From assembly GCA_025998755.1 (NCBI GenBank), contig AP024674.1, positions 2,744,162 through 2,808,161 of the forward strand: DNA of 64,000 bases, in the 5' to 3' direction. The DNA comes from Armatimonadota bacterium (GTDB taxonomy: Bacteria; Armatimonadota; UBA5829; DSUL01). Both the position numbers and the translations under genes were made by a program. Below, one piece after another: positions 1-64,000 of the stretch (positions are counted from its first letter, which is position 1; the number at the start of each line of letters is the position of its first letter). The notes under the pieces are model-generated. The model had not been told where the DNA came from and ran no database searches. It saw nothing but the letters and a program-made list of their open reading frames with translations.

Positions 1-252
1 GCGGGCGCCATTGTGGATCGGTGGGAGGGCCATTTCGAGCTGCTGTCCTCCGTGGAGGGCATGCAGGCGGAATGCAAGGTCCGTTATCTGGAGACAGACT
101 GGCCGGCTTACTACCGCAACATCGCTGGATTCCTTACAGGCAAAGAAGAGCTTGCTGTCACTCCTGAGAGCGCGCGCCGGGTCATCTCCGTCATCGAGAC
201 CGCGGAGAAGTCCGCGGAGGCCGGAAAGGCCCTGGTTCCGCCGTTCGTCTGA
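1..252 (+). CDS. Gfo/Idh/MocA-family oxidoreductase, C-terminal end only
   Basis: The reading frame is open from the first base and ends in TGA at 250-252, so only the last 83 codons are in the window. The end runs FLTGKEELAVTPESARRV and then a short helix, the usual closing segment of Gfo/Idh/MocA NAD(P)-dependent sugar oxidoreductases, where a conserved serine or threonine precedes the last helix. The Rossmann domain and catalytic residues lie outside, so substrate cannot be judged. The gene converges on gltA, and a hairpin lies between the two stops. Family assignment is by resemblance of the tail alone and is moderately sure. Confidence 0.6.
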   Translation, partial: AGAIVDRWEGHFELLSSVEGMQAECKVRYLETDWPAYYRNIAGFLTGKEELAVTPESARRVISVIETAEKSAEAGKALVPPFV

Positions 253-289
253 ATCTCCCGAACACAGAAGAGGCTGTTGCAAACAGATG

Positions 290-319
290 AGGCCCCTGCC
301 GCCACGGCGGCAGGGGCCT
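290..319. terminator. Hairpin between convergent genes
   Basis: A perfect 12-bp stem (AGGCCCCTGCCG, 290-301, pairing with 308-319) with a six-base loop sits between the stop of the oxidoreductase and the stop of gltA. No long T run follows on either strand, so it is a hairpin serving two convergent transcripts rather than a textbook rho-independent terminator. Confidence 0.7.
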
Positions 320-344
320 TCAACGCGCTTCGCCAAGGGCGCTC

Positions 345-1601
345 CTAGCGCGGGGGTACCTCGCGCTCGGTGGGACCGGTGTAGATCTGCCTTGGCCTGT
401 TGATGCGGGTGGCCGGGTCCTGCTTCATCTCTCTCCAGTGGGCGATCCAGCCCGGCATCCGCCCCAAGGCAAACATGACCGTAAACATGTTCGTGGGAAT
501 CCCCATCGCCTTGTAAATGATTCCGCTGTAGAAGTCCACGTTCGGATACAGCTTGCGCTCGATGAAGTACTCGTCGCTCAGGGCGGCCTCCTCCAGGTGC
601 TTGGCGATATCCAGCAGGGGATCCTTGACACCCACTACCTCCAGCACCTTGTCGGCCTGCTCTTTGAGGATCCGTGCGCGCGGATCGTAGTTCTTGTAGA
701 CGCGGTGTCCGAAACCCATAAGGCGGAAGCCGGAGTCTTTGTCCTTGGCCATCGCGATGTATTTCTTGTAGTCTCCGCCGTCGTCCCGGATCCGCTCCAG
801 CATCTGGATGACCTCCTGGTTCGCTCCGCCGTGCAGCGGTCCCCACAGGGCGCAAACGCCAGCCGAGATCGAGGCGAACAGACTGGCTCCGCTGGAGCCC
901 ACCATGCGAACGGTGGACGTGCTGCAGTTCTGCTCGTGATCCGCGTGTAGGATGAGCAGCAACCGAAGTGCCTCCTCCAGCACGGGAGGCGCCTGATATT
1001 CCTCCATCGGATGAGCGAACATCATGTGCAAGATGTTCGCGGGGTAGCTGAGGTCCGGCCTGGGATAGACGAAGGGCTCCCCGATGGACTTCTTGTAAGC
1101 GTAGGCGCTGATTGTCTTGGCCTTTGCCAGCACCCGGATCATGTTCAGCTCTTCATCCCCGTCCGGGTAGAAGCCAGAAAGCGAGGCCACCATGGCGGAG
1201 AGAATGGCCATCGGGTGGGTCATGGGCGGGAAGTGGTTGAAAAAGTTCTTCATGTCCTCGTGGATGATGCTGTGCTGCGTCATCAGCTTCGAGAACGTCG
1301 CATACTCCTCCGCAGTCGGCCACTTCCCGTAAATCAGAAGATAGGCCACCTCGATGAATCGCGCCTTGGCCTCAACGAGCTTCTCGATGGGATATCCCCG
1401 GTAGCGCAGAATTCCGCGCTCACCGTCAATGTAGGTGATGGCGCTTTCGCAGGAGCCCGTGTTTGCGTAGCCCGGGTCCAGGGTGATGGCGCCGGTTTTG
1501 GCGCGAAGCGAAGTGATGTCAATGCCCACCTCGTTTTCCGAACCGACGACGACCGGAAACTCGTATTCCTTGCCTTCGAGAACCAGTTTGGCTGTGCTCA
1601 T
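345..1601 (-). CDS. gltA: Citrate synthase
   Basis: Condenses acetyl-CoA and oxaloacetate to citrate at the entry of the TCA cycle, in the cytoplasm. The 418-aa product has the full type-II citrate synthase layout: His222 in LHADHEQN, His257 in GPLHGGANQ, His299 in GFGHRVYKNYDPRA and the catalytic Asp356 in YPNVDFYSG. Length matches the family (about 420-435 aa). The ATG at 1601 has an AAAGGAAAG Shine-Dalgarno 6-8 nt upstream. It is transcribed alone from a consensus promoter about 240 nt upstream, giving an unusually long leader. 2-methylcitrate synthase is a less likely alternative for a protein of this type. Confidence 0.95.
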   Translation of the reverse strand: MSTAKLVLEGKEYEFPVVVGSENEVGIDITSLRAKTGAITLDPGYANTGSCESAITYIDGERGILRYRGYPIEKLVEAKARFIEVAYLLIYGKWPTAEEYATFSKLMTQHSIIHEDMKNFFNHFPPMTHPMAILSAMVASLSGFYPDGDEELNMIRVLAKAKTISAYAYKKSIGEPFVYPRPDLSYPANILHMMFAHPMEEYQAPPVLEEALRLLLILHADHEQNCSTSTVRMVGSSGASLFASISAGVCALWGPLHGGANQEVIQMLERIRDDGGDYKKYIAMAKDKDSGFRLMGFGHRVYKNYDPRARILKEQADKVLEVVGVKDPLLDIAKHLEEAALSDEYFIERKLYPNVDFYSGIIYKAMGIPTNMFTVMFALGRMPGWIAHWREMKQDPATRINRPRQIYTGPTEREVPPR

Positions 1602-1843
1602 TGTCGCTGCTTTCCTTTTGGTCCGTTAGAGAGGAGGAAGCCGGGTTTTGTTGGGAGAGGGGCCGCTGCCGGCCGCTTCCTCAGGCTTGCCGCCGGAAGG
1701 CTGCGGGATATCCTTCGGAGTTCTGCGCCTGATGGCGGGAAAATCAATGGTTCCGTCTGCTTCCCGTGGCGGGATTTGCCGTTGCCGCCCCCTTCCCCGC
1801 GCCGCGGTGCACATATCGTCCCCGGCTCCGGAAAGACGAGGAG
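1602..1843 (-). other. Long 5' leader of gltA
   Basis: About 237 nt lie between the predicted transcription start near 1838 and the gltA ATG. I see GC-rich segments that can fold and an ATG-initiated 62-codon frame (1626-1814) without a Shine-Dalgarno, but no riboswitch class I recognise. Whether the leader regulates gltA is unknown. The rest of the gap to 2132 holds the promoter, repeat copy 1 and a terminator. Confidence 0.4.
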
Positions 1844-1873
1844 ATTATAGACATCCGCCCGCGGGGCTGTCAA
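1844..1873 (-). promoter_or_regulatory. Sigma70-type promoter of gltA
   Basis: On the minus strand TTGACA (1868-1873) and TATAAT (1844-1849) are separated by 18 nt. Both hexamers match consensus exactly, which is striking in DNA this GC-rich. The only gene downstream is gltA. Confidence 0.8.
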
Positions 1874-1976
1874 CGCAGGTGGATTCCCGTGTCTGGTCCA
1901 AGCGGGAATGTTACCCTGCAGGTAAACCTTGGTGTTCCAGGAACATCCAACCGGAATACCTCCCTTACGGGGTAAT

Positions 1977-2064
1977 CCCTCCGACGCAGGCGGACGAGTG
2001 GAAGCCATCCCGTTAATAACTGGCCTCCACGCGCGCGGCTTGCGCCGCGGTAATCTACCATCGT
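1977..2064. repeat. 88-bp direct repeat, copy 1
   Basis: 86 of 88 bases are identical to 3707-3794, in the same orientation. The unit holds two hairpins: GTGGAAGCCA with TGGCCTCCAC (9 of 10 pairs, 13-nt loop), then CGCGGC-TTGC-GCCGCG. It is non-coding and lies just beyond the terminator of the PEP-CTERM/lipoprotein operon. With copy 2 it brackets that operon. I do not recognise the family; a REP-like palindromic element is a fair description. Confidence 0.85.
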
Positions 2065-2069
2065 ACGGT

Positions 2070-2096
2070 AAAAACGCCCCCGCCGGAGGCGGGGGC
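2070..2096 (-). terminator. Rho-independent terminator of the lipoprotein operon
   Basis: On the minus strand the 9-bp stem GCCCCCGCC/GGCGGGGGC with a TCC loop is followed by GTTTTTA. It lies about 37 nt past the stop of the lipoprotein gene that ends at 2133. Confidence 0.85.
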
Positions 2097-2132
2097 TGTT
2101 GCCTTCCCGATCCGTCCGATGGAGATGAATGC

Positions 2133-2648
2133 TCAGCGCGGCCGTTCCATCTCCATCCGGATGAACGTTATCAGCCCATTCAGCTCGGAAGCCGCTTCCG
2201 CGGAATCTCTCTGAAGGCAGGCTTGCAGAGCCTTGAGCAGCTCCACTCCGCGTTGGCCTGCCAGGCGGGCCTCATAGCTGCTTTTCTCCCTCCATATCTT
2301 CACGCTTAGCAGGGGATCCTGTGCGGATGTGGCGCTGCTCGGCAGGTGACCCTGAGCGCAGTCCAGCGCCTGACGCGATGCGACTACGCGACGCGCCACT
2401 GAATGGATCTTCTTGCCCTGACCGGTCCGGAGGAACGCATCGACGTCCGCCGATTTGGCCGCCAGGATAACCGGCGGGACGGACCGGTCGGACGGGCCCA
2501 GGTACTCCAGGCAAATCACCTGTCCTGCAGGCCATCGGGCATCCTTGCTGCTGGAAAGATTCTCGGAGCCCGGTCCGGACTCGTGGCCACACGCCAGCGC
2601 CACCGGTGCGGCTGTCACTATCAGCATCGCCGCTCTCAACGCAGTCAT
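2133..2648 (-). CDS. Predicted lipoprotein of unknown function
   Basis: The 171-aa product begins MTALRAAMLIVTAAPVALAC, a short hydrophobic signal ending in a lipobox with Cys20, so it should be lipidated and exported. The mature part is hydrophilic and has no domain I recognise. Its C-terminal half is helical and charged. I chose the ATG at 2648 rather than an in-frame start further up because the signal peptide then begins directly; AGGAGG lies 17 nt and AAAGGGG about 9 nt upstream. It follows the PEP-CTERM gene and probably shares its transcript, which ends at the terminator at 2070-2096. A role at the envelope is inference only. Confidence 0.65.
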   Translation of the reverse strand: MTALRAAMLIVTAAPVALACGHESGPGSENLSSSKDARWPAGQVICLEYLGPSDRSVPPVILAAKSADVDAFLRTGQGKKIHSVARRVVASRQALDCAQGHLPSSATSAQDPLLSVKIWREKSSYEARLAGQRGVELLKALQACLQRDSAEAASELNGLITFIRMEMERPR

Positions 2649-2699
2649 TGTACCGGGCCCCTTTCCTCCTGATCTGATCTGGTCAGTCTGCCACACCAC

Positions 2700-3482
2700 T
2701 TAGCCGGAGCGCCGCCGCGCACGGCAGCGGACAGCCAGAGTTCCCAGACCGCTCATCCCCAGCAGTGCTCCCATCTGCATGAATACCGGCTCGGGAACCA
2801 GACAGTTCCTGCAAGCAGACGACATAGTCCAGCCCTCGAAGTAACTGGTCAGCCTGGCCTGCGTCAGCCACACGGGATTGGCCAGCTCGTTCCATCCGTT
2901 GACGGAGACATCGCCGTTCTGGGCAATGTTGAACCCGTACGTTCCGGTCCACAGAACGCTGAAGTTCTTGGAGCCGGTTTCCCAGCACACCAGATTCAGC
3001 TCGGCAAGCCAGCTGACAGGGGCACTTGACTTGTCTCTTTTCGGCTGGTCGAAGAACTGAATGCCCTTGCCTGCATTGATCTGGTAGTTCACGTAGTAAA
3101 ACTGGGGATAGTTGTTGCCGTCCTTGCCCTTCAACGTGGTGTTCCAGTAGAAGGGATCGTTGTCGCCTGTCATGTCTAGCTCACCGGGGTCGAAGTAAGG
3201 TGTATTGGCCCCTGCGTTGGTATTCAAGGGGTGAGAGGTGCTAATCAATTGCACCCAGCGAATCTCCACCCCGTTTCGCAGCGGTGGGTAGTTCCCGGCG
3301 AACTGGCCCTGCACTGTAACGCCCCCACTCGCGCCGTCATCGAATACGTCAGGATCTGATAAGGTGAGCCTGCCGACATTGTGGCCGCACGCCAGAATGT
3401 CCTTGTCTATAGCGGCTGCATCAACCGCTCCTGAAGCCATCAGGAGCGCTGCGAGCCCCAGCAATCGGATGATGTTCTTCAC
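2700..3482 (-). CDS. PEP-CTERM sorting-domain protein
   Basis: A 260-aa exported protein. Residues about 1-23 form a Sec signal peptide. The C-terminus carries a VPEP motif, then a short hydrophobic segment (FMQMGALLGMSGLGTLAV) and an Arg-rich tail (RCRARRRSG). This tripartite signal is recognised by exosortases (EpsH/Xrt), which process proteins for the envelope or extracellular matrix. The middle is Asn/Gly/aromatic-rich with no enzyme motif. The GTG at 3482 is preferred because GGAGG (3491-3495) is 8 nt upstream. No exosortase gene is in the window, so the processing enzyme must lie elsewhere. First gene of a pair with the lipoprotein; both lie between the two 88-bp repeats. Confidence 0.8.
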   Translation of the reverse strand: MKNIIRLLGLAALLMASGAVDAAAIDKDILACGHNVGRLTLSDPDVFDDGASGGVTVQGQFAGNYPPLRNGVEIRWVQLISTSHPLNTNAGANTPYFDPGELDMTGDNDPFYWNTTLKGKDGNNYPQFYYVNYQINAGKGIQFFDQPKRDKSSAPVSWLAELNLVCWETGSKNFSVLWTGTYGFNIAQNGDVSVNGWNELANPVWLTQARLTSYFEGWTMSSACRNCLVPEPVFMQMGALLGMSGLGTLAVRCRARRRSG

Positions 3483-3706
3483 GCTATTACCCTCCACTTT
3501 AGCCTATCACGGCTTCCCGGTATGCCCAAAGGTCACCGGGAGACCCCGTCACCCGGGGCTGACTTGCTGGTCGGGAACCTTTCAGCCCCGAGATCAAATA
3601 CCGAACATGCTTCGCAATAACGGTAACAGCTTCCCCCCGTGAGTGCAAGAGGATATGGGGAAATCAGGTATTTTTGCTTGGTCCTTGAGCCAGTACGATG
3701 CCTGAG
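3483..3706 (-). other. Structured leader upstream of the PEP-CTERM gene
   Basis: Reading the minus strand toward the PEP-CTERM start there are two clear hairpins. GGGGCTGA pairs with TCAGCCCC (3582-3589 with 3555-3562, 19-nt loop), and CCCGGT pairs with ACCGGG (3535-3540 with 3516-3521). Neither has a T run. I found no convincing promoter and no known riboswitch signature. With repeat copy 2 and 3795-4079, where I see nothing identifiable, this fills the gene-free stretch before the deacetylase. Confidence 0.35.
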
Positions 3707-3794
3707 CCCTCCGACGCAGGCGGACGAGTGGAAGCCATCCCGTTGATAACTGGCCTCCACACGCGCGGCTTGCGCCGCGGTAATCTACCATCGT
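3707..3794. repeat. 88-bp direct repeat, copy 2
   Basis: Same 88-bp unit as 1977-2064, differing at two positions: A to G in the loop of the first hairpin, and G to A just after its second arm. Copies start and end abruptly, with unrelated flanks. The spacing of 1,642 bp between copies holds exactly the PEP-CTERM/lipoprotein operon with its leader and terminator. Confidence 0.85.
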
Positions 3795-4079
3795 GGGACC
3801 AGTCGAAGCCTTCGAATCTGGCGTCTCGGAGTATTTGCCGAGTCAGCATAAGCGGACCCCTTCTCCAGCATTCAGCCGCAAGGGCGTTTGCTTCCGCCAG
3901 GGATGCTGTTCCCTCCACTTCGGAGCAATGCGGCAGTTCATTGTGCCCCCTCTCTCGCATTTGCATTGCCCGTTCCCGCCGAAAAGACGGAAAAAACCCT
4001 ATTGGCGGGGCCGGCGCCAGGATCCCTTGCGCTCCCCGCCCCAGACGCGATCAACCACGGGGGACGCAGGAACCGCGCA

Positions 4080-4919
4080 ATGGCAACCAGGGGAACGCTG
4101 CTTGTCGGCTATGACGTCGAGAAGACCACTGAGTGCGCCGCCTTCCTGGAGCGAATGGCGGACATCCATGAGGAGATGAACGCTCCCTGCACGGTCTTCG
4201 CCCTGGGAAGCTGTCTGCTGGCCGAGCCGGACGCCTTCGAGGCGGCAGCCGAAAATCCCCTCATAGACATGGCGCAGCACACCTGGTCGCACATACCCTT
4301 GAAGACGGTGGTCATCGAGGACGGCGACACGGTGGAGGTGATCCGCGGCGGGTCGCTGGAGCAGATCCGCGACGAGGTCGCCCGCGCCAGTCAGGCCATC
4401 GAGAGCATCTGCGGAGTCTCATGCTGCGGCATCACGGGTCCCTGGGCCTATTACCGCGGACTGGCGGATCGTCCGGACGTGCTGGAGATCCTCCACGACA
4501 GCGGCATCCGGTATGTCCGCAGCTACGGCCGCAACGAGAAGGACTTCCAGCCGGTCTCCACAGCCATCCAGCCTTTCTGGTACGCTCCCCAGGGCTTCCC
4601 GGATATGCTGGAATGCATGGTGCACGGGTGGAACGATGTCTACCTGCGCAGCAAGGTGGGTTGGAGCAACCTGCAGGGGTTCCTGGACCAGATGAAGGCC
4701 GACCTGGAGCACGCATCCGAGCGTGGCCTGGTGTTCAGTTGGGGCTCGCACGACTGGTCCTCCCTGCGCGAGGATCCTTCGCTGTCGCTCATCCGCGGGA
4801 TCCTCCGTCATGCCCGCTCCCTGGGGATGCAGGTGCTGAACTACCGCCAGTTCTGGGCGCGCATGGACTCTTTGCGCACCCGCGCGGCTGACGTCCGCAG
4901 TGCAGGCGCTCTGGCGTGA
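4080..4919 (+). CDS. Polysaccharide deacetylase (carbohydrate esterase 4-like)
   Basis: A 279-aa NodB-fold protein expected to remove N- or O-acetyl groups from a polysaccharide or a small cyclic amide. Motif 1 is degenerate (LLVGYDVE, one Asp of the usual TFDD). Motif 2 is intact as QHTWSHI (H-S/T-x-x-H metal ligands). A Trp/His-containing segment, SWGSHDWSS, lies near the C-terminus. There is no signal peptide, so the enzyme looks cytoplasmic; cytoplasmic relatives include allantoinase-type (PuuE) hydrolases, which remain an alternative. The ATG at 4080 has GGGGGA and AGGA upstream and starts the recognisable domain. It is the only plus-strand gene nearby. Confidence 0.75.
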   Translation: MATRGTLLVGYDVEKTTECAAFLERMADIHEEMNAPCTVFALGSCLLAEPDAFEAAAENPLIDMAQHTWSHIPLKTVVIEDGDTVEVIRGGSLEQIRDEVARASQAIESICGVSCCGITGPWAYYRGLADRPDVLEILHDSGIRYVRSYGRNEKDFQPVSTAIQPFWYAPQGFPDMLECMVHGWNDVYLRSKVGWSNLQGFLDQMKADLEHASERGLVFSWGSHDWSSLREDPSLSLIRGILRHARSLGMQVLNYRQFWARMDSLRTRAADVRSAGALA

Positions 4920-5036
4920 CCCAGCGTCCGGAAACAGGCGAGCCTGGTCGTCCGCCCGTCGCCTCCCAGCCATGGCGTCGGTGAGTAGGCTCTCGCTCCT
5001 CATAGTTAGATAGACGCAGTTTTTTCGCCCCAATGC

Positions 5037-5063
5037 TTGACAGGCAATTCGCTGTGGTATAAT
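5037..5063 (+). promoter_or_regulatory. Promoter of the DUF5320-PadR operon
   Basis: TTGACA (5037-5042) and TATAAT (5058-5063) with a short 15-nt spacer. TG at 5055-5056 forms an extended -10, which could compensate for the spacing. The transcript would have a leader of about 130 nt before the DUF5320 start. Confidence 0.7.
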
Positions 5064-5065
5064 AG

Positions 5066-5078
5066 ATGTGAGTTACAT
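5066..5078. promoter_or_regulatory. Candidate PadR operator
   Basis: ATGT-N5-ACAT dyad immediately downstream of the -10 hexamer; imperfect symmetry extends outward (ATAG... with ...ATAT). PadR-family repressors typically bind ATGT/ACAT dyads over their own promoters. A PadR gene is second in this operon, so autoregulation is a reasonable inference. Confidence 0.5.
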
Positions 5079-5201
5079 ATATAAGTTTCTTGCTATGGCG
5101 CAGCACGATCGCGAGATGCACGGTTCAACAGGTGGAGAGCCCATCTCGCAAGGGAGCGATACGGCATCTGGCGGGCGAGCTGCTCCAAGGAGGTAATCAA
5201 G

Positions 5202-5516
5202 ATGCCATTCAGAGATGGAACCGGTCCTCTGGGGGAAGGTCCGATGACAGGACGCGGGCTCGGCCCGTGCTCGGGGAACCCCGTTCCCTTCGTTCCCGGG
5301 CGTGGAGGATTCTTTGGCCGGGGGCGAGGCCGGGGGGTCGGGCTCGGTCTGGGTCTGGGCCTGGGCCGCGGATGGGGCGCGCGATGGTTCGCTGGAGCCG
5401 CTCCCGCTTCGGAAGAAGACGAGAAAAGCTTCCTGCGTGACCGCGTCAGCGTCCTGGAGAGCGCTCTGGCAGCGCTGAAGAAGCGGCTGTCCGACCTGGA
5501 ACAGGACAAAGGCTAA
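5202..5516 (+). CDS. DUF5320 family protein
   Basis: A 104-aa protein. The N-terminus (DGTGPLGEGPMTGRGLGPC) is the signature of DUF5320 proteins, small Gly/Arg-rich proteins of unknown function that often accompany PadR regulators or ferredoxin/nitrogenase-accessory genes. Residues about 36-59 are a low-complexity Gly/Arg/Leu run. Residues about 70-102 form an acidic coiled coil with heptad leucines (VSVLESALAALKKRLSDLE). AGGAGG lies 8 nt before the ATG. It is co-transcribed with the PadR gene 86 nt downstream. The family is sometimes linked to metal or redox stress, but nothing here proves that. Confidence 0.75.
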   Translation: MPFRDGTGPLGEGPMTGRGLGPCSGNPVPFVPGRGGFFGRGRGRGVGLGLGLGLGRGWGARWFAGAAPASEEDEKSFLRDRVSVLESALAALKKRLSDLEQDKG

Positions 5517-5602
5517 GCCTGGAACACCGTCGGGGCAGCTTGCTGCCGGGAATGAAATTCCCTCCGGCGCCCGGAGCGGCTGCCCCGGAAAGTACAAATG
5601 AC

Positions 5603-6016
5603 ATGCCCAGAGGATACTGTCACAGACACGGTCAACAGGGTCCCTGCACCTGCTCCATGGGCAATCTTTACCGCTTCGTGGAGCCGCTGGTGCTGTATCT
5701 GCTGCAGGTCAAAGGCCGTTCCTACGGCTATGACCTGGCAGGCGAGCTGAACGCGCACGCCCTGACCGATTCCCGGATAGACCCTGCCGCTCTATACCGC
5801 ACCCTCCGGACCCTGGAACAGAACGGACACGTGGTCTCGGAATGGGATACCTCCCAGCCGGGACCGGCCCGCAGGGTGTATCGCCTCACGGAGTCCGGAC
5901 GGCGGCATCTGGGGGAGTGGCTGGTGGTGCTGGAGCATCTGACGGACGGGCTCCGCCGCCTGACCGAATCCATCCGCCGTTCCCTCCCGGCGGAGCAGAT
6001 CCCGGCGGCACGTTAG
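5603..6016 (+). CDS. PadR-family transcriptional regulator
   Basis: A 137-aa winged-helix DNA-binding protein. The PadR domain (about residues 20-95) has the expected helix-wing pattern: GYDLAGEL, then IDPAALYRTLRTLEQNG, then RRVYRLTESG. A C-terminal helical segment would support dimerisation. The N-terminus carries several Cys and His residues (GYCHRHGQQGPCTCSMGN) before the first helix, seen in PadR proteins paired with DUF5320. They could bind metal or sense redox; this is inference. I start at the ATG at 5603, with GGAAAG 12 nt upstream. The ATGT-N5-ACAT dyad at the operon promoter is its likely binding site. Confidence 0.85.
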   Translation: MPRGYCHRHGQQGPCTCSMGNLYRFVEPLVLYLLQVKGRSYGYDLAGELNAHALTDSRIDPAALYRTLRTLEQNGHVVSEWDTSQPGPARRVYRLTESGRRHLGEWLVVLEHLTDGLRRLTESIRRSLPAEQIPAAR

Positions 6017-6051
6017 GGCAATCAGGCAGCCCCGCCCGGTCCAGAATCAGG

Positions 6052-6597
6052 TCAGCTGGCGTCCCGGCCGCCCCACCCGTGAGTGTGCGGCAGATAGTCG
6101 CGCCACGCCTGATTGCGCTTGCCGTCCATATACTTGGTCAGGCTGACGAAAGGCACCCACCGCGGCCGCCGCGGAGGCCGCGCCAGGTGGAAGCCCACTT
6201 CGGCAAGCGTCTTGTCCCCTTTCTTGCCATTGCAGCGCTTGCAGCAGCAGACCAGGTTCTCCCACTCGGTCCGGCCGCCCAGGCGGCGGGGAATCACATG
6301 GTCCACGGTGAGGTCCTGCGCGGTCTGTCCGCAGTACTGGCAGGTGTAGTTGTCGCGCGCAAAGATGGACCGGCGCGAGAGCCGCAGGCGCGGCATCGGC
6401 CGTTTGACGTGATACTTCAGGCGGACGACCGAAGGGCTGACAATTGCCTCCCGCGTGGTGTGCAGCGTGACGGAGTCTGTGTGCAGCACGTCCACCTTCC
6501 CCAGGCAGATCAGCCCGATCGCCCGCCGGATGTTGCAGATATTGATCGGTTCGTAGTCGCTGTTCAGGACCAGCACGTCCTGGTTCAAAGGGTCCAT
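6052..6597 (-). CDS. HNH endonuclease
   Basis: A 181-aa protein of the stand-alone HNH family common in bacterial chromosomes. An N-terminal half (VLVLNSDYEPINICNIRRAI) precedes the HNH core. The core has CQYCG and CCKRCNGKKG zinc-binding pairs, the catalytic DHVIPRRLGG and an Asn in WENLV, so ligands and the general-base His are present. I use the ATG at 6597, preceded closely by AGGAAAG, because the longer frame would begin inside a strong terminator. The gene follows a structured, terminated RNA (6649-6879), so its expression may depend on read-through. Function is unknown; restriction, repair and homing are all possible. Confidence 0.85.
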   Translation of the reverse strand: MDPLNQDVLVLNSDYEPINICNIRRAIGLICLGKVDVLHTDSVTLHTTREAIVSPSVVRLKYHVKRPMPRLRLSRRSIFARDNYTCQYCGQTAQDLTVDHVIPRRLGGRTEWENLVCCCKRCNGKKGDKTLAEVGFHLARPPRRPRWVPFVSLTKYMDGKRNQAWRDYLPHTHGWGGRDAS

Positions 6598-6648
6598 CTT
6601 TCCTGCGCTCTTGCCCGTCCCGGCCAGAAGCCGTAACTTATCCTTAAG

Positions 6649-6690
6649 AAAAAGTCCGCCCCACACTGCTTGTTCAGTATGGGGCGGACT
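6649..6690 (-). terminator. Strong rho-independent terminator before the HNH gene
   Basis: On the minus strand an 11-bp stem AGTCCGCCCCA/TGGGGCGGACT, extended inward by ACTG/CAGT, is followed by TTTTT. It stands 52 nt upstream of the HNH start codon, at the end of the structured RNA. Confidence 0.85.
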
Positions 6691-6879
6691 GGAAAACGCT
6701 CACGCACGGCAACGGATGTGTCCGGACCGGGAATGCCGGAACACGAACTCATCGGTGCGACGGTAAAATCCCGCCGCTACCCCGCAACCAGAATGGGAAC
6801 GTCTGGGGAACACTCTGCCCTCTACGATTCCGGCCCGAAAGCCATCCATTGCCGCCTTCCGCACAAACGGAAGGATGCT
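6649..6879 (-). ncRNA. Structured RNA or leader of unknown class upstream of the HNH gene
   Basis: A predicted transcript of about 230 nt starts just after a consensus promoter and ends at a strong terminator. Visible helices: H1 CGGAAGG/CCTTCCG (6855-6874); P1, 11 bp with one G-U, joining 6843-6853 with 6708-6718; P2, 7 bp, joining 6828-6834 with 6735-6741; P3 CCAGA/TCTGG (6788-6806); P4, 7 bp with one G-U (6757-6777). P1 encloses P2, and P2 encloses P3 and P4. This multi-branched fold plus terminator is the architecture of a riboswitch or a stand-alone small RNA. It does not match cobalamin, TPP, SAM, FMN, c-di-GMP or 6S signatures that I know. Confidence 0.55.
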
Positions 6880-6885
6880 AACTGC

Positions 6886-6915
6886 ATTATAGGAAACACC
6901 AACCGCCCGTGTCAA
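6886..6915 (-). promoter_or_regulatory. Sigma70-type promoter of the structured RNA
   Basis: Minus-strand TTGACA (6910-6915) and TATAAT (6886-6891) separated by 18 nt, both exact consensus. The transcript would start near 6879. Confidence 0.8.
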
Positions 6916-6962
6916 CGCGGGCGGCTGGAGACATCAGCGCGCTAAAACGGACTGCGGAAAGT

Positions 6963-9900
6963 TCACCAGCCTCCGCTTTTCACCAGCACCTGAACATCCG
7001 AGCTCCGGCGGGCGCGGATGAAGCGGCGGTTCTCGTTCCAGCCCAGCGGCACGCTTCCTTCGATGACGCCGGTTATCTTCACAATGTCACCGAGTCCTAT
7101 ACCGGACACACCCGATGGAAGCCGCACCAGTATGCCGGTGCGTCCCTGAAAGTCCTCCACGCCCGTCCCGTCGTCAATGTTGATGTAGGATCCCAGAATG
7201 TACTTCACCTGTCCGGTTGTGGTCACCAGGAGGCCGATGTTGTTCAGACCGCGACCGCCCCGGACTCCCGGCATCCCGGCGAAAGGGCCTCCCCCCACAC
7301 TGCGGCAGTTCATCACCAGCGGAACGGCCTCCGGGCCGCTCCCCAGTTTCGTGACCACGGGCGAGGCGATCTGCCGCTCCGAGGGAACATTGTTGATCCG
7401 CCGCTCGGACACGATTCCACTGATGGAGACCCTGTCGCCCGGGGATAGCCCGGAGATGTTGCTCTGGACTCGAATGCCGAAGCTGCGGTCCGTCTTCTGG
7501 GCGTAGAAATACCCCTCAGACGGATAGGATGCCGTGACAACCATCTCCGACAAGGTCACGGGAGTATTGAGCGGCAGGTCGCGAGGATGCGCCTTGAAGA
7601 CCAGCGCCGTGATGGTGGCCTTGGGGAACGTCATCGTGAAGTTCCGTGGGTCCACCGACGCAGTGAGGTCGGTCACTTTCCAGTCGATGTTCACCGGATT
7701 GCTGACGGGAGGATCATTGCGGTCGAAAAGACTGGTGGGACCGTTTATGTTCTCCAGTCGGTGCATCGTCACCTTCGAGACCGACCCCAGCCCCGGTACG
7801 CTGATCTGTGCCGTCTTGTCCCGATCCTCCGAAAAGTTCAAAACCCAGACAATGTATTCCGCAGTGGTGGAGCGCCACGTTACGTAGCCGCGAAGGTTGT
7901 GGCCATCGCTGAAGCTTGAGATGAAGCGGTCTCCCCAGAGCTCGTGCGCCTTCTTGAAGACCTTGTAGCCGGGGGTCTCTGTGCCGTCTCCCCAGGATGG
8001 ACCGAACCAGAAATGGGCGTGAGTGATGCCCTGCTCGGCCAAGACGAGGAGCGTTTCCGCGACACCCAGAGCGTGCGCCTGCCTACGGATCTGCGGTGTC
8101 CCAAGCCACCTCCAGTAGCTGACATTCCACTCCGTGGCCAGGAACTCGATCGTCGCGGGATTTCTACCAGATGCGACGACCCGTTCCCGGGCGCCGTTGT
8201 AGTCGCGTTCAAGCAGGCTCCTGACTTCACGCAGACCACGTTCTGCCGTGGCCGGCGTGTCGCCGTAGCTGCTGGCGAAGTGCATCAGCGGCCCGTAGGG
8301 ATGGTAAGCAATGAAATGCACCGGGTTCTGCGCATCCGCCAGAACAGCATCCAGCCAGGGATGCGCCCGCCCCGGAGCAGCAGTTGTGATGCAGGGCCCC
8401 ACCTTGATATTCGGGTCTACGTCCAGCATGGCCTGGGCAATCTTTTTGTAGATACGAGCATACTGCTCCGGCGTATGTGCCACCGGGGATCCGGGCGTGC
8501 ACCAGGGATAACCGAGTTCCGGTTCATTGCCGATCTCCCAGTATTCGACCCTGGGCGTGGGTGGCTCACCCGGGGCCAGGAGCTTGGGCCGCCCCTGCCA
8601 ATTTATGCTGTCCAGAATGGCCTGGTCCTCGGGAGGAAGGACATCACCCTGGCGATAGGTGCGAAGGATATGATTCACGTAGCGCACCCAGTGGGCCGCA
8701 AGTCTAGCCAGGGTTTCGTCGCTGGTGTCGGAGTAGTAGAACCGGCATCCACCGGAGGACTCCAGGGGACCAATCCCACGCGAATTCACAGTAATCACTG
8801 GCTGAGCCTCGTAGTCGCGGGCAAGACGCAACCAGGAGAGGGTGGTCAGCTCATACGGACCAGGCGTTCCGGTATGGCCCACCCAGGTTCCGCTCATGTC
8901 CTTCCAGTTGTAGGTATCCGCGTCCAGGCCGCCGGCCGGTCCGCGGACCGAAGAGCGACGCACCATCTCCCAGTGCTGCCCATTGCCGGCGCTGAGTGAT
9001 GGATGGGTTGTCACGTTCGTCGCCTGCCCGAGGACTCCGCGGCTCATCGGGCGCTGGGCAGCGGTCACATCCAGCACAAGTTGCTGAAGCTGAGTGACAG
9101 CCGTGGAGGGGGGGCCGTATGGGGAGGGGCAGAGGGAACCGTCCAGCGACACGGCTCGGGCGGTGAAGGTGTACTCCGTCTCGCTCCACAATCCCCGGGC
9201 GGTGGTCTGCTGCCACTGCTGCTTGGTCCGCCAGACCGGAATCGGTCCTATGGAACCATCCTCCTGCAGGTAAGCCCGCACGTACGATGACGGCTGCACT
9301 CGAATGAGATACAGGCGGTCATCCGGGTCGTCGGGGTGGATGGATAACTCAACCGTGTTGTAGGTGGGGTTCGCTGTCTGGATTGCGCGAGGCGCTTCGG
9401 CGACCGTCTGGCAGGGAGACCCCACGACAACCAATTCCACCGAGTTCTGGCGCCATCCGGTGGTGGCGTCTTGCGCCTCCGCCCAGCCATCGGCCGAGTT
9501 GATCAGAGGGTTGCGTGCCCAGGCAGGCCTTGCAAGAAAAGTCCAGCGGGCTGTCACGGTCCCGTCCCCACCAGTGGCATTTCCGCTGAACGTGACGCTG
9601 CACGACAGAGGTGTGATGTACTGGTCCTGCTCACCGCCCCAGGACCCGATCATGTATCCCCAGCGGCCCCCTCCGGTGGCGTCTGCCAGCTGCCAGGTGC
9701 CGCCGTACTTTGTGATGGTCGCGTCCGTCTTTCCCCAGGCCATGTAGCCCCGCCCCCGCGAGGGATCCTGACCGGACTGCGAATGATTGAACAGCACGCG
9801 GACGTTCTCAATGAGGTTATATCCGAACGGGTGCGTGGCGGACATCGTGACGGTGTAGACCGTCGTTCCGTCTGCCACAATGACCTCTGCGTCCACCGAC

Positions 9901-10031
9901 GGTAGACTGGAGATGTACACCGCCGCCGCGGCGCCCGGAATCAGCCAGAGGGCAACCACAGCGACCAACACGCGCAAAACACTCGGCCGCAGGCCGAAGC
10001 GGCCGGCAACTTTGGGAAGAGAATCAATCAT
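6963..10031 (-). CDS. Secreted GH39/GH51-like glycoside hydrolase, multidomain
   Basis: A 1022-aa exported protein. A Sec signal peptide (hydrophobic LRVLVAVVALWLIPGAAAA) is followed by a beta-rich N-terminal region to about 200, an FN3-like segment (about 210-320) and a TIM-barrel domain (about 330-760). The barrel has the clan GH-A pair: acid/base Glu503 in YWEIGNEPELG and candidate nucleophile Glu634 in FLATEWNVS, as in GH39, GH51 and GH79 arabinofuranosidases, xylosidases and glucuronidases. A beta domain follows, then a C-terminal OB-fold-like module (GDRVSISGIV; GDIVKITGVI) from about 860. I start at the ATG at 10031 (AGGGGA upstream), which removes an implausible 16-aa extension. It is transcribed alone. 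Substrate is unknown. Confidence 0.75.
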   Translation of the reverse strand: MIDSLPKVAGRFGLRPSVLRVLVAVVALWLIPGAAAAVYISSLPSVDAEVIVADGTTVYTVTMSATHPFGYNLIENVRVLFNHSQSGQDPSRGRGYMAWGKTDATITKYGGTWQLADATGGGRWGYMIGSWGGEQDQYITPLSCSVTFSGNATGGDGTVTARWTFLARPAWARNPLINSADGWAEAQDATTGWRQNSVELVVVGSPCQTVAEAPRAIQTANPTYNTVELSIHPDDPDDRLYLIRVQPSSYVRAYLQEDGSIGPIPVWRTKQQWQQTTARGLWSETEYTFTARAVSLDGSLCPSPYGPPSTAVTQLQQLVLDVTAAQRPMSRGVLGQATNVTTHPSLSAGNGQHWEMVRRSSVRGPAGGLDADTYNWKDMSGTWVGHTGTPGPYELTTLSWLRLARDYEAQPVITVNSRGIGPLESSGGCRFYYSDTSDETLARLAAHWVRYVNHILRTYRQGDVLPPEDQAILDSINWQGRPKLLAPGEPPTPRVEYWEIGNEPELGYPWCTPGSPVAHTPEQYARIYKKIAQAMLDVDPNIKVGPCITTAAPGRAHPWLDAVLADAQNPVHFIAYHPYGPLMHFASSYGDTPATAERGLREVRSLLERDYNGARERVVASGRNPATIEFLATEWNVSYWRWLGTPQIRRQAHALGVAETLLVLAEQGITHAHFWFGPSWGDGTETPGYKVFKKAHELWGDRFISSFSDGHNLRGYVTWRSTTAEYIVWVLNFSEDRDKTAQISVPGLGSVSKVTMHRLENINGPTSLFDRNDPPVSNPVNIDWKVTDLTASVDPRNFTMTFPKATITALVFKAHPRDLPLNTPVTLSEMVVTASYPSEGYFYAQKTDRSFGIRVQSNISGLSPGDRVSISGIVSERRINNVPSERQIASPVVTKLGSGPEAVPLVMNCRSVGGGPFAGMPGVRGGRGLNNIGLLVTTTGQVKYILGSYINIDDGTGVEDFQGRTGILVRLPSGVSGIGLGDIVKITGVIEGSVPLGWNENRRFIRARRSSDVQVLVKSGGW

Positions 10032-10222
10032 CGTAGGTTCCCCTGGGACGATCAGCGGAAAGGGTTTATCGGCTGGCAACCAGATCGGCCCATCACAATC
10101 ATATTACCACAGAGAGGCTGCCCCGGGAAAGCCGCGCTGAATCCATCCCTGAACCTGCCGGAGCTCCCATAGACAGGTTGTGCATTTGATCCACGCTGCG
10201 TATGCGGGAACCGGGGCTCCGG

Positions 10223-11020
10223 TCAGTCCTTCCTGCGGGGCAGCGCGCGTGTCGAACCCCCCGTGATGCCGCCGTCCACCAGCAGCGTCTGGGCGGTGAT
10301 GTAGGCGCTTGCGTCCGAAGCCAGAAACACGATGGCTCCGTCCAGGTCTGTGGGCTGTCCGGGACGCTTCAGGGGGATGCGGTCGCACAGATACTCCACC
10401 CACTCCGTGTCCTCGTACATCACACGCGTCTGCTCCGTTTTGAACCACCCGGGCGCAAGGCAGTTGACTGTGATGCCGTACGGCCCCCAGTCGTCGGCAA
10501 GGCTCATGGTGAGCTGCTTCACTCCGCCGCGGCTGGCGCCGTACGGGGCAAGCCCCGCGTAGCCGAAGACGCAGGTGACGGATCCGATGTTGATGATGCG
10601 GCCGTACCTGCGCTCGGCCATTCTCCGGGCAATCGCCTGTGCCACGAAAAAGGTGCCGCGCAGATTGGTGTCCAGGACCGTGTTCCAGTCGTCCCATGTC
10701 ACCTCGAATGCCGGTTTGCGGATGTTGCATCCGGCGTTGTTGACCAGGATATCCACCTTCCCGTAGTGCTCCCAGGCGTCCCTCGCCATGCGCTGGATGC
10801 TCTCGTAGTTCCGCACGTCCAGTTCCAGGGGGAGCGCGCGGCGGCCCATCTGCTCGATCTCCCGGCGGAACGGCTCCAGCGCCTCGATGCTGCGGCTGGT
10901 AATGACCAGATCGGCTCCCGCGCGCGCTAGGGCTCGCCCGAAATACTGCCCGAGACCGCGGCTAGCCCCGGTCACGATGGCCACCCGACCGCTCAGATCG
11001 AAGATGCTTGTGTCGCCCAT
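10223..11020 (-). CDS. Short-chain dehydrogenase/reductase with Arg in place of the catalytic Lys
   Basis: A 265-aa classical SDR that should oxidise or reduce a hydroxyl or keto group of a sugar or sugar acid with NAD(P). The cofactor loop TGASRGLG (residues 17-24) and NNAG (94-97) are intact, with Ser147 and Tyr160 in place. The Tyr-x-x-x-Lys motif reads YGASR, with Arg164 at the Lys position (codon CGC). That is unusual and may lower or change activity. The C-terminus has the expected DGGITGG. The ATG at 11020 begins the domain. It lies 23 nt downstream of a zinc alcohol dehydrogenase gene, so the two probably act in one catabolic route. Confidence 0.85.
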   Translation of the reverse strand: MGDTSIFDLSGRVAIVTGASRGLGQYFGRALARAGADLVITSRSIEALEPFRREIEQMGRRALPLELDVRNYESIQRMARDAWEHYGKVDILVNNAGCNIRKPAFEVTWDDWNTVLDTNLRGTFFVAQAIARRMAERRYGRIINIGSVTCVFGYAGLAPYGASRGGVKQLTMSLADDWGPYGITVNCLAPGWFKTEQTRVMYEDTEWVEYLCDRIPLKRPGQPTDLDGAIVFLASDASAYITAQTLLVDGGITGGSTRALPRRKD

Positions 11021-11043
11021 TGTCTCTGATCTCCGTCCCGGCC

Positions 11044-12075
11044 TCAGGGTTCCAGGATCACCTTCATCAATCCCGGCTCGCGCTCGTAAAGCCGGGCGAA
11101 CCACTCTGGTCCCTCCTCCAACGGAGCTGCCGCGCTGATCAGCCGGTCCACCCGCACCTTCCCGGCTGCGATCATCTCCAGACAGCGGGGGTATTCGCCG
11201 GCGGATGCGCAGGAGCCCTGCAGGGTGAGCTCGCGCGTCACCACCCACTGAAGAGGGAGGGTTACTTCGGGAGCCAGATTGCCCACCAGCGTTACCCACC
11301 CGCCCTTCCGCACGGACTGGACCGCCGCGCGGAACGCTTCCGCATTGCCCGCCGCGTCGAACGCAATGTCCACGCCGTCCCGCTCCGTGAGCGCCCGCAC
11401 CACGGAAGGCACGTCGCAGGAAGATGCATCCAGCAGTTCATCAGCGCCCAGCTCCCGGGCTAGGTCCAGCCTCCTGTGGTCCACATCCGAGACCAGTACT
11501 CGAGGACACCCCTCGGCCTTCAACGCCTGCATCAGCAGCAGGCCGATCATTCCTGCTCCCACCACCAACACGGAGCCGGCACGCTCGACCGGCGAGATGC
11601 GCACGGCATGTGCGCCGATGGAAACCGCCTCTACCAATGCGGCCTGACGGAACGAGAGGCCGTCCGGCAGCCGGTAAAGGATGCGCTCCGGGACAGCCAC
11701 ATACTCGGCAAACGCCCCGTCACGACGATATTCCCCGCAGGATACGCCCAGTACCCGTCTGCGGTCGCACAGGTTGACGCGCCCCTCGCGGCAGAACGAG
11801 CACTCGCCGCAGTAGACGGTGGAATCGAACGTGACCCGCTCGCCCTCTTTCCAGCCCGACACGCCCGGCCCGAGTCCGGCGACCTCTCCCGCCGCCTCGT
11901 GGCCCATGATGACAGGAGGAATGCGCCTTCCCGTGCTGCCGTCCATGCCGTGGACGTCGCTGCCGCAGATGCCGCACGCCCGCACCCGCACTAGGACCTC
12001 CCCCAGCCCCGGCTCAGGGCCAGGGACGTCCCGGACAGAAAGACTACCGTACTGCTCCAGCACAAGAGCTTTCAT
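11044..12075 (-). CDS. Zinc-dependent alcohol dehydrogenase, polyol/sugar type (MDR)
   Basis: A 343-aa medium-chain dehydrogenase. The catalytic zinc site is visible (Cys in GICGSD, then GHEAAGE). The structural zinc lobe has four cysteines in CGECSFCREGRVNLC. The Rossmann motif is VVGAGMIG, followed by an acidic residue (SDVD), which favours NAD over NADP. The pattern resembles sorbitol/L-iditol, threonine and galactitol-phosphate dehydrogenases; the exact substrate is open. GCAGGAG precedes the ATG at 12075. First gene of the pair with the SDR. A 15-bp palindrome overlaps its probable -10 region. Confidence 0.88.
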   Translation of the reverse strand: MKALVLEQYGSLSVRDVPGPEPGLGEVLVRVRACGICGSDVHGMDGSTGRRIPPVIMGHEAAGEVAGLGPGVSGWKEGERVTFDSTVYCGECSFCREGRVNLCDRRRVLGVSCGEYRRDGAFAEYVAVPERILYRLPDGLSFRQAALVEAVSIGAHAVRISPVERAGSVLVVGAGMIGLLLMQALKAEGCPRVLVSDVDHRRLDLARELGADELLDASSCDVPSVVRALTERDGVDIAFDAAGNAEAFRAAVQSVRKGGWVTLVGNLAPEVTLPLQWVVTRELTLQGSCASAGEYPRCLEMIAAGKVRVDRLISAAAPLEEGPEWFARLYEREPGLMKVILEP

Positions 12076-12091
12076 AACGCACTCCTGCTCT

Positions 12092-12106
12092 GGCAGTATA
12101 ACTGCC
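12092..12106 (-). promoter_or_regulatory. Palindromic operator over the -10 of the dehydrogenase operon
   Basis: GGCAGT-TAT-ACTGCC, a perfect 6-3-6 palindrome 16 nt before the ADH start codon. It contains TATACT, a good -10 hexamer. I see no matching -35, so this could be a weak or activated promoter blocked by a repressor. Confidence 0.5.
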
Positions 12107-12168
12107 GGCCACAGTGTGGCGCACGCCCGAGCCGAGCCGCCCCGCCCGGGCCAAGAAGAGCAGGCGCA

Positions 12169-12198
12169 TTGCCGGGCGATGCGGTGGGCACGTATAAT
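12169..12198 (+). promoter_or_regulatory. Promoter of tRNA-Pro
   Basis: TTGCCG (12169-12174), an 18-nt spacer and TATAAT (12193-12198), ending 17 nt before the tRNA 5' end. Confidence 0.6.
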
Positions 12199-12215
12199 GG
12201 GGAGGAATCCGGAAT

Positions 12216-12289
12216 CGGGGTGTGGCGCAGTTTGGCAGCGCGTCCGCTTTGGGAGCGGAAGGTCGCCGGTTCAAATCCGGCCACCCCGA
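12216..12289 (+). tRNA. tRNA-Pro (UGG)
   Basis: A 74-nt cloverleaf with acceptor CGGGGTG/CACCCCG, D arm GGCGCAG...GCAGCGC, anticodon TGG in the loop TTTGGGA, T arm GCCGGTTCAAATCCGGC and discriminator A. The 3' CCA is not encoded. Confidence 0.95.
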
Positions 12290-12315
12290 TATCTCAGAAG
12301 GCCGTACAGCAAAAA

Positions 12316-12388
12316 AGCGGGCGACCGGGCTCGAACCGGCGACATCCAGCTTGGAAGGCTAGCGCTCTACCAACTGAGCTACGCCCGC
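12316..12388 (-). tRNA. tRNA-Gly (UCC)
   Basis: A 73-nt cloverleaf on the minus strand with acceptor GCGGGCG/CGCCCGC, D loop GCTCAGTTGGTAGAGC, anticodon TCC in the loop CTTCCAA and T arm CCGGTTCGAGCCCGG. CCA is not encoded. A TATAAT at 12399-12404 on the same strand is a plausible -10. Confidence 0.95.
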
Positions 12389-12452
12389 TTGCATGGGGAT
12401 TATACCATTGAGAGGCGCGCATTGCACGCCTCGGCGAAACGAGTTTCTTCGC

Positions 12453-12525
12453 GCCCCCGTAGCTCAGGGGATAGAGCAACTGCCTTCTAAGCAGTGGGCC
12501 ACAGGTTCGAATCCTGTCGGGGGCG
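12453..12525 (+). tRNA. tRNA-Arg (UCU)
   Basis: A 73-nt cloverleaf with acceptor GCCCCCG/CGGGGGC, D arm GCTCAGGGGATAGAGC, anticodon TCT in the loop CTTCTAA, T arm ACAGGTTCGAATCCTGT and discriminator G. CCA is not encoded. It reads AGA and AGG codons. Confidence 0.95.
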
Positions 12526-12677
12526 CATTTGCCCCGGAAGTTCGATGATGCCGGTAGCCGGGCGCTTCCTGGAAAACTAAACCGGAGAGCACCCTGGGCG
12601 GAAGGCAGGCGAGCCACACCCGATGAATCCGGCCCGGATCTCCGGCAAGTGTTCCCGACGCCCCTGAAAGTCCATCC

Positions 12678-13826
12678 TCACAGCGCTGGCTGGCCGGATT
12701 CCTGCAGGTCCATGGTCACGGTCACCTTCTTGCCCTCTCTCCAGAGCACCAGCTTCATCTTCTGGCCCACGCGCGCCTGCACGAACACCCCTACCACATC
12801 GTCTGCCGTGGTGATCTTCTGCCCGTCTATCTCCAGTATGACGTCGCCTGCCTCGATGCCAGCCCGCGAGGCGGGGCTCGGCTGCTCCACGCGGACGATG
12901 AGCGCACCTTCCGCGGCGCTCATTCCCAGACGTCCCGCGATGCGCGTGGTCAGGTCGCGGACATAGAAGCCAGGCCAAGGTCTGCGCACCTTGCCATACT
13001 GTTCGATCTCCCTGACCACCCAGCGAACCGTGGAGACCGGCGTGGCGAACCCGATGCCCTGCGCCTCCGATATGATGGCGGTATTCAGGCCGATGACCTG
13101 TCCCCTGAGGTTGCACAGCGGTCCGCCCGAGTTGCCCGGATTGATGGCGGCGTCCGTCTGAATCATGTTCTGCAGAATGGTGCCCCCAGGGCTTTTCAGC
13201 GTTCGCCCGGTGGCGCTCACCACCCCCACAGTCACCGTGTTCTTGAAGCCGAACGGATTTCCGATTGCCACCACCCAGCTTCCGATGACCGGGGCATCCG
13301 ATGAAGCCAGAGTCGCCTGCGGCAGATTCCTTCCCTCGATCTTCAGCAGCGCCAGATCGCTGGGCGGATCGCTTCCCAGCACCTCGGCCTCGAAGGCCTG
13401 TTTGTCGGGAAGAGTGACGGTGATTCGAGACGCACCCTCGATGACGTGGTGGTTGGTGAGCACCAGCCCCTTCGCGCCGTCAATGATGACGCCGGAGCCC
13501 TGACCGGAAGGTACCTCCTCGGCCTGAGGCTCACCGAAGAATCCCCAGAAGTCGCCGAAGGTGAAGCGGTATCGCCGCGCGGTGGTATCTATGTTCACCA
13601 CCGCCGGGCCCACCCGGCGCACCGCCTCGATGACCGGACTGCGCTCATCCGGCGCATCCACGCCGGAGATTGCAGCTCCCTGGACCGGCGTGATGGCGGG
13701 TCCGCTGACCGTCCAGACCTCCGGAGCCTTCGGACGCCCCCCTGCCAGCCTCGCGCCCAGAAAGCCTCCCGCCGCAGAAAGGCCAAACACCGCGGCGAGC
13801 AGGAGCAGAATATGCCGTCTAGCCAT
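12678..13826 (-). CDS. HtrA/DegP-like serine protease with PDZ domain
   Basis: A 382-aa envelope quality-control protease of family S1C. Residues 1-30 are a hydrophobic anchor or signal (ILLLLAAVFGLSAAGGFLG). The trypsin-like domain has the full triad: His127 in TNHHVIEG, Asp157 in SDLALLKI and Ser233 in NPGNSGGPL. A single PDZ domain spans about 285-375 (SRAGIEAGDVILEIDGQ). One PDZ and an N-terminal anchor fit the DegS/HhoA/YkdA type rather than two-PDZ DegP. The ATG at 13826 follows GGGGAC. It is transcribed alone and divergently from pdxT. Confidence 0.92.
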   Translation of the reverse strand: MARRHILLLLAAVFGLSAAGGFLGARLAGGRPKAPEVWTVSGPAITPVQGAAISGVDAPDERSPVIEAVRRVGPAVVNIDTTARRYRFTFGDFWGFFGEPQAEEVPSGQGSGVIIDGAKGLVLTNHHVIEGASRITVTLPDKQAFEAEVLGSDPPSDLALLKIEGRNLPQATLASSDAPVIGSWVVAIGNPFGFKNTVTVGVVSATGRTLKSPGGTILQNMIQTDAAINPGNSGGPLCNLRGQVIGLNTAIISEAQGIGFATPVSTVRWVVREIEQYGKVRRPWPGFYVRDLTTRIAGRLGMSAAEGALIVRVEQPSPASRAGIEAGDVILEIDGQKITTADDVVGVFVQARVGQKMKLVLWREGKKVTVTMDLQESGQPAL

Positions 13827-14001
13827 GACTGTCCCCGATCATACCTCCCCTGATAAGAGCAGTTAGCACGCAGCGCTGTTTTCCGCAAGCAGAGCCGCGC
13901 AAACCCTCCGCTTGCGGCAGCCGCCGTTCGCCGCTACCATGACCAGTGGCCGGGGCGGCCTCTGGCCGCCCCGCAAGATTTCGAGGAGCGAACACCAGAG
14001 C

Positions 14002-14613
14002 TTGACCAGAGAAGAGATCGCGGAGATCGAGCAGGCGCCGGTGATCGGCGTGCTGAGCTACCAGGGTGATGTGCGGGAGCACCTGGCGGCCGTTGAGGCG
14101 GCAGGGGCAAGGGCGGTGCCCGTGAACCGGCCGGAGCAGTTGCGGGAGTTGGCCGGGCTCATCATTCCGGGCGGAGAGAGCACCACCATCGGCAAACTGA
14201 TGACCCATTTCGGGATGGACCAGGCCATCCGGGAGCGCTACGAACAGGGAATGGCCCTTTTCGGCACGTGCGCGGGGCTCATCCTGATGGCGCGCGAGAT
14301 CGAGGGGAGCGATCAGCCCCGGCTTGGCCTGATGGAAATCACCGCCCGCCGCAACGCGTTCGGCCGTCAAGTCCAGAGCTTCGAGACTGATCTGGAGGTG
14401 CCAGATCTGGGAGGCGGTCCGCTCAGGGCCGTGTTCATTCGGGCGCCCTATATTTCGGCTGTGGGTGCGGGGGTGCGCATTATGGCCAGTTTCAATGAAC
14501 GCATCGTCCTGGCTCGTCAGGACCGCTTGCTGGCAGCCGCATTTCATCCGGAACTGGTGGGGGAGACGCGCCTCCATCGCTACTTCCTGGACATCGCGAC
14601 AGGGAAGGAGTGA
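14002..14613 (+). CDS. pdxT: Pyridoxal 5'-phosphate synthase glutaminase subunit
   Basis: Releases ammonia from glutamine for PdxS, which builds pyridoxal phosphate from ribose 5-phosphate and glyceraldehyde 3-phosphate. The class-I amidotransferase triad is present: Cys90 in FGTCAGL, His182 and Glu184 in FHPEL. The PGGESTT oxyanion segment is also there. The core (from VIGVLSYQGDV) has the usual length of about 190 aa. I chose the TTG at 14002, after GAGGAG, giving 203 aa with a 13-aa extension; the GTG at 14041 is an alternative. No pdxS is in the window, which is unusual because the two are commonly adjacent. The stop overlaps the next gene's start. Confidence 0.9.
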   Translation: MTREEIAEIEQAPVIGVLSYQGDVREHLAAVEAAGARAVPVNRPEQLRELAGLIIPGGESTTIGKLMTHFGMDQAIRERYEQGMALFGTCAGLILMAREIEGSDQPRLGLMEITARRNAFGRQVQSFETDLEVPDLGGGPLRAVFIRAPYISAVGAGVRIMASFNERIVLARQDRLLAAAFHPELVGETRLHRYFLDIATGKE

Positions 14614-15785
14614 CCTTGATCGCCGCCGCAGGTCCGGCCGGACGCGTAAGCTCCGCAGTGGCCGTTCTTCTGATGGCGGTGAGCGTGGTTGCGGGCGGAG
14701 CCGCGTGGCTGGTCCGCAACAGACCCGAGTCGATCGCACCGCCGGAGCGTCCGCGCCGGGTGACGCCCGTTCTGCAGCGGGAAGGGGACGGCAGCGAGCG
14801 TCTGACGATCTCCCCTGACGGCCGTACGGCCGCCTGTCTGGACTCCCACGGTTGGTTTCATCTCTACCGATCCGACGGCAGCCTGGCCCTTCGCCGCCAG
14901 TTTCGCGGGGCGTTTCTGATGGACGTCTCGGACGAAGGCCGCCGGGCCATCCTGGGGGGCGCGAGACGCGGTGGATGGTGGGTGCGCATCGTGGACTCCC
15001 GCGGCAACACCATCTGGCGGCAGAGCGGCCCGGGTTCCGTAAAGGGCGTGGCGATGACGCCCGACGGGACATCGGCATTCGCCACCGTGGAGGGGTCGAG
15101 AATGTATGTCTTCGACCTCGGCGGCTCGCCCCGATGGCGGCGCATCCGGACAGACATCCCGTTGGGCCCCGTGCGCTACAGCCCCGTCGCAGATGCTCTT
15201 CTCATCGAAACGGACCAGCCGCCCGGATTCGGAATGGTGGGGTTGGATGGCAGAAAGCGTTGGTGGGTCCGCCGTGGACCAGGACGCCTGTGGCTCGATA
15301 CGGCCGCCCAGGGAGCGCTGGTGCTGGCCACCTTCGAAGAACCGGGCGTTCATCCGCGCGCGGGGTTCGCGCTGTATACAGCGGTGGGCCGCAAGCTGTG
15401 TGAGGTGTCGCTGGAAGGTCTGGAGCCGCGCGGTGCCGTCTCTGCCGACGGCAACCGGGTGGCTCTGAGCTACCGCAGGAAGCTGGTCTCCGGCGAAAAA
15501 TGGGTCATGGAGCGCCGCGTCGGGATGTGGACGGCGCGCGGTCGGAGACTGTGGGAGGTGGGAGGTCTTTTCTTCAAGCCTGTGCTGGCGGGGCTGGTGG
15601 AGAATCCTGCCGGCGTGGTGGTGGCGGAGGACTACACGCTTCTTTCCGCGCTGGACGCAAGCGGAAGACTCGCCTGGCGAGGTCCGGCCCTGCGCCAGCC
15701 TCTGGTCTATCTTGTGCACGATGAGTCCTGGAGGCTGGCCTGGGCACGCTACCGGGATGGTTCCCTGGATCTGTGGAGCATGTAG
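14610..15785 (+). CDS. Membrane-anchored beta-propeller (PQQ/WD40-like) protein
   Basis: A 391-aa protein. Residues about 12-35 form one transmembrane segment (VSSAVAVLLMAVSVVAGGAAWLV), leaving the rest outside the cytoplasm. The body is repeated beta sheet with propeller-type turns such as LTISPDGRTAACLDSHG, GVAMTPDGTSAFATVEG and GAVSADGNRVALSYR, each about 40-50 residues apart. No enzymatic motif is visible. A scaffold or binding role is inferred. The GTG at 14610 overlaps the pdxT stop (GTGA), so the two genes are translationally coupled, although no functional link is evident. The TTG at 14616 is an alternative start. Confidence 0.65.
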   Translation: MTLIAAAGPAGRVSSAVAVLLMAVSVVAGGAAWLVRNRPESIAPPERPRRVTPVLQREGDGSERLTISPDGRTAACLDSHGWFHLYRSDGSLALRRQFRGAFLMDVSDEGRRAILGGARRGGWWVRIVDSRGNTIWRQSGPGSVKGVAMTPDGTSAFATVEGSRMYVFDLGGSPRWRRIRTDIPLGPVRYSPVADALLIETDQPPGFGMVGLDGRKRWWVRRGPGRLWLDTAAQGALVLATFEEPGVHPRAGFALYTAVGRKLCEVSLEGLEPRGAVSADGNRVALSYRRKLVSGEKWVMERRVGMWTARGRRLWEVGGLFFKPVLAGLVENPAGVVVAEDYTLLSALDASGRLAWRGPALRQPLVYLVHDESWRLAWARYRDGSLDLWSM

Positions 15786-15868
15786 TCCCACACCAGCTGC
15801 TGATTATGGAAGAATCCTGCCGGAGAGCTGCCTCCCGGTCGTGAAGTGCTCTCTGTAAGGAGACGGAT

Positions 15869-16057
15869 GTGACACTGATAGACTGGCTTCGCAAGCTGGG
15901 CATCCTTCGCTTCGGAGCGGAGAAGGCCGTCTACCGGAATGCCCTTGAGCAGCCGTACAGCATGATGGACGGCGATGTGTTTGACTCGCAGAAGGACGTC
16001 ATTGAACTGCACCGCAGAAAGAAGGACGGCGAGCAAGAAAAGACTACCGCGGCGTGA
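15869..16057 (+). CDS. Small conserved-looking protein of unknown function
   Basis: A 62-aa soluble protein starting at a GTG with AAGGAG 7 nt upstream, which supports real translation. It is charged and mostly helical: N-terminal MTLIDWLRKLGILRFG, an acidic middle around MMDGDVFDSQKDV and a basic KDGEQEKTT tail. It has no transmembrane segment, Cys pair or known domain. It stands alone between the propeller gene and serC, and a hairpin terminator follows within 30 nt. I do not recognise it. Confidence 0.6.
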   Translation: MTLIDWLRKLGILRFGAEKAVYRNALEQPYSMMDGDVFDSQKDVIELHRRKKDGEQEKTTAA

Positions 16058-16085
16058 CCTTACAGTGTGCAGTCATATTTCGCAG

Positions 16086-16125
16086 ACGGCCGCCCGGCGC
16101 ACCGGGTGGCCGTTCTGGCGTTTTC
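16086..16125 (+). terminator. Hairpin terminator after the 62-aa gene
   Basis: A 12-bp stem ACGGCCGCCCGG with CCGGGTGGCCGT (one G-U pair), CGCA loop, followed after 7 nt by TTTT. The offset of the T run makes it moderately convincing. Confidence 0.65.
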
Positions 16126-16203
16126 AGACCGGCGCTCAAGGCAGGAGGGAAGGCTTCCGCCGGTGTATCATAAAGCATCCCAGAGAACGGTGAGGAGACC
16201 CAG

Positions 16204-17286
16204 ATGAGCCGAGTCTACAATTTCAGCGCCGGGCCGGCGGTGCTGCCGGAAGAGGTCCTGAAGCAGGCGGCCGAGGAGATGCTCGACTGGCACGGATGCG
16301 GCATGTCCGTGATGGAGATGAGCCATCGGGGCAAGGAGTTCATCGGCATCGCAGCGCAGGCGGAGGCGGATCTGCGGGATCTGCTCAGAATTCCCGAGAA
16401 CTATCGCGTGCTTTTCCTGCAGGGAGGAGCCACCGGGCAATTTGCGGCGGTGCCGATGAACCTGCTGCGCGGGAAGGAAAGCGCGGACTACATCAACACC
16501 GGAAGCTGGTCCAAAAAGGCCATCTCCGAGGCGAAGAAATACTGCCGGGTGAACGTGGCGGCCTCTTCGGAGGACACCAACTTCACCACCATCCCGCCGC
16601 GGGAGACCTGGAAGCTGGATCCGCAGGCGGCCTATGTGCACTACACCTCCAACGAGACGATCGGCGGTGTGGAGTTTCATGAGACGCCCGATGTCGGTGA
16701 CGTGCCCCTGGCCTGCGACATGAGCTCCAATTTCCTTTCCCGGCCTGTGGACGTCTCCCGCTACGGGGTCATCTATGCCGGAGCGCAGAAGAACATCGGC
16801 CCGGCAGGGGTGACGGTGGTCATCGTGCGGGATGATCTGATGGGCGATCCGCTGCCCTGCACGCCCACTCTTTTCGACTACAAGATTCAGGCGGAGAACG
16901 ACTCCATGTACAACACCCCGCCCTGCTACGCCATTTACATCGCGGGCCTGGTGTTCCAGCATGTCAAGAAGCTGGGCGGCGTGGAGGCGGTGGAGAAGAC
17001 CAACATCGAGAAGGCGAAGCTTCTCTACGACCTGATAGACTCCTCGGAGTTCTACCGCTCGCCTGTGGAGAAGTCCTGCCGCTCGCGGATGAACGTGCCC
17101 TTCACTCTGGCCAATCCCGATCTGGATGAGACCTTCCTGAAGGAGGCGAAGGAGCATGGGCTGGTGCAGCTCAAGGGGCACCGCTCCGTGGGCGGCATGC
17201 GCGCCAGCATCTACAACGCCATGCCCATAGAGGGTGTGAAGGCGCTCTGCGACTTCATGCGCGATTTCGAGCGCCGTTACGGCTGA
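16204..17286 (+). CDS. serC: Phosphoserine aminotransferase
   Basis: A PLP enzyme converting 3-phosphohydroxypyruvate and glutamate to phosphoserine and 2-oxoglutarate in serine synthesis; it also acts in the PdxB-type pyridoxine route. At 360 aa it has family length. The opening [14 protein letters not shown] is the SerC hallmark. The PLP phosphate site is GGATGQF (74-80) and the Schiff-base lysine is Lys196 in [21 protein letters not shown] precedes the ATG. It is a single-gene unit here. It shares PLP with pdxT two genes upstream, but no co-regulation is visible. Confidence 0.95.
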
Positions 17287-17314
17287 TCTTCGCCGCAGTT
17301 CGTCCGGGGAGGGC

Positions 17315-18883
17315 TCAGGTTCCGGCCGGGCCCTCCTCCGGGCCGCTCATTCTTGACCGCCAATCTAGCCACAGCCGTTCCAGCCGGCGCACGCGTCTGG
17401 GGTCTTTTCCAGCTAGATTCCGGGTCTCGCAGCGGTCTTCCTCCAGATTGTAAAGCTCCCAGGACTCGAAGCCCTCTTCGAACAGGATGCCCGTGCTCTC
17501 TCGCGCCGGTCCCTGAGTGACCAGTTTCCACTCTCCGTCCCGGACCGCGCGGCATCCCCGAAACTCCCAGCAGATGGGGGCACGCACCCGGATAAACTCT
17601 CCCCGGAATGCGGGGAGCAGGCTGATTCCCTCGGGCGGCGGCAGCGAGCCTCCTGACGTTTCCTCGGGGTAGGGTGCGCCGCAGATCTCCATCAGAGTGG
17701 GCATCAGGTCCATAACGTGCCCGGTGGAACGATTGACCGTCCCGGCCGGGATCACGCGCGGCCACCGGGCCACCAGCGGCGTACAGATGCCCCCTTCGTG
17801 CGTGAAAACCTTAAAACGGCGGAACGGCGTATTGCTGGCGTTCGCCCACGGCGCGTCCACTGTGCAAAAGGAATCCACGCCTCCGGGCAAGACTCCGGGT
17901 GAAGCGTCGATGTGCTGGGCGCAGCCGCCGTTGTCGGAGAGGAACAGGAACAGCGTGTCCTGCTCGAGGCCCATTTCGCGGACCTTGTCCATGACTTTGC
18001 GGATGCCCTGATCCATCCGGTCCACCATGGCCGCGTAGATACTCATCTTGAGATCCCAGAGTTCCCGGTCCGCCGCCTCGCTCCACGCGGGAGCGCGGGC
18101 ATCCCGCGGCGATAGAGTCCAGGAGTCATCCGCCAGACCCGTACTCCTCAGCCGCTCGAAACGCTCGTGCCGGATCTCATCCCATCCACGAAGGTAGCTG
18201 CCGCGATAGCGCTGGGTGTCCTCAGGAGGCGCCTGCATCGGGAAGTGCGGCGCGCAGTAGGCGAGATACAGGAAGAACGGCGTGCCGTCGGGGGGGTGCG
18301 AGTCCAGAAACTCCAGCGCCCAGTCTGTGAACGCATCCGTGCTGTAGAAGCAGGGAGCCTCCGGGGTGAACGGATGGACCACGCGCCCGTCAATGCCCTA
18401 GGGGCGCGTTTGGCCGGGTTGTTTGTGCGCAGGGGCGGGTTCGCCGGGCCGGGGAAGGCCCGGATTGAAGTAATTGCTGGAACCACTCAGCAAGCCCCGG
18501 TAGCGCTGGAAGCCCCGCTGCCAGGGCAGACGTCCCTCGGCCGACCCGTTATGCCACTTGCCGGCCATCATGGTCCGGTATCCGGCCGCCTGGAGCGCCT
18601 CGGCGATGGTCAGATTACCAGCCGGCGCCAGATCGGCCCGCTGTGCGGCTCCCACCTGCTGCGGATAGAGGCCGGTCAGAAGCGATGCGCGCGTGGGCAT
18701 GCATACGGCGTTGTTGTAGAAGGAGGTGAACCGCATGCCCTCCCGCGCTAGACGGTCTAAGCCGGGAGTGCAAATTTCTCCGCCGAAGCAGCCGATGTCT
18801 GAGAAACCCAAGTCGTCCGCCACAATCAGGACGACATTGGGACGCGGAAAAGCCGTCCCTGACTTGTCCGCCTCTGGCTTCAT
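17315..18883 (-). pseudogene. Sulfatase interrupted by an in-frame amber codon
   Basis: Read through, this is a 522-residue type-I sulfatase in one frame. Residues 1-161 hold the metal site DDLGFSD and the formylglycine-forming CMPTR (Cys61). A TAG at 18398-18400 interrupts at codon 162. The same frame continues as GIDGRVVHPFTPE and supplies the rest of the alpha/beta core, including LFLSDNGGC. The ATG at 18883 overlaps the stop of the glycosylase gene (ATGA), so the gene is translationally coupled to it. TAG terminates other genes here, such as gltA, so it is not a general sense codon. A recent nonsense mutation or a sequencing error is most likely. Both halves are otherwise well preserved. 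Confidence 0.75.
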
Positions 18884-19530
18884 GGCCGCGAGATCCATTG
18901 CCTGGAGCGCGAAGGATAGAACCGCCACGGACGATCTGCCCCCTGGCGGATGCCCACTCGCACGGTGGAGACGATCTCTCCGGGATCCCATCCGTCCACC
19001 AGCAGGCGGAGGGGTGGTAGGTCCAGCGGGTGCCCGTCCAGTTCTCTGGTAATGGCCAGGGCCTTACAGATCTTGCCCGGCCCGCTGAGCAGTTCGCGGG
19101 GGGCGCTTCGGCCCCGCAGGCGGGACATCACGTCCAGGCCTGTCAGCGGCTCCAGCGCGCGGACCAGAACAGCTTCTCCCCTTCCTTCGGGGCCTGTGAC
19201 GATGTTGAGGCAGAAATGGTTGCCGTAGGTGAAATAGACATAGGCTCGGCCGGCCGGCCCGAACATTGCCGCGTTCCTCGCGGTGCGGCCGCGGAAAGAG
19301 TGCGAGGCAGGGTCGTCCTGCAGATACGCCTCCGTCTCCACAATGCGTCCGGCCAGCAGCCTGCCTTCCAGATCCCGCACCAACACAGCCCCCAAAAGCG
19401 CTTGGGCCGCTTGCAGCGCATCCTGCTTCCACAGATCCTCCCCCGGCAACTTTAGGCGCGAAAAACAGAGCGTGCCCGTCTCCACGGCGGGGAGGTGTGT
19501 TTCCGCGCTCGATGGAATCCCAGCCGTCAC
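18880..19530 (-). CDS. 3-methyladenine DNA glycosylase, AAG/MPG family
   Basis: Excises alkylated purines in base-excision repair. The 216-aa product has family hallmarks: LLGAVLVR, GRIVETEAYLQDDPASHSFRG split over the active-site strand (candidate catalytic Glu in VETEAY), FGPAGRAYVYFTYG, ALEPL and LLSGPGKICKAL. I prefer the GTG at 19530, which overlaps the preceding TGA (GTGA). An ATG at 19551 would overlap by 25 nt and lacks a Shine-Dalgarno. It is the middle gene of a coupled set, oxidoreductase, glycosylase, sulfatase, with no obvious functional logic. Confidence 0.9.
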   Translation of the reverse strand: MTAGIPSSAETHLPAVETGTLCFSRLKLPGEDLWKQDALQAAQALLGAVLVRDLEGRLLAGRIVETEAYLQDDPASHSFRGRTARNAAMFGPAGRAYVYFTYGNHFCLNIVTGPEGRGEAVLVRALEPLTGLDVMSRLRGRSAPRELLSGPGKICKALAITRELDGHPLDLPPLRLLVDGWDPGEIVSTVRVGIRQGADRPWRFYPSRSRQWISRP

Positions 19531-20660
19531 CGCTCCGTCACTTCCGTCCATCGGCCGGGGGAGTTGTAACAGACATCCAGCACCCGCTGCGTCTCCAGAC
19601 CGTCCGCCAACGAGGGATCGCCGGGAAGCCCCTCCACCACCCGGCGCACAAACTCGTAGACGCTGTGAATGTGGAAGCGCATCCATCCCGGGGTGAGCTT
19701 TGGTCCGGGCAGTGAGGCTGGCGCGGGATAGCGCTGGACGCATTCGATGGCGGTGAAGCCTTTCAGGCCGCCCAGGTCGCCCCCTGGGGCGGTGTTGTCG
19801 TAGAAGCGCAACCACTCCGGCTCCATCAGGCTGAACAGCAGCGCTCCCTTCTCTCCCCGGATCTCGATCGTCAGGTCGTCGTTCGCGCCGACGGCCAGCT
19901 TGCTGGCCTCCAGCGTCCCCACCGCCCCGCTCTGCATCTCGGCAAGCAGGAAAGTGGCATCATCCCCTTCCACCTTGCGCATTCCTCCCTTGCCGTCGGG
20001 ACGCTCCGAGATGGCCGTCACCGGATGAGCCAGAACGCGGCGGAAATCTCCCAGCAGCCACCTTGCCAAGTCTATGATGTGCGATCCCAGATCCACCAGC
20101 ACGCCACCGCCGGCGGCCCGGTCCGTCTTCCAGTGCAGGGGACGAGAGGGGTCGGCGTTCGTGGAGTGCAGATAGCGGAGATTGAAGGTGTAGATGCGGC
20201 CCAGACGCTCCTCCTGAAGCAGTTGCCGCGCGCGCATCAGCGCGGGCACGAAGCGGTAGTTGAAAGCCATCTGGCGCGTCCTGCCGTCGGCTGCGTCCGC
20301 ATCCGCCTGCACGATGCGCTCCGCTTCCTGCAACGAAGCAGCCAGTGGTTTGTCAATGTAGAGATGCTTCCCCGCGCGGATGGCGTCCACGGCCACCTGC
20401 TCGTGCAGGTTGTTCGGCACACAGCAGCTGATGATTTCGATGTCGTCCCGCTCCAGCAGTTCGCGGTAGTCGGCGGTGGCGAACGCGAACCCTGCCTGCC
20501 GCACCGCTGTCTCCTGAGAGGCCGGGCTGCGCACGGCGCAGCCCACCATCTTCAGTTTCGCCGGCGACGGTTCGTACAGCATCGGCAGGGACTGGTAGGC
20601 ATAGGTATGCATCCGTCCCATGAACCCGTAACCGACCACTCCCACGCCAAGTGTCTTCAT
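19527..20660 (-). CDS. Gfo/Idh/MocA-family oxidoreductase
   Basis: A 377-aa NAD(P)-dependent sugar or inositol dehydrogenase-like protein. The N-terminal Rossmann domain has GVVGYGFMG. The EKP motif reads DKP in YIDKPLA, a tolerated variant of the catalytic lysine motif. The C-terminal domain contains VDLGSHIIDLARWLLGD, the GxxxxDxxxH-like substrate segment. The ATG at 20660 is preceded by GAGGAGAGGA at a loose spacing. It is first in the operon with the DNA glycosylase and the broken sulfatase. The substrate is unknown; a sugar released from a sulfated glycan would fit the sulfatase but is speculative. Confidence 0.88.
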   Translation of the reverse strand: MKTLGVGVVGYGFMGRMHTYAYQSLPMLYEPSPAKLKMVGCAVRSPASQETAVRQAGFAFATADYRELLERDDIEIISCCVPNNLHEQVAVDAIRAGKHLYIDKPLAASLQEAERIVQADADAADGRTRQMAFNYRFVPALMRARQLLQEERLGRIYTFNLRYLHSTNADPSRPLHWKTDRAAGGGVLVDLGSHIIDLARWLLGDFRRVLAHPVTAISERPDGKGGMRKVEGDDATFLLAEMQSGAVGTLEASKLAVGANDDLTIEIRGEKGALLFSLMEPEWLRFYDNTAPGGDLGGLKGFTAIECVQRYPAPASLPGPKLTPGWMRFHIHSVYEFVRRVVEGLPGDPSLADGLETQRVLDVCYNSPGRWTEVTER

Positions 20661-20931
20661 TAACACGTCCTCTCCTCGTGCCCTGTGGCTGCCGGGCCTC
20701 TGTAGCGGCATGTTTCTGAGGAGACTTTACGCGCTGGGCCGCCGTCCCGGCAAGCTTTCCGCGCAGACGCATCTTCCATGGACGTTAGCGGCTGCGAACG
20801 TGGAACAAGCCAAAAGGCGGTCAACGTTGCGCAGCCACGCCGCTTGCGCGCGTACGGATCCTGAGACAACCGAAAAGCGGATTCTCGGAAGCCGCCCCTC
20901 GATTCCAACTTCGAGAAAGGGAAGCCTCGTA

Positions 20932-22029
20932 ATGTTCGGATTCGCTGCGAGAAAGAAGGGAAGCACCCGCTGGCAGGATGTCCCCCCGGCCGACCTCCAG
21001 GAGGCGGCAAGACCTCTTCTTGAACTTGCTCTCACCGCCATCAAAGCACATGGCGAGCTGGTCGTCTCTCCCGGTTCCGAGACAGCCACAAAGTATCTGG
21101 AACGACTGCTTGAGATCTCGGATCGCCTGAGCTCCACGTGCAATCCTTCCCGCATCCAGGTGATGGCGGCGCAGTTCGCTCAGGATGCAGCCGCCTTCGG
21201 AAGCTGGCAGCGCCTGGAGGTGGCCAACCTCATTTCGGAGATGCACGACGCAATAAAACATCTCATCTGCGATGCTCAGGACTCGCTGAGCGGGCGGGAA
21301 GAGATGGTCGAGAATGTCAGCGCCATGACAGAGCGGCTGGAGAGCGTCGGGCAGGTCACGGACATCGCCCGGCTGCGAGCCGCCCTTCGCACGGAGATCG
21401 CCGCCGCCCGGCAGCTGGTCCAGCAGCAGACCGCCAGCCTCAAGAAGCAGCGATCCGAGATGGACCGCGTGGTGGAAACGCTCTCCCGCCGGCTGAATGC
21501 GGTGGAGGCCGAGCGTAACACTGACCCAGTGACCGGCGTCGCAAGCCGGGCCGCCTTTGAGTTCCACGGCGCAAGCGTCGCCCAGAGGGTGGCATACGGA
21601 GAAGGGCCCTTCACGCTGGCCATTCTGGATATGGACGGCCTGAAAAGGGTGAACGACACACTGGGGCACCAGGCCGGCGATGCGGCGCTTCAGTATTTTG
21701 CCTCAGAGCTGACGCGGGCTGTGGGCAGGGATGCTTTTGTCGCCCGGCTGGGCGGGGATGAGTTCGCGGTCATCCTGCCGGGTGTTCCCACGGCCCTTGC
21801 TGCCAGCCTGACCCGCCTCTGCGAGAAGCTGGGGCGTGGGCCGGTGACCGTGAAAGGCCCGAAGCAGAGCTGGCAGATCAAGACCGGGTGCTCGGCGGGA
21901 GTGACCCCGTTCAAGTCAGGGGCTTCGCTGGCGGATGTGATGGCTGTGGCGGACAGCGCACTCTACGAGGCCAAGAAACAGGGCGGCAACAGGGTTCAGA
22001 CTGCATTCGCCGCGGCAAGGGCGGCCTGA
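20932..22029 (+). CDS. Diguanylate cyclase (GGDEF)
   Basis: A 365-aa soluble protein making c-di-GMP from GTP. Residues about 1-185 are helical with no recognised sensor domain. A coiled coil (about 150-205, ARQLVQQQTASLKKQRSEMD) leads into a GGDEF domain from DPVTGVASRAAF. The active-site motif is intact (RLGGDEFAVIL), and so is the metal segment LAILDMDGLKRVND. I do not see the RxxD inhibitory site five residues before GGDEF, so product inhibition may be absent. The ATG at 20932 follows AAAGGGAAG. It stands alone; the flagellar genes 5.6 kb downstream are a natural but unproven target. Confidence 0.92.
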   Translation: MFGFAARKKGSTRWQDVPPADLQEAARPLLELALTAIKAHGELVVSPGSETATKYLERLLEISDRLSSTCNPSRIQVMAAQFAQDAAAFGSWQRLEVANLISEMHDAIKHLICDAQDSLSGREEMVENVSAMTERLESVGQVTDIARLRAALRTEIAAARQLVQQQTASLKKQRSEMDRVVETLSRRLNAVEAERNTDPVTGVASRAAFEFHGASVAQRVAYGEGPFTLAILDMDGLKRVNDTLGHQAGDAALQYFASELTRAVGRDAFVARLGGDEFAVILPGVPTALAASLTRLCEKLGRGPVTVKGPKQSWQIKTGCSAGVTPFKSGASLADVMAVADSALYEAKKQGGNRVQTAFAAARAA

Positions 22030-22033
22030 GGCA

Positions 22034-24229
22034 TCAGGCTTCCGCGCGGCAGCAACGGAGCAGCCGCAGTCCATTCGCGACCACGATCAGGCTGGCCCCC
22101 ATATCGGCGAAAACGGCCATCCACAGGGTGGCCTTTCCCGTAACGGCCAGCGCAAAAAAGACCGCCTTTATGCCAAGGGCGATGGCGATATTCTGCCAGA
22201 GCACGGCATGCGTGCTGCGGCTGATCCGCAGAAACTCCGGCACCTTGCGGAGATCGTCCTCCATCAAGGCGACATCCGCGGTCTCCAGCGCCGCATCAGA
22301 CCCGACCGCGCCCATGGCGAACCCCGTGTGCGCCCGTGCAAGAGCCGGAGCGTCGTTCACGCCGTCACCCACCATTCCCACCCGGCCGAACCGCTCCGTG
22401 AGCTTTGCCACCAGATCCGCCTTCTCCTCCGGCAAGAGACCGCCAAACGCCTCGTCAACGCCCGCTTCCGCTGCAATGGCGTCCACGGTTTTCTGAGCGT
22501 CGCCGGAAAGCAGGACGGTGTGCAGCCCGGCCGCTCGAAGCTCCGCCACAGCGTCCTTGCTGGCCGGGCGGAGCTCGTCAGCCACGCCGAACACGGCGAC
22601 GGGCTCATCTTCCGACATCAGGACGAAAGCCGTCTTGCCCTCGGCTTCCAGTTTTTCCAGGTGCCGTTCCACATCGGGGCCGCAGGTGCCATTGGTCTCC
22701 GCCAGACGGTGATTTCCCAGCAGAAGCGCCCGCCCGTCCACGCGACCCCGGACGCCCATTCCCGGCATTGCTTCGAATTCGGCGGCTGGCTGGAGCTCCG
22801 CCAGGCGGGCGGCCTCCCGCGCGGCGCGCTCCTCCTCGGATGCTGAAGCGGGGAGATCCTTTTGCGCCCAACCCGCGACGATGGCGGATGCGATGGGATG
22901 CTCCGAGCGCACATTCAGGCTGGCGGCCAGGCGCAGAGCCTCTTCCTCGGGAAAACCGTTCAAACTGATGACGTCCGTCAGCCGCGGCCGTCCTTCCGTC
23001 AGAGTGCCCGTCTTGTCGAAGGCCACTGCCTTGAGTAGCCTGCCGTGCTCCAGATGCGCTCCTCCCTTTACCAGAATGCCGCATCGAGCGGCGGCGGTCA
23101 GGGCGCTGACGATGGTTACCGGTGTGGCCAGCACCAGTGCGCAGGGACAGGCGATGACCAGCAACACAAGGGCGCGGTAGACCCACGGCAGGGCCGGCGC
23201 TCCCAGAAACAAGGGGGGAACGGAGGCGACCGCCACCGCCGCCACAACTACCGCCGGGGTGTACCGGGCCGCAAAGCGGTCCACAAACCGCTGTATCGGG
23301 GCGCGCCTGGCCTGAGCCTCCCGCACTAGCCGGATGATGCGGTCCAGTGTGGTGCTCCCCTTTGATGCCGTCACCTCGAAGACCAGCGCGCCGGATCCGT
23401 TGATGGTCCCCGCAAACAGCGCGTCGCCTGCAGTCTTCTCCACGGGGATGGATTCGCCCGTTATGGGCGACTGGTCCACGGCGGAGTTGCCCTCGATGAC
23501 GATGCCGTCCAGCGGAATGCGCTCCCCCGGGCGCACCTCCACCAGATCGCCGCATCGCACCGCCCCCACGGGAACAGGAGCGAAAATACCCTGCTCAGAG
23601 CGTACGCGAGCGGTGTCCGGAGTCATCTGGACCAGCGCCTGTATGGCCCGACGCGCGCGTCCGGCTGCCCGGGCCTCGATGACCTCGGCCAGAGCGAACA
23701 GGAAGGTCACCATCGCGGCCTCAGGCCACTTTCCGATCACCACCGCCCCCGCGACGGCCACCGTCATCAGGAAATTGATGTTCAGCACGAAGCCGCGAAG
23801 CGCCCTCAGACCCTTGATGAGCGGCTCACGTCCGCTGCTGACCAGCGCCAGCACGGCGAGCGCCACGACGGGAAGGGAACGCTCGTTGCCCGTGACCCAG
23901 GCGGCCGCTTCGGCGGAGACTGCGCAGGCGCCGGAGACCGCCAGCCAGATCCAGCTCCTCCAGCCTGCTTCTTGGCGATGCTCCAAGGGCGCCCCCGGTA
24001 CCGCCTGCGCTTCCGGCTCCTCGACCGCCAGCCTCGCCCCCAACCCCAGGGGCTCGAGCGCGACGAGCAGGTCGCGCTCATCCGCCAGCGAATGGGTCAC
24101 CTCCACCCTCCGCCGCGAGAGGTCGGACAGGATCTGCCGGATGCCCTCCATCCGCTCCAGTCGGGCGCGCACTAGGCGTTCCTCGTCGGGGCAGTCCATC
24201 TGAGCGATGTAGAGGACCGAACGTTTCAT
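22034..24229 (-). CDS. Heavy-metal P1B-type ATPase (Zn/Cd/Pb/Co exporter)
   Basis: A 731-aa membrane ATPase exporting soft or transition divalent metals. A degenerate HMA domain (MDCPDEERLVRARLE) precedes the membrane part. Signature motifs in order: TGES actuator loop, CPC ion-binding motif (VIACPCALVLATP), DKTGTLTEG phosphorylation site, SEHP and GDGVNDAPAL. CPC plus MDCP points to the ZntA/CadA (P1B-2) group rather than copper. The tail ends in a Cys pair (RCCRAEA) that may bind metal. The ATG at 24229 is chosen because it starts the HMA domain. A TATAAT at 24278-24283 lacks a clear -35. Confidence 0.93.
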   Translation of the reverse strand: MKRSVLYIAQMDCPDEERLVRARLERMEGIRQILSDLSRRRVEVTHSLADERDLLVALEPLGLGARLAVEEPEAQAVPGAPLEHRQEAGWRSWIWLAVSGACAVSAEAAAWVTGNERSLPVVALAVLALVSSGREPLIKGLRALRGFVLNINFLMTVAVAGAVVIGKWPEAAMVTFLFALAEVIEARAAGRARRAIQALVQMTPDTARVRSEQGIFAPVPVGAVRCGDLVEVRPGERIPLDGIVIEGNSAVDQSPITGESIPVEKTAGDALFAGTINGSGALVFEVTASKGSTTLDRIIRLVREAQARRAPIQRFVDRFAARYTPAVVVAAVAVASVPPLFLGAPALPWVYRALVLLVIACPCALVLATPVTIVSALTAAARCGILVKGGAHLEHGRLLKAVAFDKTGTLTEGRPRLTDVISLNGFPEEEALRLAASLNVRSEHPIASAIVAGWAQKDLPASASEEERAAREAARLAELQPAAEFEAMPGMGVRGRVDGRALLLGNHRLAETNGTCGPDVERHLEKLEAEGKTAFVLMSEDEPVAVFGVADELRPASKDAVAELRAAGLHTVLLSGDAQKTVDAIAAEAGVDEAFGGLLPEEKADLVAKLTERFGRVGMVGDGVNDAPALARAHTGFAMGAVGSDAALETADVALMEDDLRKVPEFLRISRSTHAVLWQNIAIALGIKAVFFALAVTGKATLWMAVFADMGASLIVVANGLRLLRCCRAEA

Positions 24230-24321
24230 AAGCGCGGAGCAGCGTCTCGGCCTTTGACGGCCGGAATGCCCGTAACCATTATAACGTTTCCCCCAGGACC
24301 TGCGCATCCCGCACGAGGCAG

Positions 24322-24352
24322 AAAAAGCCCCGGCAATCCGTGCTGCCGGGGC
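24322..24352 (-). terminator. Rho-independent terminator of the RRM gene
   Basis: On the minus strand GCCCCGGCA/TGCCGGGGC, a perfect 9-bp stem with an 8-nt loop, is followed by TTTTT. It lies 32 nt after the RRM stop codon and isolates it from the metal ATPase gene. Confidence 0.9.
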
Positions 24353-24383
24353 CCGCATTAATCTGATGCGTCTGATGCGCGTC

Positions 24384-24689
24384 TTACCAGCGGCTGCGGC
24401 CTCCGCCGTAGCCTCCGCCGAACCCGCCGCTGCGGCCGCCGCCGTTGCGGCTGCGCTCGGGACGGGGACGGGCCTCGTTGACGGTCAGCGGCCGTCCGCC
24501 CACTTCCCGTCCATTCAGGGCGTCGATCGCCCCCTGCGCGTTCTCCGCCGGCAGATCCACGAACGCGAAACCCTTGTCCGTGATGACACGGATGGCTTCG
24601 ATCGGACCGTGCGGCTCGAAGATCGCCCGGAGCTCGGACTCGGTGGTGCTGTAGCTCATGTTGCCCACGTAAAGAGACTTGGTTGCCAT
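24384..24689 (-). CDS. RRM-type RNA-binding protein
   Basis: A 101-aa single RNA-recognition-motif protein. RNP2 is SLYVGNM (5-11) and RNP1 is KGFAFVDL (39-46), both with the aromatic residues needed for RNA stacking. The tail is a Gly/Arg-rich run (GGGRSGGFGGGYGGGRSRW), as in cyanobacterial Rbp proteins, many of which are cold-induced RNA chaperones. AGGAG precedes the ATG at 24689. About 250 nt lie between it and the next upstream gene. A long leader is typical of cold-shock mRNAs, and an ATTTCAA/TTGAAAT inverted repeat is there, but no clear promoter. Confidence 0.93.
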   Translation of the reverse strand: MATKSLYVGNMSYSTTESELRAIFEPHGPIEAIRVITDKGFAFVDLPAENAQGAIDALNGREVGGRPLTVNEARPRPERSRNGGGRSGGFGGGYGGGRSRW

Positions 24690-24943
24690 CGGTACTCCTG
24701 TCCTCTGGTCTGAGGCTGCTCGCTTGCAGCCGTGACACAACCCGATGAATTTCAAAGCAGGTCGAGACAGAGCACTTGAAATGCCGAAGTCATCCACGGG
24801 GCCCGAATCAGTTCGCAGAAACTACGAGGTGAAAGGGAGGACCATGCGCCTGTTGAGAGGTTGTGACACGGCAGCATAGCATGATCCTCCCCGAACCGCC
24901 ACACTCTGGCGACTTTTTCTTCAGATTCTTTTCGAGAAGGCGC

Positions 24944-25477
24944 CTATTTCCACTTGATGGTGCACCCGACAGGCGGAGTCTCAGCCACGGGCGGAGTCCC
25001 TCCGGCCAGGACGCTGTCCAGGGCCTCCCGCAGGTAATGCTTCTTCACGGCTGACGGATCGTCGTAGTTGTCGTCCGGAGCGCCGTGATACACCAGCCTG
25101 CCCGAAGCGTCGAACAGGAACACCTCGGGCGTCCGCTCCGCCCCGTAAGCGCGCGCCACCTCCTGCGTCTCATCGAAGAGATATGGGAACGGGTAGGACT
25201 TCATCCGGGCGCGGGACTGCATCTCGGAAAAGCTGTCCGCAGGGTATTTCACCGGATCGTTTGCATTGATCAACACGAACCGCACTCCTCGTGCAGCGTA
25301 GTCCCGGGCGATCTGGATCAGTCTGTCCTCCCACGCCAGCACATAGGGGCAGTGGTTGCAGCTGAAAACGATCGCCAGCGCGCTGGCGCCATCCTTCAGC
25401 GACTCCAGCGAGATCGTGTTCCCGTCCACGTTCTTCAGTCCAAACGCCGGGGCCTCGGCCCCGATTTTGAGAGCCAT
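24944..25477 (-). CDS. Thioredoxin-fold redoxin (AhpC/TSA-like)
   Basis: A 177-aa cytoplasmic redoxin. The thioredoxin-like fold carries CNHCPY (Cys at about 40 and 43) after a beta strand, then LINANDPVKYPADSFSEM and RTPEVFLFDASGRLVYHG, features of the redoxin subgroup with CxxC. The family is usually annotated as thioredoxin family or AhpC/TSA; peroxidase or reductase activity cannot be separated by sequence. I prefer the ATG at 25477, ten nt after GAGGAGG, over the ATG three codons earlier. It follows the gene at 25493-25825 by 15 nt and probably shares its transcript. Confidence 0.88.
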   Translation of the reverse strand: MALKIGAEAPAFGLKNVDGNTISLESLKDGASALAIVFSCNHCPYVLAWEDRLIQIARDYAARGVRFVLINANDPVKYPADSFSEMQSRARMKSYPFPYLFDETQEVARAYGAERTPEVFLFDASGRLVYHGAPDDNYDDPSAVKKHYLREALDSVLAGGTPPVAETPPVGCTIKWK

Positions 25478-25492
25478 GGGTTCCATTCCTCC

Positions 25493-25825
25493 TCAGTCTG
25501 ATGTCCGTTGGCCGGCAGCCCTCCGCAGGGCCTGGCGCATAAGATCCTCCGGCGGGAGCGGCGTGAAGCGTCCGTCGGAAGTCCGGTATACCCGGCACGA
25601 GAGTCCCACAGGATTCGCGGCGGCGCCCTCCGGGTCTATGTCCTGCCCGTCCACTCGGATGGTGGGAGAACCGGGAAAGCGCAGACTCTGCGCCTGCTCA
25701 TCCGTCTCGATGCGGACGATGCACAGATCCGCCCGCAGGTTCTCCTGTTCCACCAGATTCCGGAGCCGTTGCAGCGCCGGAGCGTGGGAGGGACAGTCCT
25801 CGAAGTACAAAAACTCGATCTTCAA
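25493..25825 (-). CDS. Small thioredoxin-like protein
   Basis: A 110-aa protein beginning KIEFLYFEDCPSHAPALQRL, the pattern of small thioredoxin-fold proteins found near mercury or redox genes, with one N-terminal Cys in EDCP and a cis-Pro-like GSPTIRVDG. A second Cys lies in LSCRVY. The start is a TTG at 25825, preceded by AGGAGAGG; no ATG is in frame nearby. It forms a pair with the redoxin downstream and is divergent from rarA. A thiol-disulfide or metal-handling role is inferred. Confidence 0.75.
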   Translation of the reverse strand: MKIEFLYFEDCPSHAPALQRLRNLVEQENLRADLCIVRIETDEQAQSLRFPGSPTIRVDGQDIDPEGAAANPVGLSCRVYRTSDGRFTPLPPEDLMRQALRRAAGQRTSD

Positions 25826-25861
25826 CGTGCCTTCGCCTCTCCTGCCGTTTGTCGCCGGAAC

Positions 25862-25890
25862 TTGAGACGGTTCGCGGGACGTGATATGAT
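25862..25890 (+). promoter_or_regulatory. Promoter of rarA
   Basis: TTGAGA (25862-25867), a 17-nt spacer and TATGAT (25885-25890). One mismatch in each hexamer and ideal spacing; rarA starts 30 nt downstream. Confidence 0.7.
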
Positions 25891-25920
25891 TCAGTTCGCC
25901 ACTTCCGGGGCGCAGACGAG

Positions 25921-27282
25921 ATGCCCGACCTCTTCGACCAGCAGAGCCGGCCCGGCGAGCCCGGGGGCAGACAGCCCCTGGCCGCACGAATGCGTCCGGT
26001 CACGCTGGACGAGTTCGTCGGGCAGCAGCACATCGTGGGCGAGGGCACCCTGCTCAGGCGCGCCATCGAGTCCGACGAGCTGCCGTCCCTGATTCTGTAC
26101 GGCCCTCCGGGCAGCGGCAAGACCACACTGGCCGCCATCATCCAGAACAGCAGCAAGGCGGCGTTTGAGTCCTTCAGCGCGGTGACGTCCGGAGTGGCGG
26201 AGATCCGGGAGGTCATCCGCCGGGCCCGGGAGCGCAGGAAACTATACGGCCAGCGCACCATCCTGTTTGTGGACGAGATCCATCGGTTCAACAAGGCCCA
26301 GCAGGATGCCTTTCTGCCCCATATCGAAGATGGGACCATCATTCTGCTGGGAGCCACCACCGAGAACCCCTACTTTGAGATCAACTCTCCCATCATCTCC
26401 CGAGCGCGCGTCTTCCAGCTTCAGCCGCTTTCCAAGGACGACATGAAAATCCTGGTCCGCAGGGCGCTGGAAGACCGGGAAAAAGGTCTGGGTGAGCTGG
26501 AATGTTCCCTGGAGGAAGACGCGCTGGAGCACCTGGTGGATGTGGCGGGCGGGGACGCGAGAGCGGCGCTGAACGCTCTGGAAGCAGCCGCTCTGAACTG
26601 CCCGCTGTCGCCGGAAGGGCGCAGGCTCATCACCCGCAAGATGGTGGAGGACGCTCTGCAGCAGCGGGCTCTGGGCTACGACAAGGCCGGCGACTCCCAC
26701 TACGACACCATCTCCGCGTTCATCAAGAGCATGCGCGGGTCGGACCCGGACGCCGCCGTATACTGGCTCGCCCGTATGCTGGCCGCAGGGGAGGATCCCC
26801 GTTTCATCGCCCGCCGGATTGTCATCCAGGCCGCTGAGGACGTGGGCAACGCCGACCCGATGGCCCTGGTCGTCGCCACCGCCGCCGCCCACGCAGTGGA
26901 ATATGTGGGGATGCCGGAAGCGCAGATCCCCCTGGCGCAGGCGGCCATCTATCTGGCCTGCGCCCCAAAATCCAACGCAAGCTACGTGGCCATCAACCGC
27001 GCAATGGAGGACGTTCGCAACCGTCCGCACGTCGCCGTCCCGCCGCATCTGCGGAGCACGGGCTACCGGGGAGCGGAGCAGCTGGGGCACGGCGTGGGCT
27101 ATCTGTATCCGCACGACTATCCGATGGGGCAGGTGGAGCAGGAGTACCTCCCTCCCGGGGCGAAGTCGCGCCGATATTACGAACCGACAGAGCACGGGCT
27201 GGAGCGCAAGATCGCGGAGCGTCTGAAGGTTTGGCAGAACGAGCTGGCTCGCCGCCGCCGCAAGCCCGGACAAGGGGAATAA
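25921..27282 (+). CDS. rarA: Replication-associated recombination protein A (AAA+ ATPase)
   Basis: Acts at stalled replication forks and interacts with SSB; a clamp-loader-like AAA+ ATPase of the RarA/MgsA/WRNIP1 family. The 453-aa length fits. Visible: PLAARMRPVTLDEFVGQ opening, Walker A GPPGSGKT (61-68), Walker B ILFVDEIHRF (115-124), sensor 1 GATTENP, and the C-terminal MgsA domain with YDTISAFIKSMRGSDPDAA and the RRYYEPTEHG ending. The ATG at 25921 starts the domain, though no strong Shine-Dalgarno is visible. Confidence 0.95.
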   Translation: MPDLFDQQSRPGEPGGRQPLAARMRPVTLDEFVGQQHIVGEGTLLRRAIESDELPSLILYGPPGSGKTTLAAIIQNSSKAAFESFSAVTSGVAEIREVIRRARERRKLYGQRTILFVDEIHRFNKAQQDAFLPHIEDGTIILLGATTENPYFEINSPIISRARVFQLQPLSKDDMKILVRRALEDREKGLGELECSLEEDALEHLVDVAGGDARAALNALEAAALNCPLSPEGRRLITRKMVEDALQQRALGYDKAGDSHYDTISAFIKSMRGSDPDAAVYWLARMLAAGEDPRFIARRIVIQAAEDVGNADPMALVVATAAAHAVEYVGMPEAQIPLAQAAIYLACAPKSNASYVAINRAMEDVRNRPHVAVPPHLRSTGYRGAEQLGHGVGYLYPHDYPMGQVEQEYLPPGAKSRRYYEPTEHGLERKIAERLKVWQNELARRRRKPGQGE

Positions 27283-27602
27283 GCTCGGATCCCGCCGGAG
27301 AGCGGTTCAAAAAGACAGTCCCTTCCCCTCAATTCTCCGGCTGCGTCTCCCGACAATAGTAGCGTCCCGGCAGGCGCGGAGTCCGTCTCCGCGGCGGGGA
27401 CCACCCTCCGGCGCCACGGATGGCGGCGGCTTGGGCGGAGGCGGGAGCAGATTCCCGCATCCGGCTCAAACGGGCAGCCGTGTGACGTGACCGACCCCAT
27501 ACGGCCTCTTTCTTCGCACGGACGCGAGCGGCGCGCAGATGCGGTCCGCGAGACCTGATGCGCGCCTCCCTTAAGTGAGTCTTGCGAAAAGAGGTGGCAG
27601 AA
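27283..27602 (+). other. Intergenic region upstream of the flagellar operon
   Basis: 320 nt with no supported gene. It should hold the flagellar promoter, but I find no confident sigma28, sigma54 or sigma70 match. The sequence is GC-rich with scattered short palindromes. Confidence 0.4.
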
Positions 27603-27983
27603 GTGCTTCGCATTCTTGACGACCCTACGCGCGCCGTCCTTGCGCGCGCAATGGACGCCTGCGCCGTCCGCAACCGGGTCATCGCGTCGAACATCGCCAA
27701 CGCGGACACCCCGGGGTATCGGCGCGCATACGTCCGCTTTGAAGATAGCCTCAAGCAGATGCTTGCCGAAGGCGGTCCGGACGACGTCTCCGACGCCCAG
27801 CGGCTGAGTGCCACGGTGGAAGAGGATTCCACCCCGTCTTCGAGGCTGGACGGCAACAACGTCAACCTTGACGCTGAGATGGCCGATCTGGCGCGCAACA
27901 GCATCGAATACAACGCTCTGGTGGAGCTGTACCGGCTCAAAGGACAGCTGGTCTCCACCGTCATCAACGGAGGGACCCGGTGA
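27603..27983 (+). CDS. flgB: Flagellar basal-body rod protein FlgB
   Basis: Proximal rod subunit exported through the flagellar type III apparatus. The 126-aa protein has the N-terminal rod signature ANRVIASNIANADTPGYRR in slightly altered form (RNRVIASNIANADTPGYRR) and a C-terminal amphipathic segment with NSIEYNALVELYRLKG. The GTG at 27603 is favoured because AGAGGTGG is 5 nt upstream. First of eight flagellar genes; its stop TGA shares a base with the flgC start. Confidence 0.93.
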   Translation: MLRILDDPTRAVLARAMDACAVRNRVIASNIANADTPGYRRAYVRFEDSLKQMLAEGGPDDVSDAQRLSATVEEDSTPSSRLDGNNVNLDAEMADLARNSIEYNALVELYRLKGQLVSTVINGGTR

Positions 27984-28402
27984 TGCCTCGTCTGTCCGCA
28001 TTCGACATCAGCGCGATGGGACTGAGCGCCCAGCGGCAGAGGCTGGACGTGGTGGCGGAGAACATCGCGAACGTAAATACCACCCGCACGCCTGACGGAG
28101 GCCCATACCGCCGCAAGCAGGTGGTCTTTGAAACAGTGCTGGCCGGGCAGGGTCTGCCCGGAGCGGAACCGCAGGGCGTCCTGGTGTCGGAGGTTACAAC
28201 GGACCCGGCTCCGCCGAAGACCGTCTACGAGCCCGGCCACCCCGACGCCGACGAGCGGGGATTCGTAACCCTGCCCAACGTGAACATCGTGGATGAGATG
28301 GTGGATCTCATCAGCGCGACGCGCTCCTATGAGGCCAACGTCACCGCCCTGAATGCCACCAAGGGCATGCTGATGAAGGCGCTTGAGATCGGGCGAAGGT
28401 AA
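27983..28402 (+). CDS. flgC: Flagellar basal-body rod protein FlgC
   Basis: Second proximal rod protein, 139 aa. N-terminal FDISAMGLSAQRQRLDVVAENIANVNTTRTPDGGPYRRK is the standard FlgC opening (cited in pieces: AENIANVNTTRT, PYRRKQVVF). The C-terminus has VNIVDEMVDLISATRSYEAN and then NATKGMLMKALEIGR. It starts at the ATG at 27983 overlapping the flgB stop (TGATG), with GGAGGG upstream; the GTG at 27980 is also possible. Tight spacing fixes it in the same transcript. Confidence 0.95.
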   Translation: MPRLSAFDISAMGLSAQRQRLDVVAENIANVNTTRTPDGGPYRRKQVVFETVLAGQGLPGAEPQGVLVSEVTTDPAPPKTVYEPGHPDADERGFVTLPNVNIVDEMVDLISATRSYEANVTALNATKGMLMKALEIGRR

Positions 28403-28414
28403 GGAAGGCGGACC

Positions 28415-28705
28415 ATGGCCATCGAAGCGATCCGATCCGGTGCGGCGTTCACTCAGACCCAGCAAGCCGCCCCGAAAGGAAACGGCGAGGGATTCGCCAG
28501 CGCGCTTACTGACGTGGCGAAGCAGGTGTCTGCGTTGGAGTCTCAGGCCAACGACATGGCCCTGAAGATCGCCTCCGGCGATGTGGCCGAGCTGCACAAC
28601 GCGATGATCGCCATGCAGAAGGCCAGCACAGCGCTGGAACTGACGGTGCAGGTGCGAAACAAGGTTCTGGAAGCTTACCAGGAGATCATGCGCATGCAGA
28701 TCTGA
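28415..28705 (+). CDS. fliE: Flagellar hook-basal body protein FliE
   Basis: Adapter between the MS ring and the rod. The 96-aa protein has family length and the C-terminal block VAELHNAMIAMQKASTALEL followed by QVRNKVLEAYQEIMRMQI, which is diagnostic for FliE. GGAAGGCGG precedes the ATG, 12 nt after the flgC stop. The N-terminal 30 residues are less conserved, as usual. Confidence 0.95.
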   Translation: MAIEAIRSGAAFTQTQQAAPKGNGEGFASALTDVAKQVSALESQANDMALKIASGDVAELHNAMIAMQKASTALELTVQVRNKVLEAYQEIMRMQI

Positions 28706-28854
28706 CCTGCGGCGTGCGGGGGCGAAGGGACCGGCTCCAGACCGGGAGCGCCCGCCTCCGGCTGCGGACGGGCCTTGCGGCCGCACTGGGACCGGTCACA
28801 GGGCCCGTATCCGCTTCACAGCGTCGGCTGCAAAACGCGTGCGGCTAAAGAGGG

Positions 28855-30456
28855 ATGGAAAACAGACTCCGGTCGTTCTTTCAGCTATGGACTAATCTGA
28901 CTCCTCCGCAGAGGGTGATTGTCTCCTTCTTTGCGGCGGCGGTGGTTGTGACGGCGGTGGTCCTGGCCGTGGTTGCCAGCCGTCCGGACTACACCGTCTT
29001 GTTCTCCAACCTGCGTCCGGAAGATGCCGCCGCCATCGTCCAGAAGCTGCGCGATTCCAAGGTGCCCTACCGTGTGACGGCGAACGGCACCGCCATCGAG
29101 GTTCCTTCCGCCAGCGTCTATGAGGTGCGCCTGAATCTGGCCGGCCAGGGACTGCCGCAGGGCGGCAATGTGGGATTCGAGATCTTCGACAAGAACTCGC
29201 TCGGCGTTACGGACTTTTCCCAGAAGATGAGCTATCTGCGAGCCCTGCAGGGAGAGCTTCAACGCACCATCAGCTCGCTGGACGGCGTCTCGGACGCGCG
29301 GGTGCACATTGTGCTGCCGGACGACACTCTTTACAGTTCGGAGAAAAAAGACGCTTCGGCATCCGTGTTGCTGAGGCTGGACGGTTCCCGGCCTCCGTCG
29401 GACGAACAGGTGGCAGGCATTGTCAACCTGGTGAGCGCCGCCGTTGAGGGACTCAAGCCGGAGCGAGTCAGTGTGGTGGACACGCGCGGAAACGTCCTGG
29501 CGGACGGCTCTGGCCAGGGACGGGATTCGCTGCGGCTGACGGCCACGCAGCTCGATATCAAGCGCGCGGCGGAGCGGGCCATCCGCTCCGACGTCGAGAG
29601 CATGCTGGACCGCGTGGCCGGTCCCGGAAAAGCCGTGGTGCGCGTGAGCGCGCGGATGTCCTTCGATCAGAAGCAGACCACCAGCGAGATCTTCGAGCCG
29701 GCAGGAGGAGGAACCCAGGGCGTCATCGCCAGCCAGGAGCGGACTCGGGAGGTCTACGGAGCCGGGGCGCGCTCCGTCGGTGGGGTTCCCGGGACGGCGT
29801 CCAACGTGCAGCCCCCGGCGCAGCGGCCGGCAGCCGCCCCGGCTGCTGGGCAGGCCGGTTACGAGCGCGAGCAGGAGAGCACACGCTTTAACGTGTCCCG
29901 CCGCACGGAGACAGTGGAGGGGGCCCCCGGACAGATCGAGCACCTCAGCGTTGCAGTGATGGTGGACCGAGAGGTGGGACCGGAGAAGCTGGCCGCCATC
30001 CGCCAGGCCGCCACCGCTGCGGCGGGGATAGACCCGGCGCGGGGCGACCGGATCGTGGTGGAGAGTGTCGAGTTTCCGAGAGAGGAGACTGCAGGGAAGG
30101 CACCGCTGGCGGCGAGTCTGGGCAAATATCTGAACATCGGGCGTAACGCCCTGGCCATCCTGCTTCTGGCAGGTTTCGCCCTGTTCATCCGCGGAGCGCT
30201 CGCCAAACAGAGCATCACCGTGGAGAACGCGCAACCGGAACCGGTTGCGTTGGGATCGGTCGCTCAGGCCGCCCTCGGCGGAGCCGCGCAAAACATCGCT
30301 GGGGAGGCTGCCTCCCAGCCCGCCGGGCTTCAGAAGGTGGAGATGCCGGAGCTGACCATCCCGCTGGAAAGCGCAAAGGAACTGGCTATACAGCAACCGG
30401 AAGAGATTGCCAATGTCGTCCGCACATGGATGACCGACGAGCGGAGGGCCGCATAA
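28855..30456 (+). CDS. fliF: Flagellar MS-ring protein FliF
   Basis: Forms the inner-membrane MS ring on which the motor and export gate assemble. The 533-aa protein has two membrane helices, about residues 24-43 and 428-446. Between them are the ring-building motifs, including TVLFSNLRPEDAAAIVQKL and YLRALQGELQRTISSLDGV. The C-terminal tail (ELTIPLESAKELAIQQPEE) is the FliG-binding part. A Pro/Ala-rich insertion near 320-345 is probably the RBM3 linker. A 149-nt gap precedes it, and its AAAGAGGG is very close to the ATG, so initiation may be weak. Confidence 0.95.
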   Translation: MENRLRSFFQLWTNLTPPQRVIVSFFAAAVVVTAVVLAVVASRPDYTVLFSNLRPEDAAAIVQKLRDSKVPYRVTANGTAIEVPSASVYEVRLNLAGQGLPQGGNVGFEIFDKNSLGVTDFSQKMSYLRALQGELQRTISSLDGVSDARVHIVLPDDTLYSSEKKDASASVLLRLDGSRPPSDEQVAGIVNLVSAAVEGLKPERVSVVDTRGNVLADGSGQGRDSLRLTATQLDIKRAAERAIRSDVESMLDRVAGPGKAVVRVSARMSFDQKQTTSEIFEPAGGGTQGVIASQERTREVYGAGARSVGGVPGTASNVQPPAQRPAAAPAAGQAGYEREQESTRFNVSRRTETVEGAPGQIEHLSVAVMVDREVGPEKLAAIRQAATAAAGIDPARGDRIVVESVEFPREETAGKAPLAASLGKYLNIGRNALAILLLAGFALFIRGALAKQSITVENAQPEPVALGSVAQAALGGAAQNIAGEAASQPAGLQKVEMPELTIPLESAKELAIQQPEEIANVVRTWMTDERRAA

Positions 30457-30457
30457 G

Positions 30458-31534
30458 TTGAGCCAGGCGCAGACACAGCACTTGGAGCACGAGGAGCACC
30501 AGGAAGCGCCTGCGGCAGCCAAGCCCCGCAAGCGGCTCACCGGCACTCAGAAAGCGGCCATCCTGCTGATCACGCTGGGGGCCGAGGCTTCCGCAGCGGT
30601 CTTCAAGCTGCTGAAGCAGGAGGAGGTGGAGAAGCTGGCGAACGAGCTGGTCCGCCAGGAGCGGGTGGACGTGGAGACCAAGCGGCAGGTCTTCGAAGAG
30701 TTCGAGACCCTCTATTCCACCAGCAGCCTGCTGTCGCAGGGCGGAGTGGAATACGCCCGCAGCGTCCTGGAGCAGGCGCTGGGCCCGCAGAAGGCTCAGT
30801 CGCTGCTTGAGCGTATCATCACCGCACGAGGCTCCGAACCGTCGGACTGGCTCCAGCACGCCGACCCTCAGCAACTGGCGCGCTGGCTTGCCAGTGAGCA
30901 ACCGCAGACTATTGCGCTGGTGGTCACCCAGCTTCCGCCGCCGCGCGCCGCTCAGTTGTTATCCACACTTCCGCCGGAGGTGCGCGCCGAGGTCACCCTG
31001 AAGATCGCCAGAATGCAGTCGGCTTCTGCGGAGGTTATCGCCCAGATCGAGGACAGCCTTCGCTCCCGGCTGAGCGGAATGGACGCGGATGCGCAACGGA
31101 CCGTGAGCGGCGTCCAGGCGCTGGTGGAGATCCTCAACTCTGCGGAGCGCTCACTGGAGCGCAGCGTGCTGGAATCGCTTTCGCAGCACGACGCGGCTCT
31201 TGCGGAAGAGATCAAACGGAAGCTGTTCGTCTTCGAAGACATCCTTCTGCTGGAAGACAGGGCGCTGCAGATGGTGCTCCGGGAAGTGGAGCAGGACGAC
31301 CTCCGGCTGGCCCTGCGCGGCGCGCAGGAGAGCGTGCGCGAGAAGGTCTTCAAGAACATGTCCGAACGTGCGTCGGCCACCATCAAAGAGGATCTGGAGA
31401 CCATGGGGCCCGTGCGCGTGCGCGACGTGGAAGCGGCGCAGCAGCGCATCGCGCTGGTTATTCGTGCGATGGAGGAACGCGGCGAGATCGTCATCGCCCG
31501 GGGCGAAGGCGAGGGAGCCGAGGAGTTTGTCTGA
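30458..31534 (+). CDS. fliG: Flagellar motor switch protein FliG
   Basis: Rotor protein binding FliF and taking part in torque generation with the stator. The 358-aa length is normal plus an N-terminal acidic, His-rich extension (about 24 aa). The N domain (LTGTQKAAILLITLG) is typical. The middle EHPQ motif reads SEQPQTIALV, with Gln for His. The C domain has MVLREVEQDDLRLALRGA with the charged torque helix. The TTG at 30458 starts one base after the fliF stop with GGAGGG upstream. Confidence 0.93.
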   Translation: MSQAQTQHLEHEEHQEAPAAAKPRKRLTGTQKAAILLITLGAEASAAVFKLLKQEEVEKLANELVRQERVDVETKRQVFEEFETLYSTSSLLSQGGVEYARSVLEQALGPQKAQSLLERIITARGSEPSDWLQHADPQQLARWLASEQPQTIALVVTQLPPPRAAQLLSTLPPEVRAEVTLKIARMQSASAEVIAQIEDSLRSRLSGMDADAQRTVSGVQALVEILNSAERSLERSVLESLSQHDAALAEEIKRKLFVFEDILLLEDRALQMVLREVEQDDLRLALRGAQESVREKVFKNMSERASATIKEDLETMGPVRVRDVEAAQQRIALVIRAMEERGEIVIARGEGEGAEEFV

Positions 31535-31544
31535 GGAGGCCACC

Positions 31545-32180
31545 GTGGCTCGCGGAAGCGGATTCGTATTCGACCCGGCCAGCGTCCTCAGGTCCGCCAT
31601 TTCTCCAGAGGAGCAGGCGCGTGGCATCATCGCGGAGGCGCAGCAAGAGGCGGACCGCTTGGTCCGCGAGGCGCAGAGCTCCACGGAAAGCGTGCGCCGC
31701 GCCGCGTGGGAGGAAGGCTTTGCGGAGGGCTTCCGTCAGGCTGCTCTGCAGTGGAAACAGGCTCTGGAAGATGCCCAGCGCGAACGCGATTCCGTGGTGC
31801 AGCAACTGGAGGAGCTTTCCGCCGGCATCGAGCAGGAATGCCTGAAGCTGGCTTTGCAGATCGCCGAAAAGATCGTCCGTCACGAGATCGAGACCCATCC
31901 GGAGACAGTGAAGGACATTCTGGCACTTGCGCTCCGGCAACTGAAAGACAGGGCGAATGTGCGCATCCTGGTGAACCGCGCCGATCTCGAACTGGTCCGG
32001 GCGGCGCGGGAAGACATCGCCCGGTGGGCTGAGGGTTTGCGCAACGTGGAAATTGTCGAGGAGCCAAGGGTGGAGCGCGGCGGCGTGATAGTGGAGTCCT
32101 CGGATGGCATCCTTGACGCCCGTCCTTCCGTCCAGATGGATGAGTTGAAGCGCAAGCTAGAGGAGGCGGACAGTCTGTGA
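31545..32180 (+). CDS. fliH: Flagellar assembly protein FliH
   Basis: Regulates the export ATPase FliI and ties it to the export gate. The 211-aa protein has a coiled-coil N-terminal half ([19 protein letters not shown], with [10 protein letters not shown]) and a FliH/HrpE C-terminal domain ([28 protein letters not shown]). The GTG at 31545 has AGGAGG 5 nt upstream, just after the fliG stop. The last codons overlap the fliI start (GTGA). Confidence 0.9.
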
Positions 32181-33526
32181 TTCGCCTCTCCCCTCCGCGC
32201 CTGGAGCGCTACCACCGGGCCGTGCGTCGCGCGAACGCCGTGCGGCTGAACGGCAGGCTTACCAGAGTGGTGGGGGTGCTGGTGGAATCGGCCGGCCCCG
32301 CGGCGCACATCGGCGAGATCTGCGAGATCCACTATTCCCGGAACGATCCCCCCATGCTGGCGGAAGTGGTGGGTTTCCGCGAGGACCGTGTGCTTTTGAT
32401 GCCCTACGGCGAGATCGCCCGTCTGGCGCGCCACGCCGAGGTGGTGGCCACAGGCAGATCGCTTTGCGTCCCCGGCTCCGAAGCGCTTCTGGGGCGCGTT
32501 CTGGATGGCCTGGGAAGACCACTGGACGGAGGCCCCCCGGTGGAGGCGGAAGAGCTCCTTCCGGTCCTCAGAGAGCCGCCCCATCCCCTGTTGCGGGAGC
32601 GCATCCGCGAGCCGCTTTCGCTGGGGGTGCGCTCCATTGACGGTCTCATCACCTGTGGCACCGGACAGCGCGTGGGTGTCTTCGCGGGAAGCGGGGTGGG
32701 CAAGAGCACCCTGCTGGGAATGATCGCGCGCAACACAGAGGCGGATGTCAACGTCATCGGCCTCATCGGGGAGCGTGGCAGGGAGGTGCGCGACTTCATC
32801 GAGCGCGACCTGGGGGAGGAGGGGCTGCGGCGCTCGGTGGTGGTGGTGGCCACATCCGACCAGGTCTCCGTACAGCGTCTGCGCGGCGCACAGGTGGCCA
32901 CGGCCATTGCGGAGTACTTCCGGGACCGGGGCAAGCGGGTGCTCCTGATGCTGGACTCCGTCACGCGCATCGCGTGGGCGCAGCGGGAGATCGGACTTGC
33001 GGCTGGCGAGCCGCCCACCACGCGGGGCTACACGCCATCCGTCTTTGCGATGCTCCCGAAGCTGCTGGAGCGCGCGGGCATGTCGGACCGGGGATCCATC
33101 ACCGGGCTGTATACCGTGCTGGTGGATGGCGACGATATGAACGAGCCCGTCGCCGACGCCGTGCGGGCCATTCTGGACGGACATATCGTCCTGTCGCGAG
33201 CTCTGGCGCATCAGAACCACTACCCCGCGGTGGACGTGCTGGCAAGCGTGAGCCGCGTGATGCCGGAGATCACCACATCGGCACACCGCGCGGCCGCCGG
33301 ACATCTCAGGAGACTGCTGGCGGCCTACCGCGACAGCGAGGATCTGATCAACATCGGAGCCTATGTGCGCGGCTCCAATCCACTGATTGACGAGGCCATT
33401 GACCTGCTTCCGGAGATCCGCGCCTTCCTGCAGCAGGATGTGGAGGAGCGCTGCCCGCTGACCGAGACGGTCTCCCGGCTGACCTCCCTTGCGAGGAAGC
33501 CTGGCGATGAAGGGGAGGATGAATGA
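32177..33526 (+). CDS. fliI: Flagellar export ATPase FliI
   Basis: Hexameric type-III export ATPase energising substrate loading. The 449-aa protein has an N-terminal beta barrel, Walker [10 protein letters not shown] (170-178), Walker [12 protein letters not shown] with [17 protein letters not shown], and the arginine-containing [19 protein letters not shown]. It resembles FliI rather than F1 ATPase by the [13 protein letters not shown] segment. The GTG at 32177 overlaps the fliH stop. Confidence 0.95.
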
Positions 33527-33966
33527 GACGGTTCATATTCCGCCTGGAACACGTGCTGAATGTCCGCAGGGCGAAGGAAGAAGCGGCGCTGGCCGAACTG
33601 GCCGCCGCCCGCCGCGCGCTGGCTCTGGAGCAGATGACACTGGAGCAGAGGCGGGCCCGCGCTCGCCGGGCCCTCCAGGAAGCCCGCAAGAGAAGGATGG
33701 AAGGAGAGGATCCTGCGCTCGCCGCCTGGCTGACAGCCTTTCTTGAGGCGCTTGAGGACGACGTGCGCCTTCAGGAAGAACGTGTGCGGCAGGCGGAAGA
33801 GGAAGTCCAGTCGCGGCTGCAGGCGGCGCTGGAAGCGATGAAAGAACGCAAGGCTATGGAGAAGCTGCGGGAGCGGCGGCTGGCCGAGCATCTGGCCGAG
33901 GCCGCGCGGGAAGATATCCGGGCGATGGACGAGGCGGCCGCCCTGCGCGTGGTATCCGCCGCCTGA
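33523..33966 (+). CDS. fliJ: Flagellar export chaperone FliJ
   Basis: A 147-aa almost entirely coiled-coil protein that begins [19 protein letters not shown], a good FliJ start. FliJ sits in the centre of the FliI ring and recycles chaperones. Identity rests on the opening, the coiled coil, the size and the position directly after fliI (ATGA overlap). It is the last gene of the operon. FlhA/B, FliP/Q/R, FlgD/E and the motor genes are not here. Confidence 0.85.
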
Positions 33967-33990
33967 CTGCAGCCGCAGCAGAACCAGACG

Positions 33991-34022
33991 AAAAAAGAGG
34001 CCCGCCGGATCACCCGCGGGCC
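33991..34022 (-). terminator. Rho-independent terminator of the metallophosphoesterase operon
   Basis: On the minus strand GGCCCGC/GCGGGCC (7 bp, 10-nt loop) is followed by TCTTTTTT. It is placed about 100 nt after the stop at 34119. It could also end fliJ transcription from the other side, but there is no T run on that strand. Confidence 0.75.
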
Positions 34023-34035
34023 AGAGTCAAACTCG

Positions 34036-34079
34036 TGACAGAAGGAGAAAAGGATGAAAAGGTTTTCGTCCTTCTGTCA
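34036..34079. repeat. Long inverted repeat between fliJ and the metallophosphoesterase gene
   Basis: TGACAGAAGGA plus GAAAA pairs with TTTTC plus TCCTTCTGTCA: 16 bp with one bulged base and an 11-nt loop. It has no T run and codes for nothing. It looks like a second mRNA 3' stabilising hairpin or a protein-binding palindrome. Confidence 0.6.
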
Positions 34080-34118
34080 GTGCAAGATCCGTGCCAATTC
34101 CCCCTTGTCTGCAACCTG

Positions 34119-34958
34119 TCACTCGCGCGTCAGCTCAAAAAGGGTCACCTCCGGCCGGCAGAGCAGGCGGAGCGGCAGAAAGCTGGAACCGATACCGCGG
34201 CTGATGTACACCTGGGTCCTGCCGGGGTCCATGCCAATGATCCGGCGCAGGCGCTCGCCACCGAACAGGCCGCTGGAGAGGCGTTTCCCGTATCCTGACC
34301 GCGTCAGAAGCGGGCCGTAGCCCGGCAGGACGATCTGGCCACCGTGAGTGTGCCCGCTCAGCACCAGATCGCAGCCGGCCTCCACCGCCGCCACGATGAT
34401 GGAGGGAGAATGCGCAAGAAGCAGAATGAACGCGTCGCCGGGCGCCCCGGCCAGCGCGGAGCGCAGGTCGTCCAGCCCGGTATGCGGATCCTCCACGCCC
34501 GCGAGGACCATCAGGGCCTTGCCCCTCCGCAGCAGGCGGTGCTCGTTCTCCAGCACCGCGATGCCCCCTTCGCGCAGGACGCGCTTCACCCCCTCCCAGA
34601 CCAAGGGGAAACGGACGTCCGCATTCCCGGATATGGCAAACGCGCCTTCGCTGGCTCCGGCGCTCCGGACAAGGCCGGCCAACTCCCTCGCGGCCGCCTC
34701 GTCCTGAGCCAGGTCGCCGGTCAGCGCCACCACATCCGGCTTCAAGTCCCGCACCAGCCGCCGGATGGCCCGTTCACGGCGGCCAAGGTGCATCATATGC
34801 AGGTCACTCAGCTGCAGTAAGCGGAATCCCTGGAACTCCGCGGGGAGCCGTGGACATACCACCTTCCTCCGCACCAGGGAAGGGGAATACGCCTGCGCGA
34901 CCATCAGGGCGATGAGACCGCCCGCGGCCGCAAGCGCAAGGAGCACAGCCAGACCCAC
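34119..34958 (-). CDS. Membrane-anchored metallophosphoesterase
   Basis: A 279-aa calcineurin-like phosphoesterase with an N-terminal transmembrane anchor (GLAVLLALAAAGGLIALMV), of the YkuE/YaeI type. Motifs: QLSDLHMMHL (DxH), LTGDLAQ (GDxx), ISGNADVR (the expected GNHD/E is GNAD here, with Ala for the catalytic His), LAHSP and SGHTHGGQ. The metal ligands are present; the substituted His normally helps catalysis. Relatives cleave UDP-2,3-diacylglucosamine or unknown phosphodiesters. The GTG at 34958 lies 17 nt after the pepA stop, the last gene of that operon. Confidence 0.82.
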   Translation of the reverse strand: MGLAVLLALAAAGGLIALMVAQAYSPSLVRRKVVCPRLPAEFQGFRLLQLSDLHMMHLGRRERAIRRLVRDLKPDVVALTGDLAQDEAAARELAGLVRSAGASEGAFAISGNADVRFPLVWEGVKRVLREGGIAVLENEHRLLRRGKALMVLAGVEDPHTGLDDLRSALAGAPGDAFILLLAHSPSIIVAAVEAGCDLVLSGHTHGGQIVLPGYGPLLTRSGYGKRLSSGLFGGERLRRIIGMDPGRTQVYISRGIGSSFLPLRLLCRPEVTLFELTRE

Positions 34959-34975
34959 GCGGAATCAGCCTCGCC

Positions 34976-36475
34976 TCACGCGGCGGGCTCGCCGCAGAGA
35001 TACTCGATAAGCAATCGCACCCCCGCCCCGGAAGCGCCTTTCTCTATGACGCCATTGTCCTGCGACAGGAACGCCGGACCCGCGATGTCAATGTGCGCCC
35101 ACGGACGCCCTTCCGTGAACTCCGAGAGCAGCAGCGCCGCCGTGATCGCCCCTCCTTCGCGCCCTCCGGTGTTCTTCATATCCGCCACCTGACTCTCGAT
35201 GAGGTAGCGGTAATCCTCCGAGAGGGGAAGCTGCCAGATGCGGTCGCCCGACACCCGGGAGCACTCCTTCAGACGCTCCACCAGATCCTGGTTGTTGGAC
35301 ATCACCCCACTGTAGACGCGTCCAAGCGCCCAGACGCACGCTCCCGTCAGCGTGGCCAGGTCTATCAGCTCTTCGCACCCCTCTCTTGCGGCATAACACA
35401 GGGCATCCGCCAGCGTCAGCCGCCCTTCCGCGTCCGTGTTTTCGATCTCGATGGTCTTGCCGTTCATGGCGCAGACCACATCTCCTGGACGCATAGCGCT
35501 GCCGGACGGCATGTTCTCCACGGCAGGCACGATGGCCAGCACCTCCCGGTCAGGCCGCAGCTCCGCTACAGCCTGCATCGCAGCCAGCACCGCCGCCGCG
35601 CCGGACATGTCGTCCTTCATCGTGACCATGCTCTCCGCAGTCTTCAGCGACAGTCCGCCGGAATCGAACGTCACACCCTTGCCGATGATGGCCACCCGGC
35701 CCGCGGGCTCCCCCGCCGGGCGATAGCGGAGGGTTATAAACTTCGGAGCCTCCTGGGAGCCGCGCGCCACGGCCAGATAACAGCCCATCCCCAGCCGCTC
35801 CGCCTCGGGACGCTCCAGCACCAGCGCCTCCAGCCCGGTCTCGGACGCCATCCGGGTGGCCAGCAGCGCCAGCGCCGAAGGAGTGATCTCGTTCGCGGGA
35901 GAGTTGACAAGATCGCGCGCCAGATTCACCGCCCGCGAGACCACGTCCCCCCTTGACACACCCGCCTGAACGGACGGCAGACGGGACGCGTCCATCTCCG
36001 CCACCAGCAGCTCCTCGATCTGCCGCGGCTGCGGCTCGCTTTTGTATTTCAGGAACTCGTAGGTGCCGAGGACGGCTCCCTCCACCGTCGCCTGCGCCGC
36101 CCGCGCCGGAGCCATTCCCCCCGCTCCGGCTCCGTGAACGATGGTGGCCACCCGGCGGGCGCGCGCATCGCGCGCCCTGCGAAGCGCCGCCGCGGACGCC
36201 CGGCGCACCGTATCCAGATCCAGCTTTTCGGGCTCGCCCAGTCCGGTCAGAACCACCCTGGCTGCGGGCAAACGGCCCTGCGTGTGGACCAGGAGCGTCT
36301 GACCGGGCTTTCCTTCGAATCCCTCTTCCCGGATGAGCCGGGACAGCAGTCCGTCCAGGGCCCGGTCCACCGCTCCGGTGGCTCCTCCGGGTGCGGCCAC
36401 CCCCTGAAAAAGGTTCACCACAATGGCGTCACATTCGATGTCCGTGATGGATGCGTTGAGTACAGAGATGATCAT
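34976..36475 (-). CDS. pepA: Leucyl aminopeptidase (M17)
   Basis: A dizinc exopeptidase removing N-terminal residues from peptides in the cytoplasm. The 499-aa, two-domain enzyme has the M17 signature NTDAEGRL (346-353). Metal ligands include Lys266 and Asp271 in GKGVTFDSGG, Asp289 in KDDMSG, and Asp348 and Glu350. The catalytic Arg is Arg352. The ATG at 36475 has no clear Shine-Dalgarno. It is the third gene in the ABC exporter, DUF1854, pepA, metallophosphoesterase series, and peptide turnover may relate to the transporter's substrate. PepA proteins can also bind DNA. Confidence 0.93.
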   Translation of the reverse strand: MIISVLNASITDIECDAIVVNLFQGVAAPGGATGAVDRALDGLLSRLIREEGFEGKPGQTLLVHTQGRLPAARVVLTGLGEPEKLDLDTVRRASAAALRRARDARARRVATIVHGAGAGGMAPARAAQATVEGAVLGTYEFLKYKSEPQPRQIEELLVAEMDASRLPSVQAGVSRGDVVSRAVNLARDLVNSPANEITPSALALLATRMASETGLEALVLERPEAERLGMGCYLAVARGSQEAPKFITLRYRPAGEPAGRVAIIGKGVTFDSGGLSLKTAESMVTMKDDMSGAAAVLAAMQAVAELRPDREVLAIVPAVENMPSGSAMRPGDVVCAMNGKTIEIENTDAEGRLTLADALCYAAREGCEELIDLATLTGACVWALGRVYSGVMSNNQDLVERLKECSRVSGDRIWQLPLSEDYRYLIESQVADMKNTGGREGGAITAALLLSEFTEGRPWAHIDIAGPAFLSQDNGVIEKGASGAGVRLLIEYLCGEPAA

Positions 36476-36539
36476 TGTTCAGTCAAAGGTCACGATTCTG
36501 GCGTCGCGAGTCAAGAGTCCGCAGCGGGAAGCGGAGGCA

Positions 36540-37088
36540 TCAGATGATCTTGGCGATGCTGGCAAGGCTTCGCGGGTCCAGGCGCGATACGTCGCGGATC
36601 TCGAACCGGTTCCCGTGGATGTCCGTCAGGATGATCCGGTTGCGCGGGAGGCGAAGAACATTGTCCCGGAGATTGCGCAGGTGAAACTCCCTGCGCCCCT
36701 TGTCCGTCTCCACGTCCAGCCGGAACACCCCGAACTCCTCCTTGCAGGACCGCACCCTGCGGATCCGTGCCGTAAAGTAACGCTGCTCCAGCTCCGCCTC
36801 CAGCAGCTGACGCGCCTCGATGGGCAGGCTGCGGATATCCCGCAGCATGCCGATCTCGTTCTCGTTCATATCGAAAAAGGTGATGTACTCGTTCTTCCGG
36901 GTCAGCGGAAAAGCCCGGCGCGCCTCCACCTGGGGATAGCTACGGTCGCCGACAGTGATCCCCAGCGAGTCCCCCACCTTGTGGATGGTCAGCATCGAAG
37001 GGTCCAGAAAGCGGACATCAAGATCCAGCTTGACTTCCGGGACGTCCGGATCCCGTTCCATCTCCTCGGTCATCGGGCCCTCCATCAT
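36540..37088 (-). CDS. DUF1854 family protein
   Basis: A 182-aa soluble protein matching the DUF1854 type: RAFPLTRKNEYITFFDMNENEIGMLRDI split over the conserved core (key pieces AFPLTRKNEYITF and ENEIGMLRDI), then a beta-rich end with ITDIHGNRFEIRDVSRLD. DUF1854 proteins are regularly encoded beside the same kind of ABC exporter, in some bacteria in cyanophycin-related loci. No cyanophycin synthetase or cyanophycinase is in this window. The ATG at 37088 overlaps the ABC stop (ATGA), so the two are translationally coupled and likely form one complex. Confidence 0.85.
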   Translation of the reverse strand: MMEGPMTEEMERDPDVPEVKLDLDVRFLDPSMLTIHKVGDSLGITVGDRSYPQVEARRAFPLTRKNEYITFFDMNENEIGMLRDIRSLPIEARQLLEAELEQRYFTARIRRVRSCKEEFGVFRLDVETDKGRREFHLRNLRDNVLRLPRNRIILTDIHGNRFEIRDVSRLDPRSLASIAKII

Positions 37089-39319
37089 ACCGCCACCCGC
37101 CCGCGGGACAGATCCGTCTGCATCTGCACCAGCCTCCAGTAGTGCCCGCGCAGATCCAGCAGCTCGTCGTGCGTCCCTACCTCCACGATGCGCCCGTCGT
37201 CAATGACGACGATGCGGTCTGCCTTGCGCAGCGTGGACAGCCGGTGCGCGATGGCGAACGTGGTGCGGTTCTGCACCAGCCTTTCGATGGCTTCCTGGAT
37301 CTGCTTCTCCGTCTCCGTGTCCACAGCGCTGGTGGCCTCATCGAAGATGAGAATCCGGGGATTGTGGAGGATGGCGCGGGCGATGGAGATCCTCTGCCGC
37401 TCGCCTCCTGATAGCCGCCCGCCGCGCTCGCCCACCTGAGTATCGTAGCCATCCGGGAATTTCATGATGAAATCGTGCGCGTTGGCCGCCTTGGCCGCCC
37501 GCATGATCTCCTCGGGCGTGGCGTTCGGCTTTCCGTAGGCGATGTTCTCTGCGATGGTCCCGCTGAACAGGAATGGCTCCTGCAGCACCACGCCGATCTG
37601 GCTGCGCAGGTCGCTGAGCCGCACCGCACGGACGTCCACACCGTCTATCAATACCTGACCCATTTGCGGGTCATAGAAGCGGCAGACCAGGTTGATGAAC
37701 GTACTCTTCCCGGCGCCGGTCTTGCCCACCAGACCGATCATCTCACCCGGCCGCACATGCAGGCTGACGTCCTTGAGAATGGGCTTGTTGCGGTCATAGC
37801 CGAAGTAGACGTTCCGGAACTCCACATCCCCGTGGATATGCGGCAGGGGAACCGCATTTTCCGAATCCGCGACCTCCGGCTCCGTATCCAGCACCTCGAA
37901 GATCCGCTCCGCCGCCGTCAGTGAGCGCGGCACGGAATCGGCCAGGTTGGTCAACCACTGCAGCGGACCGTAGAACATTCCCAGGTAGCCCGTGAACATC
38001 ATCAGGCGGCCGAAGGTCATCTCACCCTTGACCACCATGATCCCTCCCACCAGCCACACGGGATACTGCCCGAACTCGATGATGACCGAGAGGGTGGGCA
38101 TCAGCAGGTTCACCAGGCGCGCAGCGGAGTATTCGCTTTCGAAAAGCGCCTCAGTGTTCTCGTCGAACCGCCGCACTTCTCTTCCTTCCTGCGCGAACGC
38201 CCGCACTACCCTGATGCCCGAAAGCGAGTCGCTCAGCATGGCGTTCAGGCGGCTCCACGAGGTCCAGAAGCGCGTGTAGACGTAGCGCAGACGCCGCGTG
38301 GAAAGAAGGGTGATGGCGGCGACGATGGGCGCGGGCGAAAGCGCGATCAACGCCAGATGCCAGCTGGTCAGGAACAGCAGGACGCAGATGATGATGAGCT
38401 GCAGCAGGAAGATCAGGAAGTACTGCGCGCTTCCCACCAGGAACCCCTGCAGGGCTCCGGTATCCTGCGTCACGCGGCTCATGACCGCACCGATCTGCCG
38501 CCGGTCGAAGTAAGCGAGCGACAGACGCTGCAGGGCATTGTACAGCTGGCGGCGCACGTCCAGCGTGACACGGCCGCCGAGCCAGGCCGTCAACTGCATC
38601 CGCCATACGCCGGTACCGTATGCCACCAGCCGCGCGAGCAGGAGCAATCCCACCAGCACCAGCAGCCAGGTGATGCGCGTGCGCACCGTCGCCGTCTTAT
38701 CCACCGGCACCAGGGCCAGGTCGAACATGTACCTGTTGATGAACGGCGGGGCCATGCTCACCACCGTGCTGACCAACAAGAGCAGCGAGGTAGCCAGGGC
38801 GGTCAGGTAGTATGGCTTCAGGTAGCCGAGGAGCCGGCGGAGGACCTTACCCTTGTCCAGACAGTGCGGGCACACCCTGGAGTAGCTGGGGAGCGCTCGG
38901 CCACAGGAGGGACAGCTTTCGCCTTCCTCGCCCTCTTCCGGCTCGGGCTCCTCTTCTCCGTTGGCGATAGCCTGCAGGCTCCGGGCCACACGCCCGAACT
39001 TTCCGGACAGAGTGTTGGAGTAGTGCAGCAGCACCACCTTCTGCCCGTCGTGAGAGGCTACCAGTACGCCGCCCCCGACCAGAGGCTCGGCCTCGATCTG
39101 CTGGATCTGGGAATAAGGAACCTCCACGAGGACGGAGGCCTGATCCGGCGTCGGATCGAAGACGGCGACCCGGTCGTCTAGGGCAACCAGCCAGCGCTCA
39201 CCGAAACGTCCGTCTCTTGTGATGTCCGTGGAAGCAGCAAGACGCACCTGGTTGCGCGACTTGCCCATTGCGCCCAGCGCCCGCTCCACGGACCGGGGTA
39301 AGTTGTCGCTGATCAGCAT
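37085..39319 (-). CDS. ABC exporter (fused TMD-NBD) with N-terminal PH-like and zinc-ribbon region
   Basis: A 744-aa half-transporter. Residues about 1-120 form a beta-rich domain (RWLVALDDRVAVFD; SQIQQIEAEPL) resembling a PH-like fold. An acidic linker and a zinc ribbon follow (CPSCG... CPHC, 136-153). A six-helix exporter TMD spans about 160-470. The nucleotide-binding domain has Walker A GKTGAGKST (532-540), LSGGERQRI, Walker B ILIFDEATSAVD and the His switch AIAHRLST. The extra N-terminal modules distinguish it from MsbA-type exporters. The ATG at 39319 begins the PH-like part, with AGGGG about 12 nt upstream. Coupled to the DUF1854 gene. Substrate unknown; peptides are suggested by pepA next door. 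Confidence 0.88.
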   Translation of the reverse strand: MLISDNLPRSVERALGAMGKSRNQVRLAASTDITRDGRFGERWLVALDDRVAVFDPTPDQASVLVEVPYSQIQQIEAEPLVGGGVLVASHDGQKVVLLHYSNTLSGKFGRVARSLQAIANGEEEPEPEEGEEGESCPSCGRALPSYSRVCPHCLDKGKVLRRLLGYLKPYYLTALATSLLLLVSTVVSMAPPFINRYMFDLALVPVDKTATVRTRITWLLVLVGLLLLARLVAYGTGVWRMQLTAWLGGRVTLDVRRQLYNALQRLSLAYFDRRQIGAVMSRVTQDTGALQGFLVGSAQYFLIFLLQLIIICVLLFLTSWHLALIALSPAPIVAAITLLSTRRLRYVYTRFWTSWSRLNAMLSDSLSGIRVVRAFAQEGREVRRFDENTEALFESEYSAARLVNLLMPTLSVIIEFGQYPVWLVGGIMVVKGEMTFGRLMMFTGYLGMFYGPLQWLTNLADSVPRSLTAAERIFEVLDTEPEVADSENAVPLPHIHGDVEFRNVYFGYDRNKPILKDVSLHVRPGEMIGLVGKTGAGKSTFINLVCRFYDPQMGQVLIDGVDVRAVRLSDLRSQIGVVLQEPFLFSGTIAENIAYGKPNATPEEIMRAAKAANAHDFIMKFPDGYDTQVGERGGRLSGGERQRISIARAILHNPRILIFDEATSAVDTETEKQIQEAIERLVQNRTTFAIAHRLSTLRKADRIVVIDDGRIVEVGTHDELLDLRGHYWRLVQMQTDLSRGRVAV

Positions 39320-39490
39320 CGCGCGCACGCCCCTGCCCCACCGGCTGGAGCGCCTGAGAGCCAGCGCAGGCCTGGTCTCCACTGGCGCGGGATCCGGTGA
39401 CGGCATGGCCCGCAGCGGCGCTCTTGCGCAGACATCTCGCGCGCGCCGTCCGCAGGTCCGCGGGCGCACAGAACTCCTTCCTCACAGGAT

Positions 39491-39517
39491 TTTACACGCC
39501 CCGTCCGGGCGTGTAAA
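39491..39517. promoter_or_regulatory. Perfect palindrome upstream of the NIF3 gene
   Basis: TTTACACGCCC-CGTCC-GGGCGTGTAAA, an 11-bp perfect inverted repeat with a 5-nt centre. It lies 6 nt upstream of the -35 of the predicted NIF3 promoter and between two divergent genes. It could be an operator for either. Confidence 0.55.
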
Positions 39518-39523
39518 CGAAAG

Positions 39524-39553
39524 TTGACCGCAGAAAGCGCCCTGCGCCAAAAT
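39524..39553 (+). promoter_or_regulatory. Candidate promoter of the NIF3 gene
   Basis: TTGACC (39524-39529), 18 nt, CAAAAT (39548-39553). The -10 matches at four of six positions only. Confidence 0.45.
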
Positions 39554-39596
39554 AGTTCGCCGCAGCCCGGTTCCGGGGCGGCACAGGGAGGCTGTC

Positions 39597-40673
39597 ATGA
39601 CCGTCGCTGAAGCCGTCACGCTCATCGAATCGCTGGCCCCTCCGGCCATGGCTTTGCCCGGAGATCCGGGCGGCCTGCACACGGGAGATCCCGGCGCACC
39701 CGTCACACGCATCGCCGTCTGCCTGGATGCTACGGGACGGGCCCTGCAGGAAGCCAGAAGGGCCGGATCGCAGATGATGGTCGCTCATCATCCCCTGATC
39801 TATCATCCGCAGGCGTCCCTGGCCGAATCCGATCCCCACGCGCGGCTGATCTGCGATTTCGTGCGCTCCGGTATTGCCCTGTATTGCGCGCACACCGCCT
39901 GGGACGTGGCGCCGGGAGGGCTGAACGACGAGCTGGCTCAGCTGACCGGCATCCGGGAAACCTCCCCGCTGCAGGTGACATACACTTCAAATCTGCTGAA
40001 GCTGGCGGTCTATGTGCCGGAAGAGGCCCTGGATGCAGTCCGGATGGCTATCGGTGACGCGGGGGCCGGCCAGCTTGGCAACTACTCGCATTGCAGCTTC
40101 CGCTCCCCCGGCACCGGCTCGTTCCGCCCTCAGGAAGGAGCAACCCCGCACATCGGAGAGGTGGGGCAGCTTGAGGACGTGGCGGAATGGAAGCTGGAGG
40201 CCGTGGTGGACGAAAGCAGGTTGACGGCGGTGCTGGAGGCGATGCGGCGCGCCCACCCCTACGAGGAGATCGCCTACGACCTCTATCAGATGCGCGTTCC
40301 GGGCATGCAAGCGGGTATTGGACGCATCGGCGCGCTGGAGAAGGCGGTTCCGCTCTGCGAGTTGGAGGATCGCATTGCTGAGGCGCTGGGCGAGGGCACC
40401 TTGCGCACGTGGGGTGAGCCCGGGCGGATGGTAAGCCGTGTGGCCGTCTGCGGCGGCTCCGGGGGAGACTTGATACACGATGCGGCCGCCCAGGGAGCGG
40501 ATCTCTACATCACCGGCGAAATCCGCCACCACCAGATCCTTCAGGCGCGGGCCTTGGGTCTTGCTCTGATTGACGCCACGCACGCGGCCACGGAGACGCC
40601 CGGCATGCGCCGCCTCGCCCGCCGTTTGCAGGAATCCGCTGGCGGCGCGCTGGAAGTGATCTTCCTGGAATAG
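39597..40673 (+). CDS. NIF3-like dinuclear metal-centre protein
   Basis: A 358-aa member of the Nif3/YqfO family, toroidal proteins with a dimetal site; some are annotated as GTP cyclohydrolase 1 type 2. The metal ligands are visible: VAHHPLIYHP (His pair), LYCAHTAWDVAPGG and, near the end, YITGEIRHHQILQA and LIDATHAATE. A middle insertion (about 127-235) with KLAVYVPEEALDAVRMAI and HPYEEIAYDLYQ is the PII-like domain of longer members. GGGAGG precedes the ATG. Biological role is uncertain in the whole family. Confidence 0.9.
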   Translation: MTVAEAVTLIESLAPPAMALPGDPGGLHTGDPGAPVTRIAVCLDATGRALQEARRAGSQMMVAHHPLIYHPQASLAESDPHARLICDFVRSGIALYCAHTAWDVAPGGLNDELAQLTGIRETSPLQVTYTSNLLKLAVYVPEEALDAVRMAIGDAGAGQLGNYSHCSFRSPGTGSFRPQEGATPHIGEVGQLEDVAEWKLEAVVDESRLTAVLEAMRRAHPYEEIAYDLYQMRVPGMQAGIGRIGALEKAVPLCELEDRIAEALGEGTLRTWGEPGRMVSRVAVCGGSGGDLIHDAAAQGADLYITGEIRHHQILQARALGLALIDATHAATETPGMRRLARRLQESAGGALEVIFLE

Positions 40674-40676
40674 AAC

Positions 40677-40961
40677 CTACGCCGCGTCCGGGACGCTCAC
40701 ACGGCCACGCCCCTGGAGCGCATCCAGCAACACCGAACACCACGGGCCGGGGTGGAACTCCAGCGTCTGCCCCTTTGCTGTCTTGTGGTCCAGCACCAGT
40801 TGGCCTTCGTGATAGACGCAAACGACGCCGGTCCGCAGCAGGATAACCCGCAGGTCCCTGCCTTCCGCCCCGTGCACGAACAGCCGGCCGTAGCTTGCGG
40901 GCTTCCCGGCGGCCAAGGAGAGCTCCGCGGCGGCGCGGGCGATTCTGGCTGCTTCATCCAT
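40677..40961 (-). CDS. Small protein of unknown function
   Basis: A 94-aa soluble protein: helical N-terminus (EAARIARAAAELSLAAGK), then a beta-rich middle with LRVILLRTGVVCVYHEGQL and WCSVLLDALQGRGRVSV. A GGGGGAGG Shine-Dalgarno precedes the ATG at 40961, so translation is likely. Convergent with the NIF3 gene, with stops 3 nt apart. I do not recognise a family. Confidence 0.6.
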   Translation of the reverse strand: MDEAARIARAAAELSLAAGKPASYGRLFVHGAEGRDLRVILLRTGVVCVYHEGQLVLDHKTAKGQTLEFHPGPWCSVLLDALQGRGRVSVPDAA

Positions 40962-41123
40962 CGGACTTGCCTCCCCCGGCGCGCCGGACGCTCAGGGGCG
41001 CTCCGGCCCGCCGTATCCATCATGCGCCGAGGCCGTCAAGAGCTGGTGACGCGAAAAACACAAACCGGTCAGGATTACCTCAAATCTCCATCAGCAGAAG
41101 GGTAATCGCCCCTGCAAACAGGG

Positions 41124-42656
41124 TCAGCTCCAGTATTTCCGGTCCAGGCTGCGATACTGGATGGCCTCGGCCACGTGGGCTGCGGAGATCTCCTCCTCTC
41201 CGGCCAGGTCGGCAATGGTGCGGCTGACCTTAAGAATGCGGTCATACGCGCGCGCCGAAAGGTTAAGCTGGCTGATGGCTCCGCGCAGCAGGGTGCGGAC
41301 GGTCTCCGAGAACCGGCAGTATTCCCGGATCTGGCGCGACCCCATCTGAGCGTTGCAGAAGATGCCGGTCCCATCGAAACGTTTCCGCTGGATCTCGCGA
41401 GCCTTCCGCACCCGCTCCCGTATGGATGCGGAGCATTCTCCCTCCGCTTTCTGCATCAGCTCATCCTGCTTCAAGCGCGGCACTTCCACGTGGATGTCCA
41501 GCCGGTCCAGCAGCGGTCCGGAGATCCGTTGCAGATACTGCCGGATCTGTTTGGGCGTGCACGTACAAGTGACGTGGGTGTCGTTGAAAAAGCCGCACGG
41601 GCAGGGGTTCATCGCCGCAACCAGCATGAACCGCGCCGGGTAGGTCAGCGATCCGGATGCGCGGCTAATGGTGACCACGCCATCCTCCAGCGGCTGGCGC
41701 AGCACTTCCAGCACGTCCCGCCGGAACTCCGGGAACTCGTCCAGGAAAAGAACTCCGTTATGCGCCAGGCTCACTTCGCCCGGCCGGGGATGCGCGCCGC
41801 CTCCGGAGAGCCCCGCGTTGGATATGGTGTGGTGTGGGCTGCGGAACGGCCGGCGCGTCACCAGCGCCTCGTCCGCGCGGAGCACCCCTGCGACGGAATA
41901 AACCTGCGTGGTCTGCAGCGCCTCATCCAGTTCCAGCGGAGGCAAGATGGTGGGCAACCGGCGCGCCAGCATCGTCTTCCCGGAGCCGGGAGGGCCAACC
42001 ATCAGCAGATTGTGACCTCCCGCAGCCGCCACCTCCAGCGCCCGCTTCGCGATATGCTGGCTCTTGACGTCCGAGAAGTCCACGCTGTAGGAAGGCTGCT
42101 CAAGCTGGGCTTCGTGAATGGTGGCAAAGACCGGCTCTGCGGCGAAGCCTCCCTGCAGCAGGTCGAACACCTCCGAAAGGCTGGCCACTCCGTAGACGGG
42201 CGGCCCCTGGACGATGGCCGCCTCGCGGGCGTTCGCGGAGGGCACGATCATCCGCCCCACCGAGTCGCCCCGCGCCTTCATTGCGATCGGTAGCACACCA
42301 GCCGCAGAGCGCAGGGTTCCGTCCAGAGACAGCTCCCCGACGAACAGACAGCCCTCCAGCAGCTCCATCTCCAGCTGACCGGTGGCTGCGAGGATCCCCA
42401 CCGCGATGGGCAGGTCGAACGACGGCCCCTCCTTGCGCACGTCTGCAGGCGCCAGGTTGATGGTGATGCGTCTCTGAGGGAAATCGAAACCGGAGTTGCG
42501 TATGGCGCTACGCACCCGCTCCCGGGACTCCTGCACTGCAGCATCCGGCAGGCCGACGATGTTGAATGCGGGCAGTCCTCCGGCGATGTCCACCTCCACG
42601 TCCACCAGATAGGCGTCCACTCCGAGCACTGCGCTGGAAGAAACGCGCGCAAGCAT
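41124..42656 (-). CDS. comM: ComM/YifB-family Mg-chelatase-like AAA+ ATPase
   Basis: A hexameric branch-migration helicase promoting integration of single-stranded DNA during natural transformation. The 510-aa length is typical. An N-terminal Lon-protease-like domain ([17 protein letters not shown]) comes first. Walker A GPPGSGKT (221-228) and LFLDEFPEF Walker B follow. A Cys-rich insert ([19 protein letters not shown]) probably binds zinc. [17 protein letters not shown] lies in the C-terminal domain. The ATG at 42656 is about 65 nt after a consensus-type promoter. No other competence genes are here. Confidence 0.93.
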
Positions 42657-43029
42657 GGGCTTTTCCTTCCCTCAGACCAAGAGGACTCGCCGCGCGTCCC
42701 CCCCGGCGGCGCGGCGGTGGCCCATTATACTGGAGATGAGAGGACTCCTGTCAAGCGCCGGTCGGCTGCTTTCCGCTGCCGCCGGCGGCCTCAGGCCGGG
42801 CTGGCACTCCGAATCGGTCGGCACTGGTCGGGGGCGGGGTCGAGCGGTGCCTCTCCGGGCCTTGTGCCTACCAGGATGCGATGAGGGGGAGCGCAGGCAG
42901 CTCCTTTCCTCCGGAATGGCGTCTGTCGGCGGTGGTCCTGGTGCCCATCATCAGCGTCTTGCAGAACATCGCGCTACTCGCGCCGTGTATCGCGCTCTGG
43001 GCGCGCAACGCCGCCACATCCTTGCGCCA
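42657..43029 (-). other. Intergenic region between comM and the FG-GAP protein gene
   Basis: 373 nt holding the comM promoter at 42724-42754. Apart from that I see no gene, RNA or repeat. The half next to the FG-GAP stop has no terminator that I can identify. Confidence 0.5.
42724..42754 (-). promoter_or_regulatory. Promoter of comM
   Basis: Minus strand TTGACA (42749-42754), 19-nt spacer, TATAAT (42724-42729). Both hexamers are exact; the spacer is two longer than ideal. Confidence 0.65.
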
Positions 43030-44133
43030 CTACTCGCCCGCCCGTTCAGGCCCCAGGTTTCGGAACAGGAACAACCCTTCCTTGCCGGGAGCCACGATGT
43101 CCAGCCGCCCGTCTCCATCAATGTCTCCGGCCCACATGAAGATGCCAGTGCCGGAATGCTCCCCCGCTTTGCCGTAGTCAATGACGCACTTGGTGAAGCT
43201 CTCGCCGTTCCACTTGAAGTAGAAAAGCCCCACGATATCCGTCTCGCCCGGCTCTCTGCCGCAGTGAGCGCGGTAGCGGTTGCCGGTCAGCAGCTCGCAG
43301 TATCCGTCTCCATCCACGTCCACCCACAGCATCTCGTGATACTGGGAGAACCAGGGATCCACCGGGTGGCGCGTCCAGATACGGCATCCATCCGGCCCCC
43401 GCTGCTGCGTCCAGTAGTCCAGACCGTAGCCGTGAGCCTGCCCTGCGACCAGCTCCGGGACACCGTCTCCGTTCACGTCCTCCACAAGGATGGGCACGCT
43501 GACAGTCCCAAGATCAAACTCCGGATGGAACTTCCATTCGCCCTCCAGCGGATCTGCCTTCGGAGCTTCCCACCATCCGCCAGGAGTCACGAGCGCCATG
43601 GTTCCGTCGCCCGAGATGTCCCCGAAGCCCAGTCCGTGCCCCTGAGGCTCCGACGAGAGGACGAACTCCCGGAAGCGGCCAGCCGGAAGCCCTGACGCAT
43701 CACGCTCCAGCTTGAACATGCGCAAGGGATTACCGGGAGTGTTCGGGACGATCTCCGGCTCTCCGTCTCCGTCCACGTCCCAGGCGCGGGTGGTCTCGAT
43801 GGAACCCACCACAGCGATCTCGTGCGTCTTCCACTCGCCGCCCGCAGGTCCCGGATTCTCCCGCCAGACGAGCGTCTGGCCCCACCATCCGCCTGTCACA
43901 AAGTCCGTGTAGCCATCCCCGTTGACGTCCATCGGGATGGTGGAGAAGTCGTCGTAATACTCCCCCTCGGCGCGGACGTCGCACAGCTTGTGCTTTGTCC
44001 ACTCCGGGCCGCGATACCAGTATCCCCCGCAGACAATGTCCGGGATGCCGTCGCCGTCCACATCGAAGACGCAGGCTGACTCAAACGCTTCGCTGTCTAC
44101 CTTGATTTTTTGCCATTCGACGCGCCGTTGCAG
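43030..44133 (-). CDS. FG-GAP/VCBS-repeat calcium-binding propeller protein
   Basis: A protein of about 367 aa built of seven repeats, each with a calcium loop: DVDGDGIPDIV, DVNGDGYTDFV, DVDGDGEPEIV, DISGDGTMALV, DVNGDGVPELV, DVDGDGYCELL and DIDGDGRLDIV. Such seven-bladed integrin-like propellers are usually extracellular and bind glycans or proteins, but no signal peptide is visible. The start is uncertain: no ATG or GTG is in frame near the domain, and the best Shine-Dalgarno (AGGAGG, 8 nt) precedes a CTG at 44133. A distant ATG at 44355 would add an implausible extension. Divergent from the glycosidase block. Confidence 0.8.
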   Translation of the reverse strand: MQRRVEWQKIKVDSEAFESACVFDVDGDGIPDIVCGGYWYRGPEWTKHKLCDVRAEGEYYDDFSTIPMDVNGDGYTDFVTGGWWGQTLVWRENPGPAGGEWKTHEIAVVGSIETTRAWDVDGDGEPEIVPNTPGNPLRMFKLERDASGLPAGRFREFVLSSEPQGHGLGFGDISGDGTMALVTPGGWWEAPKADPLEGEWKFHPEFDLGTVSVPILVEDVNGDGVPELVAGQAHGYGLDYWTQQRGPDGCRIWTRHPVDPWFSQYHEMLWVDVDGDGYCELLTGNRYRAHCGREPGETDIVGLFYFKWNGESFTKCVIDYGKAGEHSGTGIFMWAGDIDGDGRLDIVAPGKEGLFLFRNLGPERAGE

Positions 44134-44287
44134 TGCCTTTTCCTCCTGGCCGACAGAATGCTGCAAAGGCCGCTTCGCCTGTCCGATGCGGCCTTCCTGC
44201 GTTACGCGGTCAAAGATGCCGGAAGGGGCCGGGCATCCGGTCGGCAAACAGAAAGAAAACCTGAAAGAGTGCGTCAGAACGCTCGCC

Positions 44288-44316
44288 TTGCGGGGCGCCC
44301 ACACACATCCTATAAT
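44288..44316 (+). promoter_or_regulatory. Promoter of the propeller/sialidase block
   Basis: TTGCGG (44288-44293), 17-nt spacer, TATAAT (44311-44316). It lies 57 nt before the first start codon of the plus-strand glycan genes. Confidence 0.6.
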
Positions 44317-44372
44317 ACTACCACTCTGCGCGGGCGCGAGATCGCGCCCACGCATCGCGGGATGGAGCCGAA

Positions 44373-45872
44373 ATGCCGAACCTGACCCACGTCTGGGCCG
44401 AACCAGACCTGTATCTGATGGCCGATGAGGATCTCGTCGCCTCTTGCGAGCACGTCACCCGGAAGATCTGCCCCATCGAGAAGTCACCGGAGCCGGTGCT
44501 GTTCCCGGAGAAGCCCTGGGAAGGCGTGGGGCCGGACGGACGGGTCACCTCCCTGCAGGATCCATACTACGGAACAGTCCTTTACGATCCGGAGCATCGC
44601 TTGTTCCGCTGCTGGTACAACGCATACGACAGGTTCCACAACCGCGTCTCGGCCCCTCCCTACGGCAGTCAGAACTACTCCTGCTGCTATGCCGAGAGCA
44701 GCGACGGCGTCCACTGGGAAAAGCCGGTGGTGGGAGCCGTCCTGCACGACGGGTCGCTGGAGAATAACCTGGTGCGCTTCCGGGAGGATGCGGCGGAAGG
44801 AACCAGCAACCTTGGCGAGCAGGTCTGGAACGTGCTGCCCTACAGCGCTCCGGGCTCAGAGGACCGGTTTGTGGCTTCTCTTTTCACCCATTACGATGAT
44901 CCCCTGTTCCCTACCGGCATCACGTTCTGCTACAGCGCGGACGGATTGAGCTGGAGGATGTACTACCCGCCTCCTCTGATGCTGGAAGGGGACTGCCACG
45001 GATTCGCGTGGGATCCGGTCCAGCGCTGCTACATCCTGACCACCCGTTCCCACCAGCACATGACTCTGTGCCGCCGGTGGGGGCGCCCGTGGAAAAGGCA
45101 CATCGCCATGACCCGCAGCCGGGATCTGATCCACTGGACCGCCACGGAGACCATCCTGGAAGTGGACGAGAAAGATCCGGACGACGCCCAGCTCTACCTG
45201 ATGTATGTCATACCCTACGGCCACGCGTATCTTGGCCAGCTCCTGATGTTCTACGGTCACGAGATGACGCTGGACACGCAACTGGCTCTCAGCCGCGACC
45301 TTCGCACTTGGCAGCGCGTGGGCGAGCGCAAGCCTATTCTGGAGCGGGGCGAAGAAGGAAGCTGGGACTGCAAGCACGTGGCGCTGACACACAATCCCCC
45401 GCACCCGGAGGGCAACCGGATGAGGTTCTGGTATGGTGGCAAGAACGCTCCCCACTATCAGGCGGGGTACGGGGCGATGGGCACCGGTACCCTCCGCAGA
45501 GACGGCTTCGTCTGCCTGGAAGCCGGAGACGAAGAGGGCATTGTCAATACTATCCCCTTCCGGCCTCCGAGGCCGAACTCCGCCTGCTGGATCATTCTGA
45601 ATGTGGACGCAAGCGAGGGAGAGGTGCTGGTGGAGGTAACGGATGTGGACGGACGACCCCTGGACCGGGTGACCAAGGCGGACTGCGAACCCATTCGGGG
45701 TGACCACACCCGCGTGGTGGTGAACTTCCCCACCACGCCGGGCAACTTCTTCGACCGCGGCAACTTCCTGCGCTTCGCGCAGGACATCCGCCTGCGCTTC
45801 TACCTGCGCAATGCGAAGCTTTACGCCTTCAAACTGAACAACTACTCACCGGTCTGGCCGCAGAAGGACTGA
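44373..45872 (+). CDS. Five-bladed propeller glycosidase-like protein, paralogue 1
   Basis: A 499-aa protein resembling the GH32/GH43/GH117-like propeller families that hydrolyse or bind saccharides. Typical elements: CCYAESSDGVHWEKP and AMTRSRDLIHWTATE, which are blade edges. A C-terminal beta-sandwich spans about 400-495 (ACWIILNVDASEGEVLVEV; LRFAQDIRLRFYLRNAKLY). It is a paralogue of the proteins encoded at 50913 and 56276, most clearly in the sandwich. No signal peptide is seen, so it is either cytoplasmic or exported another way. GGAG precedes the ATG. First of six same-strand genes. I cannot assign catalytic acids confidently. Confidence 0.7.
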   Translation: MPNLTHVWAEPDLYLMADEDLVASCEHVTRKICPIEKSPEPVLFPEKPWEGVGPDGRVTSLQDPYYGTVLYDPEHRLFRCWYNAYDRFHNRVSAPPYGSQNYSCCYAESSDGVHWEKPVVGAVLHDGSLENNLVRFREDAAEGTSNLGEQVWNVLPYSAPGSEDRFVASLFTHYDDPLFPTGITFCYSADGLSWRMYYPPPLMLEGDCHGFAWDPVQRCYILTTRSHQHMTLCRRWGRPWKRHIAMTRSRDLIHWTATETILEVDEKDPDDAQLYLMYVIPYGHAYLGQLLMFYGHEMTLDTQLALSRDLRTWQRVGERKPILERGEEGSWDCKHVALTHNPPHPEGNRMRFWYGGKNAPHYQAGYGAMGTGTLRRDGFVCLEAGDEEGIVNTIPFRPPRPNSACWIILNVDASEGEVLVEVTDVDGRPLDRVTKADCEPIRGDHTRVVVNFPTTPGNFFDRGNFLRFAQDIRLRFYLRNAKLYAFKLNNYSPVWPQKD

Positions 45873-45893
45873 ACGCAGAGGAGGATCCCGGGC

Positions 45894-47108
45894 ATGCCCA
45901 CATGCTACAGCACATCCGCCCTCAACCCGATGGCGGTCATAGATGCCGCAGATGTGAGCCGGGAGTGGGGGCAGTATATCAACTCTGTATGTGTGACGCA
46001 GACGGGAGCCTGGCTCATCAGTGTGACCATAAACACCCCGAGTGGCGGAGTCGTCTACACACGCCGCAGCCTGGACCGGGGAAAGACCTGGGGGCCCCGC
46101 GTATACGCTGTCCCTCCAGGTTCGCTGGAGGCCGGGCGAACCATTGAAATGGGTCAACTGCTTCCGGTGGATGTGGACGGGGTGAGCCGGATCTATCAGT
46201 TCCACGTCCAGCACACGCGGGAGAACACGCGGTTCGGGCAGCTGCGCTACTCCGTCAGCCACGACGACGGTCAAAACTGGGAAGGACCCGGCGGACCGGG
46301 GACGCTCTATGAGCTTCCCGCCCCGGCTTACGAACTGTCGCCTGACAGCGACGGCTGGCACCTCATGGCTCCCGGGCTGACGCTGAAAAGCGGCGAGTGG
46401 CTCCTGCCGATGAACATCTCCACTGATCCTCTGCCCCTGGGAGAGATCCACTCGGAGCTGGTGTTCGGCATCACCCGGAATATCTTCACCGTGCGGGATC
46501 CTGCAGATCTCGAGATGGAGTTCTATCCGCCTCCTCCTCACGGCGTCTTCGTGCCGTACGAGCGCGAGCCGGGAAGGTCGCTTGGGCAGGAGCCGCAGGT
46601 GGCGCAGCTATCGGACGGCAGGCTCTTCTGTGTGTGCCGCACCGGAAACGGCTGCCTGTATTACACGGTCTCAGGTGATTCCGGCCGCACGTGGGAGCCC
46701 GCCTGCCCCCTGCTCTACAGAGAGGGCGGCGAACGGGTGCTCCACCCCAATGCACCCTGTCCGTTCCGCAGGCTCTCCAACAGGACGTATGCCCTGCTGT
46801 TCTGCAACAACGATGGCACGGCTTTCGGCGGGGCGGACCCGTTCGATCACACCAGGAACCGGCAGCCGGTCTATGTCTCCATCGGCCGGGAGACCGGTCG
46901 GACCGAGGGCCAGCCGCTGGAGTTCGGTGAGCCTCGGCTGCTGTGCAGCATCGAGGGGTTTCAGCCGGAGGCACACTGGCGTGATCTGACTTACGGATTT
47001 CTGCTGGAGGATGGGGGAGAATACTTCCACTTCTATAACGCCGTCTGGCGCTTCATCCAGGTTAACCGTGTGGATCCGGGTTTGCTGGAGATGGAGGACG
47101 GCCGTTGA
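45894..47108 (+). CDS. BNR-repeat sialidase-like protein
   Basis: A 404-aa six-bladed propeller of the sialidase/neuraminidase fold. Three Asp-box motifs are clear: SLDRGKTWGP, SHDDGQNWEG and SGDSGRTWEP. No signal peptide is evident. Whether the catalytic Arg triad and Tyr/Glu pair are present cannot be settled by eye, so this could be a hydrolase or lyase of another acidic sugar. AGGAGG precedes the ATG. The stop overlaps the next gene's TTG start (TTGA), so the two are translationally coupled. Confidence 0.75.
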   Translation: MPTCYSTSALNPMAVIDAADVSREWGQYINSVCVTQTGAWLISVTINTPSGGVVYTRRSLDRGKTWGPRVYAVPPGSLEAGRTIEMGQLLPVDVDGVSRIYQFHVQHTRENTRFGQLRYSVSHDDGQNWEGPGGPGTLYELPAPAYELSPDSDGWHLMAPGLTLKSGEWLLPMNISTDPLPLGEIHSELVFGITRNIFTVRDPADLEMEFYPPPPHGVFVPYEREPGRSLGQEPQVAQLSDGRLFCVCRTGNGCLYYTVSGDSGRTWEPACPLLYREGGERVLHPNAPCPFRRLSNRTYALLFCNNDGTAFGGADPFDHTRNRQPVYVSIGRETGRTEGQPLEFGEPRLLCSIEGFQPEAHWRDLTYGFLLEDGGEYFHFYNAVWRFIQVNRVDPGLLEMEDGR

Positions 47109-48979
47109 AGACGTTCTTCGCCGTAGTGATCCTGCTGACGCTCGCCGGTCAGCCGTGCCGGGCGGTGTCCGGCGGATGGTCTGTCATCGCCAAATGGTGG
47201 AGGCCAGACGCAAACCCCTTTGTGCGTGAGCAGGTCTGGGAGGGAACCTTCTGGAGCGAGGGCTGGAGCGAACCTGAGCAGTTCTACCCGAAGCACTTCC
47301 GGCCCGCGGGAAGCGTGCACCTGCTGCTGAAGAACACGTCCCCGCGGGATCAGACACTCGTTCTGACCCACATCAATGGCCAACCCCTTGAGGAATGCGC
47401 TACCACTCCCCGCAAAGCAGGGCCTGTGCTCTGGTACCGGCTGGAGTGCCCGCAGTTCCCGGTGGGCGAGATCGCGGACGACCTGACCGGCTTCGACCGG
47501 CAGAATGTCCCGCCCGGAGCGTGGGTGGAATGCACCATACGCTTGCGCCGCGCCCCTGAACAGAATGTGCTCCTCCAGTTTCGGTCAGGAGACGGGGAGA
47601 CGCTGGAGCAGGAAGTGCCTCTGAGTCCTCCCACAGCCAGGATCGAGGCGATCACCTTCTCCCGCAAGATGGACGCCGTCTATGTGTATGTCCGTTCTCT
47701 GGACGGCAAGGCCCTGTCGCCCGGCACGCTGCGCGTGGACGGACTGCCGCCGGCACGGCTGATCTGGCAGGAAGGGCCGGGGGGAAGCGGACTGTTACTG
47801 GCCGAAGCAAGGCTGGCGCAGCCGCTCCGGTACGGGACGTTCCATCTGTTCACGGTGACGCTGGGGGACGGCCGGAGGCTGGCGCAAGCGGTCAGGGTGT
47901 GGGACGGCTTTTTCGCGATCGGCCTCTACGGGACCGTCACGCCGGAGAGGGTGGCCGCGGCGAAGGCGAAAGGGTTCAACAGCTACTTCAATGGACCTCT
48001 GGACGTGCTGGACAACGCGCAGATGAGCTACGTGCCGCACGGAGGCATCGGACACCCTGTCCGCCACGCAACACACGGGCGAGGGCTGCTGTTTTACCAG
48101 AACCACGACGAGCCAGACGCCCACGACGTGAAGCTGGGCGAAGAGCTGCCTTGGATGGATCGGCTGGGAACGCACGCGATATTCAGCGTGCTGCCCCTGC
48201 AGCGCCGCCAGCGCCAGCAGGACCGCGCCACCCCGAATCTTTTGCTGGTGGACAACACCTACAAACCGCTCAACTGGTATGTCTACGGGCAGATTCCGGA
48301 CGTTTTCTGCACGGATCCGTATGTCCCGCTGGGAGGACGCCAGACGGACTACGTGTGGCGGGCGCTGGAGTGCGCGCGGGACGCCTCCGCGCCGCGGCCG
48401 CTTGTGGCAGTGCTTTGGGCATGCAGTCTGGACTCCGGCGCGCCCCGCAACTTCGGACGCCGTCCGCCCACCGCGCGTGAGGAGCGGGCGATGGCTTTCT
48501 ATGCGATCGGCTCAGGCGTAAAAGGGATTTCCTACTTCATTGACCTGACTCAAGAGACCGGGGAGGGGCAGTTTACCGGCATTTCGGACTACCCGGAACT
48601 CTGGGAGGAGGTGGGCCGCATCAACCGGGACATCGCCGCGCTTGCGCCGGCGCTGGCCGTGGCGTGCCCGGCGGGGCCTCCGCAGAAACAGGGACCGCTG
48701 TGGGTGCGCACGTTGATGAGCGGACGCGATACGGTGATCGTCAGCGTGGTCAACACAGAGCACTACATCGGCTACGAGACACGCACCCTTTACGCCTTTC
48801 ACCGCCCCGTGCGAGGCGAGCGCGTGAGAGTGCAGCTTCCGCCCGGGTTCGGCCACTGCCGGGTAGTCCGGGTGGAAGGGGGCGTGAAGTCTCCCGCGCA
48901 TCACACAAGAGATGGCGACACGCTGGAAATCCTTCTGGGCGAGCTGGACACGGCAGCCGCCTTTCTGGTGACCCGATGA
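47105..48979 (+). CDS. Secreted DEPD-motif protein, paralogue 1
   Basis: A 624-aa exported protein with a Sec signal peptide (FFAVVILLTLAGQPCRA). The N-terminal half is beta-rich; the C-terminal half looks like a TIM barrel with NHDEPDAHD and VDNTYKPLNWYVYGQIPD, followed by SGVKGISYF and a closing beta domain. The same ordered motifs occur in the 699-aa product at 57788-59887 (DEPDAHD, DNTYVPFNYLTYGSIPD, TGTKGISYW). Acidic residues in DEPD are candidate catalysts, as in DUF4091/GH123-type enzymes, but I cannot assign a family. The TTG at 47105 has GGAGG upstream. Confidence 0.7.
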   Translation: MKTFFAVVILLTLAGQPCRAVSGGWSVIAKWWRPDANPFVREQVWEGTFWSEGWSEPEQFYPKHFRPAGSVHLLLKNTSPRDQTLVLTHINGQPLEECATTPRKAGPVLWYRLECPQFPVGEIADDLTGFDRQNVPPGAWVECTIRLRRAPEQNVLLQFRSGDGETLEQEVPLSPPTARIEAITFSRKMDAVYVYVRSLDGKALSPGTLRVDGLPPARLIWQEGPGGSGLLLAEARLAQPLRYGTFHLFTVTLGDGRRLAQAVRVWDGFFAIGLYGTVTPERVAAAKAKGFNSYFNGPLDVLDNAQMSYVPHGGIGHPVRHATHGRGLLFYQNHDEPDAHDVKLGEELPWMDRLGTHAIFSVLPLQRRQRQQDRATPNLLLVDNTYKPLNWYVYGQIPDVFCTDPYVPLGGRQTDYVWRALECARDASAPRPLVAVLWACSLDSGAPRNFGRRPPTAREERAMAFYAIGSGVKGISYFIDLTQETGEGQFTGISDYPELWEEVGRINRDIAALAPALAVACPAGPPQKQGPLWVRTLMSGRDTVIVSVVNTEHYIGYETRTLYAFHRPVRGERVRVQLPPGFGHCRVVRVEGGVKSPAHHTRDGDTLEILLGELDTAAAFLVTR

Positions 48980-49067
48980 AGCCCGGTAGTGTCCCGGTGG
49001 GCCCTCCGAGGCAGGGGCGGATAATGATCTTTTCGGCACAGATTTGACAGACAAGGAGCTGAAAGCA

Positions 49068-49880
49068 ATGGCCTTTCCGACCGTTCAGGAGCTTTTTGAC
49101 CTCTCGGGCAAGACGGCCCTTGTAACAGGCGGAGCCCGGAACCTGGGCTTCGATATGGCCCTGGCGCTGGCGGAGGCGGGTGCGGATGTCGCAATCACGT
49201 CGCGCAATCTGGAAAGCGCCCGGCAGTCCGCGGGCAAGATCGCGGAAGCGACAGGGCGCAGGATCCTGGCGCTGGAGCTGGATGTAACCAGCGAGGATCA
49301 GGTCGCTTCCGTGGTGGACCAGGTGAGCCGGGATTTCGGCAGGCTGGACATCCTGGTGAACAATGCCGGGAATGTCAGCAGCACTCCAGAGAATGCTCCG
49401 CTGGAGAAGCGCCCGCTGGAAGAGTGGATGAACACCATCCAGGTGAACCTTACCGGCACATTTCTGGTCAGCAAGCACGTCGTGGCCAAGGTGATGATCC
49501 CGGCGCGCAGCGGAAATATTATCAACATCGCCTCCATCTCCGGGATGATCGGACGGGACCGCCGCGTCTACGCCGGGACGGACATGGGCGGCAGCACAGT
49601 GGATTATGCGGCTGCGAAGGGCGGCGTCATCAACCTGACGCGCGATATGGCGGCATCCCTGGCGCGTTACAACATCCGCGTGAACTGCATCTCGCCCGGT
49701 GGATTCTGGCGGCATCAACCGGAGCCGTTCGTGAAAGCCTACAGCGAGGCCACCCCCATGGGGCGGATGGGTCAGGACGGCAAGGAGATGAAAGGGCCGG
49801 TGGTGTTCCTTGCGTCGGAGGCATCCAGTTACTGCACCGGCATGAATCTGGTAGTGGACGGCGGGTTCACCTGCTGGTAG
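49068..49880 (+). CDS. Short-chain dehydrogenase/reductase
   Basis: A 270-aa classical SDR with an intact catalytic set: TGGARNLG cofactor loop, NNAG, Ser in IASISG and the YAAAK tetrad motif. This contrasts with the Arg-variant SDR at 10223. Similar to gluconate/2-keto-sugar or sorbose reductase-type SDRs. The C-terminus VVDGGFTCW is typical. The ATG at 49068 has AAGGAG 9 nt upstream. It lies between the secreted DEPD protein and a Gfo/Idh/MocA gene 13 nt downstream, so it likely oxidises a sugar released by the neighbouring hydrolases. Confidence 0.9.
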   Translation: MAFPTVQELFDLSGKTALVTGGARNLGFDMALALAEAGADVAITSRNLESARQSAGKIAEATGRRILALELDVTSEDQVASVVDQVSRDFGRLDILVNNAGNVSSTPENAPLEKRPLEEWMNTIQVNLTGTFLVSKHVVAKVMIPARSGNIINIASISGMIGRDRRVYAGTDMGGSTVDYAAAKGGVINLTRDMAASLARYNIRVNCISPGGFWRHQPEPFVKAYSEATPMGRMGQDGKEMKGPVVFLASEASSYCTGMNLVVDGGFTCW

Positions 49881-49893
49881 AAAGGAGCGCCCT

Positions 49894-50901
49894 GTGAGCG
49901 GAGACTGGAGGGATCAGAGCGCGCTGGTGGTGGGGTTCGGCTCCATCGGGCGCCGGCATACGCGGGTGCTGCGAGAGCTGGGGGTAAAGGACATCCGGCT
50001 GGTTGAGCCGCTGCAGGAGCGCCGGCGGGCCGCCGCCGATGAGATGGCAATCACGGAGGGTTACAGCTTGCTGGAAGAGGGGTTGGCCGGCCGACCGGAT
50101 ACGGTATTTCTGTGCTCCCCCACTGCGGACCACGTTCCTCAGGCAATGGCGTCTCTTGAGGCAGGCTGCCACGTGTTCACGGAGAAGCCCCTTTCGGTCT
50201 CCACGGAGGGCCTGGACGATCTGGAGGACCTGGCGCGCCGGACTGGCCGAAAGGTGATGGTGGGCCAATGCTACCGCTTCCACGCCGGTTGCCGGAGACT
50301 GAAGGACTGGCTGGACGAAGGACGTCTTGGCAGGCTTTTGTTCATACGCAGCATGTTCGGTGAATACATCCCGGACGCCATGCCGGACTACCGCAGCCGT
50401 TACGTCTCGAAATACAGCGGAGCCTACGAGCTGATGCACGCCGTGGACCTCGCGGTGTGGTATGCCGGGACCGATCCCGTGCAGGTGCTGGGGCTGGATC
50501 GGAAGGTGGGCGAGGCGGAGATGCAGTCGCCGGACCTGGTGGAGATGATCGTAGAGTTCGAGAGTCGCCGCGCTGCGAGCGTTCACATGGATTTCTTCCA
50601 GAGGGCCAGGCACATCGAAGTGGAGCTGTACGGGACGCAAGGAACCGCCAGGCTGGAGTTCGGTCGCTGGGACCGGTGCACGGCTTCGCTGTATGAGGCT
50701 TCCGGCGGTGAGTGGCAGACAGAAGAGATGGCCACCGACCGCGACGACATGTTTCGCGCGGAGGACTCGGAGTTCCTGAAAGCGTGCGCGGGAGAGGGAG
50801 AAGTCTCCGTGCCGGTGAGAGAGGGCCGCAAGGCGGTGGAAGTGATGCTGGCTGCCCGTGAATCTTCGAGGACGGGGCAGGCGGTGCATCTAAAACGCTA
50901 A
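49894..50901 (+). CDS. Gfo/Idh/MocA-family oxidoreductase
   Basis: A 335-aa NAD(P)-dependent sugar oxidoreductase: GFGSIGRRH dinucleotide loop, VFTEKPLS (the canonical EKP lysine) and YSGAYELMHAVDLAVWYAG for the substrate-side Asp/His segment. It is not orthologous in detail to the one at 19527-20660, which has DKP. The GTG at 49894 follows AAAGGAG. Third of the SDR/Gfo/propeller stretch. Sugar identity unknown. Confidence 0.9.
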   Translation: MSGDWRDQSALVVGFGSIGRRHTRVLRELGVKDIRLVEPLQERRRAAADEMAITEGYSLLEEGLAGRPDTVFLCSPTADHVPQAMASLEAGCHVFTEKPLSVSTEGLDDLEDLARRTGRKVMVGQCYRFHAGCRRLKDWLDEGRLGRLLFIRSMFGEYIPDAMPDYRSRYVSKYSGAYELMHAVDLAVWYAGTDPVQVLGLDRKVGEAEMQSPDLVEMIVEFESRRAASVHMDFFQRARHIEVELYGTQGTARLEFGRWDRCTASLYEASGGEWQTEEMATDRDDMFRAEDSEFLKACAGEGEVSVPVREGRKAVEVMLAARESSRTGQAVHLKR

Positions 50902-50912
50902 GGAGTAACGGT

Positions 50913-52379
50913 GTGAAGAAGCTGGGGAAGGCGACGGGATGGCTGCTTGCGATGGCCTGGGCGACGGGATGCGCGGTGCAGGGCGGCCCGGCAGGTGAGC
51001 CCCTGGACATCGGCTCCGGGCTGCAACTCTTTGTGGATGATGCGCTCGTGGAGTCACTGCGCGGCGTCTCGCTGCGACTCCATCAGCCGGTGCCGCGCGA
51101 GGTCTGCCTGGTGCTGGACGCGCCGTGGGAGGGGCCGGAAAGCGCCTACGCCACGGTGCTGAAAGACCACGAGGGGCGGTACCGCCTCTACTACCGGGGT
51201 GGCGGTGAGAAGACGCAGGAAGTCACCTGTGTGGCTTTCAGCGAAGACGGCATCCACTGGAAACGCCCGGAACTGGGTCTTTACGAATTCGAGGGCTCAC
51301 GGGCGAACAACATCGTGTTCCGCGCGCAGGGACGCAAGTCGTACGGCGAATGCCATAACCTCACACCTTTTCTGGACACCAACCCCGCAGCAAAGCCTGA
51401 AGAGCGCTACAAGGCCATCGCCCTGGCCAAACGGTTGCTGCCTTCCGGGGAAGATGTCCACGCGCTGGGAGCCCTGGTCTCGCCGGACGGGTTGCGATGG
51501 TCTCCCGGTCGCGCCCGGCTGATCATCACCGAGGGACGGTTCGACTCGCAAAACCTGGCGTTCTGGGACTCCGCCAAGAGGAAATACGCCTGTTACCTGC
51601 GCGATGGCCGAGAGTACCCCGGGGGCATCAGAGTGCGGAGCGTGCGCGTGGCTTATTCCGATGATTTTCAGAGCTGGACGGACCCGGAGTGGCTGGACTT
51701 CGGCGATTCCCCTCCGGAACACTTCTACACGAACGCGATCGGACCGTATCATCGCAACCCCTCCCTGTATCTGGGCTTTCCCATGCGCTTCGTCCCTGAG
51801 CGGACAACCATTGGAGATCCCCCGCGGGAGACGGACGGTCTCTCAGACGCGGTGCTGATCTCCAGCCGGGACGGCGTGCATTTCCGGCGCACCTTTATGG
51901 AGGCGTTCATACGGCCGGGACTCGATCCACTCAACTGGGGGAACGCGCACGGAAACCAGACCCCTGCGGCGGGACTGCTTCAGCTCACGCCGGAGGAGGT
52001 CTCCATCTACTGGCTGGAGCATTACGGCGGCACGCCCCGCATCCGGCGCGGCACATTGCGCACGGACGGATTCGCGTCGGTCAACGCACCCTACGCAGGC
52101 GGCGAGCTGGTCACCAGACCCCTGACATTCCGGGGAAGCCGGCTGGTCATCAACTACTCCACGTCCGCCGTCGGCAGTATCCGGGTGGAGATCCAGGACT
52201 TGCAGGGACGGCCGGTCAAAGGGTTCTCTCTTGAGGATTGCGCCGAGATCTACGGTGACGAGATCGAGCGCACTGTCTCCTGGAAAGGCGGGTCCGTCGC
52301 TTCGCTCAGTGGGCAGCCGGTCCGCCTGCGCTTTGTTATGAAGGACGCGGATCTGTTCTCCTTGCGCTTTTCCGACTGA
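50913..52379 (+). CDS. Five-bladed propeller glycosidase-like lipoprotein, paralogue 2
   Basis: A 488-aa protein starting with a lipoprotein signal (MKKLGKATGWLLAMAWATGC, lipobox ATGC), so it is anchored in the envelope. Propeller motifs match paralogue 3: FVDDALVESL, CVAFSEDGIHWKRPELG, ANNIVF, and a C-terminal sandwich with GGELVTRPLTF and VRLRFVMKDADLFSLRF. It probably binds or cleaves glycan at the cell surface. The GTG at 50913 follows AAGGAG. It is the last gene of the plus-strand block; its stop is 9 nt from the convergent enolase-superfamily gene, with no terminator between. Confidence 0.72.
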   Translation: MKKLGKATGWLLAMAWATGCAVQGGPAGEPLDIGSGLQLFVDDALVESLRGVSLRLHQPVPREVCLVLDAPWEGPESAYATVLKDHEGRYRLYYRGGGEKTQEVTCVAFSEDGIHWKRPELGLYEFEGSRANNIVFRAQGRKSYGECHNLTPFLDTNPAAKPEERYKAIALAKRLLPSGEDVHALGALVSPDGLRWSPGRARLIITEGRFDSQNLAFWDSAKRKYACYLRDGREYPGGIRVRSVRVAYSDDFQSWTDPEWLDFGDSPPEHFYTNAIGPYHRNPSLYLGFPMRFVPERTTIGDPPRETDGLSDAVLISSRDGVHFRRTFMEAFIRPGLDPLNWGNAHGNQTPAAGLLQLTPEEVSIYWLEHYGGTPRIRRGTLRTDGFASVNAPYAGGELVTRPLTFRGSRLVINYSTSAVGSIRVEIQDLQGRPVKGFSLEDCAEIYGDEIERTVSWKGGSVASLSGQPVRLRFVMKDADLFSLRFSD

Positions 52380-52388
52380 TCGATGCAG

Positions 52389-53669
52389 TTACAGGGAGCC
52401 GCCAAGCCCGGCGGGCCAGCAGTCTTCCAGACGGTGGGCGCCGTCCCGGGGCTCGAACAACCCGGAGAGGCGAGGAAGCCATTCCGCATTCGCGTCGGGG
52501 GTATACTGAGGTGAGTTGAGCTCCACCCCGTTGATGAACTCCACGTGCGCGGCCAGCAGCGCGGCATGGATGGCGGAAAACCCGGGGTTCGTCAGGTCCT
52601 GAAGCGAAAGCAACATTCCGTTGCGACAGGCCCAGGCTGCCGCAACCAGCGCGAAGCTGTGCCCCTTGCATGTCTTCAGAGCAAGCCCGGACCAACCCTG
52701 TTCTCGCGCCAGGGGCAGAAGCTCCAGTGAGGTCAGCCCTTCATCCAGCATCACCGGCTTCAAGCGTGCCACGGCACTCCACTTCACCGGATGCGCCCGG
52801 ATGTCGCGCGGGGTCGGCTGCTCCAGATATTCCAGGGCGCCGTAGGCTGCCGCATCCAACGAGCGCAGCATCTCCAGATACTCCAGCACACTCTCGGCAT
52901 CCGGGTTGGCCTCGTTGGAGTCCGCACTCAGCCGGGGATAGGAGACGCCGAAGCGGCGTGCCGCCCGGTATACCTCGGACGTGCGGGCGGCGTCATCGGT
53001 GTTGGAGTGTCCCAGAACCTTCACCTTGAAGCAGCGGTAGCCCCTTTCGCGCACCCACGGCCGCAGGTCCTTCTCCAGATCGTCCCCGCGGCTGACGATG
53101 ACCCACGCCGGAAGCTCGCCCACGGGGGGACGCAGCAGATGCCGGATCGCCCGGCAGGCCGAGCCGCCCAGCGCCGCATCCGCAATCGGCAGCGGCACGT
53201 CCTGGTCGTAGAAGCGGAATGCACTGACCCCAACAGCCTGTCCGCAGCCGTCGTGTATGGCGGCGTCGAACGGACTGGCGCACATCGCACGAGCCAGAAC
53301 AGGCATCGTCTCCTCTCCATGGCAGATTGCGTGATGCAGACGAAGCCCCAGCTCCAGCGGATGCGCTGGCTCTCCCCCCGTCAGGGAGTCCAGATTTGTG
53401 GCGATCGTTTGGCACTCATGCCTCAGTCGCGCGTCACGCTGATCGTGGGAAAGCGACGGGTCCGGCCACGCCCACAGGTCGCTCAGGTAGACGCTGCCCC
53501 GACCCGTCCCCTCCCGTCCGTTGCAGAGCACTCTCACCCGGACCCGCGCCTCGGTGATCCGCGTTATGGAGCCTGAGCTGATCTGAAGCGGCTTCAGGAA
53601 CGGGCGCTCAAGAAACTCAACCGCCGCATCCAGAACCCGGGCTTCCAGATTGTCCGGCACGCCGCTCAA
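52389..53669 (-). CDS. Enolase-superfamily (mandelate racemase/muconate lactonizing-like) enzyme
   Basis: A 426-aa cytoplasmic enzyme that abstracts an alpha proton from a carboxylate, typically dehydrating a sugar acid or racemising. An N-terminal capping domain (to about 150) precedes the barrel. Barrel motifs: CFKVKVLG (candidate KxK base), LSADSNEA (metal Asp), YLEQPT (metal Glu), MLDEGL (metal Asp/Glu) and LKTCKGHSF (Lys on strand 6). This fits sugar-acid dehydratases or dipeptide epimerases. The TTG at 53669 is the likely start; the GTG three codons later is possible. It lies 17 nt after the GH84-like gene's stop, within its operon. Confidence 0.85.
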   Translation of the reverse strand: MSGVPDNLEARVLDAAVEFLERPFLKPLQISSGSITRITEARVRVRVLCNGREGTGRGSVYLSDLWAWPDPSLSHDQRDARLRHECQTIATNLDSLTGGEPAHPLELGLRLHHAICHGEETMPVLARAMCASPFDAAIHDGCGQAVGVSAFRFYDQDVPLPIADAALGGSACRAIRHLLRPPVGELPAWVIVSRGDDLEKDLRPWVRERGYRCFKVKVLGHSNTDDAARTSEVYRAARRFGVSYPRLSADSNEANPDAESVLEYLEMLRSLDAAAYGALEYLEQPTPRDIRAHPVKWSAVARLKPVMLDEGLTSLELLPLAREQGWSGLALKTCKGHSFALVAAAWACRNGMLLSLQDLTNPGFSAIHAALLAAHVEFINGVELNSPQYTPDANAEWLPRLSGLFEPRDGAHRLEDCWPAGLGGSL

Positions 53670-53686
53670 GCCGCCCCGTTTCCGTC

Positions 53687-56257
53687 CTACTCGAACACCA
53701 CCGGGTTGAATTTGCGCGGGTCGTGGTTGCTGCCGCGCGGTCTGAAGCCCCAGGCGCTGGTCTGCATCCAGTGCTCGCCCACCACATCCGTCTGGGGAGA
53801 GGCGAAGTCGTTCCTCACCACATTCACCATCCAGATCTGACCCTTCGGAGGGCCCTTGATGCCCAGAGTGGCGTAAGGGATGCGGATCTCCGCCGTCCAG
53901 CGGTCAGTCCCACGTGCAGTCCGAACCTGCCAGTCCGGGTTCGGCGCTCGATCCTCTGCTGTCGCCGGCCGCTGATAGCTGAACGACCGGACGCCGCCGG
54001 CATTGGCCACGAACTGCCAGTAGGGCCGGCCCAGGCAGTCCGTGTTGATGAACAGCTCCACGGAGTCGTCCTCCCAGACGTCGGAGCCCTCCTCCGTTCG
54101 CGTCACCCGTATCCTGTCCACAGCCGATTCGTGGCAGATCACGCCCACGTAGAACGCTTCCGCAGTGTAGAGCATCCGGACTTCGGTCTGATCCTCAGCC
54201 TCGCCCGCGTCCGTGGACAGGCCGAAGCCTGTGACGGGCTGAGCCGATTGCCACAGCGGATCTGAAAGGTCGCCTTTCATGACTGGCTCGCGGTCTGCGA
54301 AGCGCGCCGTGGCGGGCTCCTTGAAACGCTCACGCCACCCCTGGACGTAGCCCTCCATGTTCTGCAAAACCGCGAGAGCGCCGGGAATGGCGCTGGCCTC
54401 CCTCAGCGATCGCTGCCTGCCCTCCTCCGCCCAGAGGGCTGCCCGCTCACCTTGGCCGAGCGTTGCGGCGAGCATCGCCCTATGGCGGTGAGTCTCCCAC
54501 CAGTATTCGGGGAAGGTCAGGCCGGTGATCGTCCGCGCCACCTCCACGGTCTTGCGCTGCGGCTCCAGGAAATACTCCTCCAGCGCCCCTGCGCCGGCAT
54601 AGTGATCGAAAAGACTCTCCCGCCGCGCCCCCTCCTGGAGTGCGGGAAGCAACTCTTCCATCTCCGAGATGAGCTTCAGCGCCTTTCCGGAGTCGGCCGG
54701 GTCGCTCAGGCGGGGCGGCCACGCGGGGTCGGGTTGGTTCTTGCGATCACCGGGCAGCTCCGGAGTCATAACGAACAGCGACTTCAGGCTGACGAGGGCA
54801 TCATCAAAGCGTCTGGCGGCCTCCACCTGCCCGGGGCCGAATACCAGACTGTAGATGCGCCTGCGATGCTTGTCCCAGTCGTGCAGCTCCGGCGCCCAGG
54901 CCCACAGATCGATCACGCCAGCCACCCAGTCGTCGGGCCAGACTGATCCTCCCCATGGTTGGACCGCCGCGATATATTGCCCGGCGTTGCGGAGCTCCTC
55001 CCAGCGCGGAGTGTGCCATCCCTCATAAAGGGGCATAAGCTCAATGTAGGGCTTTCCGCCGTCCGCGCGTCCCGGAGCGCTGCCCAGGTGGAGAAAACCG
55101 CCCCTCGGACGAGGCCAGTTGTGCCACCAGCACGGGAGGCTCTTCAGTCGCACGCGCCGGGCCGTCTCCAGCGACTCCTTCGATGGCAACACCGTGAAGA
55201 ACAGCAGCGCCTCGTTCATCCCCGGAATCTGCATCACGTTCCGGTTTGTCTGAGTGTCGATGTTCTTGTAGGACTCCTTGCCCGGAGTCATGGCGATCAT
55301 CTCGCCCGTGATGCCGTGACGCCTGCCCAGCTCCACGATGCGCCGAACCAGATCCAGCGGGGTGCCGATCCGTTCGTCTCCTCCCGGATCGTCAATGGAG
55401 ATCCACAGCCCGTCCACCCCGAGCTCAATGAACTCCTCGAAAGTCTTCAAGGCCGCCTCGCGCCTGGGCTCCGGCACGGCGCAGTCCACCACGCCGTACA
55501 CCACCATTCCCCGCCGGTGCGCCTCGCGAAGGACACGGCGCATCCTGTCTTTGTCCAACGGGTGCCCGGGAGGAGTGCCATAGACGCCCGGACCGTCGCG
55601 CAGGTCAATGTAGTTGACACGGGCCCGGGCGAACAGATCGAAGGTTCCCGGACGGTCGTAGCCCCGCAATACCGCGTGCGGGCGTCCGCGCCACTTGATG
55701 CTCGACCAGTCCCGCACCGCGATACGCGGCAGGGCAAGCGCTCGTTCCAGCTTTTGCAGAAGCTGGCTCAAGGTATCCTGACCGTAGATACAGGAGCGGG
55801 GATTGCTCCCCAGCACCAGCGCGAAGGGCCGTCCCTGGAAGCGGCCCGTGCGGATCTGATAGCCATCGTGGGACGCAGGCACCCGCGCCGGGTCAATGTT
55901 CCACTCCCTGGCCACAGCGGCAGCCAGACGGCAGGTGGAAACCTGCCCGATGACCACAGCGGCTCCGCCCGCGGCCGGTTTTTCCTCGCGCACGATGGGC
56001 CATTCGTAGCCGTATCTTAGCCGGACCCATTTCTGGAGAGACTCCGCGGCGTACTCCTCGGGCTCCGTCGCGGAAGCGCCGATGACGATCAGCGTTCGGT
56101 CCGCCGGAAGCTGCAGATCCTCGCCGCCAAGATCCGCGAAGGCCTTTGGGACGGGAAAGGTGTCGCGGAATATATCTCTGCCCGCTTGAGCCGCCGGAGC
56201 CGAAAGCAGAACCACTGCGGCGGCCGCCGCGATCTTCAAGAATGCGCCTGAGTCCAA
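53687..56257 (-). CDS. Secreted GH84-like beta-N-acetylglucosaminidase with CBM9-like C-terminus
   Basis: An 856-aa exported protein. A signal peptide (AAAAAVVLLSAPAAQA) is followed by a GH20-domain-2-like N-terminal domain (about 45-180, with DGYQIRTGR) and a TIM barrel (about 190-500). The barrel has the adjacent Asp289-Asp290 pair in LWISIDDPGG that typifies GH84 O-GlcNAcase/hyaluronidase-type enzymes. A helical region precedes a C-terminal beta-sandwich (about 665-855) with DDSVELFINTD and TAEIRIPYATLG, like CBM9/DOMON modules. The TTG at 56257 follows AAGGAG at 10 nt. Hydrolysis of N-acetylhexosaminides is inferred. Confidence 0.78.
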   Translation of the reverse strand: MDSGAFLKIAAAAAVVLLSAPAAQAGRDIFRDTFPVPKAFADLGGEDLQLPADRTLIVIGASATEPEEYAAESLQKWVRLRYGYEWPIVREEKPAAGGAAVVIGQVSTCRLAAAVAREWNIDPARVPASHDGYQIRTGRFQGRPFALVLGSNPRSCIYGQDTLSQLLQKLERALALPRIAVRDWSSIKWRGRPHAVLRGYDRPGTFDLFARARVNYIDLRDGPGVYGTPPGHPLDKDRMRRVLREAHRRGMVVYGVVDCAVPEPRREAALKTFEEFIELGVDGLWISIDDPGGDERIGTPLDLVRRIVELGRRHGITGEMIAMTPGKESYKNIDTQTNRNVMQIPGMNEALLFFTVLPSKESLETARRVRLKSLPCWWHNWPRPRGGFLHLGSAPGRADGGKPYIELMPLYEGWHTPRWEELRNAGQYIAAVQPWGGSVWPDDWVAGVIDLWAWAPELHDWDKHRRRIYSLVFGPGQVEAARRFDDALVSLKSLFVMTPELPGDRKNQPDPAWPPRLSDPADSGKALKLISEMEELLPALQEGARRESLFDHYAGAGALEEYFLEPQRKTVEVARTITGLTFPEYWWETHRHRAMLAATLGQGERAALWAEEGRQRSLREASAIPGALAVLQNMEGYVQGWRERFKEPATARFADREPVMKGDLSDPLWQSAQPVTGFGLSTDAGEAEDQTEVRMLYTAEAFYVGVICHESAVDRIRVTRTEEGSDVWEDDSVELFINTDCLGRPYWQFVANAGGVRSFSYQRPATAEDRAPNPDWQVRTARGTDRWTAEIRIPYATLGIKGPPKGQIWMVNVVRNDFASPQTDVVGEHWMQTSAWGFRPRGSNHDPRKFNPVVFE

Positions 56258-56275
56258 CGCGTCAGATCTCCTTTC

Positions 56276-57772
56276 TTACTCACTGACACTTGTGCGGGGA
56301 GGTCCTCCGGGATATACAGCGAACAGCTTCGTTGCCCTGCTGCGAACCAGCAACCGCACCTTCCGGCCCCGCAGGGATGAGACATCAGTGGACTTTCTCC
56401 AGGAAAGGAGGTGGGCGGTGTCGTTGGCGTGGAGCAGGTCGCTGTCTTCCAGACCGTAGCCATCCAGCTCCCGGCCGTCCTCCCCCAGGAGAGCGGCTTT
56501 TGCGCATCCGCTGGCCGACGTGTCTATGTTGACGGCGATGGTCTCTCCCGTCACCTCGAATGGCCGCGTCACGAGCTCCCCGCCCGTGTAGTGGCTATCG
56601 GCCGAGACGAAGCCGTCCAGCCTCTGCCTCAGGCGGAAGGCGATGGGGTCGCCGAATTCGATGGGGTGCTTCGGCCTGGGGTTCTCCGGCGTGCGGTCCT
56701 GACCGTGCGTGCGGTCCCATCCGCAGTAGTACTGGTACAGATAATGCCCGTCTGGCACGGCCCCGATCAGCAGATGGATCTGGCGGGACGCCTTGCCCCC
56801 TTCCAGGTCCAGCCGCACGTAGGGTTCCCGGATGGAGCGGTCCCACCGGACGCCGTCTCGGCTGGCCGAGAACTGAACGTCTATGACCCCGTCGTTGATG
56901 AATCCTTCGGGCGGGGCGGGATAGTGATAGTAGATGGACGGGAACGACAGATAGATCCCAGGCGCGTAGTGGATCGTGGCGGATTGGTACAGGTCGCACT
57001 CCGGGGGATCCTGTTCGTCGCACTTCAGGACGGCGGGCAACTCTTTGTTGATGGGAGGCAGCGGTTCGATGATCAGCCCGCCAGGTCCCGGACGCCGCAT
57101 GCCCGGCGGCCAGCGGTCCGGACGGTTCTCGTCCACAGGAATGGGCTGGAAGATGTCGTCCGTCTCCGCATAGACCACCATTCGGCTACCTTTTGCCGGA
57201 GGAATGGGTCGGTCTGCATCGTTTCCCCGGCAGTAGATGCGGTACCGGCGGATCTGGGGATCCCAAAAGACGGACATGTGATTGTCCAGATGGTAGCGTA
57301 GGATCTCACCGGGAGCGCGCTTGAAGCGGATTCCGTCCGGCGATGTCATCACCCACATCCCCACGTACGGCCACTCGCCCACGAACTTGATGCGCTCATC
57401 GTCCGGCCCGTTCGGATCCACGAAGACGCACATCTCATCTGGGCGCAGATCCTGGATATCCACCAGGTTGTTGGCCGTCGAGCCCCAGAACTCCACCGCT
57501 CCGAGTTCCGGGCGCTCCCAGTTCACCCCGTCCTCACTGATGGCCAGCGCCATCGCCCGCGTCCACTCGCTCAGAACCACGGCGTAATACATCCGCCAGA
57601 GATCCTTCCATCGGAAGACCACCGATGGGCGCGTGAGGCGTTTCTCCCAAGGATGCTCCACCAGCAGGCAGGGGCCGCACTTCTCCGGCGGGTTCAGCCG
57701 GAGCGTCACCCCCTCCATCCGCTCGATGTCAGCTCCATCCACGAAAAGCAGACGCCGGTCTTCAAAAAGCAC
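56276..57772 (-). CDS. Five-bladed propeller glycosidase-like protein, paralogue 3
   Basis: A 498-aa protein, no signal peptide, paralogous to the products at 44373 and 50913. Shared: ALAISEDGVNWERPELG, STANNLVD, SASRDGVRW, GGELVTRPFEV and the closing KVRLLVRSRATKLFAV. Blades carry Asp/Glu residues in positions used by GH32/43 families, but I cannot name catalytic ones. The GTG at 57772 has GGAGG about 11 nt upstream. It sits between the GH84-like gene and the second DEPD protein in one operon, with spacings under 20 nt. Confidence 0.72.
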   Translation of the reverse strand: MLFEDRRLLFVDGADIERMEGVTLRLNPPEKCGPCLLVEHPWEKRLTRPSVVFRWKDLWRMYYAVVLSEWTRAMALAISEDGVNWERPELGAVEFWGSTANNLVDIQDLRPDEMCVFVDPNGPDDERIKFVGEWPYVGMWVMTSPDGIRFKRAPGEILRYHLDNHMSVFWDPQIRRYRIYCRGNDADRPIPPAKGSRMVVYAETDDIFQPIPVDENRPDRWPPGMRRPGPGGLIIEPLPPINKELPAVLKCDEQDPPECDLYQSATIHYAPGIYLSFPSIYYHYPAPPEGFINDGVIDVQFSASRDGVRWDRSIREPYVRLDLEGGKASRQIHLLIGAVPDGHYLYQYYCGWDRTHGQDRTPENPRPKHPIEFGDPIAFRLRQRLDGFVSADSHYTGGELVTRPFEVTGETIAVNIDTSASGCAKAALLGEDGRELDGYGLEDSDLLHANDTAHLLSWRKSTDVSSLRGRKVRLLVRSRATKLFAVYPGGPPRTSVSE

Positions 57773-57787
57773 AGTTTCTTCCCCCTC

Positions 57788-59887
57788 CTACTCCGCATCC
57801 TCCAGAATGCTCTTCAGCATCGGCTCCAGCGCGGCCCAACGCTCCCGCGCCTTGCCGTGGAGAGACGGGTCTGATGTCAGCACAACCATGTCTCCCAGGT
57901 CCAGCCGCCCGAGCTCCAGAATGAGCGAATCTCCCTCTCTCTTCACGTCCAGCGGCGTTAGCTTTCCGCCGTCCACGCGGAACGCGGATTTCACGTTGAG
58001 CCAGGAGGGTGGGGAGAAGGTCATGGTCGCCTTCTCGACGGACTGGAAGATGGTGCCACGGCGGTCTGACGAATGGTTCCGGTTGAACAGCGTCACAATG
58101 GCGATATCCGGCCCGGCGAAAAGCGTCCGGGCGATCACCCAGAACGGCCGCATGCTCGCGAACGGATCTCTCAAAGAACCGGGCTGCGCGGCCGGGCAAG
58201 CCACTCCCAGTTCAGGCAGAAGGGTGCGCGCCTCCGCGTTCAGGCGTGCCAGCTCCTGCATCAGTGCCTGCGCCTCCGGCTCCCGCGACCCGCACCCGTA
58301 GCATTCTCCGATAGGCGTGAACCACCAGTAGGAGATCCCCTTGGTCCCCGTCCCCAGGGCCATATGGAACTCCACTCTCTTCTCCTCGGGAGTGGGGAAG
58401 CGGAACGGCTCCTGATCCGGTAACCGGTAGGAGGTGGAGTTCAGGATGACGTGGGTAGGGCGCGGCTCGGCGGCCAGTCGGGCATACTCCGCCGTCCCCA
58501 TCACATACATCGGGGTATAAAACTGCGAGATGCGCTCCGGATTCTTCTCATACACGCCCCGGAGGTTCTCGATGTAATACGGGTCCAGCGCGAGGATGTC
58601 CGGGATGCTCCCGTACGTCAGGTAGTTGAACGGCACATATGTGTTGTCAATGTTCAGAAGGCACAGCGTGCGGTGATCCCTCAGCGTCCAGCTGCGCTGA
58701 CGCTCGACGACTCCCTGGCCCATGGAGCCCAACCGAAGGTCTGCAGGCTGCAGGTCGCTGGCAAAGTAGTCGTGCGCGTCTGGCTCATCCATCACGAAAC
58801 GGGTATAAGTCCAAGGGCTGCGGATGTCCTGCTTCGTGGGGTCGCGGCTCATCACCCGGAGTCCCATCTCCTGCAGCAGCGCAAAGCCCTCGTCCGAACC
58901 CACGAGATACCCGCTCTGCTCGCCAGCCATCAGCATGTGCGTATTGAAGAGGTAATCCCGGAAGGCGCGGCAGGTGTCCCGGGCGCGCTCGGCGACGGTG
59001 TTGCCGTGATTGCGGTAACCCCACATTCCCAGCGCGAAGTAATCGTCCCTCGCGCGCACCACATTCCGGGCGGTCTGGCCCGAGGAGTCCGTCACTTCAA
59101 AGAAGTGGAATGATCCGAACTCAAGCGGAGCCGGAAGATCCAGCCGAACGGGCAGAAATCCCTTACTGCTGCCGGCGAGACTTGCAGGAAGAGGTAGCGT
59201 CCGTCCGTCCAGCCGCACCTGCCGGATCCGGAACTCCTGACCATCCATCCGCCGCAGATACAGATACAGCCGCCGGATGTCCGAACTGAAGTTTATCCCT
59301 GCAAGCCGCAGCACCGGATCGTCCGCCGTGCGCACCACCAGCTCGCCCGTTGTCCAGTTCTCCCCGCTCAACCGGACACGCAATCGGCTCTGCTGAGGCT
59401 GTGCCTGAAGCCGGATGTTCACTTCCGACACAGCCCCCGGCGGCACGGGATCCGGGCGCACCTGATACCAGACGGGACGGCCCAGCGAATCCAGCCTGGC
59501 GCGCACGCCCGGCGGAGTGTCCTCCTCGGAGTTCAGCAGATACCCGGCCGAGGGCGTCCCGCCGTGCTCTTTGTGCTTCGGCACGATCTGCTTCGCCAGA
59601 TCCACCCCCTCCAGCCACACGCCGGTGACCTCCAGAGGCTGCGTGGACGTATTCCGCACGAAGAACCGGACCACCGCTCCGTGCGGCAGATCCGATCCGT
59701 CAGGGCGGGCAAAGCCCATCTCCACCCGCAGACGCCATCCGCCCATCGTGTATGTCAGCATCTCGGGGAGCATCCGGTCCCGGATGAAGACGCCCCCCGA
59801 AAGTTGAGCCGACTGGGAAAGGGCCGCAGGGAGCAGAAGCACGGACAGGCAGAAGGCCGCAGCCGGATAGCGAAACATTCTCTTCAT
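57788..59887 (-). CDS. Secreted DEPD-motif protein, paralogue 2
   Basis: A 699-aa exported protein with a signal peptide (FRYPAAAFCLSVLLLPAALS). The order of domains and motifs matches the 624-aa paralogue: an N-terminal beta region (VTGVWLEGVDLAKQIV), a strand-rich linker with LYLYLRRMDGQEFRIRQVRL, then the barrel with VMDEPDAHD and NIDNTYVPFNYLTYGSIPD, TKGISYW and a beta end. ATG with AAGGAG upstream. The two copies, in the two convergent operons, imply both strands serve one glycan programme. Function is unassigned. Confidence 0.7.
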   Translation of the reverse strand: MKRMFRYPAAAFCLSVLLLPAALSQSAQLSGGVFIRDRMLPEMLTYTMGGWRLRVEMGFARPDGSDLPHGAVVRFFVRNTSTQPLEVTGVWLEGVDLAKQIVPKHKEHGGTPSAGYLLNSEEDTPPGVRARLDSLGRPVWYQVRPDPVPPGAVSEVNIRLQAQPQQSRLRVRLSGENWTTGELVVRTADDPVLRLAGINFSSDIRRLYLYLRRMDGQEFRIRQVRLDGRTLPLPASLAGSSKGFLPVRLDLPAPLEFGSFHFFEVTDSSGQTARNVVRARDDYFALGMWGYRNHGNTVAERARDTCRAFRDYLFNTHMLMAGEQSGYLVGSDEGFALLQEMGLRVMSRDPTKQDIRSPWTYTRFVMDEPDAHDYFASDLQPADLRLGSMGQGVVERQRSWTLRDHRTLCLLNIDNTYVPFNYLTYGSIPDILALDPYYIENLRGVYEKNPERISQFYTPMYVMGTAEYARLAAEPRPTHVILNSTSYRLPDQEPFRFPTPEEKRVEFHMALGTGTKGISYWWFTPIGECYGCGSREPEAQALMQELARLNAEARTLLPELGVACPAAQPGSLRDPFASMRPFWVIARTLFAGPDIAIVTLFNRNHSSDRRGTIFQSVEKATMTFSPPSWLNVKSAFRVDGGKLTPLDVKREGDSLILELGRLDLGDMVVLTSDPSLHGKARERWAALEPMLKSILEDAE

Positions 59888-59985
59888 CAGGCACTCTCCT
59901 TACTCAAAGGCGGGCCGGAAAGATTGGTAGTATGATTGGACTTATTCATCCGACCTGAAGTCACCTTCGCCGGAGGCAGGCTTGC

Positions 59986-61992
59986 TCACGGCCACGGGAA
60001 CTCCGGAGCCCTGGCTCCGGTGATCCCGCTGATGATCGCCCAGATGACCGCCATCCCGAATTCCCCCAGTACCATCCCCAGGAACCACGGCCTTGCTTTC
60101 AAGAACAACCTCATGCCGCCGTAGCGCAGGATAAATACCTTGATGATCCACGCGACCAGGCAGGAAAACCAGAACACGGACATGGTCCACGAGACGCAAA
60201 GCGCGTATCCCAGGGGATGGAACGGCCACCAGAAGAACGCGGAGCGCATGTAGGAAAGGAACACGGTGAAGGCGGCGCCGACCGTGAACCAGAACAGCCC
60301 TTCGCGCGTGGCGGGCGCGGCATCCCGCATCTGGGCTTCATACTCCGACAGCGTCCAGTACGCGTGTCCCTGATAAACGTACTGGTAGAGATTGATGCCG
60401 CCCTTGTTATAGGGCAGCCATATGTGATACGCCCCGGCGATCAGCATGGCCGCCAGAATCCCCAGGCCAAAGACCGCCAGCATATTGCGCCGCCGCGTCT
60501 GGATGGAATCGCTGATCTTGAGACCGTCCAGGAACCCTGTCAGAAGCAGCCCGCGCTGCTCGCGCAGAAAAACCGTGTCGAAGAACGGCAGGAGCGCCAG
60601 ATTCTGAGCGCCGAGTGAGCTCATCGGGGCGAACATCCGGTACACATCAACAGGCCGGAAGGAGGTCTCCGTCATCAGCACGCCGGCCTCCGCCGTGCTT
60701 CTGGCCAGCACCAAAGCCACCACGAACAGGCAGACCCCGAACTCCAGCAGCGCCACCGCCGGCGAGAGTCCCGCCTTCCACGTCCAGAGCACTATCAGAG
60801 CCAGGCTCCCGAACAGCCCCCAGAACGCCACCGGATAAGGCAGCATCTCCCGGGAATCGTCCACGCGTTCCCTCCCGAAAGCCGATGCCACCACCCGCTT
60901 CAGATGCGGACGAGCCGCCCACAGCAGATAGGCCGCAAGAACGAAGTACGCCCCCACCGTCTGATACGCCACATACAAATGTGTGCCGTAGACCGGCATT
61001 CGGCGGATGTCCATTCCAAACGACCCTGCCACCACATCCTGGAACCGGGCGAACAGGGCGAAGAACCACAGGGAAAACAGGACCTCGGTCGGCAGGAGAA
61101 AGAAGAACCCGACGGCGGCGAACGAAAAGAAGATCCCCCACCAGTAGATGGCGTCCCAGGGCGGTGTGACCAGATAAGTATTCAGAAAGATGCTCAGGGG
61201 GATCTGCGGCACGCTGGGGGCCATATTGTGCAGCCCGTTCAAAGTGAACACCACCGCAGGGAGCGCTGCGCCTCCCCAGAGCAGGCGATTGCGCATCAGG
61301 TGCTGCGGACCATCCGGACGCACCATTTCCACTGGAAGCTGTACAAGAGGAAAGCTGAGGCGCTCGTTCTCCACCCACTGACGGCGCAGGATGCTGGCCA
61401 TGCACAGGAATGCGAAAAACACCAGCAACACCAGGGCGCTCCAGGCCGCAAGCGGCGTGGCCCACAGGCGCCAGGGCACCTCCTCGCCTTCCCACAGCCC
61501 CTCGAAGTAGCCCCGCGAGACCGGCTGGATACCCGGCTTTGTGGGATCGTAGGCCACCATCCACGGCTTGAGGTGCGGGTCATAGAGTTCGTGCCACTCA
61601 TTGGCTTTGTTGGCGTAGTAGTTGGTGGTGACGAACAGCGGCAGCACCTTCTCCATCAGCCCGCGCGAGCTGATCATCGCCGCGACCAGGATCATGCAGT
61701 AGATGACCAGGATCTCGGAGGGGTTTAGCCCGAAGACCCCGCCCAGCTTGCGCAGCGCCACCCGCAGCACCACGATGAAGAGGAGGATACCCACGATGGC
61801 CGGGGGCATCTGCAGGAAGCCGATCTGGATTCCCTGAATCACCAGCTCGGCGTAGCTCACCAGCAGGCAGGTGCCCGCCACCAGCGCCAGGCCCAGCAGG
61901 ATGGCCCTCGCCGAGATTCCTCTCCCCCCTTCTCCCTCCGTCACTACCCCTTCGCCGGACGTCCCGGTCCGCTGTTCCGTCTGTAAAGCCAC
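59986..61992 (-). CDS. DUF6785-type multi-pass membrane protein (OPT-like)
   Basis: A 668-aa integral membrane protein with about 14 hydrophobic helices (for example ILLGLALVAGTCLLVSYAEL, AIVGILLFIVVLRVALRKL, FWWPFHPLGYALCVSWTM). The helix pattern and GFLQMPPAIVGI/GVFGLNPSEIL segments resemble DUF6785/DUF6784 proteins, distant relatives of the OPT oligopeptide transporters found in Planctomycetes and Armatimonadota. A transport role, possibly for saccharides, is inferred from its place between two glycosidase-like genes. The GTG at 61992 lies 4 nt after the DUF4091 stop, with GGTGGAGG upstream. Confidence 0.8.
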   Translation of the reverse strand: MALQTEQRTGTSGEGVVTEGEGGRGISARAILLGLALVAGTCLLVSYAELVIQGIQIGFLQMPPAIVGILLFIVVLRVALRKLGGVFGLNPSEILVIYCMILVAAMISSRGLMEKVLPLFVTTNYYANKANEWHELYDPHLKPWMVAYDPTKPGIQPVSRGYFEGLWEGEEVPWRLWATPLAAWSALVLLVFFAFLCMASILRRQWVENERLSFPLVQLPVEMVRPDGPQHLMRNRLLWGGAALPAVVFTLNGLHNMAPSVPQIPLSIFLNTYLVTPPWDAIYWWGIFFSFAAVGFFFLLPTEVLFSLWFFALFARFQDVVAGSFGMDIRRMPVYGTHLYVAYQTVGAYFVLAAYLLWAARPHLKRVVASAFGRERVDDSREMLPYPVAFWGLFGSLALIVLWTWKAGLSPAVALLEFGVCLFVVALVLARSTAEAGVLMTETSFRPVDVYRMFAPMSSLGAQNLALLPFFDTVFLREQRGLLLTGFLDGLKISDSIQTRRRNMLAVFGLGILAAMLIAGAYHIWLPYNKGGINLYQYVYQGHAYWTLSEYEAQMRDAAPATREGLFWFTVGAAFTVFLSYMRSAFFWWPFHPLGYALCVSWTMSVFWFSCLVAWIIKVFILRYGGMRLFLKARPWFLGMVLGEFGMAVIWAIISGITGARAPEFPWP

Positions 61993-61996
61993 CCTG

Positions 61997-64000
61997 TCAG
62001 CGTGCCTCCACCTTTTCGGTATCTATGGCAGGGGGGCGGATCTGCGCTCCTGCCCGGACCAGTTTCTCCAGAGCCTCCCCGGCGCGCCGACGGACCTTAT
62101 CAAGCTTGGCGGGATCCAACTCGTAGTCTGTCAGCGACGGGCACGCCACCCGCACCGCGTCCAGAGCCTTTCTCCCCTGCGCGGCAAGCATCCTCCCGTC
62201 CGGGAGCCGGTCGGCATCCTCCACGGCGCTTTCCAGCATGCGGAAGAGATCGTAATCCTCGATACCCTCTCGCAGCATCTCCCAACGTATGGACTCGATG
62301 GGACCGGCGATCAGCGGCTTCCCGACGGGTTTGCGGGTGGCGGGATACAGAAGGAAGCCATCTCCGTTGCCGAACGGTTTGCGGCGGCCGTCGTTCGAAT
62401 AGGTCATGGGCTCCTCCCACGGGTTGCCGCTCCAGAACATGGTCTCCCAGTAGAGTACGCCGGTCACCCCCCAGGCATAGGACATCCAGTGGAAGATGCG
62501 GTGGCCGGCAGCGGGGTAGTCTATGAAGTAGTTGGGATACGGGTGTTTGGGTCCCGTGCACACATACCACCAGACAGCGTCCCCTGCTTCCTGCCTTTCG
62601 CGGCAGCGCTCCAGGCTGTACGCATCCAGCACTGGCGTCCAGATATCCACCGAGCCGATCAGTTCATCCTCCACCTGCTCGGTCAGCAGGATCTTCAGAT
62701 CGGGGTCTGCCTGTCTCCAGAGTCTGGCCTCCTCGGCCACCAGAGGATACTGAGGAGGGTCGGGCTCGTCGTAGATGTAGTTGTAGCCCTTCTCGAGCCA
62801 CCCCTTCTCCCTCAGGTGCGCACTGAGCTGCTTCAGGAACTGTACCTTCAGCTCCTCGTATCCCTCGTCGCCCGGTCCCTTGCCACCTACTCCTCTACGG
62901 AAAGACCCGGGAAGCATGAAGGCGTTGAACAGTGACAGGTATTTCTCCGCCCCTTCATCGAACTGCGAGAAGTCCAGGTGCACCTGGCCGTCTGTGACGG
63001 AGACGTGTACGTCGTGGGTCTGGAAGGCATTGAAGGGGGCGATCCGGTGCTCGTGGAAGGTGCGGTTCAGCAACTCCTCCGTCTGCCGGACGGGCTCCAC
63101 ATCTTCCATATCGATGCCGTGCCAGCGGCACAGCGCCTTTAGTCCGTGCCAGGTGCCGTATGCCGTCCGCAAATAGGGAAGGCTCGGCAGCTCGTAGTCC
63201 CACACGCGCAGGGACACCGGTATCCTTACCGGCACCTGTCCGGCGGGAGTGATGGTCACCTCGCCAGAATACTCGCCGGCAGGAGTGCCGGACGGCACCC
63301 GCACCGTGAACCAGAACGCGGTGGAGCGTCCGGATGGCACTGTGACCGGATCGTTGAGCGGGATGAGGGGGTCGGGATAGTCGCCCGGCAGGACGTCCAC
63401 GCTGCTCGGCAGGGTCACCGGAACCGTTGCTACCAGGCGCACGGAGACCGCGCCCGGCGGGATCCGTCCCGGACCGCGCAGCTCGGACACGCTGACGGAG
63501 ACGTCCTTCAGCTCACGATCGGGCGTCAGGACGATCTGAAACGGTTCGAACTCATTCTTTGCCGCAGCGAGTCTTACAGGCCCGCTGCGGCGGGAGGTGG
63601 GACGGCTGTCCGGAAAGACCTTTTCCGAGGCGCTCGCCTCCCACACCTGCCCCCACGGCGCCTGAGTGAGCATCCTGCCCGCCACGGCAGGGCGTTTGGG
63701 GGGGACGGGGAGGGTGAAGCTGCCGAGAAACGCAGCTCCGCCCCCCGGGATCTCTCCGAATACATCCACGCCGACCCTGCTCAGCCCGTGCGGAATCGGC
63801 AGGCGGGCACTGAGTGAGACAGTGGATGCCGGGGAGAGGGTGACCTCCCGCAGACGGACTGACCGCTCGAAGACGGAAGGATGCGCGCTCAGCCGTGGCC
63901 GCAGCACAACCGGTGATGTGCTGTCTGCATCCAGCTTGAGACGAATATCCGCGACTCCCGCCTGCGGCCTGGCCGCGGCGCTCATCCATGCAACAGCAGA
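61997..64000 (-). CDS. DUF4091/GH123-like protein, N-terminus beyond the window
   Basis: The frame stays open to the last base. An internal ATG at 63985 exists, but the sequence before it is still coding and the N-terminal beta domain appears cut, so the true start is probably outside. At least 667 aa are present: beta-sandwich N-terminal region, then a TIM barrel with YNYIYDEPDPPQYPL (the Asp-Glu pair used by GH123 exo-acting N-acetylhexosaminidases) and WWYVCTGPKHPYPN. A C-terminal helical end (DYDLFRMLESAVEDAD) closes it, as in DUF4091. GH123 enzymes act on N-acetylgalactosaminides; the substrate here is unknown. Head of the minus-strand operon running to 52389. Confidence 0.8.
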   Translation of the reverse strand, partial: SAVAWMSAAARPQAGVADIRLKLDADSTSPVVLRPRLSAHPSVFERSVRLREVTLSPASTVSLSARLPIPHGLSRVGVDVFGEIPGGGAAFLGSFTLPVPPKRPAVAGRMLTQAPWGQVWEASASEKVFPDSRPTSRRSGPVRLAAAKNEFEPFQIVLTPDRELKDVSVSVSELRGPGRIPPGAVSVRLVATVPVTLPSSVDVLPGDYPDPLIPLNDPVTVPSGRSTAFWFTVRVPSGTPAGEYSGEVTITPAGQVPVRIPVSLRVWDYELPSLPYLRTAYGTWHGLKALCRWHGIDMEDVEPVRQTEELLNRTFHEHRIAPFNAFQTHDVHVSVTDGQVHLDFSQFDEGAEKYLSLFNAFMLPGSFRRGVGGKGPGDEGYEELKVQFLKQLSAHLREKGWLEKGYNYIYDEPDPPQYPLVAEEARLWRQADPDLKILLTEQVEDELIGSVDIWTPVLDAYSLERCRERQEAGDAVWWYVCTGPKHPYPNYFIDYPAAGHRIFHWMSYAWGVTGVLYWETMFWSGNPWEEPMTYSNDGRRKPFGNGDGFLLYPATRKPVGKPLIAGPIESIRWEMLREGIEDYDLFRMLESAVEDADRLPDGRMLAAQGRKALDAVRVACPSLTDYELDPAKLDKVRRRAGEALEKLVRAGAQIRPPAIDTEKVEAR

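Follow-up and report, generated by a model that had tools for sequence, protein, structure and literature searches.

A probable ribosome-controlled transcription attenuator ahead of a core HNH nuclease gene in Armatimonadota

Analysis of a 64,000-nucleotide stretch of Armatimonadota DNA (hereafter the window) indicates that the HNH endonuclease gene encoded on its minus strand is probably preceded by a ribosome-controlled transcription attenuator, the arrangement of which suggests that the nuclease is produced only if a ribosome translating the leader inactivates a terminator. The interval ahead of the gene, described in an original prediction as a structured RNA of unknown class, is mostly a short leader mRNA: that prediction overlooked a 49-codon open reading frame (ORF; 6849-6700) inside the supposed RNA, the start codon of which lies within the proposed closing helix. 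The regulatory link with a stand-alone HNH nuclease put forward at the same time gained support, and on a far wider scale than was proposed, the part that failed being the identification of the regulatory element as a structured RNA.

The gene concerned (6052-6597, minus strand, with its ATG at 6597) specifies a protein of 181 residues (P0001 minus its first K) which matched the Pfam HNH_5 endonuclease family (PF14279) at 63.1 bits against a gathering cut-off of 27.5. Protein searches located it in 33 of 41 genomes, and it was present in 254 of 291 members of a wider phylum sample and, among near-complete genomes, in 182 of 194; it is a core, near-universal gene of Armatimonadota. Twelve aligned HNH proteins were 54-77% identical to that of the window, and when eight of the genomes without HNH at an E value of 1e-20 were searched again by profile, three gave weak partial matches. 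Assignment to an IscB/omega RNA system was rejected, P0001 reaching 60 of the 175 bits required, with the match confined to the HNH part, as was a PtuB-like defence role, for which the HNH-domain scores were partial. Term searches of the literature found no study of this HNH_5 nuclease.

Read along the minus strand, the locus presents in succession a promoter, ~230 nt able to fold, a terminator and the HNH gene. The promoter (6886-6915, minus strand) is of the sigma-70 type, with TTGACA at 6915-6910, an 18-nt spacer and TATAAT at 6891-6886, and as originally predicted it matches the consensus at 12/12 positions; it was the sole promoter-like site found in 3 kb. The exact TTGACA-18-TATAAT pattern occurs at 13 sites in the 3.29-Mb genome, as against none for a reversed control pattern, and some of the other sites precede tRNA genes. 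The second such promoter in the window (1844-1873, minus strand) is followed after ~240 nt by an ORF of 418 codons, citrate-synthase-like as judged by reading the sequence alone.

The intrinsic terminator (6653-6690, minus strand) consists of a 16-bp stem followed by TTTTTC, and the stem begins 9 nt past the leader stop codon. The strong terminator that had been predicted was confirmed, and its spacing from the HNH start was corrected from 52 nt to 55 nt, as measured from the stem. Provided that this 55-nt gap holds no other promoter, the HNH gene would here be reached only through the terminator. The computed fold also displays a 5' hairpin (6855-6874, minus strand) carrying a GGAAGG stretch, a possible ribosome binding site for the leader ORF.

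The leader ORF itself (6700-6849, minus strand) comprises 49 codons plus TGA and encodes MDGFRAGIVEGRVFPRRSHSGCGVAAGFYRRTDEFVFRHSRSGHIRCRA, with homologous leader ORFs in two family relatives. Both peptide and nucleotide alignments delimited a conserved C-terminal part (6703-6762, minus strand), its 20 residues, RRTDEFVFRHSRSGHIRCRA, being the last of the leader and aligning in frame with RALEEFVFRHSTSGQMFLRA of the family relative G002. Smith-Waterman comparison of the window peptide with those of the two relatives gave scores of 58 and 39 (shuffle p ~0.0005 and 0.0015), as against 17 and 19 when the other two window frames were compared with the first relative (G002).

Evidence for coding was also obtained from pairwise pN/pS ratios calculated in frames 0, 1 and 2. 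The values were 0.41, 0.76 and 2.17 for a motif block of the window's class (8 of 10 loci, L008 and L009 having been left out because the anchor failed); 0.26, 2.20 and 1.04 for 14 Fimbriimonadales loci, the leaders of which contained 0, 18 and 11 stops in the respective frames over 27 compared codons; and 0.64, 1.18 and 1.27, with 0, 17 and 3 stops, for 21 loci with a PPxWxDTIIR-like motif, from which motif matches scoring below 5/8 were left out. Over whole ORFs the ratio ranged by group from 0.37 to 0.73, the window family, which is near saturation, giving a pN/pS of 0.72 and a dN/dS of 0.38. These alignments indicate that it is the encoded peptide that is under selection, and in the ORF frame only; the leader ORFs appear to evolve as protein-coding sequence, and it is from this coding selection that their translation is read. 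In L028 and L153 the leader ATG is situated ~10 nt past the -10 box, and leaderless-mRNA translation may therefore occur.

Between clades, similarity of the leader peptides was mostly not significant (shuffle p mostly 0.3-0.8), and a single homologous peptide family is accordingly not claimed. Histidine accounted for 6.9% of the last 30 leader residues at 17 window-class loci and for 12.8% at 25 others (42 of 43 leaders being grouped for this count), compared with 3.6% in HNH, an enrichment near the leader end that makes His codons one candidate signal among several.

Thirty loci were read for their layout, and the series of promoter, short ORF, GC-rich terminator and HNH gene was present in nearly all window-class loci and in the greater part of the other classes, with a consensus promoter matching at 11-12/12 positions in 23 of the 30; L030 had none of the promoter, ORF and terminator layout. 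A terminator of dG <= -12 no more than 140 nt ahead of the gene was called at 107 of 137 distinct, deduplicated HNH loci and before 50 of 267 control ORFs drawn from the same loci, and its combination with a promoter of at least 10/12 located 50-350 nt upstream at 76 of the 137 and 3 of the 267 respectively, counts that are non-independent for related loci, that under-represent distant families because the sample comes from best matches, and that are set against mechanically called ORFs, 150 codons or longer, some of which may be spurious. As judged from these sequences, the promoter-leader-terminator layout before HNH is kept phylum-wide in Armatimonadota. Six homologues from a plasmid collection, all from other phyla and among the 20 listed of 40 matches, had no promoter-like match above 9/12 and included one with a strong terminator near HNH, a sample too small for absence of the layout to be deduced.

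The distance from terminator to HNH had a median of 50 nt over 114 loci and a minimum of 13, the calling being wrong for L016 and L024. Such a short gap leaves little room for a separate promoter at many loci, and it is from the gap that we infer none to be present between terminator and HNH; with the terminator at this median distance, HNH would mostly be reached by read-through.

The position of the leader stop codon relative to the terminator was equally distinctive. In a set of 42 leaders picked by eye, 40 of them with a usable called terminator (L016, the terminator of which is visible by eye, and L148 were left out), the stop codon lay at a median of -2 nt from the stem base, with 16 of the 40 at exactly -2, 20 at -3 to 0, and 35 within -12 to +15. 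Ordinary ORFs (708, again mechanical ones that may include spurious members) yielded 94 terminators, for which the corresponding median was 18.5 nt and none of which lay at -3 to 0. The stop-codon position fits disruption of the terminator by a ribosome, an occlusion likely to be weaker in the window than in its relatives since the window's own stop codon is at +9 nt. Other leaders are arranged differently: in Fimbriimonadia the ORF extends through the terminator to near or on the HNH start, and at all 14 Fimbriimonadales loci it ends at +2 to +16 of the aligned HNH start (a terminator being called in 12 of the 14). The ORF likewise runs past the terminator at most of the 21 PPxW loci, and at L020 and L022, members of the window's class, it passes through the terminator to end near or on the HNH start.

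Conceivably the product of the ORF is itself a functional small protein, such as an HNH partner or inhibitor, made at a high level, with the terminator merely holding HNH low by comparison. Selection on the peptide and the strong promoter are in keeping with such a role, as is the result of a search of 41 genomes with a leader profile, strong matches to which lay solely beside HNH, in 11 genomes that were all sources of the profile; no second leader copies were seen in the 41 genomes by this means, although the profile also failed to recover the window's own divergent leader. For the 49-residue window peptide, no convincing further copy turned up in the same genome (best other E 0.04), and a DNA-level search for the element in the 41 genomes returned itself as the sole match. 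Nevertheless, the conserved stretches of the leader peptides are short, their N-terminal parts and lengths vary, and the peptides differ between clades while HNH stays 54-77% identical; five of them searched against Pfam and NCBIfam gave no match at E <= 1. The stop codon is moreover joined to the terminator stem with a spacing not found among ordinary genes, and passage of the ORF through the terminator in other clades is a feature that a plain gene-plus-terminator arrangement does not need. Taken with these points, a small-protein function is considered unlikely.

Much less probable again is the structured non-coding RNA, a new riboswitch or sRNA, that was originally envisaged. The helices on which it was founded (6708-6853, minus strand) are complementary as claimed: the closing helix (6853-6843/6718-6708; 11 bp with one G-U), which brings the leader start codon into pairing with the 3' end of the ORF, and the inner helix (6834-6828/6741-6735) are both present in the minimum-free-energy fold, and a discrete promoter and terminator would suit such an RNA. 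The whole transcript including the terminator folded with a z of -6.4 (0 of 200 shuffles as stable), and the leader without it with a z of -2.9, so the fold is a stable one, but much of the excess stability of the transcript is that of the terminator. When the leader was compared with permutations of its own synonymous codons, its fold energy was unremarkable (z = -0.77), 69 of 300 permutations reaching an energy as low or lower; the stability of the leader is explained by its codons.

Nor did the named helices show the expected covariation. In a three-sequence family alignment of low power, composed of the window and two family relatives, 61.1% of cells were paired as against a shuffle mean of 57.0, with 92 of 500 shuffles as high, and closing and inner helices were broken in both relatives; slid versions of the helices scored lower, as expected because the helices were taken from one of the aligned sequences. 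This low-power test gave no support for a conserved RNA fold. The accompanying statement that the element matches no common riboswitch class is in line with an Rfam search of the element, which yielded weak, chance-level listings with none at threshold, and with a search of the relatives' leaders, which yielded no match. The 6S RNA that had been named as an alternative is also discounted, since its covariance model gave no match at the element; the genome's only 6S match (C1:1183859-1184055; 53.4 bits, cut-off 46.4) lies outside the window. A riboswitch or small-RNA architecture is thus left with no Rfam match and with helices that are not kept in the two relatives, and the corresponding leaders are under frame-specific purifying selection; what is conserved instead is a coding leader ORF and a terminator. 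Averaged over 75 loci, the leaders showed slightly more structure than shuffled sequences (mean z -1.09), and an RNA-level role may therefore exist. Least credible of all is a type III toxin-antitoxin-like unit of antitoxin RNA, leaky terminator and nuclease toxin. Its parts do follow the type III order of promoter, short RNA, terminator and nuclease gene, the RNA of type III systems bearing tandem antitoxin repeats before the terminator; HNH, however, belongs to the core gene set (182 of the 194 genomes that are near-complete), and the supposed RNA is under coding selection.

The ribosome-controlled attenuator is therefore the reading developed here. Promoter, coding leader ORF and terminator, with their order, close spacing and retention throughout the phylum, are features read from the sequences themselves; on this basis, the strong promoter would give rise to a short transcript that carries the leader ORF and as a rule stops at the intrinsic terminator, so that little HNH would be made by default. 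In most classes a ribosome translating the last leader codons or occupying the stop codon, and in Fimbriimonadia and some others a ribosome passing through the terminator sequence, would leave the hairpin unable to form, whereupon RNA polymerase would read through and HNH would be transcribed. Ribosome occlusion would accordingly be the switch, and read-through the sole route to HNH. The conserved clade-specific peptide motif is the probable site of a signal-dependent slowing or arrest of the ribosome, a scheme that leaves the direction of control, on or off, free.

Within the family to which the window belongs, no conserved antiterminator was found (duplex z +0.8, +1.1 and +2.0), and the phylum-wide signal was weak, the mean z being -0.38 for 75 loci. 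At L087 and 13 related Fimbriimonadales loci, examined from ~-185 to the HNH start, the leader peptide THGLNGFDCERWSTGSWFGTRGRYRCR is very conserved, and in leaders of this type a GGCUCC codon segment is able to pair with GGAGCC of the terminator 5' arm; this segment is plausibly the clearest antiterminator candidate, in one Fimbriimonadales clade.

Control of this general kind is already known. In the tna operon of Escherichia coli, a ribosome held at the stop codon of the TnaC leader prevents downstream termination, much as is proposed for the HNH leaders, although the tna system is Rho-dependent and tryptophan-sensing whereas the terminator at the HNH loci is intrinsic. Another precedent is the pil1/pil3 pilus attenuator of Streptococcus gallolyticus (PMC3894217), in which promoter, leader ORF, intrinsic terminator and structural gene follow in the same order as at the HNH locus and the same stop-codon and terminator logic applies: for pil1, the operon is on when the stop codon is placed inside the hairpin, near it or past it, as the ribosome can then block the terminator. 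It differs in that the pil1/pil3 stop position flips by slippage of GCAGA repeats (PMC3894217), that of the HNH leaders being fixed and conserved, and in its target, pili rather than an HNH nuclease, with different peptides. The bmrB leader of bmrCD in Bacillus subtilis (PMC4191407) is subject to ribosome-mediated attenuation with an intrinsic terminator within the leader coding region, and in having the terminator inside the leader ORF it resembles the Fimbriimonadia form; it is antibiotic-responsive and drives an ABC transporter (PMC4191407), and the likeness is one of arrangement. Together with the short gap between terminator and HNH and the stop-codon geometry, these precedents make a ribosome-controlled attenuator the most likely explanation.

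What is new is the leader peptides, and what is unexpected is the HNH nuclease as target: in a little-studied phylum, a nuclease that nearly every member carries seems to have its expression coupled to translation through a leader peptide and terminator retained across the classes. More tentatively, the peptides may constitute phylum-wide, arrest-type leaders, unrelated to known ones, that tie expression of a core chromosomal nuclease to the state of the ribosome. Were that so, disturbed translation, whether caused by phage, by antibiotics or by scarcity of charged tRNAs such as that for His, would switch a DNA-cutting enzyme on or off. The apparent coupling points to a physiological role for the HNH_5 nuclease and supplies new candidate arrest peptides. 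A literature search of titles and abstract beginnings, with subscription papers and preprints mostly outside its scope, returned nothing on an HNH leader or on attenuation in Armatimonadota.

Several minor features of the window were also recorded. On the plus strand at 6759-6786, opposite the leader ORF, there is a cobalamin-riboswitch-core-like stretch, GGUAAAAUCC...CCCCGCA, which is probably a coincidence; as a candidate riboswitch it was rejected at 7.8 bits against a threshold of 31.5, with no convincing plus-strand gene behind it. An 88-nt direct repeat (1977-2064 and 3707-3794), with copies 98% identical and 1730 nt apart, is possibly a dispersed genome repeat. A tRNA cluster at 12215-12526 comprises Pro, Gly and Arg genes, the Gly gene being on the opposite strand.

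Follow-up and report, generated by a model that had tools for sequence, protein, structure and literature searches.

Polysaccharide utilisation loci of the SusC/SusD type group the genes of exported and of cytosolic glycan enzymes together with a regulator of their own. The SSS/SSF symporters (PF00474) include SiaT (PDB 5nv9), a sialic acid carrier, and those members of the OPT superfamily (PF03169) whose function has been assigned transport peptides and metal chelates rather than sugars; none is known to be linked to the use of glycans. DUF4091 enzymes with a DE catalytic motif are β-N-acetylgalactosaminidases or hexosaminidases (PMC11087588). The locus described here, from an Armatimonadota genome, resembles the SusC/SusD-type loci in clustering both kinds of glycan enzyme with a regulator, but it is without SusC/SusD, and its uptake is proposed to be symporter-based. 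We consider it probable that it is a conserved glycan-catabolic locus, made of three neighbouring transcription units (two operons and an SSF/GntR unit), in a patchily distributed Armatimonadota lineage. It offers a concrete conserved locus from a poorly studied phylum, with DEPD, propeller, and DUF6785 families that have no assigned activity.

The window, meaning the whole stretch of 64,000 bases that was analysed, covers bases 2744162-2808161 of a single-contig genome of 3,289,812 bases (3.29 Mb). It contains two convergent operons, as the initial annotation had proposed, with 9 bases between their converging ends and gaps of at most 98 bp between the genes within both. Operon A, on the plus strand, encodes the propeller PropA (44373..45872), a BNR/Asp-box repeat protein with a sialidase-like fold (45894..47108; BNR_2, 4.6e-8), DEPD1 (47105..48979), an SDR oxidoreductase that serves as a marker of the cluster (49044..49880; Pfam, 5.5e-54), a Gfo/Idh/MocA oxidoreductase (Gfo1, 49894..50901) that adjoins or lies near the SDR gene in cluster carriers, and PropB (50913..52379). 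The minus-strand operon, given from its converging end, holds an enolase-superfamily protein (52389..53669), a GH84-like protein with GH20b and CBM9 domains (53687..56257), PropC (56276..57772), DEPD2 (57788..59887), a DUF6785+DUF6784 membrane protein (59986..61992; Pfam, 5.6e-145), and a GH123/DUF4091 catalytic protein with CBM9 (61997..64000; GH123_cat, 2.1e-32), whose gene runs over the window edge and likely starts at 64690 in window-equivalent numbering (L010 position plus 59838), which is used for all coordinates past the edge. Beyond base 64000 the minus-strand series goes on with an SSF symporter (65726-67363; SSF, 4.2e-37), a second Gfo/Idh/MocA enzyme (Gfo2, 67385-68377), an HpaI-type aldolase (68438-69277; HpcH_HpaI, 6.4e-29), and a GntR/FCD regulator (69365-70093; FCD, 5.7e-22). 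A plus-strand prepilin-like gene (about 64941-65603; L010:5103-5765) lies between GH123 and SSF; it carries an N-methylation motif and recurs at this position, on this strand, in L145 and, it seems, in L013. Divergent from operon A, on the minus strand, is an FG-GAP repeat propeller protein (43030..44355 for the reading frame as called, with the true start probably near 44166; Pfam FG-GAP_3, 1.6e-24), with relatives at 63-72% over about 370-430 aa in clusters L148, L158, and L159, and at 89% in the same-genus L206.

The initial annotation had described the locus as lacking any importer of a known type, with DUF6785 as the only visible candidate. Both statements have to be given up: the SSF gene ends about 1.7 kb past the window edge, on the same strand and preceded by Gfo2, the aldolase, and the regulator, so that the missing importer was an artefact of where the window ends. 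The space between SSF and GH123 is 615 bp and holds the opposite-strand gene. The SSF protein scores 128.4 bits against PF00474 (cut-off 22.8) over positions 1-406 of the 406 in the profile, its best PDB match is SiaT (5nv9, E 5e-41), and its Ser-Ser and TDVxQ segments, which belong to the sodium-site region of SSF symporters, align to that structure. However, its identity to SiaT is too low for it to be called a sialic acid carrier, and it sits with GH123, DEPD, and propeller genes instead of Nan genes. It is most likely the ordinary sodium-coupled importer of the locus. The annotation's observation that SusC/SusD, TonB, PTS, and ABC genes are absent stands for the locus itself; the one TonB-dependent receptor match in the whole genome is at 291 kb, far away.

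Rather than being scattered, the gene neighbourhoods of relatives keep the convergent order across families. In G077, from another family of the same class, the first arm reads GntR-HpaI-SSF-(prepilin-like)-GH123-DUF6785-PropC-(GH127-like)-GH29 and the converging arm DEPD2-Gfo1-SDR-DEPD1-BNR-PropA, and partial versions of this order occur in L013, L149, L148, and L159. The Armatimonadota contig L013 has GntR-HpaI-SSF-GH123-DUF6785-PropC, so that SSF precedes GH123-DUF6785 there, as it does in L145; in G103 and G127 the order is Gfo2-SSF-DUF6785 and the called reading frames of the last two genes overlap, and an overlap of ~23 bp as called is seen in L148 and L159. BNR orthologues at 69-73% are present in L146, L149, and L154. 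Among 201 genomes of the phylum, SDR was found at 1e-90 in 10, and DEPD2 (1e-60) and SDR (1e-90) share the same eight class members, with two other genomes each. Strict SSF orthologues (1e-150) occur in six of the 201, all of them cluster carriers from among those eight, and SSF was not found in carriers G001 and G003, whose assemblies are fragmented and 69% and 80% complete. A canonical transporter does therefore lie shortly past the window edge, and its linkage is seen in L013, L145, L148, and L159, with gene order as the indication of its co-regulation. The convergent order across families, the co-occurrence of markers, and a rare upstream motif described below together support the suggestion that these genes act jointly on one glycan.

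The annotation's reading of the proteins was largely confirmed. The three propellers are paralogous at 23-29% identity (A/B 26%, 1e-22; B/C 29%, 4e-43; A/C 23%, 4e-9), as are DEPD1 and DEPD2 (31%, 2e-51), which share an invariant DEPD motif (alignment A3), and Pfam agrees on the BNR, SDR, Gfo/Idh/MocA, and enolase-superfamily genes and on the multi-pass DUF6785+DUF6784 protein. The propeller profile (A4) reaches GH130 mannoside phosphorylases at 1e-10, which likens the three to the five-bladed propellers of the GH130/GH43 kind; they differ in having no Pfam family assigned and in falling far under the NCBIfam cut-off for GH130 (NF052550, 28 bits against 450). PropA is a predicted cytosolic glycosidase- or phosphorylase-like propeller. 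The DEPD proteins have no Pfam family; their profile found nothing convincing in the PDB and no counterpart in viral contigs, and an AF2 model of DEPD2 built from two sequences only reached a pLDDT of 33.5. The GH123-like call is firm, with a GH123_cat domain at 113.2 bits (cut-off 23.1) and the consecutive DE catalytic motif, present as YDEPDP, which it has in common with the characterised DUF4091 enzymes (PMC11087588); it differs from them in its added CBM9 domain and is, from its sequence, a candidate enzyme of this type. The GH84-like call is weak: a GH20b domain (26.3 bits against a cut-off of 26.1), a NagJ N-domain (E 0.015), and an Asp-Asp pair, IDDP, speak for it, but no GH84 catalytic domain was matched by Pfam. 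The best PDB matches of the SDR are of the SDR/gluconate 5-dehydrogenase type. The enolase-superfamily protein has an enolase C-terminal Pfam domain, is MLE-like, and keeps K215xK217/K332 and the metal ligands D250, E283, and D309; since it is widespread in the phylum (78 of 201 genomes) yet missing from most cluster carriers, it appears accessory and not core. We set aside a standard non-phosphorylative sugar-acid pathway because this protein is MLE-like and outside the core. By a simple N-terminal hydrophobicity heuristic, which is not a trained predictor, DEPD1, DEPD2, and the GH84-like protein would be exported, PropB has a lipobox, and GH123 from its corrected start also opens with a lipoprotein-like signal; PropA, PropC, BNR, SDR, Gfo1, Gfo2, the HpaI-type aldolase, and the enolase-superfamily protein have no signal.

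The AF2 model of the DUF6785 protein, built from 57 sequences, has a mean pLDDT of 91.5 and superposes along its full length on barley YS1, of the OPT superfamily; the YS1 entries 7wsr and 7wst were its only PDB matches at E<=0.001 in Foldseek (E 6.4e-9, TM 0.65/0.72, and E 3.9e-8, TM 0.63/0.69), and the next PDB match had a TM of 0.11. An Armatimonadota homologue (L236) scores above the cut-off for both families (DUF6785, 532 bits; Pfam OPT, 35.6 bits against 25.8), and others have intermediate scores for OPT only. The window protein itself falls under the PF03169 cut-off, Pfam finding only DUF6785 and DUF6784 in it, and none of the 57 relatives in alignment A2 matches PF03169 at 0.01. We therefore claim a predicted fold shared with OPT proteins and a probable relation to their superfamily, not membership of PF03169; the protein appears remotely related to plant transporters of iron chelates and peptides. 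A hhalign comparison against just one true OPT protein gave a probability of 2% and was uninformative, and a search of BFVD with the DUF6785 fold gave no match. A Pfam OPT match on a DUF6785 paralogue of the same genome, obtained in a six-frame search, did not recur when the complete protein was run through hmmscan and is given no weight. Two Armatimonadota membrane proteins with a weak Pfam OPT match and no DUF6785 (L240:1450-3441 and L249:1456-3405) are possible intermediates. The predicted fold makes DUF6785 a testable transporter family and its role as a transporter better supported, yet it is not the sole importer candidate here. Members of the family occur in Armatimonadota, Poribacteria, Latescibacterota, and Gemmatimonadota; the paralogues in the same genome and the distant homologues have mixed housekeeping and metabolic neighbours with no visible enrichment of glycan genes, as judged without a formal background control, so DUF6785 is not in general a protein of glycan loci and glycan import would not be its general role. 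Two further copies in the genome, one in three pieces (G000:C1:1673473-1675004) and one truncated (279616-280254), are likely decayed paralogues. No literature was found on DUF6785, PF20581, or OPT in polysaccharide loci.

The part played by each carrier can be read in other ways. That DUF6785 is the main oligosaccharide importer, leaving a minor product or co-substrate to SSF, seems unlikely: its gene stands in a tight operon with GH123, DEPD2, and PropC, kept wholly or partly in L013, L015, L145, and L156, and the protein has a predicted transporter fold, but the SSF symporter is tied strictly to the cluster, other DUF6785 genes adjoin unrelated metabolism, and sugars are not the cargo of OPT relatives of assigned function. 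A doubtful but more credible idea is that it takes up a peptide or a metal chelate, such as leftover glycopeptide or metal for the enzymes, and no sugar. Its sole fold match is the Fe(III)-phytosiderophore carrier YS1, the Pfam OPT match in homologues points the same way, and Poribacterial homologues of about 50% identity (L016-L030) have a D-threonine-aldolase-like neighbour, named by eye, in 13 of 80 loci; yet the locus contains no peptidase or metal genes, and within the clade DUF6785 is consistently co-located with glycosidases. A bolder reading, which we consider rather unlikely, is that DUF6785/DUF6784 is an unrecognised prokaryotic OPT branch, of which this clade imports glycan fragments or glycopeptides; if true, no OPT carrier linked to saccharides was known to us before.

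Another alternative is that the SSF/GntR unit is a system separate from both operons of the window and adjoins them by chance. The opposite-strand prepilin-like gene comes between SSF and GH123, and in G008 and G137 SSF and the rest of the cluster lie on separate contigs. We regard this as the least likely of the alternatives, because the units adjoin in L013, L145, L148, and L159, in more than one family, the SSF and DUF6785 genes overlap in two loci, and the markers are present and absent together.

Our preferred reading, with exported hexosaminidase-type enzymes, import by the SSF symporter, and cytosolic finishing, is one that we think fairly likely as a whole, and in it the substrate, the direction of transport, the cargo of each carrier, and the catabolic steps are inferred. 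The exported GH123/DUF4091 and GH84-like CBM9 proteins, DEPD1, DEPD2, and the lipoprotein PropB would act on an amino-sugar-containing glycan, cleaving it in the periplasm or on the cell surface, and the products would enter the cell through the sodium symporter. A different product is probably imported by DUF6785, a divergent carrier resembling the OPT superfamily and thus the second importer. PropA, PropC, and BNR may then trim the imported saccharides in the cytosol, and the SDR and Gfo dehydrogenases with the HpaI-type aldolase could turn a sugar or sugar acid into pyruvate and an aldehyde, joined in some genomes by the MLE-like enolase-superfamily enzyme. The clusters of relatives hold GH29 fucosidases and several sulfatases, which would join the exported set, so the polymer is probably sulfated and/or fucosylated as well as amino-sugar-containing. 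The locus of the window genome is itself without sulfatase or GH29, both of which sit elsewhere: at G000:C1:2593844-2602077 (L166) there are a partial DEPD2 paralogue, a GH29 fucosidase, and three sulfatases, and at G000:C1:3094560-3097957 (L164) a PropC paralogue has a GH127-like gene as its neighbour and a sulfatase in the vicinity. The GH29 gene of L166 is split over two frames, possibly as a pseudogene or through a sequencing error, and the PropC paralogue of L164 has one TGA inside its match.

The local GntR/FCD repressor would control the locus, perhaps at the 9-mer ATACTACCA, which could be an operator for GntR or a promoter element. The number of copies expected in the window is 0.02. 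Three of its seven copies in the genome are at the locus, and all three are oriented along transcription: upstream of operon A and PropA (44315..44323, plus strand), where TATAAT overlaps it, in the DUF6785-DEPD2 gap upstream of DEPD2 (59925..59933, minus strand), and before GH123 (window-equivalent 64780-64788, minus strand). The backward-read control has eight copies genome-wide. The chance of at least three of seven copies falling within 26 kb is about 2e-5, a value uncorrected for post hoc choice that overstates the evidence because the motif was picked after comparing promoters. FadR-type TNGTNNNACNA operator sites gave no useful pattern. The genome G001, of the same genus, keeps two of the ATACTACCA sites; the operon A site is conserved in L206 and the DEPD2 site in L156, both likewise of the same genus, and in G003 a copy adjoins GH123 on the opposite strand. 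Beyond the locus, L010:14192-15469 encodes a pectate-lyase-like (RHGA/epimerase) protein, and a similar protein is found inside the G127 and G103 clusters. Elsewhere in the genome, around G000:C1 position 1154660 (L258), cas4-like and cas7-type genes recognised by eye suggest a CRISPR-Cas locus.
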